DNA of 64,000 bases, taken from assembly GCA_903813345.2 (NCBI GenBank), contig CAIIXF020000008.1, forward strand, positions 26,644,822 through 26,708,821, read 5' to 3'. Shown one piece after another: positions 1-64,000 of this stretch. A model generated the notes under the pieces. That model was not told the DNA's origin and did not search any database. It worked only from the letters and a program-made list of their open reading frames with translations. Each line of letters opens with the position of its first letter. The stretch's first letter is position 1. Position numbers and translations under genes: made by a program. This DNA is from Owenia fusiformis (lineage: Eukaryota > Annelida > Polychaeta > Sabellida > Oweniidae).

Positions 1-275
1 CATTATGCAGGATTTCCCCAGGGCAGGCAATGTGGAGCAGCTACCATAGGCACCAAAGTCACCTGATCAGGCTCTCGCAGAGCACTTGTGGGATGAAACT
101 GGCAGCGAAATTTATCACACAGATCCCCTATCTCAAAATTTAGCAGAGTTATATACTCCTCTGATTGAGTAGTGGGACCTTATTTCGCGTAGACAGGTCA
201 GACATATCATTGACAGCAGGCCCCGCGGGATGGATACTCTGATTGCAGCACTAGGAAGAAATACCGCATATTAGT
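1..275 (+). pseudogene. Tc1/mariner-like transposase, C-terminal remnant
   Basis: Translating with small frame slips gives the end of a Tc1-type DDE transposase: a proline-rich KSPD stretch, an AEHLWDET segment matching the usual IEHLWDELG around the last catalytic acid, then RQVRHIIDSRPR and MDTLIAALGRNTAY, which match the family's IRxLIxSMPRRxxAVIxARGGxTxY tail. The element enters from the left edge, so only about 90 residues are visible. It carries stops and is dead. The AT-rich DNA after it, ending near GAGCAACAGTGTA at about 592, may be its 3' flank and terminal repeat, but I could not pair that with a left end. The class is read from motifs; the exact family is inferred. Confidence 0.72.
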
Positions 276-644
276 GCTGTTATGGGCTGGAGGAGTAATT
301 CATCTTCATGACCTGGTGTTTAGTTTGTTTGATCCACTTTACATTAAAATTTGGATCGGGGTGTTTTGAAAATGCAAATTTTTTTAGACTACCCCATTTT
401 AAACGCCAGCAAATTTCTAAACTTAAATGTAAATATTTTTTCCGTAAAAAATGTTGATTTGTAGATTAAATATGTGTCTATGATTTGCCTAGAAAATTAT
501 TTGCTTAAACAACTCCAAATAAAAGTTGTTTTCATCCAAAAACTGAATTCTTATCTGACAAATCTAATATTCCATATTTATGAGCAACAGTGTAGATTTA
601 GAGGCTTCTATTCCTACTCCTGTACAACCAAACATGTAACATGA

Positions 645-930
645 ATTTTTGGGGGGTTATAATCCCGAAACAAGAGATTTTCTCAGAGAGGGCTTCACAA
701 TTGGTTTTAAAATCCCGTATGTTGGAAATTTGCCAAAATCGACAATGCGTAATATAACCTCTGCTTATGAACTTCCAAAGGAACTGTTAGAAAGATACAG
801 AAAGAAGTGGCTTTGGGTAGAATATCAGGTCCTTTGTCAGAAAAACCATTCAATCATTTCGTAGTTTCTCCAACGGGGGTGGTACCAAAAAGCACACCGA
901 GTAAATTTAGAAGAATCAATCATGGATATA
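645..930 (+). mobile_element. DIRS-like retroelement fossil, reverse-transcriptase entry region
   Basis: A short stretch reads like the segment just before and into the reverse transcriptase of DIRS-type tyrosine-recombinase retroelements. It has a GFTIGFKIPYVG block, an alpha-helical spacer, then a block equivalent to the family's PFxxFVVSPxGVVPKxxPxKFRxIxH. It is a broken fragment of under 300 bp with no recognisable ends or integrase/recombinase part. Family assignment rests on this one block; a BEL or gypsy relative is less likely. Confidence 0.5.
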
Positions 931-1600
931 TATTAGATAAATAAAGTTTATTACTAAAACAAGCAGAGCATTTTGCAAAGTGGGAAAAACTACAGTTGGC
1001 ATCATATGTTCTATTTTATGAACAGGTTTATTGGAAGTAAGCGGCACATTCAGATATGCCATACCCAATCATGAATAGATAAAAAAAATTGTTAATTGGA
1101 GACATAAAGTACTTTCTATCATAGATCTCCAGATCTGTAATAGCTTTATCAGGCACAATAATGCTGGAAAGTGAGAGATCCCAATCTGTTTGACCATTGA
1201 CTTTATCGTAAAAATATCAACATAACCATTGTTGGATAATTCATTTTTATTTCCTAGTATTGATCATGATGATCTTCTGACCAAACAAACCATCAAACAA
1301 AAAATAAAAGCATACCTTGATTAGCAGGTATTTACTTGGCTTGGCACTAGAACAACACCAAGGAAACAGCATAATCTGACATCCATATTTGTAAAAACTG
1401 GATAACAGCAACTCAAGTAGCAGATGTGATTCCCTAAATAAATAAACAATCATTATTTTCTAACAATTATTTTTTCTATATCAGAAATGAATTCAAATTC
1501 TTTTTTCAAAGTGCCCATCATTCAAAGCAATATATTGGGCCCAAAAAAATTCAAGATATTCTGTTCAGTGACCTTCTATTTTCTCTGACTAATATAAGCT
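931..1600. other. AT-rich gap, nothing recognised
   Basis: No convincing coding frame, terminal repeat or RNA gene is seen. The last 100 bp may be the 5' untranslated region of the LINE that follows. Confidence 0.5.
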
Positions 1601-1610
1601 TCCGGTTTCA

Positions 1611-3224
1611 ATGGCGTCGGACGTGAAATCAACAGCTCCGCTTAGCGGGGAGGATTTAGCCAATATTGAGCAAACGCTTCAGCTGCTGACTGAAGGCCCG
1701 AGAGCGGACGTGATAGAAGAGTTAGATCGAGAGCTTGAGGAAGATGAGTGCGATGTTCTCAGGGATTATCTGTTCCAAAAGGGGAAGGTAAAAGTATCTG
1801 AGTTATGTGATAATCTCTATGGCGTACTTGCTGATCGAGAGGAAGATCAGGTTCCTATAAACTTACAACCAAAGCTGCGAAAAGGAAAAAATAGAAAGTT
1901 CACGCTTTTGAATGATATTTCGGATCTATATCTGTTCATAACGGATAACAAAAGCTTCCCCAGATCTATACTCAGTACAAACAGATTCCTTCCCGATGTC
2001 ATCGGCAATAAGGAATTGCGTCAAAATGCGTATCGCAACGAGCGTAATGCAACAGTGGATATAAACATAACAATGCTAACCCAGCGAATTGTGGAACTTG
2101 AAGCAGATAGAGATAGCCATAAAAAGGAGATAAAGGACTTGAAAGATGAGGTAGGAACGCTATTTTCGAAACTTTCTAAACTTCAGGTCGATGTGACCAA
2201 TTTCGTCAAAACATGTACTTGTACATGTAAACAATCCGAGGTGCCAGTAACTGGTACTCTGCCAAAACCCCTGATCCAAGCCAATTCCAAGCCACAAACA
2301 ATCCCAATTAGTAAGGCGACTACTCTTGAGGAAATAGTGAGTGAACAACAACAAATGCTCGAGTTTGCCAAACAACGCGTTAATGAAGTCAATAATGCCA
2401 AAGTCTCCAAGTCCAGGACTGTTAATCCCGAAACAAGCGACTCGTTTTTGTCGCTTACTGAAACTGTTATCAATACATGTGTAACGGGTGCCAGCACACC
2501 TAATAAACCCGCATCATCTGTTAAAGCAAAAGACCATGGTTATTCTAAGACTGATCATCCGACCCCAGCAATAGCGCCCGATCCACATAATACATATTTT
2601 ATTACCGATTCAACGCCCATCGAAGTCCCAGGGACCAACAAGATCTCTTCCCAGTCCAAGACAATCAAAGAAACCCCTTCAACGTTCAGTGAAGTGTTAA
2701 ATTCGCCATCTAATGTATCGGACAATGCCAGTCATTTACCAGGGAAAGAATGGATGGTTTGGGCAAGCAATCAAACGTATAAAAAACAGAAAATTGCCGC
2801 AAAATCTGCTCACGTCTCACCACCTACTCAACCAGCCCCACAATCACAAAACGCAAGAGCTCTACGAGGTGCACCTGTAGACAACAATGTCTACTCCAAG
2901 AGAACTATAAAAGGAAAACAGTTCGAACGCTATAAATATCTCTATTTGGAAAATGTTTTTCAAGATGAACACGACACTGATGATGACATCTGTGATGATG
3001 TCATAAAATTTGGCTATGAACACGGTGTTAAAATAATGTACTGTCACGTGGTCCACAATAGAATGTCGTATACCCATGTGGGATGTAAAATTGCTGTAGT
3101 GGAGTCCAACTTTCAACAGACTATGATTATTGATTGGCCGGATCCTATTGTCTGTAGGGAATGGCAAAACTGGAATGAATATCGAAGGATTAGAGGTGGA
3201 ACTCTTAATGCCTATGATCAATAA
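1611..3224 (+). CDS. LINE ORF1 protein (coiled coil, RNA-binding type C-terminus)
   Basis: A 537-residue open frame starts at ATG 1611. I read it as the nucleic-acid-binding ORF1 protein of the non-LTR element whose ORF2 starts at 4174. Residues about 1-120 are helical and acidic. Residues about 145-185 form a charged coiled coil (TQRIVELEADRDSHKKEIKD), followed by a CTCTC cysteine cluster. Residues 200-430 are a Ser/Thr/Pro-rich low-complexity linker. The last 110 residues form a compact domain with HVVHNRMSYTHVGCKIAVVE and a WPDPIVCREW end, which resembles the C-terminal domain of ORF1 proteins in many invertebrate LINEs. No stop or frameshift interrupts it. The name of the C-terminal fold is inference. 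ORF1 and ORF2 could belong to different elements, because 950 bp separate them. Confidence 0.7.
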   Translation: MASDVKSTAPLSGEDLANIEQTLQLLTEGPRADVIEELDRELEEDECDVLRDYLFQKGKVKVSELCDNLYGVLADREEDQVPINLQPKLRKGKNRKFTLLNDISDLYLFITDNKSFPRSILSTNRFLPDVIGNKELRQNAYRNERNATVDINITMLTQRIVELEADRDSHKKEIKDLKDEVGTLFSKLSKLQVDVTNFVKTCTCTCKQSEVPVTGTLPKPLIQANSKPQTIPISKATTLEEIVSEQQQMLEFAKQRVNEVNNAKVSKSRTVNPETSDSFLSLTETVINTCVTGASTPNKPASSVKAKDHGYSKTDHPTPAIAPDPHNTYFITDSTPIEVPGTNKISSQSKTIKETPSTFSEVLNSPSNVSDNASHLPGKEWMVWASNQTYKKQKIAAKSAHVSPPTQPAPQSQNARALRGAPVDNNVYSKRTIKGKQFERYKYLYLENVFQDEHDTDDDICDDVIKFGYEHGVKIMYCHVVHNRMSYTHVGCKIAVVESNFQQTMIIDWPDPIVCREWQNWNEYRRIRGGTLNAYDQ

Positions 3225-3299
3225 GTCAACCAGAACAATGGCAACGCCAAAGCGTAGCGAATCCCATCGAACAGAAATGGCTGGCATTTTTACAAACGA

Positions 3300-4020
3300 A
3301 ATATATAGCAAATATCATAAAAACACACCAGAAAGGCCACCATTTTCAAAATGGTTGCTCACTAGCCAAGTTGTCATCAGAAGAAATAAATATGCTTTTA
3401 AGTAGCCACCTATAAAATTTTTGAAAAATCGCACACATGTACTTGTAAAATAACACACATAAAAATGGTGGCTATTTTTCAAAATGGCCGACTACTCCCC
3501 AAAGTTTTATTAGACAATGTGCCATGCTTAGAGTATTCACATATCAAATATGAACAAAATCGCTCCACTACTTTTCGAGTTATAGTAAAATATGTTAAAA
3601 TGGCGGCCATTTTTCAAAATGGCCGCCTTCTACCAAAAGTGTCTTTAGACAGTGTGCAATGTTTATAGTATTCACATACCAAATATGAAAAAATCGCTCC
3701 ACTACTTTTCAAGTTACAGCAAAAATCGTAAAATAACGAGTAAAGGCCGCCATTTTTCAAGATGGCTGCCATGTGCTTTTTTAATATCTACATTTGTAGC
3801 TTTATTAATGTCCTTTATAATTTTTTTACACTAAAAACATATTGCTATTACAGTTTTACATATTGTACCTAAATTACTGTAAAATCGGCACTAAAATGGC
3901 CGCCATTTTGAAATGAGCGGCCATTTTGAAAATCGGCTTTCGAGCAGAACTTCTACCTCCATAGGGTATATGTGTACAAAATATGAACAAAATCGGGCCA
4001 ACGGTATTTGAGTTATTGCC
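3300..4020 (+). repeat. AAATGGCNGCCATTTT-rich tandem repeat between LINE ORF1 and ORF2
   Basis: Units of roughly 130 bp recur with the palindromic core GGCCGCCATTTT/AAAATGGCGGCC, followed by a conserved TATTCACATA-CAAATATGAA-AAAATCGCTCC block (near 3533, 3670 and in altered form at 3970). The stretch separates the two LINE ORFs. It may be an insertion or an unusual intergenic spacer of the element itself. Confidence 0.6.
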
Positions 4021-4115
4021 CGGACGGACGGACAGACGTACGGACGGACGTACGTACGGACGGACGGACGTACGTACGGACGGACGGACGGACGGACGGA
4101 CGGACGGACGGACGG
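4021..4115. repeat. CGGA/CGTA tetranucleotide microsatellite
   Basis: Nearly pure GGAC/GTAC tetramers. The array is followed by TCCCTCCGAACTTCGTTCGATGGGA, written here in two halves: TCCCTCCGAACTTCG and TTCGATGGGA. That is a small hairpin often seen at the end of such arrays in molluscan-type repeats. Open frames on both strands here are artefacts of the tetramer. Confidence 0.85.
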
Positions 4116-4173
4116 AGGCGTTCCTTATATCCCTCCGAACTTCGTTCGATGGGATAATAAACGCTAAATCACA

Positions 4174-7100
4174 ATGAAAATCACAATGAAACACCTGATC
4201 ATTCTATACTGTATATTAATAATGGTAATTTTTACTCAATGGAATGCAAATGGTATACACTCATCAGAGATTTATTTGCGTGAATTGCTAAAAAGAAGTC
4301 ATATTGTCGCAGTGTCAGAACATTGTTTATATGAATGTAATCTAAACAAGCTTAATGATATTGATCGTGATTTTGAGTGCTTAGCATATAGTAGCTCATT
4401 ACTTAACCCTATGAATTGTGGAATTAGCTGGGGACATGGCGGAATAGCCCTTTTTTGGCGTAAAACGTTTAAAAATGCCATATCGCCAGTGCGAGAATTC
4501 TGCACGGATAGAATTGCATGCATAAAAATTGAAGGTGATACGTCTCTGTATGTCTTTTCGGTATATCTGCCTCAGGCATCGTGTAAAAATGAGAGCTTTG
4601 AGGATGTTGTTATTTATTTAGAAAACTGTATATATAAATGTGTAGCTACGGGTTATGTAATTTTACTTGGTGATATAAATGCAAATTTTGGTAACTTATT
4701 TCAAACCAAAAGAGCGCACGGTACATGCACTGTAAATGGTAAAATGATGTATAATTGTATGTTGCGTAATGGGTTAACATCTCTTGATTTGCAAAGTCGA
4801 ACAAGCGGCCCTTGCTATACATATGAATCAGGTACTGGGTACAAATCATATATAGATCATATACTGGTGTCCGAAGAACTACTACCTGCGTGTTTAAGCT
4901 GTAAAGTACTGGCAGATAGTTTTACAATTGGATGTGGTCATCTTGCTATAGAATCTGAAATTGATCTGCCATCTATTTTAATGCAAAAAAGTTCTCCTTG
5001 TGCGTCAATCAAGCCAAGTTTTGCATGGCATAAATTAACAGATCAATTAAAGGGTGATTACACAAATGATGTTGATACTCAGGTAAAGAGATTAATTAGC
5101 GATATTTCCAAGCTTAATGTTATCGATATGGCAGTAATTGATGCCTACTTTTCCAGGTTAGAAAATCTCTTATTAGAGAAGTCAAACTTATGCGTGCCAA
5201 TTAAGCAATTTTGCAAGCACCAGAAACCCTTCTGGAATGTGGAGCTTACTGAACTTGTGCGTAAAAGGAAGCTTGCTTGGCGCGAATGGGTTCGGGCTGG
5301 TAGGCCCAGAGATTGCTCAAATGTTTTTAGACGTGCTTTTAAAAATGCGAAACGTGCCTTTTCAAAATTGTATAATCTAATGAAAAATGAGTATGAACTG
5401 GCACAGCTCGACAACTTGTACTATGCTGATGATTTAGATCAGAATATGTTCTGGCACCTTGTAAACAAAAGTAGATTATATGTTAAAAAATCGGGTAAAT
5501 CAATCAGAAATGATAATGGTCAAGTAATTACGGATCCAGTGGAAGTATGTCAAGAATGGAAACTGTATTTTAGTCGATTAGCTTCTTACGACAAAAGAGA
5601 CATCTTTAATTCAGACTTTGAACAATATGTAAATGATGATATTTCAAGGATGGAATTGAATTGTATGAATAATTTTGATGGCATTTTTGACAATGGTATA
5701 TCCGAATGTGATGTTAAGAAGTCAATAGGGAAACTAAATATGAAAAAAGCAGCTGGCCACTACAGTATCAATTCTGAACATGTAAAATACGCTGGTGAAA
5801 ATATTGTGTCTTTGCTCACCATTTTATTTAATGCAATGATCGCAAATGTATATATACCTGAGAACTTCTGCTTAGGGATCTTACTGCCATTGCTCAAATC
5901 TGGTAACAAAGATTCTCTTAATAAGGATCACCATCGTGGGATAACTCTTATGACAATTTTTCGCAAGATTTTTGATAATATTGTTCTTTGGAAAATTACT
6001 GGTGTACTGCAAGGTCGCATACCGCAATTACAAGGTGCGTTTATTAAAGGTTGCTCATCCTTGCAAACATCTCTAATAGTGCAAGAAGCCATATCTCATC
6101 AAGAAAATGGCACAATTATGGCTTTAATGGACATTAAAAAGGCCTTTGACAGTACATGGATACGAGGCCTGTTCCATAAGTTATATAATTGTGGTATAAA
6201 TGGTTTATGTTGGAGGCTCTTGTATCAATCATATAACAAGTATAAATGTAAGGTTTTTGTAGATGGTATTTTATCGGATACTTTTCCTGTTAATAGAGGT
6301 GTTCACCAGGGCGGGATATGTTCTATGTTTCTCTACCAGTTCTTTATAGCAGACCTTTTGCAACAACTGGTAGATTCGGCAAAAGGAGTAAGAATTGGTA
6401 AAACGTCTGTAGCATGTCCAGCATACGCTGATGATATTGCCTTAATTGCAAACAATCCAGAAAATCTAAATGCTCTGTTGAGCATTGCTGACATGTATAG
6501 TAAAAGGTGGAGGTTTGAGTTTCATCCAGGAAAATATGTAGTGCTTAGATTTGGTACAAACAAAAATGCTTTTTGTGAATGCAAATTAGGAGAGAATATT
6601 CTAAAAGTAGAAAAATCTGCTACACATGTTTGCATACCTTTAGGCAAAAGCTCAGAGCATGTATCAAATTTGATTTCACGCAGTAAAAGAAAATTCTTTT
6701 CTCTGCTTGGTTTAGGAGCAAATGTAGGAGGCTTAAATCCTCTGCTAGCTTCCAAGTTATACTGGATTTTTTGCTTCCCAACAATGACGTATGGCAGCTC
6801 TGTAACGCAATATTCAATAACCGAAATTGAGTCTATGGAGGATGCACATAGATCCATTGGCAAGAGAATACAAAGCTTCCCGGTAAATACCCCTGACCCG
6901 ATGGCGATAAAACCACTCGGATGGCTTTCAGTTCAAGCGCGAATCGATGTAGATCGCCTTATGTTCATCTGGTTCGTCTTATCGTTACCGGTACAATGTA
7001 TTTATAAAATTGTATGCATTTATCGACTGTTGAGTATAATCCACATTGGAACCTATCGCTCAAGTAAATCTCCATTGGTCTCAATGTGGGAAACAACAAT

Positions 7101-7653
7101 GAAATACGACCTACATGGGGACGTTTTGAATATGATAACTACTGCTAAGACACCACTCAAATGTGTCTGGAAGAGAAAAGTCATGAACGTTGTCAAGTCG
7201 TTTGAGATGAGACGCTTTTTCGTTCTTAGCTCCTTATATCCAACACTGAGACCAATTTTGAGATGTTTCACTGTTTTAAAACCATTTTTATGGTGGGAAG
7301 TTGCCAGGCGTTTTCCAAGACGCTTACCACAATGTAAAGTTATAATGAAAATGATATCAGGAACATACAGGATATTGAATTACGGACAACCAATGTCTGA
7401 ACGAGTATGCTTACTATGCAATTTAAATGTCACTGAAGACGTACAGCATTTTTTACTATTGTGCCCAGCGTATATAGATATAAGATACAATCTATTTAGT
7501 GAATTATATAAACTAGGAGTCAACAACTTTTGTGAATTCATATGTTTCATTTTCGGTGGAGGGAGCGAATATGATCCTGAAATAATGCTTCCATTGCTGG
7601 ACATGATATATGAAATGCACAAAAGAAGGGATTACCTTCTTAAATCCTTGTAA
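4174..7653 (+). CDS. LINE ORF2: APE endonuclease and reverse transcriptase
   Basis: This 1159-residue open frame carries the full enzymatic set of an APE-type non-LTR retrotransposon. The N-terminal endonuclease shows TQWNANG and a catalytic SEHCL, then LLGDINANFG, YIDHILVS and CGHLAIESEI. The reverse transcriptase has HHRGITL, motif A LMDIKKAFD (catalytic Asp about 653), GVHQGGICS, and motif C AYADD (751-754). The C-terminus has a CCHC knuckle, C1079-x2-C1082-x9-H1092-x4-C1097. The frame is open throughout and the length is normal for ORF2. Departures from the family include AGHYSINSEH where AGxDxIxxE is expected, and GGICSM for GGVLSP, so activity is uncertain. The clade is unresolved; the knuckle fits I, Jockey or L2-type groups. 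Confidence 0.88.
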   Translation: MKITMKHLIILYCILIMVIFTQWNANGIHSSEIYLRELLKRSHIVAVSEHCLYECNLNKLNDIDRDFECLAYSSSLLNPMNCGISWGHGGIALFWRKTFKNAISPVREFCTDRIACIKIEGDTSLYVFSVYLPQASCKNESFEDVVIYLENCIYKCVATGYVILLGDINANFGNLFQTKRAHGTCTVNGKMMYNCMLRNGLTSLDLQSRTSGPCYTYESGTGYKSYIDHILVSEELLPACLSCKVLADSFTIGCGHLAIESEIDLPSILMQKSSPCASIKPSFAWHKLTDQLKGDYTNDVDTQVKRLISDISKLNVIDMAVIDAYFSRLENLLLEKSNLCVPIKQFCKHQKPFWNVELTELVRKRKLAWREWVRAGRPRDCSNVFRRAFKNAKRAFSKLYNLMKNEYELAQLDNLYYADDLDQNMFWHLVNKSRLYVKKSGKSIRNDNGQVITDPVEVCQEWKLYFSRLASYDKRDIFNSDFEQYVNDDISRMELNCMNNFDGIFDNGISECDVKKSIGKLNMKKAAGHYSINSEHVKYAGENIVSLLTILFNAMIANVYIPENFCLGILLPLLKSGNKDSLNKDHHRGITLMTIFRKIFDNIVLWKITGVLQGRIPQLQGAFIKGCSSLQTSLIVQEAISHQENGTIMALMDIKKAFDSTWIRGLFHKLYNCGINGLCWRLLYQSYNKYKCKVFVDGILSDTFPVNRGVHQGGICSMFLYQFFIADLLQQLVDSAKGVRIGKTSVACPAYADDIALIANNPENLNALLSIADMYSKRWRFEFHPGKYVVLRFGTNKNAFCECKLGENILKVEKSATHVCIPLGKSSEHVSNLISRSKRKFFSLLGLGANVGGLNPLLASKLYWIFCFPTMTYGSSVTQYSITEIESMEDAHRSIGKRIQSFPVNTPDPMAIKPLGWLSVQARIDVDRLMFIWFVLSLPVQCIYKIVCIYRLLSIIHIGTYRSSKSPLVSMWETTMKYDLHGDVLNMITTAKTPLKCVWKRKVMNVVKSFEMRRFFVLSSLYPTLRPILRCFTVLKPFLWWEVARRFPRRLPQCKVIMKMISGTYRILNYGQPMSERVCLLCNLNVTEDVQHFLLLCPAYIDIRYNLFSELYKLGVNNFCEFICFIFGGGSEYDPEIMLPLLDMIYEMHKRRDYLLKSL

Positions 7654-7800
7654 ATAATAGCATGCTCTGACATATGAGCATATTAATTTTGCTCATCTAA
7701 CATACATATAACTTGTAGTATTTTTCGTATATTTATTTTTGTAACATATTTATGTATATGTACTCATCTTGTAGATGGTAAATAAAATAACATAACATAA

Positions 7801-8800
7801 AGGTCAAAACAGAACTCAGTTTAAGATAGATCTGCAGGAGAATTTTTGGCTTTGTATAAAAAATCTAGTACTCACATACCAAGGTACGTGGGACAAGATA
7901 CAGTCTTTGAAGGGTTTAAAAATATTGAAATTATCATGGGCATAGCGCTGTTTACGCCAGGTATGCAGTGGTGTACCAAATGAATTTGAGAGAAATATGT
8001 TTGGAGGTTGTTTTGTGTATTATTCTTAAAAAATACACTGTCTGTTCACTTTTAAAGTTTAAAACTTTTATATTTTTAGACTTTTGAAAAATTCCCGGGA
8101 GCGGGATGGATATATTATATCTGCCCGCATTTGGCCTGGAGCGGGACATATATAATATATCCTGCTCGCTCCTCAGATATGAAATATATTCCCGGGTGAT
8201 ATCTTCCTCAAACCCACTCAAGTATGAGATACACAGCTATATGTCACCTGAAATTCAAAATGAACCCTGTAAATATGATTCATCGATTGGTAAATTCTTA
8301 TTCGAATTGAGAAAAATGAAAAAAAAGTATGAAGAACATGTGATTTACCCACCTTTCAAACGCAATTTATGTAAAAAAAAACAGATCCAATGTACAACAT
8401 TTCTGTACACTGTTTAGCAATGATGCCTTCCTAATATATAGCATTGTAGTTTGATACCTTAAGTTTTGATAAATCAAATACAATAAGCTTTCTCATGCAT
8501 GTTTGTTTTTATCTATTACATCCGGTTGCGCATGTGCAACGCAATGTTTAAGTAAGTCAAACCAATTAGCATAAATTTCTAGATTTTTTACTTTTCAATG
8601 CAAAACAAGAACATATAAAGTGTGTTGAGTTATTCTATTTGAATAATTTGATGAGCATGTTGGAGTTATTCAAGGTACTGTACATGTAGGTTGAGCTGAG
8701 AACACTTGAAAACATTGCTACCGGAAGTGAAAGTTTGAAACTTTCCAAAGAAAGTTTTTCTGAACTTTTTTCCAAAATAATTTATTTTAATCGCGAATAA
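7801..8800. repeat. AT-rich gap with one MITE arm and a palindrome
   Basis: Around 7848-7915 the string TTTGTATAAAAAA..., GTACGTGGGACA and GATACAGTCTTTGAAGGG matches the left arm of the inverted-repeat element at 42536. Positions 8098-8172 form an imperfect palindrome (GGAGCGGGATGGATATATTA against its reverse complement). No gene is seen. Confidence 0.5.
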
Positions 8801-8805
8801 ATCGA

Positions 8806-9830
8806 GTGTTCAAGAGCATCTACTCGAGTAGGATAATTCACACGAGTCCCAACACTACTAGTGGAGACCATACTCGATCAATGATCATACAAGATGTAAA
8901 CGATTCTCAATATTTCTCAATCCTTGGTGATAAAGCAACTGATGCGGCCACTCACGAACAGATGGCCCTATGCGTGGGCTATAAGAAAACATATCCTAAC
9001 AAACCGTCCATTTTAAAAGAAAATGTATTAGAATTTATGAATGCCCAGATGGCAAATTAGACTCCAAAGGATGAGAACAGCTTGATATAAACAAACTGGC
9101 AGGCCAGGGGTATGATGGAGCCAGTGCAATGGCAGGCAGACACAATGGAGTCCAAGCCAGATTACTGCACCCAGGGCATTGTATGTCCACTGTCAGGCAC
9201 ACGTTTTAAATCTTTGTACATGTTGTATAGCACACTCATGCAAGGATATGCCTCTGGTCAGAAATCTCATGGATACTGTCCAACAAATCGCATTTTCCTT
9301 CAAGTACAGTGCAAAGTACATCCCAAGACTACAAGAAGAAATTGCTCAACAGCCCAATGCCAGTAGGCAACATATGATTGAAACACTGTGTGGAACTAGA
9401 TGGGCTTCACAATCTGAAGCTCTTACAACCTTCAAAGTTCACTTTGATGCAGTGGTTACAACACTTGATTCACTCAGTGGAGATGGAGATGGCAAAGCTA
9501 GGGGTATTCTGCATCTATATGGCAATTTGACTCCATATTATCTCTTGTTGTCTGTGAACATGTTCTCAGCATTTTGGCCCCCCTCTCTGAACTTTTACAA
9601 GGGAAACAGATGGATTTGATGAAATCATTGGACGAGTCTGTGGTTGTAAATATTTGGATTCAGAATGAAAGAGAAGTTGATGAGGTGTGGTCTCTATATG
9701 ATGTAGTTGTAGAAATTGGACAGTGTCAAGGCATGCAGCCAAATATAGCACGGAGGTGTGCTGGTCAAATGCAAGGTACAGGCAAAATATTGATAACTTT
9801 GAATGCAGAATGATCATGATAAATATTACA
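8806..9830 (+). pseudogene. hAT-type transposase (DUF4371 class), broken
   Basis: Read across three frames, this encodes the middle of a hAT-superfamily transposase of the DUF4371 type. It has YFSILGDKATDAATHEQMAL (the family's ADEATD catalytic-Asp block), then LAGQGYDGASAMAGRHNGVQ, then YVHCQAHVLNLC, then ETLCGTRWASQSEAL with the conserved TRW, then a C-terminal stretch ending near PNIARRCAGQMQ. Frame changes near 9060-9180 and 9570 and a stop after the first block make it a pseudogene. The N-terminal zinc finger and the C-terminal dimerisation domain are not seen in this stretch. The TTF/BED finger at 10604 may come from a related element. Confidence 0.75.
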
Positions 9831-9904
9831 AAATGATACTAGTTATATTCATATTTTTATAAATATTGGTTTTCACAATTACAAGTCAATACTACTTGTA
9901 GATA

Positions 9905-10480
9905 CCCTATTGAAAAACCACTATTCCCCAGAACACTAATAATTGCTGAACGTTATCGATTTTACAAACGGGGGCACATTAGTAGATTCTGTCGTCATAA
10001 AAAGACAAAAAATGAATAAAGGATTGTCAAAGGACAATTGAAAAAAAACAGTGAAACGGGTAGTAGATACAGATTCAGCATGCAATGGACCAAGTTTAAA
10101 AAATTCAATTCAGGGCATACAATGCTATTTGGACGACTTTTTTAATAACAGGCATGAATGAAAAAGACCACATTCAAAACCTTGATAGAGCGCTCACACG
10201 TTTGATGAAAATGGACTCGGGGCTCGAAAGAAGAAATGTGAATTCATGAAAGACTCTCTACATTATTTAGGACACATAATCGACAAAAATGGACTACATC
10301 AATCACCAGAGAAAATCGAAGCTATAAGCAGTGCCAAGGCCCCCAAGGATGTGAAACAATTGCAATCATTCCTTGGTTTGTGTCAATATTAGGCGCGTTT
10401 CATCCCTCGATTATTATCAATTCTCGCCCCTTTGTACAAATTACAAAACAAAAGCGTAAAACCAGTCATACCCAACAAGA
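9905..10480 (+). mobile_element. Ty3/gypsy-like LTR retroelement fossil
   Basis: Short matches to a Ty3/gypsy element of the kind common in invertebrates: a capsid-side fragment near 9905-9975, then part of the reverse transcriptase with its YLDD box and the LGLCQY region near 10110-10390. It is old, much shortened and broken in several places. No LTRs were found. Confidence 0.6.
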
Positions 10481-10603
10481 GGCAGGTACAAGTAGTGCCA
10501 TAGCAAATAAAACTCAAGCAAACAATGATATGAGGCCCAAGAAACCAAATCCAAATAGGAAAGTAATCATAGCAGGAAACATAAATAAATAAATACATTC
10601 AAA

Positions 10604-10815
10604 TTGTGGAAATTTAACCATCTCTGTTTTACTTTTAATGACAAAATACATGTTGAGACAATGTTTTGTGATGTGTGTCGTAAATATAACCCAAATAAAA
10701 CTCTTAATTTTGTTACTGGAACAACAAACATCACAAAGTTTGCTGCTTTAAAACATGTTAATAGTGATGGCCACAGATCATCCTGTGCTGCTCATGATGC
10801 TTCTACTAAAAAGGC
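10604..10815 (+). pseudogene. TTF/BED-type zinc finger remnant of a hAT-like transposon
   Basis: The frame reads W-x-FNHLCFTFND, MFCDVCRKY, FVTGTTNITKFAALKH and NSDGHRSSC. This is the pattern of the TTF-type (BED-like) N-terminal finger of DUF4371/zinc finger 862-like transposases: Cys-x2-Cys, then an ALKxH helix and a second His and Cys. Only about 65 residues survive. The frame then runs into the GGGAC-rich hairpin repeat, so everything after 10815 is repeat-encoded nonsense. It is probably a different copy from the broken hAT at 8806-9830, from which a retroelement fossil separates it. Confidence 0.5.
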
Positions 10816-10839
10816 ACAAAATACCTCCCACCAATGGAA

Positions 10840-11085
10840 AAGGACCTCATGGGACCTCGTGGGACTCGATGGGGCAAAATCCCATGGAATCCCATCGAGA
10901 ATGAACATGTCCATTCTTTCCATGGGGCATCGTGGGATTTTCGATCATATGACGTGTTGTGTGAAGCCCGACATACACCAATGGGGCACGGTGGGATTTG
11001 ATGGGACTCCATGGGGCTTGATGGGACTCCATGGGGCAAGAAATCCCAAAACGTCCCACGAGGTCCCACGCAATGTTAAGTCTAT
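10840..11085. mobile_element. GGGAC/CCATGGGG-rich foldback element
   Basis: An exact inverted repeat GGGACCTCGTGGGAC lies at 10851-10865 and, reversed, at 11053-11067. Between them are many copies of GGGACT, CCATGGGG and ATCCCA on both strands. I read it as a short foldback MITE inserted after the finger remnant. It yields open frames on both strands (for example 10806-11069 minus) that are not genes. Confidence 0.6.
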
Positions 11086-12015
11086 TGAGGTCCCAACTTG
11101 CCCGATTGGTATATACAGGGCTTTATAGAGTAAACACCAAAAACTGTAATTTCAAGGGCTTTGAAATCTTCAGAGAACATAAGTTGCAACTACACAGCAA
11201 CTACTGCAAGTTATTTGAAAGTTCTACTAAACAAAGTGTCTATACTCTTAAAAAATCCTGGTGTTCGACAATCAAAAAATCCATTTATTCTCTCATTTGG
11301 CCGGACATTTTTGTGTCCCCTCCCTTGCTTTCGTGGCCACCCCTGCCCTGGTGTCTTGTTAATAACACCCTTGTGGTCACAATGCGAAGTTGGTTAAGCA
11401 TAAAACCATTTTTGTGTGTGGATGCTCCCCTGTCACCCTCACACATTAGGCGTGACTGTCACGCATTTGCTAGAAAATAGAAATCATGCATCGATTTAGC
11501 GTGTTTCATCAAATATCACGCAAATCACGCATTTTGTTGATATATCGTTTTTTGTGAAATGCTGACACGGTTAAAAAACGTACGGCGAAAAAAATCTTTG
11601 CACGCGATTGCCGTTTAGTCAAGCATTGGTACAAAATATGTGTATATATCACGCATTTTTTTCGAAAATATTTACACCAACCCCCCCCCCCTCCCCCGTT
11701 GATGGATTTGAACAGCGAGCGTCAGCGAGCTGGGAAAATTTTAGGTGTCCAAAATCTGCCAGTGTTCACTGAAGCTGTCCAAAGTTTTAAGGAAGGTGTT
11801 CAACATTTGGAAGTCACTCATGATGGTCCCAAGTTTACAGCCCTGTGGATGGGGGGGGGGGGGGTTCGAACCAAAACCAAAACCTGGCTATGGGTATACA
11901 CAGGTCACTTTCCGGTTACCCTTTATTTAAAAGAACTGCAAGTAAGATAGTAGACACATGCCTTCATAATTTGTACCAGAAATGTGCAGAGAAATTTTTT
12001 CATAATAATGATATT
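11086..12015. other. Gap with degenerate repeats
   Basis: It holds homopolymer C and G runs (11682-11698, 11849-11864). A stretch near 11440-11480 with TCACGCATTTGCT recurs at 36252-36264, so it is a dispersed repeat. No gene could be supported. Confidence 0.45.
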
Positions 12016-12017
12016 TA

Positions 12018-14500
12018 TATGAATACCTGCTTGAAATAATTGATGACAACTTCTTGACCCAACATCAGATGAAAACCACACGAACCAGAACAGGACAACA
12101 AGGAAATCTACTAGACCTAGTACTGACAAATGAGCCAGACACAATAAGCAACCTAGAAAACAACCCACCGCTGGGGAGAAGTGATCACCACATGCTTTCT
12201 ATGACTATAAACTGTGCACAAAAATTCACACCAAATGAGAAAAAGATAGAACTTCTACAGAAAGCAGACTTCAAGAAAATGAGAAGTGATTTAAGTGTAG
12301 ACTGGGAACAAATCTTCGAAGGCCAAACAACTGAAGAAAGCTGGTCAATATTCAAAACCAAATTAGAAGAAACCACAGAAAAACATATCCCCAAAATTAC
12401 ACCGGGAAAAAAGAGACAACCGTGGATAGATACGGAGTGTATGAAGGCGATAAGAACCAAACGGAAAGCTTTTAACAAGATGACACGAAAAAGGAAAGAT
12501 GATACTCTGAATGAAGAAGATAAAAAGATATTTAGGAAAGCATGTAATCAAGCCAAGTCAGAAGTAAGAAAAGCCATAAGAAGATATGAAAAGAAAATGG
12601 CAAAAACGATAAAATATAATCAAAAACCATTCTGGAAATATGCCAACAATAAGAAAAAATCCAGAGTAGGAATCCCTGATCTTGATCGAAAGGATGGAAC
12701 ACAAACAAATTCAAACCTAGAAAAATCAGAAGTCCTTAACGAATTCTTCGCAGAAGTATTTACAGATGAGGACACTGAGAATATACCAGTCATAGACTAC
12801 ATATATATAGGGTCTTATATTACCAACTGGCAGATAAGCGAAGGAGAAGTGACCCTTGAACTAAAAAATCTGAAAACCAACAAATCACCAGGACCGGACA
12901 AAATCAAAGGAATTATCCTCAAGGAACTAGCAGACACTATAGCCCATCCCCTCTATTTAATCTACAAGAAATCACTAAATGAAGGATACCTACCACAAGA
13001 CTGGAGACGAGCTAACATAACCCCTCTACATAAGAGCGGTTCAAAGTCAAGTCCTAACAACTACCGCCCAATAAGTCTCACATGTATTACCTGCAAAATA
13101 CTTGAAAGCATCATCAGAAGGCAACTGATTGAACACCTTTACAAAAACAATCTCCTAAATACAGCCCAACATGGTTTCCTGCCAAATAGGTCTTGTACAA
13201 CTAATCTTCTGGAAATAGTTGAAGCATGGTCAAATCTACTAGATACAGGGGGCGCTACTGATGCTATTTATCTTGATTATGCCAAGGCGATTGATTCCGT
13301 GCCCCACCAAAGACTCCTACTCAAACTGGAAAGAAATTTTGGAATTAGGGGTAAATCTCTGATGTGGCTCTCGCACTTCATCCAACATAGAGAACAACGA
13401 GTAGTTATAAATGACATATCAGCACCATGGACCCCTGTACGGTCAGGAATAGCTCAGGGATCTGTAATTGGACCTTTGATCTACCTACTGTATGTCAACG
13501 ACATGCCAAACGTTGTTAAACACAGTAATATAAGCCTGTTCGCTGACGATACTAAACTCCATAGAAAAGTTAACTCCATAGATGATCAAACTTTACTACA
13601 GAGGGATATTGACAATGTTCAAAAATGGACTCAAGATTGGCAATTAAAATTCAATACTAAAAAATGTGGCGTACTACATATTGGAAGAAGTAACAGGAAT
13701 TTCGACTACCTGATGAAAGACAACAACTCAGACCAGAAATCTACAATTAGACATAGTAACTGTGAAAGAGATCTTGGAGTTTATATGGATACAAATCTCA
13801 AATTCAGTGACCATGTCAAAACCATAGCAAACAATGCAAACAAAGTGCTAGGAATGGTAAAAAGATCTTTTACATACTGGGACACTGATACATTTAAATT
13901 ACTATTCAATGGCTTAGTCAGACCCAAACTTGAGTTTGCACAATCAGTGTGGAATCCCTACATGAAGAAGGATATAGAAGCCCTAGAGAAAATACAAAGA
14001 AGAGCAACGCGTATAGTTCCAACACTTAAAGCTCTACCCTACCCCCAGAGACTAAAGGCACTAGACCTTACAACACTTGCCTACAGACGACTACGTGGTG
14101 ATATGATAGAGACGTTCAAATACATCAACTCATACTATGATGTCAACACAACAGCAACATTACCTAATTTCCAAGCAAGAGAAACACACAATAGAAGAGG
14201 AAATTCCCAACCACTCCTAAAAGCCCACTGCAAAACCTCAATGAGACAAAACACTTTCAGCCACAGGGTAACAAACAATTGGAACAGTCTCCCAGAGTAC
14301 GTAGTGCAGTCAGTCCATGTCAACCAGTTCAAGAACCGCCTAGATGCACATTGGTATCACCATCCTTTAAAATTCAATTACGAAATTGCTGGCGTACAAG
14401 TAGCCCCCAAGCTACGTTAGTTTCAAAAAGTATCAGAACTGTCATACAGGCAATGTCTGCCTAGGACGGAAAATTACTTATAAACTTATAAACTTATAAA
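12018..14500 (+). mobile_element. 5'-truncated CR1-like LINE
   Basis: It begins inside the endonuclease, continues through a complete reverse transcriptase, and ends in three copies of the octamer CTTATAAA at about 14478-14501. A 3' end made of short tandem octamers instead of poly(A) is typical of the CR1 group, and 5' truncation is the usual outcome of target-primed insertion. The left boundary is estimated from where the frame stops making sense. Confidence 0.75.
12054..14420 (+). CDS. CR1-like LINE ORF2: partial endonuclease plus reverse transcriptase
   Basis: About 790 residues are open. The N-terminus is the last part of an APE endonuclease (GNLLDLVLTNEPD, LGRSDHHML with the SDH triad). 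The frame actually continues upstream of 12054 to about 12018, so there is no true start. The reverse transcriptase shows NYRPISLTC, HGFLPNRSC, motif A IYLDYAKAIDSVPH, GIAQGSVIGPLIYLLYVND and motif C LFADDTK (FADD at 496-499), followed by CR1-type C-terminal sequence (YRRLRGDMIETFKYIN). Motif A has Ile where Phe is usual (KAFDSV). The copy cannot move by itself because ORF1 and most of the endonuclease are missing. Confidence 0.85.
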   Translation: MTQHQMKTTRTRTGQQGNLLDLVLTNEPDTISNLENNPPLGRSDHHMLSMTINCAQKFTPNEKKIELLQKADFKKMRSDLSVDWEQIFEGQTTEESWSIFKTKLEETTEKHIPKITPGKKRQPWIDTECMKAIRTKRKAFNKMTRKRKDDTLNEEDKKIFRKACNQAKSEVRKAIRRYEKKMAKTIKYNQKPFWKYANNKKKSRVGIPDLDRKDGTQTNSNLEKSEVLNEFFAEVFTDEDTENIPVIDYIYIGSYITNWQISEGEVTLELKNLKTNKSPGPDKIKGIILKELADTIAHPLYLIYKKSLNEGYLPQDWRRANITPLHKSGSKSSPNNYRPISLTCITCKILESIIRRQLIEHLYKNNLLNTAQHGFLPNRSCTTNLLEIVEAWSNLLDTGGATDAIYLDYAKAIDSVPHQRLLLKLERNFGIRGKSLMWLSHFIQHREQRVVINDISAPWTPVRSGIAQGSVIGPLIYLLYVNDMPNVVKHSNISLFADDTKLHRKVNSIDDQTLLQRDIDNVQKWTQDWQLKFNTKKCGVLHIGRSNRNFDYLMKDNNSDQKSTIRHSNCERDLGVYMDTNLKFSDHVKTIANNANKVLGMVKRSFTYWDTDTFKLLFNGLVRPKLEFAQSVWNPYMKKDIEALEKIQRRATRIVPTLKALPYPQRLKALDLTTLAYRRLRGDMIETFKYINSYYDVNTTATLPNFQARETHNRRGNSQPLLKAHCKTSMRQNTFSHRVTNNWNSLPEYVVQSVHVNQFKNRLDAHWYHHPLKFNYEIAGVQVAPKLR

Positions 14501-16224
14501 TAACATTATTTACCTTATTTGTTCGATATTTTTCGTATAATGTCTTTCAATTTCATATCTAAATAATATCTCTGTATCTTCTCGTCGATCAGTCCCTTCA
14601 ATCTCCATGTATTTACAATGTTATTCATGTTTAAGTGAAGGCGGAATTCAATCTGACCACGCATCCCGCTGAAAATGTGACCTACTTTTTGGGTATATTT
14701 CTAACGAGTATCAACAGGGTCAGAAGCTGACAAAGAAGCTGGGAGGATACACCACTTATTCTGCGAGTTTAATTGTTTTCGGAGCAGATGGAGCTGTAAA
14801 GATGCAGTTTATTTGATTCATGGGTTAACAGAGAAGACGAAATAACTAGTATGGAGAGGTATAAAAGTTTAATTAATCCAAATAAGATCAACAAATGTAT
14901 CAAATAAATGCGTTTTCAAATCCAATATGGCGGCAAGGGAGTTGAAACCGGAAGTAATATAATGTTATCAGGAAATCGTCACTATTTCCAAACCATGTTG
15001 GTTTGAAACACAGACTCCGAGCCAGATCCAGTCCCCATTGGTAGTCTCAATGAAATAATGAGAAGACTGGACACAAACCAAAAATAGTACATCCAAAAAA
15101 TGATCAGCCAAAAAATCCCTCGTAAGCTTCTAAAGTGGGGGACAAAAATAAATCTCAACCCTCAAAAGTTGTCACAATGAGCTAAATTCTAAGTTTCATG
15201 TCTCAAACTCTCCCAAGTGGTAGAAAAATAATTCCCATCCACTTTAAGTAGCACAATAAATGAATCCAAAGCCTCATACCTGCAAATGATGGATAAATCC
15301 CTACCAAATCGGACTAATGTTTTCATGAATTGCCATGTTTGTGATCCAAGGAGGATTGACTTCCAGAATGCAACATCAAGTAACCTTATTTATTCGTGAC
15401 GTATTTCAAAACGGCGGAATGGCATTTTGAAAGCTGACACGTGTCATGTTGCATTCTGGGAGCCAACCCACATTGCGGCGTAATCTGGCTCCAAAATCAC
15501 CTCAACATTTGAAGAGTCGGCATTAACATGTGAATTCCACATCAAATTTTTAAGTTCTTATTTGTCATTATGGACACAAATTCCACTATATCTGGACTTA
15601 CTATGACGGAGAAAATAGAGCACTGAATACACTGAGGTAAGAATTTATTACATATGTGACAACATGTAATTTCCATAGGTTTTGTAATTCTTTATGCCCC
15701 CCACTTTAGCCTACTTTGAATTTAAAAAATAAGCAATCAAAGGAAGCAGTATATGTAAAAATAGAAACATTTATACATGTCCTAACTTTTGTATATTTTG
15801 GTTTGTTTTGTAGTTTAGCTATCATAGCTGCGCCCTCTTATATTTTGATGCTTCTCCCCCATGTTATTTTCGGAAAAATTAACATGGCTGAAACTCCCTA
15901 AATTACAGTTTAGTTTTTTTTAGTTTAAAATAGTTTATTTTTGTGTCACTGACATTACAATATACATATAAAATACATAATAAAAACAACATTTTGTAAC
16001 ATCACCAGCCGGTGCCGACTTATGAGACACAGTATACATTATATCTGAGTGTCACCCATTACTACCCCCAATGGGCAGCTTGGGTCAACACTCATAAAGA
16101 CAGAGACAAAAAATGTCCCTGGTAAAAATTTATACATGATTAATAACCAATGATATAAATTCAGTCTGATTAATCAGTTTGGCATAAATAAATAAGCAGT
16201 TCATGGAATGATATTGTCAATCAT
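14501..16224. other. Gap, no gene recognised
   Basis: CCAGAATGCAACAT at 15363 and its reverse complement near 15448 form a small inverted repeat. The reverse strand of 15930-16130 resembles a LINE 3' untranslated region, but without coding sequence I leave it unassigned. Confidence 0.4.
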
Positions 16225-16735
16225 TATATTAAATACATATATTGCACCTAATGTGATATCGATATTGCATAATAAATACATATATTGCGCTAAATGAGAG
16301 TAGCATGTTGCATATGGTCAAAAATTACAATAAATACAAATATCGCACTAAATGTGAATTGTATCATGCATATGGTCGAAGACTGTTATTACAATAAATT
16401 CATATATTGCACTTAATGTAAGTAGCATGTTGCACTATGGTCAAATATTACAATAAATATGAACATTGCACTAAATGTGAAATACACAATACGCATCGGT
16501 TGAAGACAAATATTACAATAAATACATGTATTGCACTAAATGTGAGATGCATATTGCATGATAAATATATATATTGCACTAAATGTAAGTAGTATATTGC
16601 ATATGGTCAAATATTACAATTAATATGAATATTGCACTAAATGTGAAATACATAATGCATATGTTTGAAGACAAATATTACAATAAATGCATATATTGCA
16701 CTAAATGTGAGATGCATATTGAATAATAAATACGA
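16225..16735. repeat. Degenerate tandem repeat, TATTGCACTAAATGTGA units
   Basis: About nine copies of a 50-60-bp unit contain AATAAATACATATATTGCAC and TAAATGTGA. They are grouped into a higher-order period of about 170 bp by alternating GCATATGGTCAAA and GAAGACAAATATTA segments. This is diverged minisatellite DNA with no spacers, so it is not CRISPR-like. Confidence 0.75.
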
Positions 16736-16846
16736 AATTACAAAAGGTCACAGCTTTACTGCACATTATACATAACTATCTGAAATATACAAAAGTTAGG
16801 ACAAGTGGTACATATGTTTCTATTTTTTATATACTCAGGCCATTAA

Positions 16847-19168
16847 GAAAAAAGCCATGGTAGCCATGATGTTCCATGGTTATCCATGGTAATTCATGGT
16901 TTTTCATGGTATTTTCCATGGAATTTCATGGACGTCCATGGTAATTTTCCATGGATATTTACCATGATCTTCCATGGTAATGAGTGGTTTGGTAATTGGT
17001 TTTTCATGGGAAACCATGTTTTACCATGATACTAAGTGACTTGGAGTTGTAAAATCAATAATTTTGGCAGTTTTTGTATTTACCAAAATCTTCCGAATTG
17101 AATCAATGTTTTAATGAATGAATCCAAGCTGGATTGAGACTAATCATAGAGAGAAGAATATGATATCCCCCTCAAATTTTTGAGAAAGTCAACCCCTTTG
17201 GCAAAAGCTGGCTACGGGCCTGAAATACAACCATACACCTTATTTTCATAATCTAGATATATGTTTAGTTCTATGATTAAGATGTTTTCATAATCTAGAC
17301 ATGTTTACTTGGAGTTTTTAATCCTATTTGGTTTATTTGATCAACAATGAGTTTTTGACTTGCACTGTCTACACTCTAGTGTTGTCGTGGTTAATCGATA
17401 CATCGCGATATACATCGCCAAAGCTGGTTCTGGCGATGCATCGATGTCTGAAACAAAACATCGATGTTTTTAAAAAATTTTAATTTGCTAAAAATCCCCC
17501 TTTCTTATCTTATTTTGACGCAAATTGCTTACCTTTTTTCATGTATTAATTCATTTTCAAATGTTTTCTGATATTCTTTCGCTTTAAAACTGTTTTAGCT
17601 AGTCGAAATGAACCATTAATCTAAAAAAATTACTTTACTTTCATTTCACTGTTACTATGTTCCCGGATGTACCAGCGTACTCTTATTAATTTGTTCTGTT
17701 CGATATTTTAGTGCATTAGCGTTCGGCATTTCAGTGCACTTTTCTCGAACTTTTTCTCGATGTACATCGCGATGTGAATCGATGTTTACTACTGGAAATT
17801 GCCGATGCATCGATGTAAGATTATGGCACATCGCGACAACACTACTACACTCACAGACAATTAGCATTACTGAAGAGGAAGCACTCGTCATAATTAATAA
17901 CAATTAAGATCATAATACATGTATTTTAGAATTATGCAAATGAACTATATAATCTGTTGCAAAGAGAAATTTTAACACTAATTTGAGAGTTAAGAAACCT
18001 AATAACATAGAACAATGACAACCACATATTTAAAAATTATGCAAATGATTATTACTTCTTTTTAAATAGATTACTTAATTATAATAACCTTAGTACATAG
18101 ACAAATAGATTTTTGATCACTTAGGCATTATATTTCAGTTTGCAGTCATAGGCTTTTGTTTAATCCCCCACCTTAATTTCAAGTCAAAATTCTAAAAAGT
18201 ATATGGATTTTTCAGACAATGTGCTCATAAAGGTTAAATGAGACTTTATTTGGAAAAGTTCATTATGCATTATTCTTTTTTCTGCATCCAAAAGACCAAA
18301 CATATAGTCATGGAAAACCATGGATTTTTCAAAAGAATAACCATGGAAAACCATGGCTTTTGATTGCACTTTCCAAAACATCAAAGAGATATCCATGGAA
18401 AAGCATGGCTTTTGATTGCACTTTCCAAAACATCAAAGAAATAACCATGGAAAAGCATGGCTTTCGATTGCAATCAACCGACTTCCATGGCTTTTGATTG
18501 CAGTTTCCTCAACTTCAAAGAAAGAAACCATGGTTTTTATTGCATTCTAAAATGAAAGACATGTAATTTAAGAAAAAGAGTCATTTATTTTTTAAATTAT
18601 TTCATTTTAATTTTCATAACTCAATATTAAAGACACAATAAGAAAACAAAACAGAGGTAGGGCTAGTTTGACTTAATCTTTCCAAAAGACTAGAAGTGTT
18701 TGGCCTAAAAAATAAAGAATCTCTGTCTCAGTATCTAGTCTTGATCTACGCAAAAGCCCTATACATATTTCTCTTTGCAATCTTGTGGCCTACTCTGTGC
18801 TGCATTAACTGCATTATCATATTTCTTTTTAGAAAAGTTACATAATTTTTACATATTTTCTCATTTGTAAGGAAGCTGAGTTTAATATGTTCCTGCTAAA
18901 CCTAAAATAACATAAAATGTCCACCCTTTTTTCTCACTGATAAGTCTCAGTCCAACTTGGATCTCTGTGTGTCCTGGTAAAAACCATGACACGTCCATGA
19001 AAAAACAATTACCAAACCACTAATTACCATGGAAAATCATGATAAATATCCATGGAAGATTACCATGGGTGTCCATGAATTTCCATGGAAAATACCATGA
19101 ATTTCCATGGAAAACCATGGATTACCATGGATGTACCATGGAATACCATGGTTACCATGGCTTTTTTC
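16847..19168. mobile_element. TTAA-flanked non-autonomous transposon with CCATGG-rich termini
   Basis: Terminal inverted repeats GAAAAAAGCCATGGTA lie at both ends and are flanked by TTAA at 16843-16846 and 19169-19172, as for piggyBac- or Kolobok-type insertions. Subterminal regions of about 160 bp on each side are dense in CCATGG and its variants. A third cluster at 18300-18540 is a tandem of about 70-bp units containing ACCATGGAAAA and CATGGCTTTTGATTGCA. No transposase is present. A 468-bp hAT MITE is nested inside. The superfamily is inferred from the TTAA flanks only. Confidence 0.8.
17377..17844. mobile_element. hAT-type MITE with 8-bp target duplication
   Basis: Ends TAGTGTTGTCG at 17377 and CGACAACACTA at 17844 are flanked by a perfect 8-bp direct repeat CTACACTC (17369-17376 and 17845-17852). 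Eight-base duplications define hAT insertions. Subterminal ATCGATG motifs recur on both sides. The element sits inside the older TTAA-flanked element. Confidence 0.92.
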
Positions 19169-19479
19169 TTAAGGGTTAAATCAAAGGACGATATTGCAAG
19201 GGCCTCTGATACCCTTTATTTATTTACGTCTTACTTTTTATTGGGTGAAGAACATGACGATTATAGTGCATTCTTTAGCTCAACTTTTCATGGTTCTCCT
19301 TTGATTGCTTATTTTCATGATTGACTCACAAAAAGTCATTCAGATTGTACCTAAGACAAGTTACTACACAACTTTTTTGTAAAAAATGTTGACTTTCTTA
19401 GATTCTTTATTTTATGATGATATTTTTACTATCACTTTGCCTAATTTTCAAGTAAAAAACCGTATATTTCATTTTTCAG

Positions 19480-20138
19480 TGCGAATATGGCTGGAAGAAA
19501 TGTACAGACATACACGCTTGAAAACAAGAACACTCTAAGAAAGCTTGCCACATTGCGTAATGAAGGCCAACTTTGTGATCTGATGTTTATATTCCCAGAT
19601 GGCAGTCAGATTGAAGCCCATAAAGCAATAGTATGCCAGTACAGTAGTGTCATCAAAGCCAGATGTGTGGACATTGACCAACATAAGTTACAAGTCCTAT
19701 GTACTGATATAGACAATGAACAGGCGATAAATCCTAGTATCTTGAATATCATGCTGGATTATATCTACGGACTGAGTATAACTATACGACATGAATATAT
19801 CCAAGATATCATGAGGCTTGCTATTAAACTTAACATTCCTGAATTTCTTGGTGACTGTGATAAGATTCTTTTTGAGAATAAAGCACTTGGCCCATCTGAT
19901 CTAATGATTAATGCACAGAACATCAAACAAGAACAGACAGGGTCTGGCTATGAAACTGGGCAAGTGTCAGACTTTGGCATGGCTGATCAGCCCCTTGTTA
20001 CACCTAGTACAAGTTTTGATGGTGCAAATCTTCAGGAACCGATTGACGAAAAGGCTGCTAAACCCCCTGGTAGAAGGAAGAGAAAGGCTACCAAAGTTGT
20101 TAAAGCAAGTGTAGAGCAGTTACCCGAGCCCCAATCAG
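19480..20138 (+). CDS. Constant exon 1: BTB/POZ domain of a BTB-zinc-finger transcription factor
   Basis: The exon begins after TTTTTCAG, only 7 nt before ATG 19487, so at least one untranslated 5' exon lies upstream. It encodes 217 residues and ends phase 1 at G|GTATGG. Residues about 25-130 are a BTB/POZ fold: GQLCDLMFIF with the conserved Asp31, then DGSQIEAHKAIV with His45, then LDYIYG. BTB domains dimerise and recruit co-repressors. After it come IKQE (146-149, a SUMO-site match) and PGRRKRK (194-200), a basic patch that is part nuclear signal, part AT-hook-like. The N-terminal LRWNN segment of the insect lola/ttk group is absent. Reading past the donor gives only a short tail ending at 20176. 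Confidence 0.9.
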
Positions 20139-20505
20139 GTATGGTCCAGTGGAGCATGTTGGTTCTGTATCGCTGAAATAAAAATTATTATTCAGTTGAG
20201 TAAATTTGATAAAGATTTTTAATCAGTTGTAAAAATTCTCATTCAAAGGCAAATTTGAAACCTGTAATTTAAAAGTGGAACACTTAGAAATGAAACACCT
20301 CTGTTTATGAAACACTTTTCAGAATCCCAAGACCAACTGACTTAATAATGTCAGAACATCTATAAGTGGAACACCTCCAAAGTAGAACACCTCTCAAATG
20401 GAACAATTGTTTTCTGTTTATATATACTGGTATATACAGTACACAATGTCACATTTTTTGTTTGATATAGAAATAGTAATTTGAATACTGCAATTGTTAA
20501 TCTAG
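20139..20505 (+). other. Intron 1 of the constant region
   Basis: A GT..AG intron of 367 bp. Positions 20270-20410 hold several GTGGAACACCT motifs on one strand, a piece of the dispersed AAAACCT-GTGGAACACC repeat family also seen at 52590, 58240 and 61155. Confidence 0.7.
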
Positions 20506-20709
20506 ATGAAGATGATGATATGATGGATAACCCACTAGATGATGACACTGATGAGTATGAAGCTGACAACTTCACTGCTATCAAAGCTGAGGAAGCTGAC
20601 AGTGATTACAATGAATCAGCTTCTCCTAAGAAAAGGAAAAGGTCAAAAGCTAAGAAGACTACAGTTTCAACTAAAAGGAGCCACCAAAAGAAAACAGCCA
20701 CACTTGATC
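20506..20709 (+). CDS. Constant exon 2: acidic segment and nuclear localisation signal
   Basis: The exon is bounded by TTGTTAATCTAG and C|GTAAGT, phase 1 in and out, 204 nt (68 codons), which keeps the frame between BTB and fingers. It encodes an Asp/Glu-rich run (DEDDDMMDNPLDDDTDEYE), a sumoylation-type IKAE, a further acidic stretch, and the basic PKKRKRSKAKK nuclear signal followed by a Lys/Thr/Ser-rich tail. I chose the third AG (20505) because the two earlier AGs give the wrong phase. The exon has no known domain; it looks like a flexible, possibly activating or regulatory linker. Confidence 0.78.
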
Positions 20710-21521
20710 GTAAGTTGCTTCTTAAAGCTTTGTGTGTCCAGTTGTCTTGTTTTCTGGAGCGTTCATAGTGGAAGCTTTTGAAACAGTCACAGAACTTGAA
20801 ACGTTAGTCACCCATTCATTGGCATTGGCACATATTTATTTCTACCTCATGTAATATTACAAAAAGAGGTACTAATTACCCAAAAATGTTTGTACTTCAT
20901 GTGATTTCTTGTGATGTCTTCTGACTAATATTTAGCTTAGCTGCTGTTCTATGTTCAGCAATCAATCAAATCCCTGATCTACATGTACCTGTTCATGCCT
21001 TTTTGAATGGTTAGAGTATAGACTGGTAATAACATTGTTCAGTGCTTTCGGTAAGGTTGTCCAAGAGTGTCCCTGGAACACAGATTTTCCAAAACTGGTT
21101 CATACCTCAAAAAAGTGGGTCCTGTGAAAAAAGATTACTGGGTATTCAACCACATTTTTAAACTAGACAAAATGATATTTTGCATCGTTTTTGTCATTAT
21201 TTATTGGTCTTAATCAGCATTCTACATATGTCTAGGTCATTAAATGGTACAGATACCATCACTTGTAAGAGATAACTAATATTCAACCATTTACAAGTAT
21301 TACTGCCTGCAAAAGTATGACAGTTTGATTCCAAGCCAATCATAGCCCAGTGTCTATAATATCTGATTCTAGTTATGTCAGCACCAGTGTTGACATATTG
21401 TTTGAGTCACCACATTTTTGTGGATAGTGTTTGGCGATTAGAGCTATCTCTAACAAATGGCAGGTTGTGATATTTTGCATGTTAATTCTTTGTTTGACTC
21501 ATTTTTATTGTTATTTTACAG
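20710..21521 (+). other. Intron 2 of the constant region
   Basis: An 812-bp AT-rich intron, GTAAGT to TTTTACAG. Nothing else is recognised in it. Confidence 0.7.
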
Positions 21522-21674
21522 CACTGTTTTGTAAGGAATGTGATCAAAAGTTTGATGCCTACAAAGATGCTGCTGAACATCATAAAGGGGTGCATAACCT
21601 CATTGTTTGTGATGTCTGTGCAAAGATATTTGACAATGAGGCTGATCTCCGTCGTCACAGTGTGCTTCATTCTG
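21522..21674 (+). CDS. Constant exon 3: two C2H2 zinc fingers and the variable splice donor
   Basis: 153 nt (51 codons), phase 1 on both sides. It encodes two C2H2 fingers: CKECDQKFDAYKDAAEHHKG-VH, and CDVCAKIFDNEADLRRHSVLH. The donor CATTCTG|GTGAGA lies directly after the second finger. The GGTGAG of the donor coincides with codons for the Gly-Glu of a finger linker. Spliced to T2-T12 the junction codon becomes Glu, giving HS-E-x-I-L; spliced to T1 it becomes Gly. This is the single donor from which every terminal exon below can be joined in frame, so I take it as the branch point of the alternative splicing. Unspliced reading ends at 21886. Confidence 0.85.
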
Positions 21675-24194
21675 GTGAGAACTTTTCTTTTTTATTGACA
21701 ATTTTGCAGACAGTTCAGTTTTCATTGAAATATTTTGATCAAATGTCTCTTACTCTGGTAATTGAATTCACATTTTTGAAGCCCCTTGCAAATTTTGAAA
21801 AAATCACAACAATGTTAGATCACAAACAAAAAATTATTTTTGGCATTAACATTCTCAAAATCATTTCAATTTCTTTCAATACTTAACATATATTTTCCCA
21901 ATAAGTTTAGTATCAAAAGTTTAGGCTTTATCAAATACAATGGACAAATAGATCAATTTACAATATTTCAGCCATTTCATTTTATTTTGATGCATACATT
22001 GGATTTTATAGTATTTTGGGATTTTATGATATCATCCAATTATGTTGTCATTAATTGCATAATTTGTTTTCAAAATTGATTTTCTTGTTATTTTTTCTAT
22101 TAATGCTAAAATTCCAAAAATACAAAATTGTTGCCCTTTCTGAGTTGAAAAATGTACCATCATGTTTTGAATAATATTCTACCATTGGTTTCAGTAAGAC
22201 CTAATTACCATGAAAGATGACAATGAAATTATGGAACTGTTTGCAAAATTTTAATATTATGGTGACACCAACTTTTATTGATAGTAAATAAAATCTATGA
22301 TGTTAATGATCTCAAACTTTGAATGTATATCTTGGAAATTATTTGTTTTTATGTCTCCTTATTAGCAACGCACTAACAGTTCTTAGGTTTGGACGACATT
22401 TAGTGCCATCTTAGTATAGTATATTTGTAATCACTCAATATTTCTATCTTGTAAGTAAAATTATAGTGCTTTTTCATCGCAGACCAATTCAGGATTAAGC
22501 AAATTCTTTTCAGAGGCCAATCATGCAAATCTTTATTTCTCATTTGTGTTAACATTATTTGGCAAATGCTCTACCAAAGCACTTGTCTTGTCAATACAGT
22601 AAAACCATGCCATACTGGAATGAGAGGCCAAATGAATGAGGCTGTAAAATTCAACTTTTAACTTTCAACTAACACAACGCATTTGAATTATTTTTATAGC
22701 ACACCCCGGGGGCTATATTGTGATCTGTTTTTTATCTGTTCACATTTTTTGAATTTTTTATGATAGAAAAGATGTTGTCACCATGATATATCAACATTCT
22801 ATGATTTGAAGTAAAAACAACATTGTTCAAAAACTGTTCAGTAAAATCTGTAAATTGAATTGATAATTTTATTTTTAAAAAAGTGATGAATATTGTTTAA
22901 GATCCCTGCTTTACAGGTGTTGAGTATTGTTGTCAAAAAGATATGTGTGGTCCAGTTGTTCAGATTGTGGCAATTGTTTGATGCTGTTCATTTTATACAC
23001 AGAGTTGTTTCTTGTTGGATTGTTTTTATCATCGAGTTGCTTTTCTAAATAGGTTGTCTTTCTTGATTATTGGTTCTGTCATGTTATACTTGTTTGTTCC
23101 TCTGGCCCCTCTATCGTTCTGAAAACATAGGCTTGTTATACTGAGAGTCGCAGTATGATTTTTGACTTCTGTTAGATAAGATACTGTGAGATTTCTGAAG
23201 CATTCAGAACAACCACTATAGAACAACATTGAGGACTTGATCTTAACCTTTAAAATATGTTATATAATCTCCAAATAGAAACACTTCATCTGAATAATGG
23301 TGAATATATCTGGAAATACATCAGTAATACTTTGACACAAATATATCAGCTCAAGGATAAAATATTACATAGTAGTGAAATCACTGGGATGGTCATAATT
23401 TCAGGGGTAAACATTCAATTTGAGTGAATATCGATACTTAAATGTTCATTTACAGATTTTACTGAATATGTTAACAATTAATAATTTGTGTTTTACCCCT
23501 GTAATTTGCACCAATTCATTGATTATTAAAATATATAGAATGTTGATAGCTTCAATCATTATGTTTGATATTAGAAGTTGTACAAAATCTAAGTTTGCCT
23601 TTGAAAGATAAGTTTGTCAATACCATTTTTGTTTCACACTTGTAGTAAATAGACTTACTTCTTACTGTCTATTGGTATTGGTTCATAACATGGTCTTTCT
23701 AAGGCAAAATATTCTTAATTCACTAGCACTACAATTATGATATTTCAGTGTGTCAAATAAGATAGATTTATATTTGATCTGGTATTATTTCATATTGGAT
23801 TAAGATTGAAAATCTGCATTTGATGTGTTGCATCATCATTCTCAGTAAAGAACCATACATCAGCCACTATAGAGTTAGTGTTTAGTTATAACACACGTGT
23901 AAAGAAGCTGTATGATGCATACTCAGTAGGTTCTACAGCCATTGTACAGCTACAATACTACAGTTTACACATAGCTCAAGATATTCTGAGCTGGAGTAGG
24001 TAGAAGAAAACTGGATTCACTCAAATAAACTGTATGAAAACATGAGAGGAATTAAAAGGCTTTAACATATTTTGAATGACATTCAAAGAATGTTCCAGTG
24101 GATTTTAAAAAAGTTGTGTTTATCGCAACAATAAATATAAGAAGCTGATACAGAAAGTAAATCCTTGGACTAAATATCGCTTTCCTGTTTCCAG
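21675..24194 (+). other. Long intron before the first terminal exon
   Basis: 2.5 kb of AT-rich DNA with no coding exon, finger motif or clear transposon found. Any splicing-control elements near the donor should lie in the first part of it, but I see none that I can name. Confidence 0.5.
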
Positions 24195-24979
24195 GAAATC
24201 CCCCTCGGATCAGAATAAATCAGGCGGGGAAGGCAGTGTTTCAATGTGATGTATGCGATAAACAATTTGCTATAGAACCAAGGTGCTTGCTGCGGAATCA
24301 TTCATTCAAGGCAAATTCAACCCGTCGTTATATAGAGCACCTTAAGACTCACCATGGTGATAGACCCATGATATGTAAGATATGTGGAGTTGGTAAGCGT
24401 ACCATGTCTGTGTATCTACTCCACCAAGACATGCACCTGGGAATGTCAGTTCATGTATGCAGGCTCTGTAACAAGTCATTCCAACACAGAGACAGCCTAG
24501 GGACCCACCTTAACCATATACATAATGAAGAATATAAACGAAAGGCTCAACGAATATGTGAAAAGTGTGGCAAGTTGTGCAAATCAAGAGCAGCGTACAT
24601 GTACCATAAAAAATCTGCCCATGATGAGGCTGGACCTGTTATATGTGATGTATGCAACAAAGAGTTCTCAAACAATCATAAACTTCGGGCCCATTATGCC
24701 TACCATCAGAAAACAGTACTATGTCCTGAATGTGGCAAGCAGTTCACATATAAGTCTAAATTACAGCGTCATATCAGGCAGATGCACTCTATAAAAGCCA
24801 AGTCAGGGATACCATGTGAAATCTGTGCAGTGATGTACTCTGATAAAGTGGCCCTTGCTGAACATATGAGTACAGACCATATGACAAAACCTATGGATTC
24901 AAGTTTTACGAACAATTTTTACCATTCCACATCTAATTTCTTGGATAGCAACCCTACGTATGTTGGTAGTAATAATTGA
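24195..24979 (+). CDS. T1: divergent seven-finger alternative terminal exon
   Basis: The acceptor is TTCCTGTTTCCAG with phase-1 entry (G|GA), and the stop is TGA at 24977. About 260 residues. After a short basic leader (NPPRIRINQ) come about seven fingers: an irregular first one (CDVCDKQF followed by an extended spacer), CKICGVGKRTMSVYLLHQDMH, CRLCNKSFQHRDSLGTHLNH-IH, CEKCGKLCKSRAAYMYHKK-SAH, CDVCNKEFSNNHKLRAHYAYH, CPECGKQFTYKSKLQRHIRQ-MH, and a last CEICAVMYSDKVALAEHMS. It lacks both the opening E-x-I-L motif and the HY-x5-C finger shared by the later terminal exons, so it is the outlier of the set and probably an older or independently recruited module. An ATTAAA at 25246 may serve as its poly(A) signal. 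Confidence 0.8.
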
Positions 24980-25257
24980 ACTTACTTGTACTTGCAGTGT
25001 ATAAAAACTACTAACCTTGTATAATTTATCTTTTATGACTAAATCTTATATGATACATTTGATGGTCAAAAAGCAAGGTAAATGGCAAATTAGGGACAAT
25101 ATCTGATGGATGCTTTATGCTTATCAGAAAGAAACATTCGTAATATTCACTACAAATACTTGGATTAGCCTATTCAACAGCTTACCGTTACTTCTACTTA
25201 TCTACCTCTTTATTTTCTATTACATACACTAATTTACAATAATTGATTAAATACAAT

Positions 25258-26279
25258 CACGCCCGGTGATCGTGAATATGGGACGGAGGGGGGGAGCAGG
25301 CAATTTCTGCTAGGAAATTCAACAAATCTGGAAGATTTATTTTTTCAAGAAAAAGTTTACTATTGAATTGCTAAATGGATAGGCGCACGGTATGGTAGAA
25401 TATGTTAGGTTTTCTGGGATTTTTTCTGAAACGATACGCATCTAAGGTATGAGATCTATTAAAAAAGGCGCAAGGCCATCAACAGGCACAAATCAACGTT
25501 TTTGCTATAAATCAAGCAACAATGGTCTGGACGACCTGTAATAAATACTTGTAAGTGATGTTATCATGACTAAATTAATGTCATTGCTGAATTTATAAAA
25601 TAAGTTTCCATATGTGAAATAAAAAATAATCGAAAATAATGAATTTGGGACGGAGGGGGGGAGGGGACGGAGGGGGGGAGCAATATGTATATAAGACATG
25701 GATAGAGATGTTTCGCGACTTTAAGTCCTTTTACTCCAAATGTCCCCATTTTTCAGTCTCCAGGGGTATATCATCCAGTTTCTTACTAAGTTAATGAGTT
25801 CATTTTTCAAATACAAGAATTCGTGTGAAGTTGTTTCACTTTAAAGAATTATTACTCCCCCCCTCCGTCCCCTCCCCCCCTCCGTCCCATTTTAATTATT
25901 TTCGAGTATTTTTTATTTTACGTATGGAAACTTATTTTATAAATTCAGCAATGACATTAATTTAGTTATGATAACATCACTTACAAGTATTTATTACAGG
26001 TCGTGTAGTCCATTGTTGCTTGATTTATAGCAAAAACTTTGATTTGTGCCTGTTGATGGTCTTGCGCCTTTTTTAATAGATCTCATACCTTTGATGCGTA
26101 TCGTTTCAGAAAAAATCCCAGAAAACCTAACATATTCTACCATACCGTGCGCCTATCCATTTAGCAATTCAATAGTAAACTTTTTCTTGAAAAAATAAAT
26201 CTTCCAGATTTGTTGAAATTCCTAGCAGAAATTGCCTGCTCCCCCCCCCTCCGTCCCATATTCACGATCACTGGGCGTG
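25258..26279. mobile_element. Long-arm foldback transposon (two arms of about 425 bp)
   Basis: The left arm 25258-25683 and right arm 25851-26279 are reverse complements with only scattered mismatches, separated by a loop of about 167 bp. Ends read CACGCCCGGTGATCGTG and its complement, flanked by the 5-bp direct repeat ACAAT (25253-25257 and 26280-26284). Both arms contain GGGACGGAGGGGG runs near each end. It has no coding capacity. It lies between terminal exons T1 and T2, where it would fold into a very long hairpin in the pre-mRNA. Confidence 0.92.
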
Positions 26280-26532
26280 ACAATGCATTTGAATTTATTT
26301 TAAACAGCAAAAAATATTTTTTATCTAATATAAAAAATTATTTATGTTCAACACATAACTTTTAAATGTTTATCCAAGTAATATATAAAGTGAAACATTC
26401 AACATTATCATTTATGTTATTCAACATTAAATAAGTTTGGAACTGCATTTTTCTATATTTAAAATCTGTGAAACCATCTGGATTAAAAGTTGGATGCAAG
26501 TCGAGTAAATGGGGGATTATTTTTTCTTACAG

Positions 26533-27494
26533 AACAAATCCTGATAGTGGATGCCAAAGGCAGACTGGTCTACCACTGTCAACATTGTAGTGAAGAAATA
26601 CAACATAGACAATCTTTCTTAAAGCATATAAAAACACATGAAGGGAAAATATTCAAGTGTAAAGTATGTGATAGTACTTGGAAAAACTTGTGGAATTTCA
26701 CTGGACATGTGTACTCACACACCACTGATAGTCCTGAATATATGTGTAACATATGTGGAAAGATAATTAAAGGAGCACAGTACAAATTGACTGAACACAT
26801 TGCACGTTTACATAGTGATGATAAAGAGAAACAGTTTAGCTGCTCTAAATGCTCCAAGTCATTCCATAAAGAAGGGAGACTAGTAAGGCATATGCTGATT
26901 CATGCTGAGAAAACACAGGAGTGTTCAATTTGTGGAGCAATGTTTGCTTTAAAAGAAAATCTAAAATCTCACATAGCCCTTGTTCATAATGGTAAAAAGT
27001 CTTATATCTGTGCAGCATGTGGAGCTTGTTTTGGGTATAAAAGGACATTGCAATCTCACTACTTAAGGAACCCTCATTGTGCGGGCAAAGCTCTGGTGCA
27101 GTTGCCTGACTTTAACTGTAAGGTCTGTAACAAGTCCTTCTTCAGCAAGCATGGTTTGGACCATCATGAAGCCATGGTACATAGTGAAACACCAGCACTT
27201 TTCAAATGTGCTTTAACCCCATGTACTAAAACATTCAAAGTGGAATCTGATTTAAAGAAGCACATACGAAGAGCCCATATTAAACCTCATTTATGTAGTA
27301 TATGTGGCAAGTCATTTGGTGAAAAGTCAGACTTGCTTCATCATACTAACATACACACGGGTGAAAGGCCATTCAAATGTGACGTCTGTGAAAAAGGATT
27401 TGCAAATCATGGGAGTTTATTTAAACATAAACAGTTGCATACCATCAGGGCAAAGTCGGACCCATTTCAATATACTTGGCCAATCAGCCCATGA
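26533..27494 (+). CDS. T2: ten-finger alternative terminal exon
   Basis: Acceptor TTTTTTCTTACAG, phase-1 entry, stop at 27492-27494, about 319 residues. It opens EQILIVDAKGRLVYHC. Ten fingers follow: F1 CQHCSEEIQHRQSFLKHIKT-H, F2 CKVC, F3 CNICGK, F4 CSKCSK, F5 CSICGA, F6 a C2HC finger CAACGACFGYKRTLQSHYLR-NPHC, F7 CKVCNK, F8 with an unusual C-x4-C spacing (CALTPCTK), F9 CSICGK, F10 CDVCEK. Only F9-F10 are joined by the canonical HTGERPF linker; the other spacers are longer and irregular. The protein would bind DNA as a BTB dimer when joined to the constant exons. T3 is the nearest relative: the first 40 residues are almost identical. Confidence 0.88.
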
Positions 27495-27780
27495 TACTGC
27501 GAGGATTTGTTCTGTATTAGGTTTTTGTGCTTGTTCCAAGGAATTTTGTATGGATGAAACTCTAAAAGTTATTTCTATATATGTGTACTTGGTGAATTAG
27601 CCCATGTTAATGTGGAATTTACGCTGTATTAAGACAGTGTACTTTTCTTTAAACTCTAAGGGATAAAACCTAAGCCAATTGTTGGTTTAAGTTTGGTTTT
27701 CCTCATTAAGCTATACTTTTTGCAAACATATACAATGACAGTTATAAAGAGTAAGCTGAGGCATATATGAATGTATATTT

Positions 27781-27786
27781 AATAAA
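27781..27786 (+). terminator. Poly(A) signal AATAAA after T2
   Basis: The first AATAAA downstream of the T2 stop, 287 nt away. Confidence 0.5.
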
Positions 27787-27941
27787 TTAAGTTAGGCTTC
27801 GATACATGAGGTGTCATTACATTTGGAAAAAACATTCCCATAAAATATAAAATAATAGAATGTCTACTTCTAAATCTATGTTTTGTTTGTATTTTATATT
27901 GAAGAAACATACCTAAAAGGAAACCTTTTTTGAGCCCCCCT

Positions 27942-28086
27942 AATGCCTGGGTCACATTGGCTGCGATTCAACGGCCAGCGCCCGGCCGATTGAGTATTTT
28001 ATTCAAAATTGAATACATTTCTGAACAAAATACTCAATCGACCGGGCGCCATAGTGAAAATCTGAGCAAATGTGACCAAGTCATTA
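27942..28086. mobile_element. Palindromic MITE, TAATGCCTnGGTCACA family, copy 1
   Basis: Nearly the whole 145 bp is a palindrome with inner arms GCCGATTGAGTATTTT and AAAATACTCAATCGACC. Related copies lie at 38565-38673 and 52418-52560. Confidence 0.85.
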
Positions 28087-28685
28087 CTCATACCCCTTTC
28101 AGCATACGCAGCTCACAGGGGTTATGTTGTTCAGAGCCTTAACATAAAATTACAGAAATTGTTAAAAAATCTAGCATATTAAACCCTATGAAATTTTGTT
28201 TGCCAACTTATTTGGACATGGAGCTTTGCTCATCAATCTTCCAAATGTTTCCAAGGAATTAAAGTAAAGTATGTGTTTACTACTAAAAATAGAATAGATT
28301 TACTGAGTTCTAACACAGACTATGTTGTTCTTTGGGTCAGCTGTACTATACTCTCTTTTGATACTAATTGGCTTAATGCAAAGGGCCTAGTTTTATGTTC
28401 ATCATATCAGAAATATTAAGTTAACAATTATGTTAACTATTATCCAACAAATTAAATGTTAGGATTTGTCATACAGGAGAAATAAACTTGTAAGAACATG
28501 CTTCATAACTAATTACATATTTTCTATAAAATGATACGAAAAATATAAACAGTTAAGCTAAGGTATGGGGTCATTTCCTACCTTTGCCTAAGGGAGGAAA
28601 ATACTTAAAGAACCCAAACAATTGAATTTGAAAGTTCCAATGTAAAATGCAAGAGGAGTTAAAAGGTCCTTATTTCTTCTTACAG

Positions 28686-29734
28686 AACAAATCCTGATAG
28701 TGGATGCCAAAGGAAGACTGGTCTACCATTGTCAACATTGTAGTGAAGAAATACAACATAGACAATCATTCTTAAAACATATGAAAACACATGATGAAGG
28801 GAAAATGTTCAAGTGTAAAATATGTTCAGTGACAAAAATTCAGCTTATGCAGTTTGTGACTCATGTATTCCGACATCAGGATCAGTCGAAACACTCATCC
28901 ATGGATAAAATTTCTAACTTAATGTGTGACATCTGCGGAAAGATATTTAAAGGCAGTAATTATCTCAAACTTCATAAATCAAGTATCCATGGTGATAAGA
29001 CTTTTAATTGCCCATCATGTAATCGAACATATGGTGCGAAGAAGGCATTGCATAGACACATGAAGTGCCATGGAGAGCGCTCCAATGAATGCTCCACATG
29101 CGGAATGAAGTTTGTTTTAAAGGAAAATCTGAAGTATCATATTGCATCAATACATAGTGGGAGCAAATCTCACAAATGCAAGGCATGTGATGTAGGGTTT
29201 GTGTACCGCAGTCAGCTGTATACGCACTACAGAGCGAATGAAGAATGTGCTAATATTGCAGATGTCAATGTTACTTTTTTCCAATGTGAAATTTGCAACA
29301 AGAGCTTTACTACAAAGAAAAGCTGGACTCACCATAAAATACGCACTCATAATGTTGGTACCAGCAATGAGTCGAGATTTGCCTGTAAGCAGTGCAGTAA
29401 ATCCTACGTGATACAATCAGATCTTAATAAGCATGTCCAGAGAAGCCATGTTAGACCACACCTTTGTAGTGTGTGTGGCAAAGCATTTGGGGATAAGAAA
29501 CACCTTGAAGAACACTTCAGGAGACATACTGGGGAGAAACCATTTTCTTGTGATACCTGTGGCAAAAGATTCACCCAGTTTGGAAGTTTATACAAGCATA
29601 AACATATCCACCTAAAGGAATTTCCAAATCCCAATAAAATTGATTCAGATACATTGAATGACCCAATAGGTTCACAGACTTACCAACATGATGACTTATA
29701 CACCCCTGTCAATGCATATGTTCCTTTTGAGTAG
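28686..29734 (+). CDS. T3: ten-finger alternative terminal exon
   Basis: Acceptor TTATTTCTTCTTACAG, phase-1 entry, stop at 29732, about 348 residues. It opens EQILIVDAKGRLVYHCQHCS, identical to T2, so the two arose by a fairly recent duplication, at least for their 5' parts. Fingers: CQHC, CKICSV, CDICGKIFKGSNYLKLHKSS-IH, CPSCNRTYGAKKALHRHMKC-H, CSTCGM, the C2HC finger CKACDVGFVYRSQLYTHYRA-NEEC, CEICNKSF, CKQCSKSY, CSVCGKAF, and CDTCGKRFTQFGSLYKHKHI-H. The F9-F10 linker is HTGEKPF. A short acidic/polar tail follows. AATAAA at 29959-29964 is a fitting poly(A) signal. After the first two fingers T2 and T3 differ in most residues that would contact DNA. Confidence 0.88.
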
Positions 29735-29958
29735 TCTGCCAATGCTGGTATTGTTAAGCCAACAAATTACATCTGTGTTACATCTAAGGAAACATTCTTA
29801 ATTTTTGAACTGACTACAACTTGACATGCTTAAATGTAAAATAATTAGAAATGTAAATTAACAAAATTGACTTATTAAAGGTTGTAAATTAAGAAATACT
29901 ATCAAGTATCGAAAATAATTTAAATGTTCGAAATAACTTTTCATAGTGTTAATTATCA

Positions 29959-29964
29959 AATAAA
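29959..29964 (+). terminator. Poly(A) signal AATAAA after T3
   Basis: AATAAA 225 nt after the T3 stop. Confidence 0.55.
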
Positions 29965-30103
29965 AGTATTTGTTTTACAAAGAACCTTTTTTGTAGTGTT
30001 AATTTACAAAATTATTTTGAGGTGTTCAAAGTTTTTAATATTTGCTGATTCAGAATTTGTAATGTGAGGGCAATTCTTCACCATAGATATCAATAGTGTC
30101 TAT

Positions 30104-30542
30104 GAAAGAATCAACCTCATTGCAGGCCTTCATACTTACAATTTAGGAAACCTGTTTAACAGCTACAATTTGAATGATAAATTACAATTTTTACTTTTTG
30201 GAAAAGATGATTTAGATGCATCAACAAATGAAGAATTAATTCATATTGTTAGTTATTATATATACACGAGTTTCACTATCATATCACGTATGTGACAACA
30301 GGTTCCGTTTCTTCATTTTTCTGCTCTTTCCTTTTTGTCATCATCCCCGCCCATGGGATTTCCTTGATTCAGTGATTTGGAATTAAGAATATATGTAAAC
30401 ATTTTGTATTTTATATTATATCTATTATTTCATTTATGTTATATTATTTAATTGCCGCTAATGTTGCAAAACTTTGGCAATCAGCTAACTTTGTACATCT
30501 ATGTTATTATTTGAAATAAATCGATAACATGAAAAAAAAAAA
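30104..30542 (+). mobile_element. 5'-truncated LINE tail with target-site duplication and poly(A)
   Basis: The insert begins in frame with the last 55 codons of a LINE ORF2 (LQFLLFGKDDLD, NEELIHIVSYYI, stop near 30296), continues as a 3' UTR, and ends in AATAAA-type sequence and a 13-A run. It is flanked by a perfect 12-bp direct repeat AATAGTGTCTAT at 30092-30103 and 30543-30554. This is a textbook target-primed insertion, and young enough to keep both repeats intact. Confidence 0.9.
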
Positions 30543-30697
30543 AATAGTGTCTATCAACCACAAACAGCATACCATTAAAGAAATCCCGTCTTCCAAAAGC
30601 ACAATTAGAGTAACACCCCTGATATCTTTGTGTTATTTGATGTAAAACAAGTTTGTCTATCGACTTACCAATGCTGAGGCTGAAATAGATTCATTAA

Positions 30698-31530
30698 AGG
30701 CCCCGTATAAAGTTTAAACCACTTTGGCTTATATTGTAGTCTTACCCAATGTTATCAAAGTGTGATATGTGAAACTTTTTTTTTTAAATTCAAATAGTGG
30801 TTTTTGATAGACTTTTTGTTCCAAAATTTGTGAATTTATTTAAAACCAACTTTTAGAGGTCACTCATATCTTCTTATTAGCCATAATTCATACCAATGCA
30901 TAGCATTCATCCTCCCATGTTTTTTGCCGAAAAAATTAAGAAAATCGGTTCATAAATAAGCGAGAAATGAACTTATCAGTGCATGAAAATGGTTCTGAGA
31001 AAAATGCATTTCAAAATTTTAGTTCTCATAGAAACCAATGGTACAATGATATCTAAAACATAATTTATTCTTCCTTTTAACCTGGTTAGACAATCATCAT
31101 TGGTTTTTTATGAAAGTCTAACATATTTAGAAAAGATTGACATCGAAAAAAAAATTTCAATTTTTTTCAAAAAGTTTTTGGTACCTTAGTGACATCACTA
31201 ATGTTTCAAAATATTTTTGATATGCTAAAACATTGAAGTGGCCCATTAAATATGGCATTTTATTATTGAAATAGTGTGTCCTTTGTTCAACCCTTGCATT
31301 GGTGTTAAAAAGATAATATTTTTTGAAATGCATTAAGAAATATTTGATGATTAAGAAATTTCAACTTTTTTTGAAAAATGGCGGGAAATTTGAATATTTG
31401 AGAAATGAAATGCTCACAACTTTTTTTTCAAAAAATTTTTTTTGTTCAAAAATCTCTAAAATCACTTTTTAAGTCTTGACAAATAGTAAATGAATGATAA
31501 AAAAATATTTTCAAACTTTAGACGGGGACT
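30698..31530. mobile_element. TTAA-flanked non-autonomous transposon, 833 bp
   Basis: Ends AGGCCCCGTATAAAGTTT and, reversed, AGTCCCCGTCTAAAGTTT, flanked by TTAA at 30694-30697 and 31531-31534. No open frame. Kolobok- or piggyBac-type by its flanks; it is unrelated to the CCATGG element at 16847. Confidence 0.8.
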
Positions 31531-31534
31531 TTAA

Positions 31535-32709
31535 CGGTATCATTTTGATGATCGTTCCCGGCCTTTAATTCCTAGCCTCAGATATTCGAAATGAAATGAA
31601 TTGATTGGCTGCCTGGGTGCATATCCTGGGCAACCCGATTGTATTTGGCTTAGTCTACCAAGACTGAAGATGGGAAATATGATACTCAATAAAACATTAT
31701 TTATTATGTTATTTATAAATTCTTTTGAAAAAACATTTTAGTATTATCAGTCATATAATTGATCATTTTCAAATAAAAGAAGCATACTTATCAAACTATT
31801 GATATGGGTATAGAATTTGAATTTTTTGGGCATGTCGTATTTATTACTTTCAAAGGTTTTAATATATTGATAAATCAAAAAATATTGAATATTGTTTTAG
31901 ATTAATATTGTGTTCAATTCAATTCAATTCTGTTGATTTTCTTAATATATTGATGATACTGTGCCCACCATTTGGTCTCAAGATATATCTAAGGTATGTA
32001 AGAAGATGGGATCTCTTTAATTGAGATGTTTTATGAAAGTGATAAAGAGGATAATTTTTTTAATTAAATATGTTTTCGTTGTTCAAAGTATAAGGTGCTC
32101 ACATTAGAACTGCTCACATTGGAAGGCGTTTTGATGGACAGGTTTTCCATATACTGTCTCAGGAAATTGTTTGACATAACAAAGAGGAAAAGCACTGATT
32201 GTGTCATTTGTCAAATCCTTAGAATGTACCTAGTTGCTGTTCAGATTTTGGGGTTTGTTTTCTTTCATCTCTATATAGTTAGTGCTTGTACCACTAGGAG
32301 ACCTAATTGTATCCAATTTTTACATGTTTATAATTTGTTTTTAACCTGGCTTGGTACTTTCGTGTAAACAATAGCAATATTTTGATAATTAAAAGAACAC
32401 TGACAAAAGAATCAGTGCGTGTCACGTTCCAAGTCAGGTGTCCTTGAATGTAAATGTCAATTTGACCTTCTGTGACCTGGGACAATGAGTATCAGGTGTC
32501 TTTAAATAAAAAATTCATATTGTATCTTTCATATTATTGATTTGTACCATTTTGGTGTATGTGAGTCTGTATGTAGAAGGTTCAAGGTATATCAAGTGTT
32601 GTCATAAATTGTTAACTGGAATATATAACATGTACTGGCTTCATGCCTTTAAGGGTAGACATTTCACTGGCTAATCTTTCATTTACACAATGTTGCTTTA
32701 TCTTTACAG
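31535..32709. other. Intronic gap before T4
   Basis: AT-rich. The first 150 bp, ending in ACTCAATAAAAC, may be an old LINE 3' end. Nothing else could be supported. Confidence 0.4.
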
Positions 32710-34451
32710 AGGGACTTCTGATATTGGGGGACTTCGGTGAATTTGTTTACAAATGTTTGGACTCGGAATGTGACAAGATCTTCAACAATACGACACTCTG
32801 GAAACCATTGCGTCGTCACATGAATGAAAAACATGGAAAGGAATTGTTTGAGTGCACAAAATGTCAGAAACAGTTTCCCCTGTACTTTCGATACACCTCT
32901 CATGTGTTACATGTGCACCAAGGTGTAAAGAGGAGTGACTTCAAAGTGTCTGTACCTTGCGAGATATGTGGTAAGGTAGTGTTAAGAGAGCGGATGATGG
33001 CCCATAACAAGACATTTCACTGGGATAAGATTGAGAAATGTGAACTTTGCGGTAAAACTTTCCAGTGTGAACAATACCTGAAACTTCATATGGAAACACA
33101 TAGCGATAAACTGTATTTGTGCACGATTTGTGGCAAGAGTTTCCAGCGCAATCAAAGCTTAGTGATGCATATCAATATAATACATTTGGGTGCAAAGAAA
33201 TTCTCATGTCCAACATGCGATATGAAGTTCAAATACCGGGAGCAGTTGCAAAATCATTATATCAATCAACCAATGTGTGTACCGTATTGTGTGGAGAAGG
33301 GATACCAGTGTAATATATGTGGCAAGTTCTGTACCAGTGATGCTCATTTGAAGTTACATGAAGCGCGTGTTCATAATAACATTCGCTATAAGTGCATGAT
33401 TTGCAATAAGAAATTCTTAAGGGCCAAAGAATTGAATTTTCACATTAAGAAGATCCATGAGAAGCCATTCCAATGTTCCTATTGTGGGAAACGATTTGGA
33501 ACACGAGGGTTTCTGAAGACCCACTCTTACACACATACAGGAGAGAAGCCTTTCACATGTGAATTGTGTGGAGTCAGTTTTGCTGGAAGTGGGACTCTAT
33601 ACAGACACAAGCAAGGGAAGTCTCACCTTGATAATGTCAACAGGACAAAATACGGAATGATGGGTGGCTACCAAGCAGCTCAGCCTCCAGCTGCTGAAAA
33701 CTTTGTACAACCTGAGAGTGAAATCAGTCCGCATAGTCTAGCAACATCATCACAGCGTGAAAGTAGTGTCGTTCGGGACGATTTGGTGACACAGTTACAG
33801 CGTGATAGAAATAATACCCAGGAAGAATTAATCGCATCATTACAGCGTGAAAGAAATATTGGCCAAGAACATATAAGTTCACCATTACAGCGAGAAAGAG
33901 ATGTTAGCCAAGAAGATTTAAGTGCGTCATTACTGCGTGAACGAAATATTGGCCAAGAACATTTCAGTGCATCATTACAGCATGAAAGAAATATTGGTCA
34001 AGAACATTTCAGTGCATCATTACAGCATGAAAGAGATATTGGTCAAGAACATTTTACCGCATCATTACAACGTGAAAGAAATATTGGCCAAGAAGATTTA
34101 ACCGCATCATTGCAGCGTGAACGAAATATTGCCCAAGAACCTTCAGCCACATCATTACAGCGTGAAAGAAATATTGGCCAAGAAAATATCAGGCAAGATT
34201 TAAGTGCACCAATTCAGCGTGAGAGAAATATCAGTCAAGAACATTTAAGTGCACCATTACAGCATGAAAGACATATTGGCCAGGAAAATATCAGCCAAGG
34301 TTTAAGTGCATCATTTCAGCGTGAAAGAAATATCCCACAAGACAATTTAATTCCATCATTACAGCATGAAAGCAATGTTGCTCAGCACAACCTAGTGTCA
34401 ACGCTACAGCGTGGAGACAATATTGTTAATGATAATTTAACTGGGCCGTAA
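32710..34451 (+). CDS. T4: ten-finger terminal exon with a 15-residue repeat tail
   Basis: Acceptor TATCTTTACAG, phase-1 entry, stop at 34449, about 579 residues. It opens EGLLILGDFGEFVYKC. The first finger has an enlarged loop (CLDSECDKIF). Then CTKC, CEICGKVVLRERMMAHNKTF-H, CELCGK, CTICGK, the C2HC finger CPTCDMKFKYREQLQNHYIN-QPMC, CNICGK, CMICNK, CSYCGKRFGTRGFLKTHSYT-H and CELCGVSFAGSGTLYRHKQ, with HTGEKPF between the last two. The remaining 240 residues are a tail of about fifteen imperfect 15-residue repeats, consensus SLQRERNIGQEHFSA (33769-34440). The tail is hydrophilic and probably helical; its role is unknown. AATAAA at 34628 follows the stop. Confidence 0.88.
33769..34440 (+). repeat. 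45-bp coding minisatellite in the T4 tail
   Basis: About fifteen copies of a 45-bp unit encode SLQRERNIGQEHFSA-like repeats. Some copies are nearly identical in DNA (33958-34050), so the array has been expanding recently, and always in frame. Confidence 0.9.
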
Positions 34452-34627
34452 ATGTCAATGCCCATGAATACATTGAATGGACCAATTAGGCTGGCCTAAA
34501 TGTATTTAGCTTATTTATCAATACTACGAATAGGAATTCTGTAAATACTAATAAACATAATTAATGGTTTAATTTCTGATCTTGTTTCATATCTCAGATG
34601 ATATCTCCTTATCAAATAAGTCTTGTT

Positions 34628-34633
34628 AATAAA
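34628..34633 (+). terminator. Poly(A) signal AATAAA after T4
   Basis: AATAAA 177 nt after the T4 stop. Confidence 0.55.
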
Positions 34634-34776
34634 ATAAGACAACCTATGATTTCAAGTTTCTCTTCCACAGTCTTACTTTTTGAAGAAAGGGGAATTTTAA
34701 GAACGATTGTAAAACATTCAAACATGAGCGTTCTCTAATTGAGTTTCATGAACCTCAATTCATGATTCTCTGAACA

Positions 34777-34889
34777 ATAGCCCATTCAATATGGTGAAAT
34801 TCTACACTAGTTGGGCAGAATGTGTCCGTTCATGCTTTGTACGACATTCTAACCAACTCGTGCTGAGTTTCACATATTGAATGGCCTAT
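34777..34889. mobile_element. Palindromic MITE, ATAGCCCATTCAATATG ends
   Basis: ATAGCCCATTCAATATGGTG at the left pairs with CACATATTGAATGGCCTAT at the right, and the pairing extends inward (GTTGGGCAGAATGT with ACATTCTAACCAAC). The unit is 113 bp. Confidence 0.75.
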
Positions 34890-36606
34890 CATTATTTATT
34901 CCTAAATAATTGCAAATATAAGGTGAAATTTCATTAAGCTATATACAGAAATTACATTCTCTATGGCGGCCATGCCCTCCCCCCTAAGGTTGGCCCAGAA
35001 AAAAAAAAGTTGGGTCCAAAAAAATGTTAGGCCAAAAAAGGCCTTAAGGCCCCAAAAAGTGGGCCTTTTGGTCATTATTGGCCAAATTTTGAAGAAAATT
35101 AGCCTCAAATTTTCAAAATTTGGGCCCACTTTTCGGTTTTAGGGGCCCAAAATCTTTTCCCGCAGGTTTTTTTTCAGACCTCAAATTTGGGCCCCCCCCC
35201 TTGTTGGTTCCTGGATCCGCCACTGATTCTGGTCAGTTGCGACAGTTATCTTTGAACCCAAGCGTCAAAATGGCATGTGAAATCAGATATTGTTGGGCTG
35301 TTTTGCATAAAAATTAAAAGAGACAATGCATTTAGGCAAAATGTAATCATGTCCACTTTACATTTTTAACGGTTGTCAACCCCAGAAATCCAAACACCAA
35401 ATGCCTCTCTTACCTTTGTTGGTCCGAATTTTTACCGGCTAGTTTGAAACTTGAAAATGTTCGAAGTAAAAGAAACTCAATTTAGTTACCATATAATATA
35501 TTTATGCTTTTAAAAATATTTTGCTTATGTGAACTGTAGGCTCGATGGGATCCTGAATAACAAAATATCTGTAATACTTGTTTTTGTGTTTCAATTCAAT
35601 TGAGGATTTTATTCTTCGACGTAAAAGCCATTTAATAGGACCACGACCAGATAATTTAATCGAGTTACTTGTGTAACTTCACCATTTACTATTTTTGTTT
35701 ACAACCGCATAAGGTGTTAAGACTGAAGTGAGAATTATAAGTCTTAATAAACTCTAGTTTTATATAGAAAATTGATTGAATTAAATCATCTAAGATTTGG
35801 GATGAAAGTGCCCTGTCAATATTTCATATTTGATTAAAAAAATATTTACTGCATTGGGCAAATAAAGTCGTTTTTATCAAGTTAAGTCAAAATATTCATA
35901 TACTGGCTGTACTAATTCCTCAAAACTTTCTATCATTGACATCATCAATTTCAATCATTTGCATATAACCAATTAGCACAGCGGAAATCATCGATTTTCA
36001 TGACTTTGTGGAAAGGTGAATACATTGCATGGTTTAACGTTGTATCATATGATATTGGGTTTTCCTTCCTCTTTATGACTAGTATCCCTAGCTACACATT
36101 TTAACACCAATTTCCCAGTAAACCCTTAATCCCGATGTACTTTCTTGAACCCAAAAATTACCGTATTCTCTCTATAATTGAGCTATAGATACACTGAACA
36201 CAGAGTGTGCAAGTGCACACAGACCCAGGCTGTCCTGCAGTTTACGTATTTGTCACGCATTTGCTGGAGAATTTGAAGTCATGCCAGATTTTTTTGCGTG
36301 ACGCTTTTATCTAATTATTGTCAAGCAAAAATATTTCTGTAGAAAAACTTAAAAAACTGATCACCAATACAGCAAAAATTGAATGTCGAAAAAAAAAATC
36401 ATTTCGTTCCGACTTTTCATGCGGATACCATATATGTCACACATTTTCATGGAAATATTTTGGATTTGGTTACTTGTATATGCTTATGCCCAGAGATGGA
36501 GCTCTGTTCCAGATGAAATTTTCAAGATACCCTCATTCCTGTCAAATTGTAATGTTAATGTTACAGTGTTAGGAAATATCTATTCAATTATTTTGTTTAT
36601 TTCCAG
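34890..36606. other. Intronic gap before T5
   Basis: Positions 34970-35225 are a G- and GGCC-rich repeat piece ending in GGATCCGCCACTGAT, a sequence met in many marine invertebrate repeats. Positions 36245-36310 share TCACGCATTTGCT with 11460. No exon is seen. Confidence 0.45.
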
Positions 36607-37571
36607 AGAACATACTCTGTGTTGAGAATGGAACCTTGGTGTTTATTTGCCAGGAATGTGGTCTTCACTTGAAAACTGTGTATTATTACAGAAAACACAT
36701 GGAGAGAGTTCATGAAAAGAAACCATTTCAGTGTAAACCTTGTGGACGGCAATTTGATATCCGCAATAAATACAGCGAGCATATTTTGCGCTGGCATCAT
36801 GGAGTAAGCTATAATCAACTCTGGAATGTGGCTAAAACTGTCTGTGAATATTGTGGAAAAATGATTCCAACCTTACGTTTTTCAGCGCATAAAAAAGCTT
36901 GTCCTAAAAACAAAGATTTAGTGAAGCCTTTTCAATGTGATATTTGTGCGAAAACATTCTTTAAAAATCATAGTTTAAAAGCACATAAGGAATCCCATAC
37001 TGAAGGAAATAACTTTGAATGCAATAATTGTCGCAAGAAGTTTAAAACTGCTAGGATTTTGGAGAAACATATAAGGTATATTCACTTGAAATTAATGAAA
37101 ATAATTGAATGTAAGGTATGTCATTTGAGGTTGAATTCCAAAGCTCGACTTCAAAGGCACTATCATGAAAATCCAGAATGTGTCACAAATGAAACTGTAC
37201 TAGATACTTATTCATGCTTAGACTGCAAAAAAATATTTTTTTGTCGCCCAAGACTGGTAGAACACCAAGCTCGGGTGCATTCAATAGGTGGGAAAAAAGT
37301 AACTTGTGACCTATGTGACAAATCTTATAATCTTATAAAGGATTTGAAAGCACACATGAGGTTGGCTCACCAAAAACATTTCAAGTGTCCATTTTGTGAA
37401 AAAAAGTTTGGACATAAGTACCACATGGAGAACCATAAAAAGGTTCATACAAAAACTAAACCTTATAAATGTGACATATGTGAAGTGAGCTTTACACATC
37501 AGGGAACATTACATTCACACAGAAAGGGGAAGCCTCATTTAAAGAGACAAAAACAGTTGACTTCACTTTAA
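36607..37571 (+). CDS. T5: ten-finger alternative terminal exon
   Basis: Acceptor TTGTTTATTTCCAG, phase-1 entry, stop at 37569, about 320 residues. It opens ENILCVENGTLVFICQECG. Fingers: CQECGLHLKTVYYYRKHMER-VH, CKPCGRQF, a third that ends in Cys (CEYCGKMIPTLRFSAHKKAC), CDICAKTF, CNNCRKKF, the C2HC finger CKVCHLRLNSKARLQRHYHE-NPEC, CLDCKKIF, CDLCDKSY, CPFCEKKF and CDICEVSFTHQGTLHSHRKG. The canonical linker is altered here (HTKTKPYKC rather than HTGEKPYKC). T6 is a close sister across the whole length, including the Cys-ended third finger and the NPECVTNE/KPECVTNE block. AATAAA at 37746-37751 is a likely poly(A) signal. Confidence 0.87.
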
Positions 37572-37745
37572 ATCTAATTGCATGTATGTATAGGATAACC
37601 ATTGCATGAATCACTTTTACAAATAACTTTCATAGTTCTTTCTAGTACTTCAAAAGCATTTATTCTGTATAAATTGTACTTGTACCTTGAAATGAGTGTG
37701 TCTCTTAGTATAGTACAGCTCTCCTTAGAGGCAAATTAGTTTTAG

Positions 37746-37751
37746 AATAAA
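37746..37751 (+). terminator. Poly(A) signal AATAAA after T5
   Basis: AATAAA 175 nt after the T5 stop. Confidence 0.55.
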
Positions 37752-37879
37752 ACATTGAATTTATATATTTTAGAAAAATATGAACAACTGTTTTTCTGAG
37801 TCTTAATCTCAGACGTTACGTCTTTGTAACAAAATGAATGAACTTCCGTCTGAGGAAAATTATGATTCATCATTTGCAT

Positions 37880-37993
37880 GTGAGAATTCTTCACTTCAGC
37901 AACCAGGATGTTAATAGGCCATAACATAAAGCAACCAAGACATTATGAAATTCACCAGATAAAGTCCTGGTTGCTTAAGTCAGGAATTCTCAC
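37880..37993. mobile_element. Palindromic MITE, GTGAGAATTC ends
   Basis: GTGAGAATTCTTCACTTC and AGCAACCAGGA at the left pair with TCCTGGTTGCT and TAAGTCAGGAATTCTCAC at the right. 114 bp, no coding. Confidence 0.7.
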
Positions 37994-38564
37994 TCGATTA
38001 TTTGAGCTGATGGGTATATTTACTTGTGACTGCCTAGATTTTCAGTAACCAGATGTTACTATGAACCTAGGGAAAAATATTCGGATATAAATCAGAGGGG
38101 GAGAAACACCAGGGTTCAAAGATGACATACGCTTATAATGTAAATCTGTATTGAGATGACACGGTCGCTGATTGGTCAAAAGTCGACAAACAAATGACGT
38201 CATCAATGGCGGTTTCAAAATTTTCGAAATACGCTTGGAATAATATTATGTTCATTTCTGGTGTGTTAACCAATATCATAGCTTCTCATTTCACATCAAG
38301 ATAAAGAAAGGTGTACGGAATATGCCTATATCAATTATAACATCCCATCGAAGTGTAGTATTTGATAACTAGCCGATGAAAATTCGAACGAACGAAGGTG
38401 GTAAGCAAGAGAGGTAATTATGTCTGTCATCTTGAAACTCTGGGGCTTTCCCTCCTCTTGATATAAATGTACAAAAACGAAAATGATGAAAATAAAAATT
38501 TGCTCCGACAAAATTTCAACTTGCTTCAAATTTACCAAACTTTTTTTTAAATCATGTAAGTTCA

Positions 38565-38673
38565 GGAGTTCACATCTGACCTCAAATTTGAAATTTGACT
38601 TTCAATTTTGAACAAAATAATCAATCAGCCCAGCGCTGGCCGATGAATCGGAGCAGATGTGACCTAGGCATTA
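38565..38673. mobile_element. Palindromic MITE, TAATGCCTnGGTCACA family, copy 2
   Basis: The right half (GCGCTGGCCGATGAATCGG and GTGACCTAGGCATTA) matches the copy at 52418. The left half is more diverged. Confidence 0.7.
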
Positions 38674-38951
38674 CCAGGTGGGGACCAGTGGTTATTTAGG
38701 TTAGAAGGTTTTACTCAAAACATTGTATTCTTTAAAATTAATTTAATCATTTTTTCGATGAGAAGATTTAATGAAAAGCCAGACATTTTTCAGTTATCTC
38801 TATGGCTCATAAAGAACAGGATTTTAATTTGAGTGTACTATCCTTACTCGTTTGTTTATTTCGGGGTATGACAAAAGTAGTTCTAGTAGTTAAAAACCTG
38901 TTTGTGGACTTCAGTGGTATACTTCAGCATCATCTTTGGATAGAATACTCT

Positions 38952-39747
38952 AAGGATCTTGTACACCTGCCATTATGATCTCCCCATGAACAAAAATAAA
39001 TTCATCTGATTTTTCAAAATAAATATACTGCTTTTATTATTACATTTATATGTACACTAGTATCTTGTTGATCTATATTCAGCACTGTATTGATGAATGG
39101 GCCACTTTTTAGGGCAATATTCAATCATAAAGTGTACAGGGGTAGAGATGCCAAACCAGGAAGTCTTTTTGTGTCTGTCAAAATCCATTTGCATCCTACA
39201 CATCCCTACATCTTATCAAAATATGTTATTAATTAATAAATCATAACAGTATAATCTTTGGATTTACAAAGTTGTATGGGATTTCATAAGTGTAAAAGTT
39301 GCTTTTGAAGCATTTTTCTATAGCCATTTTGTAGGAAAAAAATGATGAAAAAAATGAATAATCTTTTAATTTGAAGTATGACCTGAATCGATTGCAAACT
39401 TTATATTTGCACATCTGATCTGAAATACCATTTGTGTCATATTGTGAAATTATTTAATTTGCAATCGATTCAGGTCATAGTGTATTTTAGGTATTTTTGT
39501 GAAAATCAATAGAAACCAATGGCCTCCATTGGAATCTGATGGTATCCACATGTTAAGTCAATAGAACACATCCAATGTCAAGTCAATACACCCTTGCTGA
39601 ACTTAATGACCCCAACCTCAGCCCATGTGGGGCCAAACGCTTAAATATTTTCCACAGTATTATGTGACATTGTATTCTTTATATTACACCTAAAAATGAT
39701 TCATTTTGTTCATGGGGAGATCATAATGGCAGGTGTACAAGATCCTT
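38952..39747. mobile_element. Inverted-repeat element with nested hairpin
   Basis: Arms of about 50 bp (AAGGATCTTGTACACCTGCC, then ATTATGATCTCCCCATGAAC) lie at 38952-39001 and, reversed, at 39696-39747. Inside, TATGACCTGAATCGATTGCA at 39378 pairs with its complement ending at 39480, forming a second palindrome. There are no open frames. Target duplications are not clear. Confidence 0.75.
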
Positions 39748-40692
39748 TGCAGGCATATAATGCTAAGAATTACTGCTGCAGATGGATGACCTTAGAAGTG
39801 GTGAATTGGTCAATGTACATAAATATGATGATGTTTTGGTACTCCAACTATGTAAGAGAGCAGAACTTTTGATTTTCATGGGATGTATTTGGTGAAATTT
39901 TTTTGACATGAAGGTGAGATGTGTTGCTGTATTTCTCTGAAATCATTTGAAAATTGATGGACTGCGATTTGAGAAATTCTAATTTGAACTTTTTCAATTT
40001 AACATGCATCTCAATGGTACAAAAAGTAAGGAGAGTTCTACCATTTGCAAACAATATCTGGGCAACAAGTTAACATGGCAACCATAAGGAAGATATCATC
40101 ACTCCATATTTGTAATACTTTATAGAAAATCAACACCCATGGTATATGCAATGATTGATAATGGACCAGCCAGGTTCAGCAGCGTGAAGCTTTTTTTAAA
40201 AAAGTTCCACATGTGTTTTAGAAAAATCTATGAAATAGTTTGTTTAGCATTGCACAAGAAGCAAAGCCTAACCTTTTAATCTATGGCAGAACAATATCCC
40301 ATACCAACGCAATTTAAAAAACTGTTACAATTTCCTTGTTTATCCTGCTCTATTTTCCCCGAACTAATTAAAGAATTTATGATATTATATGCCATTTATT
40401 GGAGGGTGATGATCGACAAATTTTGGACATTTTAGTCCTCTTAGAATATCATGATGTGATATTATGCACATCACGTACTAGCATCATAGTAACTAATAGA
40501 TGACATAACTAACAGGAAAAATCCAGTTCATCCCTAATAGCAACAGGCTGTGAATAATCTGTATATTAAGTAATGATATCACAAGAGGTCAGATTCAGTA
40601 TCCTGAGCATTGAGCAGTTGACCAAAAATTGTAATGTTTTAGTTATGATGTAAAGAAATATCCCATTCATTTTTTCATTTATTTAATTCCAG
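39748..40692. other. Intronic gap before T6
   Basis: AT-rich, with no exon, transposon end or RNA gene that I can support. Confidence 0.4.
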
Positions 40693-41660
40693 AGAACCTG
40701 CTCAATGTCAAAAAGGGAACCTTGGTGTATATTTGCCAGGATTGTGGTCAACATTTCCCAAAGGTGTATTTTTACAAAAAGCACATGAAAGAAGTTCATA
40801 AAAAGGAACCATTTTCATGTAAACCTTGTGGAGTAGAATTTCATCTCAGCAAAAAATATATCAACCATATTTTGCGCTCACATCATGGACTGAGCTATAA
40901 ACAACTCTGGAATGTGCGAACAACTGAATGTGAAGATTGTGAAGTGATGATACAAACCAATAATGTAGCAAGGCATAAACAAGTTTGTCCTAGGAACAAA
41001 GATGTGGTGAAGCCTTTTCAATGTGATATTTGCGAGAAAGCATTTTTTTACATATCTCAATTAAAAGAACATAAGGGAAGTCATAATCAGGAAAATGACT
41101 TTGAATGTGATATTTGCCATAAGAAGTATAAACATGCTAAGGGTTTGGACACACATATGAAATATTATCACTTGAAATTAAAGAAAATGAGGGAATGTAA
41201 AACCTGTCATTTAAAGTTAAGTTCTGAAGCTCTCCTTCAGAGACACTATCACGAAAAACCAGAATGTGTCACAAATGAAACTGAATTGAAAAATTACACA
41301 TGTTCAGGATGCGGAAAAGTATTTTTTGCATATCAGTCGTTGGTACAACACGAAGCTCAAATACATTCAATAGGTGCAAAAAGAGTTACTTGTGAAATAT
41401 GTGGCAAATCATACAATATTGAAAAGGGTCTGAGAGCACATATAAAGGTAGCTCACCAAAGACAATTAAAGTGTGTGTTTTGTGAAAAAAGATTTGGACG
41501 TAAAAACCAGTTGGAGGCACATTTAAACACTCATACAAATACCAAACCTTTTAAATGTGACATATGTGAAGTGGGCTTTGCACATTCTGGAACTTTGTAT
41601 AGACACAGAAAAGGGAAGGCTCATTTAGAAAAACAAAAAGAAATGACTCCAATAATGTAA
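40693..41660 (+). CDS. T6: ten-finger alternative terminal exon, sister of T5
   Basis: Acceptor TTATTTAATTCCAG, phase-1 entry, stop at 41658, about 321 residues. It opens ENLLNVKKGTLVYICQDCG. Fingers follow the T5 plan one for one: CQDCGQHF, CKPCGVEF, a Cys-ended third finger (CEDCEVMIQTNNVARHKQVC), CDICEKAF, CDICHKKY, the C2HC finger CKTCHLKLSSEALLQRHYHE-KPEC, CSGCGKVF, CEICGKSY, CVFCEKRF and CDICEVGFAHSGTLYRHRKG. The last linker is HTNTKPFKC, again non-canonical as in T5. The DNA upstream (AATATCCCATTC..., then the Cys-Gln acceptor region) is similar to that of T5 only near the acceptor, so the duplication is not very recent. No canonical AATAAA was found in the first 300 bp after the stop. 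Confidence 0.87.
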
Positions 41661-42050
41661 ATCAAAATTGACCCATTCTCCATTATGAGCTATGAAACAG
41701 ATGTAAATATAGTTACTCTATATTTCCAGTACATGTACTTCACAAATAAGTGACATCAAATGGAATAATTTATGGATGGTGTTTAGCTTTGTACTCCTAA
41801 TGGTTTTATAGTATAGGACTATAGGTCACAGAGGCTACAAAGGTTATGGCTGAAGGTCATCATGTAAATATTATACCGATTTGAAATATATGGAGGTTTT
41901 GAAGTTTTACCACATTTGTTCAACTTTATGTCTTTGAAGTCTGTTATTACATCCCATTTCACTGTTTTATTGTGTCAGTAGAACCCCAAAAGTAAGAAAT
42001 CAGGAGACCATTGTGCAAATATATATAGAAATAATGGTTCTTGTATGAGT

Positions 42051-42163
42051 GCCTGTGCAAGATTGTCCATTCTTGATGAGCTTTGATAATTCTTCTTTAT
42101 AGAGTGGCAGGCGAGATAAAGAAACATTATCAAAGCGAGTCAAGAATGGACGATATTGCACAG
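42051..42163. mobile_element. Palindromic MITE, CCTGTGCAAGATTGTCC ends
   Basis: CCTGTGCAAGATTGTCCATT and CTTGATGAGCTTTGATAAT at the left pair with ATTATCAAAGCGAGTCAAG and AATGGACGATATTGCACAGG at the right; the arms are about 39 bp. A second inverted pair, TTTTCTCATATGACT (42187) and AGTCATATGAGAAAAG (42507), lies just downstream and may mark another element at 42186-42524. Confidence 0.8.
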
Positions 42164-42535
42164 GTTCAATCGAGTACAAGAAAGTTTTTCTCATATGACT
42201 CTAAATTATGCCATATTTTTAACTTTTAATGATAAAAATGAGTGAAAATAGCTTCAAATTAATGATGTCATAACAATGTTATAGAAAACACCTGGCTACG
42301 CGTGGCAACAAAGTCTGTTTGTTATGACGTCACAACTTATCTTGTAGAATGAGCATGGATACTCATAGTAACGGTGTATCCGTTGTCATGTTGATGATGT
42401 TTTTAAACCTGTGATGTCATAAGTAAATCTCATCTTGCACGTGTGACTTTTTGGGATGAAAGATGGCAATATCTTGCATGTGGTAAAGATGGCTGTATCT
42501 TTGTTAGTCATATGAGAAAAGTAAATTCATATCGG

Positions 42536-43000
42536 GCTTTGTATAAAAAACCTCCTACCTCATACCCACCTACCCACGTACGTTGGACATGATACAGTCT
42601 TTGAAGGGTTCAATTTTAAAGATCTTAGTTTATTAAATCTTAGTTTATGATGAATTTTAGATGCATTTGTAACGACCCTTGATAGCAAGTTGCTACTACA
42701 GCCCATCTGGGTTAGATTTCCACTCGGAGCATCGAATTTAGCACACTTTGTTTCATTTTCTTTATCTGGCTTGTTGGACCTACAGTGCTTGTTGGACCTC
42801 GGGTCATTACACATTACAATGCACCCATATGCCTTTATTTATGGATCTGCCATCCGTCTAGTCATAAAATATACTGGGGATTGTAGAAATGTTAATAATT
42901 AGACTATTTTGAGATCTAAAAATCTTTAAAATTAAATGACAATGACTGTATCATGTCCCATGTAGGTGGGTATGAGGTGGGAGGTTCTTTATACAGGCCT
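42536..43000. mobile_element. MITE with about 60-bp terminal inverted repeats
   Basis: GGGCTTTGTATAAAAAACCT, then CATACCCACCTACC and GGACATGATACAGTC at the left pair with GACTGTATCATGTCC, GGTGGGTATGAGG and TTCTTTATACAGGCCT at the right. The left arm recurs alone at 7848. Inner sequence near 42670-42740 has faint tRNA-box-like strings, which I do not accept as a SINE. Confidence 0.8.
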
Positions 43001-43968
43001 TCATATTGTGCATGAATGACATTTTTTATATTTCAGATTATTTAGTTTTTTGTGCAATAAGCCTGTGCCCTTTTGTAATTTAAAGAATTTCAGCCATGTT
43101 AATCTTATTGAAAATAACATGGCAGCAAAGCATCCAAATATAAGAGGCCACACACTTTATTAGCCTAACTAGAAGCAATCCAAGATAAACAACTGTCATT
43201 TATGTACAATAGAAATTTGTTTTTCCCACATATTATTGCATAATGATCTTTTGATTCCTTATTTTTAGGTTTTACTGATGCAATAGAACAGTGGAATGGG
43301 CTTGGAACCATGTTCTGGGGCTGTTTAAAGGCAGAATCAGAGCCATGTATACAATTGACCTACCAATACATTTCTTTAAATCTCAAATATATCTCATATC
43401 TGTGGTATTTTATTCCACAAAGAATTCAAAATAGGGAATGAACAGTATAATTGTGGTTAATTGAAGCTTTCCTCAAATAAATTGTGAACATTGGGTACAT
43501 ACAAAATAGACTTGACAGGAAAGATATGAGGAAATCTTTTATGGCATGTATTAGGTCGCTCATTAGATCTACTACATTCAAGCCATTTGAACTACTAAAT
43601 TGTAGTGTAGTTATTTTTAAGTCAACCTGAAAGTCATCATTATTTATTTGATCTGTCACATGTATTGCAAAGATTGGCCATGATGTCATTATCTTTTTGA
43701 TTTTGATGATTTCATACAGATGGTGATGTCACAAGAATTAAGCAGATTCTTTGTTTAATAGTATTGTTGAAAAGGGATTTTTATGTAAGTAAATGTGAAA
43801 TTACAAAGTAATCTTATAGGTTCAACTTCCCAATTATTAGATTGAAGGCTACATTGGGATGATGTAACTACAATGATATTTGAACCTTTCTGATTTTTTG
43901 GAAACTATTTTCAGTCGACACTAAGTTATGAGTTACCAAAACTAACAGCTGTTTTGTTGTTGTTACAG
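43001..43968. other. Intronic gap before T7
   Basis: AT-rich. Nothing recognised beyond the polypyrimidine tract and acceptor of T7. Confidence 0.4.
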
Positions 43969-44957
43969 AGGGAATTCTTATCATGGATGGTGCTAGGGGT
44001 GTCCTCATGTACAACTGTGAAACATGTGACCTTCAAATAGAGAACAGAGCACAGTTCTTTGTCCACATGCAGCAGAATCATGGCAAATTACCATATAAGT
44101 GTAGACACTGCAATGAAACATTTGCCAACACTAAATACTTCATTTTCCATATCTTGAAAATCCACCAAGGATTTCGATGGACTGAGATTACAAATCCGGA
44201 GAATTCTGTATGTGATATATGTGGACGCGTTATGAAACGGGAAAACATCAAAGATCATAAGCTGAGGAAACACAGCAACTTTAGGCCAGTTACATGTACA
44301 TTATGCGGCAAAAGATTTCTGACCAATGGAGAGTTAAATGCACATATGGTGTATCACAATGAAAAGCGATTCATGTGTCAATTATGTGGTGTGAAGTTTT
44401 TTAAACGATTTGAGCTTAAGAGTCATACAAACAGAATTCATTTAAAGACAAAAATGTTTAGTTGTAAGCATTGTAAGGTCGAGTTTATGTCCGTTGATAA
44501 AAGGTGGCGTCACTACCTCGAAAGCCCAGAATGTGTCAAAGTTGGTAATATTGCAATGACAGTATACACATGTGAAACATGTAAAAAACAATTTCAACAC
44601 AAAGCTAAACTAGAAATTCACATAGAAAGGTACCATAAAGTGGGGAAAGAAACATTCACATGTACAATATGTAGTAAGGCATACTCAGTAGAAGACAGCC
44701 TTAAGTACCATATAAGGACTGTTCATGGTAAAAAGTCAAACAAGTGTCATCTTTGTTATAAGTCATTTCAATCAAAGAGTATTCTAAACAACCATATTAG
44801 GACCCATACTGGTGAGAAGCCACATAAATGTGAAGTGTGTAATGTCAGTTTTAGTCACAATGGAACACTGTATAGGCATCAGAATGGCAAGGCACATATT
44901 GCAAAAGTAAATTCATTGAGGCCTTCAAATGATATTTCCCACTTCAGCTATCACTAG
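43969..44957 (+). CDS. T7: ten-finger alternative terminal exon
   Basis: Acceptor TTTTGTTGTTGTTACAG, phase-1 entry, stop at 44955, about 328 residues. It opens EGILIMDGARGVLMYNC. Fingers: CETCDLQIENRAQFFVHMQQ-NH, CRHCNETF, CDICGRVMKRENIKDHKLRK-H, CTLCGKRF, CQLCGVKF, the C2HC finger CKHCKVEFMSVDKRWRHYLE-SPEC (one residue longer before the His), CETCKKQF, CTICSKAY, CHLCYKSF and CEVCNVSFSHNGTLYRHQNG. HTGEKPHKC links the last two. AATAAA at 45112-45117, 155 nt after the stop, is a good poly(A) signal, and the next acceptor (T8) is only 423 bp from the T7 stop, one of the tightest spacings in the array. Confidence 0.88.
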
Positions 44958-45111
44958 TGAAAGCATTGTGTATTAAGCCACCAGTTACCAAGAATAATAG
45001 TGATAATGTACTCTTACAGCCACAAATTTTGTGACTTGCATATTGTGGTCTCAGTTCAGTGTCTGTCATGTATGTTTGACTTTTGTAAGCAATAACTTAA
45101 TTGTAATAGTC

Positions 45112-45117
45112 AATAAA
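45112..45117 (+). terminator. Poly(A) signal AATAAA after T7
   Basis: AATAAA between the T7 stop and the T8 acceptor. Its position inside so short a gap supports T7 being a true terminal exon. Confidence 0.65.
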
Positions 45118-45380
45118 ATGAATGTCATTTAAACAGTTTAAATGCTTTTAAATGTTTTCTGAAACATTTGAATTCCTGTCTGTCAAATGGTAGGTTTTAC
45201 ATTTTAGAGAACCAGCATAATGGCACTGTTCAATCTGTTCTTATCAATTGTTGTTGTAAAATTTTTTTTTGATTTTTGTCGCTAGTGAGTGATTGGTCTT
45301 ACTTCGTCTCAGTCATGATGGATTAAAATTTTCTCTACATCTATACCTCTTTGACTTTTAATTCGTTTTTTTATTTACAG

Positions 45381-46165
45381 AAAGAATATTGGTGTTAAAC
45401 AAGGGTGCGCAGTTCGTCTTCATCTGTCATATTTGTCAACAAGAATTCTACGAACTTCAACAGCTTACTGAACATACACTGAACACCCATGAAGGCAAAA
45501 TCAGATGTAATATAGGTGTTTGCAAAAGGGTGTATAGTACATTTGCAAAACTATGTAACCATATTCTTGCACGTCATTATAATAAGAAATATGTATCAGC
45601 TTTGGCCTGTACAATTTGTGGCAAGAATTTTGAAAATAAATCACTTCGAGAAAGACATGAGAAACAAACTCACCTTAAAGAATCATGTTACATTTGTAGT
45701 ACTTGCAAATCTGGATTTTCATCAAGGTCAAGCTATAAAAGACATTATATCAAAAATACAAAGTGTTTTGATAGTAGACCTGAACATTTTAAATACCATA
45801 TCTGTGATATTTGCGGAATGATGTTCATATGTATGGCTGATTTAACTCGTCATCGTGGCTTTAAGCATACCACCAGTATGGAGTGTCACATCTGTCAAAA
45901 AACACTCCCATCACAGTTAAAACTAGCTCGGCATATGGAGGTATGCCATAATAAGAATCTCCAGTGTAGTTATTGTGGGAAGGCGTTTGGAACGGCAGAT
46001 ATTCTTAGGAGCCACATGCGGATTCATACTGGAGAGAAACCTTATAAATGTGACTTATGTGATATGTCATTTACACACACTGGAAGTTTATCTAAACATA
46101 AGCAATCTAAAGGACACATTGAAAATTCTCTCAAGATAAAGATCCATAGGAAACCAATAGTGTAA
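45381..46165 (+). CDS. T8: shorter, eight-finger alternative terminal exon
   Basis: Acceptor TTCGTTTTTTTATTTACAG, phase-1 entry, stop at 46163, about 260 residues. It opens [16 protein letters not shown]. Eight fingers: [22 protein letters not shown], a C-x4-C one ([10 protein letters not shown]), CTICGKNF, the C2HC finger [62 protein letters not shown] and [29 protein letters not shown] links the last two. Compared with its sisters it lacks the fourth and fifth fingers: the C2HC finger follows the third directly. The loss is clean and in frame. AATAAA at 46436-46441 follows. Confidence 0.88.
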
Positions 46166-46435
46166 GACATATGGTACTATGTAAGCTATGGGTACCCAGT
46201 ACTATATTAGGGATATTGAGAAGTTTTAAAAGTTAACCTGATTAAACTTTCAGTTTTTTTGTTAGTGATTCACTATTCTTAGAATCAATTCTTGACGTTC
46301 CTTGTTATTTAGCATAATTATAAGATACATGTAGACAGTTTAGTTCTTTGATTGGCTAATGAATAATTTATACTGTTACAGTGTATATATATGTATGTGC
46401 ATATAGTACATGCACTTGTAAAGCAAAAACATGTC

Positions 46436-46441
46436 AATAAA
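46436..46441 (+). terminator. Poly(A) signal AATAAA after T8
   Basis: AATAAA 271 nt after the T8 stop. Confidence 0.5.
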
Positions 46442-46561
46442 ATCAATTCATCCAGAGAATAGTTTTTTTATTTTTTAAAAAACTGAGTGATGATTCTGTT
46501 TCATTTTTGTCCAGCAATTGAAAAGTTGATCTGTATGTTGTGTTTGCCTTGGTAAGGTATA

Positions 46562-46786
46562 CTGTACTTCTACTTAATTTGGCGACTGTTGTAATTTGGC
46601 GAATCCACCTAATTGTTAAAATCTGCCAAATTAAGTGCCTGCCAAATTCAATATTTCATATTTCGATTGTAAATATGTATAGTATATACATTTCAATATT
46701 GCAATTCCGCCAAATTAAGTAGCCACCAAATGTTCATAACAGCAAATCCCCCAAAATAAGTAGCACCAAATTAAGTAGAAGTACAG
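46562..46786. mobile_element. Mariner-type MITE, CTGTACTTCTACTTAATT ends
   Basis: Terminal repeats CTGTACTTCTACTTAATT and its exact complement, flanked by TA on both sides (46560-46561 and 46787-46788). 225 bp, with extra internal copies of CCAAATTAAGT. TA duplication and size fit a mariner-derived MITE. Confidence 0.88.
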
Positions 46787-47151
46787 TAGCCATCCAGTCA
46801 GCTTTCCATAGAATCAGCCATCTCAGCATTAATAATTCAAAAGTAACTTGATGTTCAATTGTATAAAACAATATACACATTTAATAATAATGAAATCAAA
46901 ATACAGAAGTGCATATTTTCTACACTCTGTGTTTTTATTTTATCTCTCATTGGTGGCAAAGGAACATGTTATTGAATATGGTTTCCTATTTTGTTTGATC
47001 ATTGCCTCAGATGTTGTGTTTTTTCCTTATTAACCAGTCAGGCCTCTCAAGGTTCAGTTTCCTCACTGCATTAATAGTTTGATTTTTGCCTATGAAATTG
47101 TGTTAACATATTCAATTCTTACTCACTGACATCATCATAATTTTATATATA

Positions 47152-47300
47152 CAGGGTGGGCCAAAATAACCAATACCCAAGTTTAAAGATAAATGATATG
47201 TCTTAAACCATGCCATGTATTATATTATCCTTTTAAAGATAAATCATTTCCTAACAATATAACATCATATATTATTCATCTTTAAACTTGGCCTACCCTG
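47152..47300. mobile_element. MITE, CAGGGTGGGCC ends, short copy
   Basis: CAGGGTGGGCCAAAA at the left pairs with TTGGCCTACCCTG at the right, flanked by TA. An inner inverted pair AAGTTTAAAGAT also matches. A longer family member is at 63119-63940. Confidence 0.82.
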
Positions 47301-47349
47301 TACATAATATGTTGGCATCTTGACCTCAGTTGATCTCTTTTACTTGCAG

Positions 47350-48317
47350 AGAGGATACAGATTGTGGATGAAACAGGAGAACTGGTGTATATTTGTGACA
47401 CATGTGAATACAAAACAGAGAGGAGGAATCACTTGTACAAACATCTCCGCTGCCACCATGGCACCAAATTCTTTAGATGTAAACAATGTCCAAGATTTAT
47501 GAAAGATTATAATCATTATGAAGAACATGTATTAACAAAACATATAACCACTCCATGTGAAATATGTGGGAAACTGTTTGGAGATAGATACATGCCAAAG
47601 CATCGCCTGAAACACTTGAAAGGAGATTTGACCTGTCATGAGTGTGGCATGTTATTGAAGGGGAAAAAAGCTATGTCGAGACACATGAGAGCACATGGGA
47701 TGCCTGAAGAATATCCATGTAGTATTTGTGGAAAATTGTTCAGTTCAAGACATGGAATGCTGCACCATGAAAAGACACACGTTGGTATTCAACTTTTTAG
47801 ATGCAGGCACTGTGGTAACCGCTTCACAACTAAACATAGATTGAATATTCATTACAGAGAAAATGATGTATGTGCTAGACATACAAAAATCTCGGTGCTT
47901 CACTTTATCTGTGATGTGTGTGGCAGAAAAATGTCCGGAAAGCGTGAATTGATTGGGCATAGGATTAGGGTACATGGAGTAGGTATAACTGATGACTTCC
48001 CATGTAAACTCTGTGATAAAGTTTATAAAGTGAAGGGAGACTTATTGGCACATTTAAGAGAATTTCATTACAAGAAATACAATTGTAATGTTTGTGGGAA
48101 GATGTTTGGAACAGCAAGATATCTGGAGGTACACATGATCACTCATACTGGAGAGAAGCCATTCACTTGCACTTCATGTGGGAGGAAATTCGCTCGCAAG
48201 GATAGTACATGGTATAAACATAAGAAGATATGCTACAATGTCGCCGTTGTTCCATCTGCTCCAGAATCCAACACTGCTCCAGAATCCAACCTATTGAAAA
48301 GTGAAGGAGCGATCTAA
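47350..48317 (+). CDS. T9: ten-finger alternative terminal exon
   Basis: Acceptor TTTTACTTGCAG, phase-1 entry, stop at 48315, about 321 residues. It opens ERIQIVDETGELVYIC. Fingers: CDTCEYKTERRNHLYKHLRC-HH, CKQCPRFM, CEICGKLFGDRYMPKHRLKH, CHECGMLL, CSICGKLF, the C2HC finger CRHCGNRFTTKHRLNIHYRE-NDVC, CDVCGRKM, CKLCDKVY, CNVCGKMF, and a last one that also ends in Cys (CTSCGRKFARKDSTWYKHKK-IC). HTGEKPFTC links the last two. A short tail contains APESN twice. Its 3' third was copied to 53480-53818 in the tandem block duplication. AATAAA at 48684 may be its poly(A) signal. Confidence 0.88.
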
Positions 48318-49623
48318 CTTCTTAACTAACTTGATCAATAGAAAAAGACTGAATTTTCTATGATTTTGACCATCTATTTTTAATTGTATGGATATCTTTA
48401 TTTCGCTTAAATTTTATCGGATTGGGTGGTGCTTTTGAGGTGAAACATACCATTTTTGCAAGGTCTGAGGAAGACGCTAATGTGGATAAGAAATATTTAG
48501 CTATATTGATGCAATAAGGATAAACTATTTGAAAAAAGGGAGTTGTGACAAAACATATTTTGTTCATATAGACTTGCTACTTTAATTTTGTGATTACCAT
48601 TGGCGTTTTCTTAATCAATTACTGGAGCTTTTAAAGTTGCTTCTGGGAAAGTTTAATTTTTCAACCTTTAATTATTTTGTAATAATAAATCAAATGCTAA
48701 GAATTTGTTTAAATTATTTTAATTGCTGAATTTTATATTGTTATCATAACAAATATAGAAGTTGTTGAACATAATTGTCCATATTTAGTTGAAAATGGGA
48801 TCCACCTTTTAAAAATGATTGGCACAAGACATAATCTTAAGAATCATTGAAGGATGATCATGAAATAAAGTCATATTTGGATATTTTAGAAAATCATGAA
48901 TGACAATTTTTTACCAAAATTATTGTAGAATTATAGCAATTAGTTTAGAAAGTTACTCTTGTCTCCACTCCACTAAGTCTTGCACCTTCAAACCAAAATG
49001 CAAGTTCTATACGGTGTGTACAAGTATTTCTTAAACATTCCACAAATGCTCAATAATCTTCAAACCTCAGAATTCTGACATGTAAATATTTATGACAGCT
49101 ATCTACTGTAGCGTAGCTAAGATGAGGCTCTTGCATCGTCGCTTTTTTTAACATCCTTTAAGAAACATTCCTCTATTAATGATGAGTTGAATTTAATTGT
49201 ACAATTTTTATCAATTTTAAGTCATCAATTTTTATATATGATTTTGCATAATCTCATCATGTTAGGGTATGTATCATGTATCATTGCATTCTTCTGTTGC
49301 CATCATCAAACTAAGTATTTCAATGGTGTTTTTTAAGAATAAGTTTATGCTAATATTTTTACCATCGCCATATATTTGGCTGATATAAATACTGTACAAA
49401 TATGTTTTATATGAAAAAAAGAAGTTAATGCTAGTGAATGAAGTTCAATGAATGAGCCTTTTGTTATTGTTTGTGGGGTTTTCATTGTGCAAAATCTGAA
49501 TGTTTTTATGGAAACGGTAATACCATGGAAACTCTATATAAACGGATGAAGCAGTGCATTCCCTTTGTCTTACATTGGTATTTTTGGTCTAAGATTAATA
49601 CAAAACAACACAAGTATGTTATA

Positions 49624-49683
49624 CAGGCCCGTAGCCAGGGGGAGCGGCTGCTTTCTCCCCCCCCCCCAATGGCTACGGGCCTG
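49624..49683. repeat. Small hairpin repeat, CAGGCCCGTAGCC ends
   Basis: CAGGCCCGTAGCC at the left pairs with GGCTACGGGCCTG at the right around a C run. The same insert is at 55186-55240 in copy B, so it predates the block duplication. A half copy is at 17210-17222. Confidence 0.8.
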
Positions 49684-50259
49684 TGATATGTCATAGGAGA
49701 ATAAATACATTCAGTAAAGCTTTTAAATTAGTTTGAAGGATTTCGATGTGGAAATGCTACCTAATCTACAAAGACCTTATGGAAATTGAACTCTGGAGCT
49801 TTCCTCATCTTAATATGGCAGCTTTGAATTCAAAGTTGCCACCATAATTTCATAAAAATTTAATTTTTGATAAAATTTTATCAGGTTAATGTCTACACAA
49901 CACAAATATTTTTTACAACACAAAGTATCATTATCAACTTATCTTAGTAGCCCATACATTGTATTTTATACATTGCCTTTACAGCATTTTTAAATGAACA
50001 CAAACTATCCACATTAACACATTTTCAATAAGAGATAACGCATTGTATTTTTAAGTAAATTGCCCATTGATTGTGTTTCAAAGCCATCCCATTGTATTTG
50101 AACATTGTTATTTGAATCTAAAATATTGTCCATATTTGAAAACAACATTATATTCTCATATGCATGTGTCAATATTGGAGTATTTGTTTTGAATCGGAAC
50201 AAGCATCTCCATAATTTTAGCAACATTTGAACTAATAGATTTGCATTTTCTACTTGCAG

Positions 50260-51512
50260 AACATATTCTGGTGTTAGGTGAGCATGGATGCCTTGTTTAC
50301 CAGTGTACCACTTGCCAAGTGACCTACGGAGTTGATTCCAAAAGACCGTTCCTCACTCATATGCGTGGCCACAATGGAGCAAAAATGCTCCCCTGTTCAT
50401 TATGTGAGAAACAAATGAGCAATTTTACACTCTTCATCGACCACATGCTCAGGCACCAAGGAATCAAACAGCCACAGGTTGTGTACTCTCGAAAACCATG
50501 GGTCAGGAAGTGTGATCTCTGCAGCAAGGTTTTGAAATCGGCGAAAGCTTTCAATCACCATCTGGCAGCTATGCACGCCAAAGAGAAATCATTTAAATGC
50601 GGAAAATGTGGAAAATCATTTGGCGCGGAATATATTCTAAAGTTGCACATGCAGCGCCATGCTGAGAAAAATATCATATGCAATGACTGCGGAAGAAAGT
50701 TCCTTGATATTATAGCACTTAAACGTCACATGGTCATGCATACTGGCGATAAAAAGTTCAAGTGCAAAAGTTGCACTCAAGGATTTCTGCATCGTTATTT
50801 GCTATTAAGACACTACAGGGAAACAAAAGAATGTGCTAGTAAAGCTAAGGTTGAAATTGCAAAATTTGTTTGTGACATATGCGGTACTGAACACATCACA
50901 AAACGTGGTATGGAAGACCACAAGGTTAGAGCCCATGGAATAACACAAAACACTGCTGAGTTTAAGTGCAACATCTGTGATAAAGTCTACTTGTTGGCTA
51001 AAGATCTCCAACAGCATATAAGACAGAGTCATCTGAAGAATCATAAGTGCACAAATTGTGGTAAATCATTTGGAACAAGTAGGGCATTGAAACAGCACAT
51101 GAGGACCCACACTGGAGAGAAACCATTTAAATGTAACCAGTGTGATAAAACATATACACAGTATGGAAGTTTGTATCAGCATAAAAGAAGACATAGTAAA
51201 GATGAAACAGAGTCTGTGAAGCTCAATATGAAATACTCCACTGGCTACCAACTTGGAGACACCAAGCCATGTGTGGTTGCCATGTCCAGTGGGAACAATC
51301 TCTACCCAGTGAGGATTAATCTTAGTACACCAGAGACAGATCCTAGCAAAGGTTACCAAACAATGAATGACCAAGGCAAATCAGTGAACCCACAGATCGA
51401 GGAAAGTGGCGAAGTGTACCCTGTATATATGTACCCATCATGTCCATCTGATACAAGTGAATACCAGGGACCATCTATATCAGACAGCATTACTACGCAC
51501 CAGTCCCCCTAA
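50260..51512 (+). CDS. T10: ten-finger alternative terminal exon, tail shortened
   Basis: Acceptor TTTTCTACTTGCAG, phase-1 entry, stop TAA at 51510, about 416 residues. It opens EHILVLGEHGCLVYQC. Fingers: CTTCQVTYGVDSKRPFLTHM-RGH, CSLCEKQM, CDLCSKVLKSAKAFNHHLAA-MH, CGKCGKSF, CNDCGRKF, the C2HC finger CKSCTQGFLHRYLLLRHYRE-TKEC, CDICGTEH, CNICDKVY, CTNCGKSF, and CNQCDKTYTQYGSLYQHKRR-H; linker HTGEKPFKC. A Pro/Ser/Tyr-rich tail follows, but it ends early: relative to T11 a 237-bp piece is missing at a CCCC microhomology, and one extra C shifts the frame into the stop. The rest of the old tail is still present, out of frame, to 51717. AATAAA at 51777. Confidence 0.88.
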
Positions 51513-51776
51513 CACCTCATCTAATGAAGGTAAACCGTACACATCTCAGGGAGACATAGTGAATGTTTATCCATCTGTCCAAGACAAGCTTTATACCCCA
51601 GTAGAGCCAACTCCAGGGGAAGAGCAACAACAGTCTGTCTCTCCTGACAAAGCTTACCCTTCACATTTTATCTACTATAGGAACCAATACCAACCATACC
51701 AAGGGGACTCAATCTGATTGGTTTGATTTAGATAAATGAATGTTGACATTGAGGGAATAGATGGACAACACAGATA

Positions 51777-51782
51777 AATAAA
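51777..51782 (+). terminator. Poly(A) signal AATAAA after T10
   Basis: The same signal lies at the matching place after T11 (57586). Confidence 0.5.
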
Positions 51783-52417
51783 TGAAAAGTTGATGATTGT
51801 TTAGTAATTATGATCATTGATTTCGCAATCTTGATATACACTAACACATTTTGTGAAGACAGATTGGAAATTAACCATAAATTGCCAAATAACATTTTGG
51901 TACTTGTATTACATTTAAATTCTACTTTAAAAAATAAAAAAATCTACCTGATATATAAAAACTGCATTTTTTCATTGTCTGCTTTCACAATAAGGCAATG
52001 TAGGTCTACATGGAAAACATTGCAGAACTATACAACTATACAGAATTATCACTATATCACCTGAGAATAATGAAAATTTTCATTGAAGAATTGAGTTTGA
52101 CTGAAAGTTTACCTTCAATAGGTTAGACAATTTTTTATAATGTCACCACCACAAGTGGTGACACATTGTTATAGTTTTAATTTTTTGTGGACAAGGTTCA
52201 GTGGCTGGCGATCAGTGTCTGAAACAAATGGCAGGCGGTGACATTTTGTGTTAATGCCTTCTTAAATTACCCAACAGTCCAACAAATGATGATTATCTTG
52301 AAATCGAAAGTAAACAAGCTGCTCTTAATTTTTCAAATGGTTTTAGCTTTTCCAGAGTGTTGAACTGCAAAAGCTTCAATTTCAATCATACCCTCTTACC
52401 AAACACTCCCTTCCTTT

Positions 52418-52560
52418 ATGCCTTGGTCACATTTGCTCCGATTTTCACTACAGCGCCTGGCCGATTGAGTATTTTGTTCAGAAATGTATTCAATTTTGAA
52501 CAAAACACTCAATCGACCGGGCGCTGGCCGATGAATCGCAGCAAATCTGACCAAGGCATA
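52418..52560. mobile_element. Palindromic MITE, TAATGCCTnGGTCACA family, copy 3
   Basis: ATGCCTTGGTCACATTTGCT at the left pairs with AGCAAATCTGACCAAGGCAT at the right. The matching place in copy B (about 58205, CCTTTAGTTAC) is an empty site, so this insertion is younger than the block duplication. Confidence 0.9.
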
Positions 52561-52769
52561 AGTTACAAAAGCTTATACAGTTTAATGTACAGTAAAACCT
52601 GTGTAAGTGGAACACCCCCGGTTCTGCCAAAAAACGTCCCAATTGCAAGGTGTTCCCCATAAAAAGACTTGTATGTAAAAATTTAATTCTCAAAATTTCC
52701 TAGAATACCATTTGGTGATTTATCCTTATGTCATATTGAATTGAATCTTTTGAGACATCTAGGTTATTA

Positions 52770-53170
52770 GTTTTTAAAGGTGAACAATCTTGATTAAATC
52801 AATGAAATGTTAAGTCCATGAGTATAACATTGCATTTATTCTTACAATATTGAATTACAATATTATCATGTAGTAAGAGGTGAATAATATTGGAGAGGTG
52901 TACAATCTTTAAATGAAGGTGAACAGTAATGTACTTTAGAGATACAATTTTGTGTTAAAGGTGAACAATAATGTACTAGAGGTGTACAATCTTGAAGTCG
53001 AAGTTAACAGTATTTGTGGTGTACAACCTTGCAACTAAGGTGAAGTTATTGTACCAATGCCATGTACTTGAGGTGTAGAATCTTGTATTTTAGGTGAACA
53101 ACATTGCACTTGAGGGCATAGTTTTGTGGTTAAGGGGTCAACCTTTAAGTGAACAATCTTATGGTTTTGT
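52770..53170. repeat. Degenerate AGGTGAACAATNTTG repeat
   Basis: Irregular tandem copies of AGGTGTACAATCTTG and AGGTGAACAAT-like strings. The same array is at 58430-58700 in copy B. Confidence 0.65.
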
Positions 53171-53479
53171 GAACAATTTTAAAGTTGAAGTAAGAATTAC
53201 AGAAAATGTATGAATCAGGCTACTCTTGATTGCATGAGTTTTGAAGACAATAGCTAAATATTATATATACAAGTGTATATGTACATGTAATTATAAGATA
53301 TTCTTTCATCAGGATTATCTTGTATAATGATCCTAAAAAACTAGCTGTTATCAAGGCATTACTTGTATTAAAACCACAACTGGTGTTAATTTGAAAATTG
53401 AATCCAGATGATTTCACTCAGAATTAAGGCCCATGGGCTTTTTAAAGTAAATCATCTACAATGGCCAATTGGTATGTAG

Positions 53480-53818
53480 GTGGGTATAACTGATGAGTTC
53501 CCATGTAAACTCTGTGATAAAGTTTATAAAGTGAAGGGAGACTTATTGGCACATTTAAGAGAATTTCATTACAAGAAATACAATTGTAATGTTTGTGGGA
53601 AGATGTTTGGAACAGTGAGATATCTGGAGGTACACATGATCACTCATACTGGAGAGAAGCCATTCTCTTGCACTACCTGTGGGAGGAAATTCGCTCGCAA
53701 GGATAGTACATGGTATAAGCATAAAAAGATATGCTACAATGTCGCCGTCGTTCCATCTGCTCCAGAATCCACCACTGCTCCAGAATCCAACCTATTGAAA
53801 AGTGAAGGAGCTACCTAA
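53480..53818 (+). pseudogene. Headless copy of T9 (last three fingers and tail)
   Basis: 112 codons match the T9 3' end almost exactly: GITDEFPCKLCDKVY, CNVCGKMF, HTGEKPFSC, and the Cys-ended last finger. The copy starts abruptly at the duplication breakpoint, with an in-frame TAG just upstream. The only nearby AG (53478-53479) would splice in phase 0, not the phase 1 needed for the constant donor. It therefore cannot act as a terminal exon as it stands. It has no finger 1-7 and no ATG. Its reading frame is still open, which suggests recent origin. It could only be used if spliced by another route; I think it is a dead leftover. Confidence 0.85.
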
Positions 53819-53886
53819 CTTCTTAACTAACTCGATCAAAAGAAAGAGATTGAATTCTCTATGATTTTGACCATCTATTTTTAATT

Positions 53887-54295
53887 ACTCAGATGCGAGT
53901 AGGCAGTTACCAGTTTTGCCACCAGGTGGCTGATTCGGGGGAAATAACATGGCAGGGTATTACAAAATTCCCTTAAAGTTGAATTTGCATCAGTTTTAGT
54001 GGTTCACTTTTCATATTACCTTTATGTATCTGATAGTTATACAAATTAAAATATGTCCAGTAAAGGAAAATGTTATCTGCCCAACACAAGAAAAGATATT
54101 TCACGTTTTGTGATTTTACAACATGGGGTCTATGGGGAATCTCCCTGGCCTAAATTTTAAAAGTTGATAAACTCTTTTCAAAACCACATTTCTAGATGTA
54201 ATTACATGTTGATTCCAAATATGACATCAGTTTGACTGAATTTTGAATTTTTAATGATGTAAATCAAGATTATTTCTACTCGCACCTAGTCTATT
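53887..54295. mobile_element. MITE inserted after the block duplication
   Basis: Copy A reads straight across this site (TTTTTAATT then GTATGGATA at 48375), while copy B carries 409 extra bp. Its ends CAGATGCGAGTAG and CTACTCGCACCTAG are inverted repeats. A 3-bp ATT may be the target duplication. Confidence 0.82.
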
Positions 54296-55831
54296 GTATG
54301 GATATTTTTATTTCGCTTTTTTATATGATTGCGTGGTGCTATTGATGCGGATCATACCATTTTTGCAAGGTCTAAGGAAGATGCTAATGTGGATAAGAAA
54401 CATTAGGTAAAATTGATGCAATAAGGATAAACTATTTGAAAAAAGAAGTTCTGACAAAACATATTTTGTTCATTCAGACTTGCTACTTTCAATTTTGTGA
54501 TTGCCATTGGCGTTTTCTTAATCAATTACTGGAGCTTTTATAGTTGCTTCTACAGTGTGTACAAATATTTCTTAAACATTCCACAAATGCTCAATAATCT
54601 TCTAACCTCAGAATTCTGACATGTAAATGTATTTATGACAGCTATCTACTGTATACTGTAGCAAAGCCAGGATGAGACAGATGAAGCTCTTGCTTCATCG
54701 CTTTTTTAACATCCTTTAAGAAATATTCCTCTATTGATGATGAGTTGTATTTAATTGTACAATTTTTATTAATTTAAATCTTAAGTCATCAATTTTTATA
54801 TTTGATTATGCATAATCTCATCATGTTAGGGTATGTATCATGTATCATTGCATTCTTCTGTTGTCATCATCAAACTAAGTTCGTATTTTAATGGTGTTTT
54901 TTAAGTATAAGTTTATGTTAATATTTTCACCATCGCTATATATTTGGATGCCTAAATATTGTACAAATATGTTTTATCTGAAAAATAGAAATAAATACTA
55001 GTAAATGAAATTCAATATATGAGCCTTTTGCTTGTGGGCTTTTCATTGTCCAAAATTTGAATGTTTTTACGGGAAAATGTAATACCATGGAAACTCTATA
55101 TATACGGATGAAGCAGTGCATTCCCTTTGTCTTACATTGGTATGTTTGGTCTAAGATTAATACAAAACAATACAAGTATGTGATACAGGCCTGTAGCCAG
55201 GGGGAGCGGCCGCCCTCCCCCCCCCCTGGCTACGGGCCTGTGATATGTCATAGGGGAATAAATACATCCAGTATACCTTTCAAATTAATTTGAAGGATTG
55301 ATACGCGGAAATTCTACATAATCTAGACCTATGGAAGTTGAACTCTGGAGCTTTCCTCATCTTAAAATGACAGCTCAATTCAAGTTGCCACCATAATTTC
55401 ATAATAAAAATTTAATTTCTGATAAAACTAAATTTTATCAGGTTAATGTACACAACATAAGTATTTTTTACAACAAACAGTATCATTATCAACTCATTTT
55501 TATCTTAGTAGCCCATACATTGTATTTCATACATTGTCTTTACGGCATTTTTAAATGAACACAAACTATCCACATTAACACATTTTCAATGTGAGATTAC
55601 ACATTGTATTTTTAAGTAAATTGCCCATTCATTGTGTTTCAAAGTCAACCCATTGTATTTTAACATTGTAATTTGAAATTAAAATATTGTCCACATTTAT
55701 ATTGTACATATTGTCCAACATTATATTCTCGTATGCATGTGTCAATATTGGAGTATGTGTTTTGAATTGGAACAGACATCTGCATAATTTAAGCAACATT
55801 TGAACTAATAGATTGCATTTTCTACTTGCAG

Positions 55832-57489
55832 AACATATTCTGGTGGTAGCTGAGCATGGTCCCCTTGTTTACCAGTGTACCACTTGCCAAGTGACATACA
55901 GAGTTGATGCCAAAAGACCGTTCCTCACTCATATGCGTGGCCACAATGGAGCAAAAATGCTCCCCTGTTCATTATGTGAGAAAAAAATGAGCAATTTTAC
56001 AGTGTTCATTGACCACATGCTCAGGCACCAAGGAATCAAACAGCCGCAGGTTGCGTATTCTCGAAAACCATGGGACAGGAAGTGTGATCTCTGCGGTAAG
56101 GTTTTGAAATCAGCGAAAGCTTTCAATCACCATCTGGCAGCTATGCACGCCAAAGAGAAATCATTTAAATGCGGAAAATGTGGAAAATCATTTGGCGCGG
56201 AATATATTCTAAAGTTGCACATGAAGCGCCATGCTGAGAAAAATATCATATGCAATATATGCGGAAGAAAGTTCATTGATATTGCAGCACTTAAAGGTCA
56301 CATGGTCATGCATACTGGCGACAAAAAGTTCAAGTGCAAAAGTTGCAGTCAAGGATTTCTGCATCGTTATTTGCTATTAAGACACTACAGAGAAACAAAA
56401 GAATGTGCTAGTAAAGCTAAGGTTGAAATTGCAAAATTTGTTTGTGACATATGCGGTAATGAACATATCACAAAACGTGGTATGGAAGACCACAAGGTTA
56501 GAGTCCATGGAATAACACAAAACACTGCTGAGTTTAAGTGCAACATCTGTGATAAAGTCTACTTGTTGGCTAAAGATCTCCAACAGCATTTAAGACAGAG
56601 TCATGTGAAGAATCATAAGTGCACAAATTGTAGTAAATCATTTGGAACAAGTAGGACATTGAAACAGCACATGAGGACCCACACTGGAGAGAAACCATTT
56701 AAATGCCACCAATGTGATAAAACATTTACACAGTATGGGAGTTTGTATAAGCATAAACGAACACATAGTAAAGATGAAACAGAGTCTGTGAAGCTCAATA
56801 TGAAATACTCCACTGGCTACCAACTTGGAGACACCAAGCCAAGTGTGGTTGCCATGTCAAGTGGGGACAATCTCTACCCAGTGAGGATTAATCTTAGTAC
56901 ACCAGAGACAGATCCTAGCAAAGCTTACCAAACAATGAATGACCATGGCAAATCAGTGTACCCACAAATCGAGGAGAATGGCAAAGTATACCCTGTATAT
57001 ATGTACCCATCATGTCCACCTGATACAAGTGAATACCAGGGACCATCTATATCAGACAGCATTACTGCACACCAGTCCCCATGTACATCAGAAACAAGTA
57101 CAAACACAACATTCAAGCCTTCAATTCAAGACACGAGCAAGCTATACTTGGCTCCTGTATCAGCATCAAGTACAATAACATCAAGCAAAACATACCAGCA
57201 TCCTCCAACACTGGACCCTAGTAATGCATATCCATCCTGCTCCTCTCATGATGCTGCAGATAAATCATATCCACCAGGAAATAAACCATATCCAGTTAGT
57301 TCTGAACTGTTTGCCCCTACCACCTCATCGATTGAAGGTAAACCATACACATCTCAGGGAGACATAGGGAATGTTTATCCATCTGTCCAAGACAAGCTCT
57401 ATACCCCAGTAGAGCCAACTCAAGGGGGAGAGCAACAACATCCTGTCTCTCCTGACAAAGCTTACCCTTCACAGTTTTATCTACTATAG
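55832..57489 (+). CDS. T11: ten-finger alternative terminal exon, full-tailed twin of T10
   Basis: Acceptor TTTTCTACTTGCAG (as in T10), phase-1 entry, stop at 57487, about 551 residues. It opens EHILVVAEHGPLVYQC. All ten fingers match T10 with few changes, for example CNICGRKF for CNDCGRKF, CTNCSKSF for CTNCGKSF and YKHKRTH for YQHKRRH. The tail of about 210 residues is rich in Pro, Ser, Thr and Tyr with recurring KxYP and YPS motifs (KSYPPGNKPYPVSSE, DKLYTPVEPTQ, DKAYPSQFYLL). It is low-complexity, possibly a transactivation or phase-separating segment, but its function is unknown. It is the better guide to the ancestral tail, because T10 has lost 79 codons. AATAAA at 57586. Confidence 0.9.
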
Positions 57490-57585
57490 GAACCAAAACC
57501 AACCATACCAAGGGGACTCAATCTGATTGGTTTGAATTAGATAAATGAATGTTGACATTGAGGGAACAGATGGACAACACAGATA

Positions 57586-57591
57586 AATAAA
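57586..57591 (+). terminator. Poly(A) signal AATAAA after T11
   Basis: Conserved in place with the one after T10. Confidence 0.5.
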
Positions 57592-58826
57592 TTAAATGTT
57601 GATGATTGTTTAGTAATTATTATCATTGATTTCGTAATCTTGATATACACTAACACATTTTGTGAAAACATTGCTGAATAGAACCATAAATTGCCATTTA
57701 ATACATAACATAGCATAAATAACATTTTGGTACTTGTATTACATTAAATTCTACTTTAAAAAATAAAAAAGCTACCTCATATTTAAAAACTTTGTATTTC
57801 TTCATTGTCTTTGCTTTCACAATAAGGCAATGTATATCTAGAAAACATTGCAGAACAAAATTATCACTGTATCATCTGAGAATAATGAACACTAATGAGT
57901 TATCATTGAAGAATTGAGTTTGACTTATGTCACCACCACAAGTGGTGAGATATTGTTATTAGTCTCCAACTTTTTGTGGACAAGATTCAGTGGTTGGCTG
58001 TCAGTGTCTGAAACAAATGGCAGGCGGTGACATTTTGTGTTAATGACTTCTTAAATTACCCAACAGTCCAACAAATGATGATTATCTTGAAATCGAAAGT
58101 AAACAAGCTGCTCTTAATTTTTCAAACGGTGTGAGCTTTTCCAGGGTGTTGTACTGCGAAGGCTTCAATTTCAGTTATACCCTCTTACCAAACACCCCGT
58201 CCTTTAGTTACGAAAGTTTATGCACTTTAATGTACAGTAAAATCTGTGTTAGTGGAACACCCCTGGTTCTGCCAAAAAAAGGTTCCAATTGCAAGGTGTT
58301 CCACATAAAAAAACTTGTACATGAACATTTAATTCTCAAAATTTCCTAGAATACCATTTGGTGATTTATCCTTATGTCATATTGAATTGAATTTTTCTGA
58401 GACATCTAGGTTATTAGTTTCTAAAGGTGAACAATCTCGATACAGTTAAATCAATGAAATGTTAAGTCCATGAGTATAACATTGCATTTATTCTGGCAAA
58501 ATTGAATTTTCATGTGTATTATCATGCAGTAAAAGGTGAACAATATCAGTGAGGTGTACAATCTTTAAATGAAAGTGAACAGTAATGTACTTTAGGGATG
58601 CAATTTTGTGTTAAAGGTGAACAATAATGTACTAGAGGTGTACAATCTTGAAGTCGAAGTTAACAGTATTTGTGGTGTACAACCTTGCAACTAAGGTGAA
58701 GTTAATGATGGCCAATTTAACAAAGCAGCTCTATAACCAGAAAATCCAGTATCATAAATTTCATATTTTTAGCATCCACATACTTATTCATATCCATATG
58801 ATCATATGCATTTTGTTCATCTCCAG

Positions 58827-59065
58827 AGAAGATCCAGGTAGTGAACCAAACAGGAATCCTAGTGTACCAATGTGATGCGTGTCCAAAGGAAATGGCCAAC
58901 AAGCTGGACTATTTTAAGCATATGAGGGGCCACCATGGGGAGAAGATGTTGATCTGTAGATACTGCAGTGCCTTCCGCAGCAAAGAAATGAAATTCTATA
59001 TTGACCATCTGTTGAGACACAAAGGCATCAGTCCACACCTGGTTATCTGTGAATTTTGTGGAAAG
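58827..59065 (+). CDS. T12, first part: fingers 1, 2 and the start of 3
   Basis: Acceptor TTTTGTTCATCTCCAG, phase-1 entry, donor GGAAAG|GTAAGT. 239 nt. It opens EKIQVVNQTGILVYQC, then CDACPKEMANKLDYFKHMRG-HH and CRYCSAFRSKEMKFYIDHLL-RH. The exon stops in phase 0 directly after CEFCGK, the Cys-Cys half of the third finger. The second part starts with KLKSFRAMQLHKASMH, which supplies the His-His half. T10 and T11, the nearest relatives, read CDLCSKVLKSAKAFNHHLAA-MH here with no intron. Read-through past the donor would give a truncated protein of two fingers ending at 59119. Confidence 0.85.
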
Positions 59066-59177
59066 GTAAGTTCATCATGGCAAACCTCAGGAACTCAGAT
59101 TTTTATTAAGTTAACCTAATTTCTTTTTTGATTTCTTCTTTATTTTTTCATTACTTTTCTATTGTTTTTCATTTTTA

Positions 59178-60802
59178 GCTCACATGGTGAGCTTTTGCAA
59201 TCACTCACTTGTCCATCTTTCTGTCCGTCCGTCCGTCTGTCTGTCCATCTGTCTGTCCGTCCGTCAACAATAGTGGCACGTTTTAAAACCTCTGTCGATA
59301 GGATTCCTGTTTTAAGTTATTTCTGTTCAACATCAATACAGAAAACCCCCCTATGACTCCTGGTTCAAAAGCTCGCCTATTTTCAAAATGGCCGTCACTT
59401 TTGTCTCGCGAAATTCACTTTTAGCCCATTTCCTAGCTAACCTCTGTCGATAGGATTCCTGTTTTAAGTTATTTCTGTTCAACATCAATACAGAAAACCC
59501 CCCTATGACTCCTGGTTCAAAAGCTCGCCTATTTTCAAAATGGCCGTCACTTTTGTCTCGCGAAATTCACTTTTGACCCATTTCCTAGCTTTAAAAATAA
59601 TTTCAGGTGTCCTACATTGTAAAAATCCATGTCAATGTAAAGGGTAGATATATGAAATAATTTTGTTACAAAAAATCAGCGAAAAATTGTATCCATTTTT
59701 TTATTTTCAGCCATTTTAGTTAACATTGATTTGTCTATCTGACTCGCGAAATCCACTTTCTGTGGCACGTTTTAAAACCTCTGTCGATAGGATTCCTGTT
59801 TTAAGTTATTTCTGTTCAACATCAATTCAGAAAACTCCCCTATGACTCCTGGTTCAAAAGCTCGCCTATTTTCAAAATGGCCGCCATTTTTGTCTCGCAA
59901 AATTCACTTTTGACCCATTTCTTAGCTTTACAAATAATTTCAAGTGTCCTACATTGTAAAAATTCATGTCAATGTAAAGAGTAGATGTATGAAATAATTT
60001 TGTTACGAAAAATCATCGAAAAATTATATCCATTTATTTATTTTCAGCCATTTTAGTTAACATTGATTTGTCCATCTATCTCGCAAAATCCACTTTTGGA
60101 CCATTTACCTTAAACCCTCTGTCGATAGGATTCCCATTTTAAGTAAATTTTGTTCAACATCAATACAAAAAACTCTCCTATGACTCTTGGTTCAAAAGCT
60201 CGCCTATTTTCAAAATGGTTGCCATTCTTGTTTCGCTAAATTCACTTTTTGCCCATTTCCTAGCTTTACAAATAATTTCAGCTGTCCTGCATTGTAAAAA
60301 GCCATGTCACTGTGAAAGGTAGTTGTATGAAATAATTTTGTTACAAAAAATCGGCAAAATATTATATCCGTTTTTTTATTTTCAGCCATTTTAGTTAACA
60401 TTGATTTGTCCATCTGACTCGCGAAATCCATTTGCTTAAAACCTCTGTTGATAGGATTCCAGTTTCAAGTTATTTTTGTTCAACATCAATACAAAAAACT
60501 CCCCTATGACTGCTGGTTCAAAAGCTTGCCTGATTTCAAAATGGTCGCCATTTTTGTCTTGCGAAATTCAATTTTGGCCCATTTCCTAGCTTTACAAATA
60601 ATTTCAGGTGTCTTGCATTGCAAAAAGCCATGTCACTGTAAAGAGTAGTTGTATGAAATAATTTTGTTACAAATTATTGGCAAAAAATTATATCCGTTTT
60701 TTTTCAGCCATTTTAATTGACTGAGAGACAGATGGCTTAAAATAATTTTGTAACAAAAAATCAGCAAAAAATTATATCCGTTTTTTCTGTCACCATGTGA
60801 GC
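59178..60802. mobile_element. GCTCACATGGTGA-ended repeat element with internal tandem units
   Basis: GCTCACATGGTGA at 59178-59190 and TCACCATGTGAGC at 60790-60802 are inverted ends. Next to the left end is a GTCCGTCCGTCTGTC run. The body is made of units of about 325-338 bp starting AACCTCTGTCGATAGGATTC at 59438, 59776, 60112 and 60437, preceded by a 152-bp partial unit at 59286. Similar GCTCAC...GTCCGTC elements are widespread in molluscs and relatives (from memory), but I cannot name this one. Confidence 0.8.
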
Positions 60803-61154
60803 CCAGTACCCACGGTACTAATTTTTATTTATTTATTTTTATTTGTTTTATTTACTATCTCATTCTCTTTAATTTCTTATTCACTGCAATGAAACTCCTC
60901 ATACACCCACCCTGTGTTTTAAAACAAGTCATGCATCTTAACATCTGCTCAAGAAGGAATTAATTTAGTTAATTTTTTAATTTACACAATGATTTCATGG
61001 TAAGTCTATTAAATATATTACTCACTTACATTCTATTGTATTATGGGTTATACTTATTCATGATATGTTTATGATTTGACCTACTTTTGCAACTTGACCT
61101 TGACCTCTTAACTTGAATCAACGTGAGCCCACTGAATGGTGCCAATTTTATGTA

Positions 61155-61352
61155 ATTGTAGTAAAACCTTTGTAAGTGGAACAACTTTGGTACCTCTAAA
61201 AAGTGTTCTACTTTGAAGGTGTTCCACTTTAGAGGTGTTCCACTTACAGAGGGTCATTTAACAATAAGTCTAGAGGCTATTGGGTTTTGAAAAGTGTTCC
61301 ACTTATGGAGGTGTTCCACTTTCAGAGGTGTACCACTTTACAGGTTTTACTT
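61155..61352. mobile_element. MITE, AGTAAAACCTTTGTAAGTGG ends
   Basis: AGTAAAACCTTTGTAAGTGG at the left pairs imperfectly with CCACTTTACAGGTTTTACTT at the right. Inside are several GTGTTCCACTT motifs on both strands. Partial relatives are at 20270, 52590 and 58240. Confidence 0.75.
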
Positions 61353-61392
61353 CAACCACAGTATACAATATTTTTTGTTTATGTACTTGTAG

Positions 61393-62934
61393 AAGTTAAA
61401 GTCATTCAGAGCAATGCAGCTACACAAGGCATCCATGCATACGCCCATCAAGTCATTCAAGTGTGACCAGTGTGAGAAATCATTTGGTGCAGACTTCCTC
61501 TTGCAGCAACATATAGTGCATCACAAGAAAGAAATACAATGTGACATCTGCTCCAAGAGATTCTCAACAAAGGGGGCGCTTAATGCTCATCTTGTGATCC
61601 ATACTGGTGAGAGGAAGTTTAAATGTAAATCGTGCAGGGAGGTATTTAAACATAGATTTCTACTGATGCGGCACTACAAAGATGATAAAGACTGTGCTGT
61701 TAAAGCAGACATTGATGTTCCAGTGTTTAGCTGTGATAAATGTGGCCAGGAACACTCGACCAAACAGAACTTGGACCGTCATAAAGCTAGGAAACACAAC
61801 ATTCAAGCAAAAGGAGAATTCCACTCTTTTAAATGTTCATTATGTAATAAAAGTTACACACTAGAGTCAGATCTGAAGGACCATGTGAAACAGAGACATA
61901 TCAAAGATGTTAAATGTCCACTTTGTGAGAGATCATTTGGACTGAAACGTACCTTGAAGGAGCACCTTCAATCCCACACTGGAGAGAGACCCCATAAGTG
62001 TAAGATGTGTGATAAGGCCTATGCTCAAGCTTCAAGTTTACACAAACATAATCGAATACATCATAAGATACAAAATAAAGAGACTAAAGATATCAAAATA
62101 GATTCGATTCATAGTTCAGATCTGATGAAAAATGAAGGGATTCAACAAAATACTAAAATTAAAGGAAATCAAGGTGTCCAGACATATATTGAAAAGGAGC
62201 ACACAGGGATCGAGCAGAAGCATGAAGAGATTAAATATAAAGTACAAAAGTTTTACACAGAAATTCCAATAGCAAAGACTGATGAAACGAACCACAATAG
62301 TGCAGATGATTGTGAAGCTCTTCATGAAATCAAGGGAATTGAACTGAAACATAGTCTTAAGAGTACAATTTCCACAGAAGCCAAAGAGATAGAAAACCAA
62401 GCTGAGATGGAGCGACAAATAAAAATTGGGCAACAAGTAGGCATTGGGCAACAGATAAAAATGGGACAAGGCAAATTTGGCCAACAAGTAGAAATGGGGC
62501 AACAAGTAGAATCTGGGCGACAAGTATGCATAGGGCAACAAATAGAAATGGGACAAGTTGAATTTGGACAACAAGTAGAAATGAGGCAACAAGTAGAAAC
62601 TGGGCAACAAATAGGCATAGGGCAACAAATAGAAATGGGACAACAAGTGGGATTTGGGCAACAAATAGAAATGGGACAACAAGTGGAATTGGGGAAACAA
62701 GTAGAAATTGGGCAACAAATAGTAATGGGACAACAATTAGGCATGGGGCAACAGGCAGAGATGGACCAACGAATAGAAATGAGACAAGTAGACATTGGGC
62801 AACAAATTGAGATCGGGCAACAAGTAGAAGTTGGACAACAAATAGAATTAGGGCAACAAGCAGATATGGGGCAACTATTTGCAAGTCATGCAGAGACTGT
62901 CACTGTAAAATCACCACCTTCTTATCTTGCATAA
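61393..62934 (+). CDS. T12, second part: fingers 3-10 and a Q-rich hexapeptide tail
   Basis: Acceptor TGTACTTGTAG, phase 0, stop at 62932, 513 residues. It completes finger 3, then CDQCEKSF, CDICSKRF, the C2HC finger CKSCREVFKHRFLLMRHYKD-DKDC, CDKCGQEH, CSLCNKSY, CPLCERSF and CKMCDKAYAQASSLHKHNRI-HH; linker HTGERPHKC. A Lys/Glu-rich region of about 120 residues follows, with EKEHTGIEQKHEEI. The last 170 residues are a run of about 26 six-residue repeats, consensus GQQVEM/GQQIEM (62406-62880). Both the finger order and the C2HC finger place T12 with T10/T11, although the tail is unrelated. AATAAA at 63034 follows. The tail is hydrophilic and Gln-rich, and its role is unknown. Confidence 0.87.
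   Translation, partial: KLKSFRAMQLHKASMHTPIKSFKCDQCEKSFGADFLLQQHIVHHKKEIQCDICSKRFSTKGALNAHLVIHTGERKFKCKSCREVFKHRFLLMRHYKDDKDCAVKADIDVPVFSCDKCGQEHSTKQNLDRHKARKHNIQAKGEFHSFKCSLCNKSYTLESDLKDHVKQRHIKDVKCPLCERSFGLKRTLKEHLQSHTGERPHKCKMCDKAYAQASSLHKHNRIHHKIQNKETKDIKIDSIHSSDLMKNEGIQQNTKIKGNQGVQTYIEKEHTGIEQKHEEIKYKVQKFYTEIPIAKTDETNHNSADDCEALHEIKGIELKHSLKSTISTEAKEIENQAEMERQIKIGQQVGIGQQIKMGQGKFGQQVEMGQQVESGRQVCIGQQIEMGQVEFGQQVEMRQQVETGQQIGIGQQIEMGQQVGFGQQIEMGQQVELGKQVEIGQQIVMGQQLGMGQQAEMDQRIEMRQVDIGQQIEIGQQVEVGQQIELGQQADMGQLFASHAETVTVKSPPSYLA
62406..62880 (+). repeat. 18-bp coding minisatellite in the T12 tail
   Basis: Roughly 26 units of GGGCAACAAGTAGAAATG-like sequence encode G-Q-Q-V/I-E-M. Single units vary, but the frame is kept from end to end, giving long antisense open frames that are not genes. 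Confidence 0.9.
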
Positions 62935-63033
62935 TTTGAAGGTCATATCGCCTCGCTATAAACATTTGATTTGCATACATGTTCATAGGAATTCAGTATT
63001 TTTTAATTTTTTTTTTTTTTAATTGGAATTGTA

Positions 63034-63039
63034 AATAAA
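63034..63039 (+). terminator. Poly(A) signal AATAAA after T12
   Basis: AATAAA 100 nt after the T12 stop. Confidence 0.6.
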
Positions 63040-63118
63040 AATTTATATTAATTAATAGATAATATATAAAGAATTGTTGCTGTTATAATGATAAATACAT
63101 GCATACAGTTACAGTATA

Positions 63119-63940
63119 CAGGGTGGGCCAAAAATGTCTACTTTTTTTTTTTGTAGTATCTGCTGATATGTTGGAAATATCTATAAGTTATCCGGTATCA
63201 TTGGAAAGATATTTCAATTTTCAACAAAATGATGTATGATTCATAAAAAAAATGAATGACTATTGGTGACTCCATGGTATTTTCGGTATCATGAGGTAGT
63301 AGAAGTTGAAAACAAGATTTTTCTATGTTTTGAGCTTATTGCATAGGATCGCATTGCTTAATCAAAACTTTTAGGGTTTTAAAGAAAAAGTATTGAAGTT
63401 GAGTTTTATTGTTTGTAAGTCATTTTATAGCTCTAAAATAATCATGGAATCTATTTTAGGCATTGTAGTTCATAGTAAAGTTAGATTGTTAGATACATTG
63501 ATATTTGCTTCAAACACATTTTGCAAAGAAACTCAGTTAAAATTTTGCCAAAACCCATGATGAAATTCCCCATAGCCTATGGTGTCCATATTAAAAAATA
63601 ATATTGCATTTTGTAAATCAATTTTCTTTCATTTGATACATAAATCAGCAATTTTGACCTTCTATTAGAATTATATTCCCAAAGCTGACACAGGGGTTAT
63701 ACCTATCTGGACAGTGTTTGGCATTATGTATTCAGCAAATGGTAAATCATTATTTTGACCCCTGTGGTAATGGAAATGATATTTTAAGACAAATACTCAT
63801 TTATTTATATTGAATGGATTATATATCATTTTGTTGGAAATTGAATTGTCTCTCCAATGATATATGATTTATACATTTGTCTGTATAATCAACAAGGCTG
63901 TAGCAAATACAAAAATGTGGTCGTTTATTGGCTCACCCTG
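63119..63940. mobile_element. MITE, CAGGGTGGGCC ends, long copy
   Basis: CAGGGTGGGCCAAAAATG at the left pairs with CAATAAACG-type sequence closed by GGCTCACCCTG at the right; TA flanks both ends (63117-63118 and 63941-63942). Inner inverted strings include ATCATTGGAAAGA near 63199 and TCTCCAATGATAT near 63851. 822 bp, no transposase. The short copy at 47152 shares only the ends. Confidence 0.82.
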
Positions 63941-64000
63941 TATATATACATCCTTTGTTAAAGTCTCTTTCCACACAAAACAATTTTAAACAGTAGCCTA

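Follow-up and report, generated by a model that had tools for sequence, protein, structure and literature searches.

A predicted BTB-zinc finger gene with a bank of alternative last exons in the annelid Owenia fusiformis

The question raised by this locus is whether an exon encoding a BTB/POZ domain and the series of C2H2 zinc-finger arrays found downstream of it form a single gene, in which the arrays would serve as alternative last exons, or whether they belong to separate transcription units. The locus lies in a window of 64,000 nucleotides (the whole stretch of DNA analysed, from contig CAIIXF020000008.1; positions below are those of the window). The original prediction had favored a single gene resembling Drosophila lola, and this reading best fits the phases, the acceptors, the distribution of start codons, the lack of a second BTB domain and the selection on two of the arrays, J and K, that are described below.

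The constant part and the terminal units

The prediction of three constant exons that end at a phase-1 donor at 21674 agrees with their frames, lengths and phases:

19487 to 20138, plus strand: constant exon 1, coding part, with the start codon, the BTB/POZ domain and a basic stretch (652 nt)
20506 to 20709, plus strand: constant exon 2, with an acidic stretch and a basic KKRKR stretch that resembles a nuclear localisation signal (204 nt)
21522 to 21674, plus strand: constant exon 3, with two C2H2 fingers (153 nt)

These lengths place all three donors in phase 1, including that of exon 1 (CAG/GTATGG) and the shared donor at the end of exon 3 (CTG/GTGAGA). Exon 2 is symmetric, with phase 1 at both ends, and its acceptor ranks merely in the top 18% of AGs by score. 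Immediately upstream of 19480 lies an acceptor-like CAG, which suggests that a 5' UTR exon precedes exon 1. Without a downstream unit, the BTB frame would end after some 70 intron-encoded residues.

The BTB domain of exon 1 is recognized by Pfam (E 8.2e-14, residues 22-129), and chains of ZBTB17 and BCL6 come first among its matches to solved structures (the best 60 of 81); a single-sequence structure prediction of the domain has a mean pLDDT of 57.9. As predicted, the insect-type N-terminal segment is missing, in that exon 1 matches neither F.LRW nor a relaxed pattern for FxLRWN. A scan of viral contigs for relatives of exon 1 gave eight patterned stretches, none of which was confirmed. The N-terminal position of the BTB/POZ domain and the C2H2 fingers C-terminal to it are those of ZBTB proteins, the two being united in one mRNA only by the predicted splicing.

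Downstream of the donor, the twelve predicted terminal units are present in full, together with a partial thirteenth copy that had been overlooked:

24195 to 24979, plus strand: terminal exon A, the most divergent unit, in which the pattern finds 6 fingers and the first codon is G, not E
26533 to 27494, plus strand: terminal exon B, 9 fingers
28686 to 29734, plus strand: terminal exon C, 10 fingers
32710 to 34451, plus strand: terminal exon D, 8 fingers and an in-frame minisatellite tail with a 45-nt unit
36607 to 37571, plus strand: terminal exon E, 9 fingers
40693 to 41660, plus strand: terminal exon F, 9 fingers, sister of E
43969 to 44957, plus strand: terminal exon G, 9 fingers
45381 to 46165, plus strand: terminal exon H, 8 fingers, beginning 423 nt past the stop of G
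47350 to 48317, plus strand: terminal exon I, 8 fingers
50260 to 51512, plus strand: terminal exon J, 9 fingers, with a shorter tail than K
53480 to 53818, plus strand: partial thirteenth unit, with 96% identity over 339 nt to the 3' end of unit I, of which it is a copy
55832 to 57489, plus strand: terminal exon K, 9 fingers, a recent block duplicate of J
58827 to 59065, plus strand: unit L exon 1, with the leader, the first fingers and a donor AAG/GTAAGT
61393 to 62934, plus strand: unit L exon 2, with the remaining fingers, a repetitive GQQ tail and the stop

All twelve acceptors are exactly where they had been placed; each is a CAG, enters its finger array in phase 1, and is the top-scoring AG between -150 and +60 by a simple, hand-made score. 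The codon at the junction encodes E in 11 units, and a leader motif [LFA][VM][YF]xC follows in all 12. Judged by eye, the leader that ends in this motif reads ExILxVxxxGxLVYxC. Open arrays with their own stops were likewise found throughout, the predicted range of 7-10 fingers being widened to 6-10 by unit A (pattern C-X2-5-C-X12-H-X3-6-[HC]), and Pfam assigns C2H2 families to every unit. Unit L departs from the predicted single exon: a stop ends its frame after 96 codons unless a 2.3-kb GT-AG intron (59066-61392) is removed, and with the intron removed the frame continues open to 62934, with nine fingers in all. Apart from this additional intron, the sequence of all twelve units fits alternative last exons served by one donor in one phase and ending at their own stops. 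By Pfam, none of them encodes a BTB domain, in agreement with the prediction, or a FLYWCH domain (up to E 0.01), and the minus strand holds no finger by a stricter pattern. The copy at 53480-53818 has neither leader nor acceptor and is probably not usable as an exon.

That most units are followed by AATAAA is borne out within 300 nt of the stop (9/12, against a null mean of 3.5 and with 5 of 5000 random draws reaching this count) and within 400 nt (10/12), but there is no significant enrichment within 200 nt (5/12, P 0.10). Unit F has only ATTAAA, with no AATAAA within 1.5 kb of its stop.

Paralogy and divergence of the terminal units

Judged from their sequences, the terminal units are paralogues, and sisters in the tree adjoin in the genome (B-C, support 92/96; J-K, 99/97; E-F, 99/99). 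For unit A, which has diverged strongly, a common origin is argued for mainly by the leader and the junction. The first ~140 nt of unit C are almost the same as those of B, the remainder being strongly diverged. Units J and K belong to a block duplication with 91% identity. Their array (50250-51449) differs at 57 of 1200 positions without a gap and is more conserved than the 1.2-kb upstream flank, where 106 of 1176 positions differ and 79 columns are gapped (Fisher P 4e-5); the downstream flank (51750-52349) has 43 differences in 545 positions and 90 gap columns. The recent J/K copy is under purifying selection, with dN/dS values of 0.43 for J/K and 0.53 for E/F, although in one 40-codon window of J/K amino-acid change exceeds silent change. 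The bank presents copies of graded age at one locus, J/K being fresh, E/F middle-aged and the others old, and in this way displays the stepwise origin of an exon bank in one place.

Differences between the arrays extend to the helix positions -1, 2, 3 and 6, a numbering which we take to mark the DNA contacts. Over all pairs but J-K, and with comparisons that are not independent, the residues at these positions agree in 292 of 2000 cases, as against 673 of 3000 for the other variable positions. In the E-F pair the corresponding values are 11/36 and 27/54 (P 0.08), whereas no such difference is seen for J-K (31/36 and 48/54) or B-C (16/36 and 21/54). The units are likely to differ in their predicted DNA specificity; diversifying selection on the DNA-contact residues is unproven.

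The proposed gene and its alternatives

We consider it highly probable that the locus is one gene of the BTB-zinc finger type and that its last exons are alternatives. Its constant part would consist of the BTB domain, expected to mediate self-association and co-factor binding, the acidic and basic linker, and two fingers, and would end at donor 21674. Splicing would connect this donor to any one of the twelve or more terminal units, each of which would supply a finger array, a stop codon, and a 3' UTR with its poly(A) site. At least twelve proteins would result, alike in their interaction module and predicted to differ in their DNA contacts. Isoform choice, if regulated, would be set by the acceptor that wins and the poly(A) site that is used as the polymerase passes, the acceptors being met 2.5 to 37 kb downstream of the donor. 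Since all units lie on one strand, joining would most simply occur in cis.

The arrays could instead be independent tandem zinc finger genes, mostly with non-coding first exons, that are chance neighbors of a BTB gene. Clusters of tandem finger genes are common in animals, and the predicted lack of an obvious start in the units holds for only ten of them, whose first in-frame ATG lies inside or past finger 1. Unit D has an in-frame ATG at 32643, upstream of its acceptor, and unit G has one five codons past the junction codon; both could start translation before finger 1. This reading nevertheless appears very improbable, considering that all twelve acceptors have kept the phase of the BTB-side donor, that the BTB frame on its own would have to run into its intron, and that no convincing candidate for an alternative coding first exon lies in the twelve gaps. 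The search for such exons (ORFs from an ATG, at least 30 codons long and bounded by a phase-1 donor that scores 7/9 or better) gave a single candidate, at 51810-51999, and the antisense control also gave one. With a codon model trained on these same exons, only the fragment at 53480 scores at least 15 outside the named exons between 21.7 and 58.8 kb. A second BTB domain, whose absence had been predicted, was not found in the window by tblastn with the BTB exon (next match after self, E 0.49).

The variable exons might also be separate transcripts with their own promoters, trans-spliced to the BTB exons, as is reported for mod(mdg4) (PMC4667647) and, between alleles, for lola (PMC11426971). In Anopheles gambiae, trans-splicing is described as likely even though the mod(mdg4) exons are on one strand (PMC4667647). 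Own promoters or non-coding first exons may exist, being compatible with the sequence, and ten of the eleven inter-unit gaps, at 1.2-4.3 kb, have room for promoters, but the G-H gap measures just 423 nt. Upstream of nine non-redundant acceptors the best shared 7-letter word has a count of 4, which is within chance, though promoters could be missed in this way, and no clear promoter signal is seen in the CpG profile (1-kb bins, judged by eye). Trans-splicing is not required by an arrangement in which all twelve units run in the same direction as the BTB exons, the last of them ending within 41.3 kb of the donor, and mod(mdg4)-like homologues of Daphnia, beetles and Hymenoptera are described as cis-spliced (PMC4667647); we regard it as improbable here. 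Similarly small is the probability that few units are in use and the others are decaying duplicates. The dead-looking fragment at 53480 would fit such decay, as would the tail of J, which is responsible for the 236 gap columns of the J/K alignment and was apparently shortened by a frame-shifting deletion. Against it, open arrays and acceptors are kept in all twelve units, despite silent divergence that is at least 2.8 or beyond calculation in five of the seven unit pairs tested, and the J/K array is the indel-free, better conserved part of its block.

Comparison with known systems

The proposed single gene has its closest parallel in Drosophila lola, where one locus has shared BTB exons and 20 last exons with their own 3' UTRs, 17 of them with zinc fingers (PMC10551640; PMC11426971). 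One locus, common BTB exons and many finger-bearing last exons are predicted here as well. In contrast, the lola BTB domain is described as TTK-type, with an N-terminal FxLRWN (PMC11426971) that exon 1 does not have, and lola proteins are described as having one or two C-terminal fingers (PMC7299341), compared with 6-10 per variable end in the annelid locus. Here the constant part itself bears two fingers, and the variable exons are recognizable as whole-exon paralogues. The mod(mdg4) locus of Diptera and Lepidoptera also has common BTB exons that serve many variable 3' units, dozens by one account (PMC4667647). Those units mostly encode FLYWCH domains and in flies are partly on the opposite strand and trans-spliced (PMC4667647), whereas the twelve found here are all C2H2 and on one strand.

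ZBTB17/Miz-1 and BCL6, the nearest BTB proteins among the solved chains listed, combine a BTB domain with C2H2 arrays. We know of no vertebrate ZBTB gene with a dozen-strong bank of alternative terminal finger exons, and among the matches listed in open papers no such locus is named outside insects. The missing FxLRWN and the proximity to ZBTB17 and BCL6 make an origin independent of lola likely. On balance, we favor the view that the bank arose independently in a non-arthropod ZBTB-type gene: a whole finger-array exon would have been duplicated in tandem repeatedly, to give at least twelve alternative last exons in the manner of lola, and the bank would still be undergoing change through exon-start conversion (B/C) and block duplication (I-J to K). 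If so, a transcription-factor repertoire would have grown at one locus without gene duplication, and the bank would represent a route to enlarge a transcription-factor family inside one gene.

According to a 2023 review, the last-exon choices whose regulation has been studied so far are binary, and the mechanism of lola exon selection is not known (PMC10551640). A second such locus, with another BTB class, longer arrays and duplicated exons, would provide an independent test case for last-exon choice. The annelid gene would be lola-like in its working, yet without the FxLRWN by which orthology with lola is judged; the layout known from lola appears here to be built on a different BTB class.

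The constant BTB part and the region to its left

The BTB/POZ domain is encoded by a coding exon opening at 19487 (Pfam E 8.2e-14). The next exon encodes an acidic and a basic stretch, and the third, which terminates at the shared donor, encodes a pair of C2H2 fingers. Coding lengths of 652, 204 and 153 nt place each donor in phase 1, and the frame into all 11 single-exon terminal units is kept if exon 2, exon 3 or both are skipped. If the donor at 21674 is left unspliced, about 70 more residues are read before a stop. This donor (within 21666-21690) sits at the place of a finger linker, and the unspliced frame runs on with the linker-like HSGEN; for these reasons the intron may have originated within a once continuous finger array. 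Long ORFs lie in the left 14.4 kb of the window; by Pfam, two of them match reverse transcriptase and endonuclease families.

1593-3224, long ORF left of the gene, no Pfam match above cut-off
4168-7653, long ORF left of the gene, Pfam reverse transcriptase match
12012-14420, long ORF left of the gene, Pfam reverse transcriptase match
19487-20138, constant exon 1 (BTB)
20506-20709, constant exon 2
21522-21674, constant exon 3, ending at the shared donor
24195-24979, plus strand, unit A
26533-27494, plus strand, unit B
28686-29734, plus strand, unit C
32710-34451, plus strand, unit D
33795-34380, in-frame minisatellite of 45 nt units, C-terminal tail of D
36607-37571, plus strand, unit E
40693-41660, plus strand, unit F
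43969-44957, plus strand, unit G
45381-46165, plus strand, unit H
47350-48317, plus strand, unit I
50260-51512, plus strand, unit J
55832-57489, plus strand, unit K
58827-62934, plus strand, unit L
62415-62875, in-frame minisatellite of ~18 nt units, C-terminal tail of L

Probable alternative terminal units and how they would be used

Twelve finger arrays follow on the plus strand between 24195 and 62934, and C2H2 families are matched in every unit (Pfam). Over the whole window, a stricter finger pattern has 105 plus-strand matches and none on the minus strand. The twelve acceptors of the original prediction proved exact to the nucleotide, and all enter the finger array in phase 1. Each reads CAG and is the top-scoring AG from -150 to +60 nt by a simple score (pyrimidine tract, CAG, no nearer AG), although the twelve results are not independent events, since the units are homologous. 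The predicted 7-10 fingers per unit become 6-10 by the pattern used, and an array open from the acceptor was found except in unit L, whose frame stays open for only 96 codons and which requires an extra intron (59066-61392) with a full-consensus donor (9/9) and a frame-keeping acceptor. No intron interrupts the remaining eleven units at this place, and that of L is a candidate recent gain; it consists largely of tandem repeats of ~152 and 337 bp (59287-60703). In exon A, an apparent insertion of ~14 codons relative to the other units was seen by eye inside the first finger (24243-24340). AATAAA, expected after most stops, lies within 300 nt in nine of the twelve units, a count reached by 5 of 5000 random draws, but the count within 200 nt (5/12) is not significant; in unit F the signal is missing from the 1.5 kb after the stop.

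The downstream units have no BTB domain of their own, the next match of the BTB exon in the window being non-significant (E 0.49). That they also lack their own starts holds for ten of the twelve, in which the first in-frame ATG lies inside or beyond finger 1, but not for D and G, where an ATG precedes it. Between 21.7 and 58.8 kb, a codon-composition model trained on these same exons, which gives scores of 24 and 17 to the two small constant exons, found no further segment scoring at least 15, apart from a partial copy at 53480. An ATG ORF of at least 30 codons ending at a decent phase-1 donor occurs once in the 12 gaps (51810-51999), as it does in the antisense control. Because of these start positions and the lack of another apparent 5' coding exon, the terminal units would need an upstream coding exon, the only one seen being the BTB part.

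A single upstream promoter would most likely serve one constant BTB part joined to a single last exon out of at least twelve, chosen through competition between acceptors and poly(A) sites. Trans-splicing of the constant part to the units is compatible with the one-strand layout; as that layout does not force it, joining in cis appears preferable. The isoforms would associate through their common BTB domain while their arrays read different DNA sites. Identity of homologous fingers across units is 292/2000 at contact positions versus 673/3000 at other variable positions. The excess of contact-position change is not significant in any single unit pair tested, and different specificity therefore stays a prediction.

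Duplication, probable conversion and selection

On sequence comparison, the units are paralogues produced by tandem duplication. Their arrays align finger by finger, the junction residue is E in 11 of 12, and all share a short leader ending [LFA][VM][YF]xC. The array tree pairs next-door neighbours as sisters, with E-F (99/99) and J-K (99/97) above the tool's mark and B-C (92/96) slightly under it; D-H group at 98/97, and the branches of A, D, H and I are long and their placement is uncertain. The surroundings of J (49010-51508) are repeated around K (54551-57080) at 91% identity, and the end of unit I is repeated at 53480-53886 (96%), in an order of events that matches the left side. To the twelve predicted units is thereby added a thirteenth, partial copy (53480-53818, 96% to the end of I), which has neither leader nor acceptor. 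A 156 nt stretch, beginning 16 nt inside the intron, is common to B and C at 93% identity (26517-26669, 28670-28825); silent divergence between the two exons is 0.21 over the first 40 codons and at least 1.3 or beyond calculation further on. Silent divergence is strong in the rest of both exons, so their near-identical starts are probably a product of gene conversion. Between A and B lies an inverted repeat with 96% identical arms of ~430 bp (25257-25685, 25850-26280), perhaps a foldback mobile element.

Selection acts on the terminal units. Between J and K, 57 of 1200 positions differ, with no gaps, at 50250-51449, versus 106 of 1176, together with 79 gap columns, over the 1.2 kb upstream (Fisher P 4e-5); downstream (51750-52349), 43 of 545 differ, with 90 gap columns. 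Their dN/dS is 0.43 (0.53 for E/F), and in one 40-codon J/K window amino-acid change exceeds silent change. Silent sites are strongly diverged or saturated in five of seven unit pairs tested, and the arrays are still open. The tail of J is shorter than that of K; since 236 gap columns lie near 51450-51550 and a K-like tail runs on in J in a different frame, J has probably lost it.

Comparison with lola, mod(mdg4) and ZBTB proteins

The locus is real and well preserved. In literature searches of open-access papers, none of those listed named a comparable locus outside insects. Among the best 60 of 81 matches, the solved chains closest to the Owenia BTB domain are ZBTB17 and BCL6. C2H2 fingers are given for 17 of 20 lola isoforms (PMC11426971), with one or two C-terminal fingers in lola proteins (PMC7299341); the lola and mod(mdg4) BTB domains are of the TTK type with an FxLRWN motif, and no such motif is reported to have turned up in several further protostome phyla, Annelida and Mollusca among them (PMC11426971). 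This insect-type N-terminal segment had been predicted to be missing here, and the motif is indeed absent. Most variable units of mod(mdg4) carry FLYWCH, whereas none of the twelve Owenia units matches it (Pfam, up to E 0.01). The layout is that of lola and mod(mdg4), a shared BTB part with alternative terminal exons. The gene can thus be called lola-like in its predicted working, but it lacks the FxLRWN expected of lola itself; it is very probably a gene of lola type with a descent of its own, and the design likely arose separately from that of lola.
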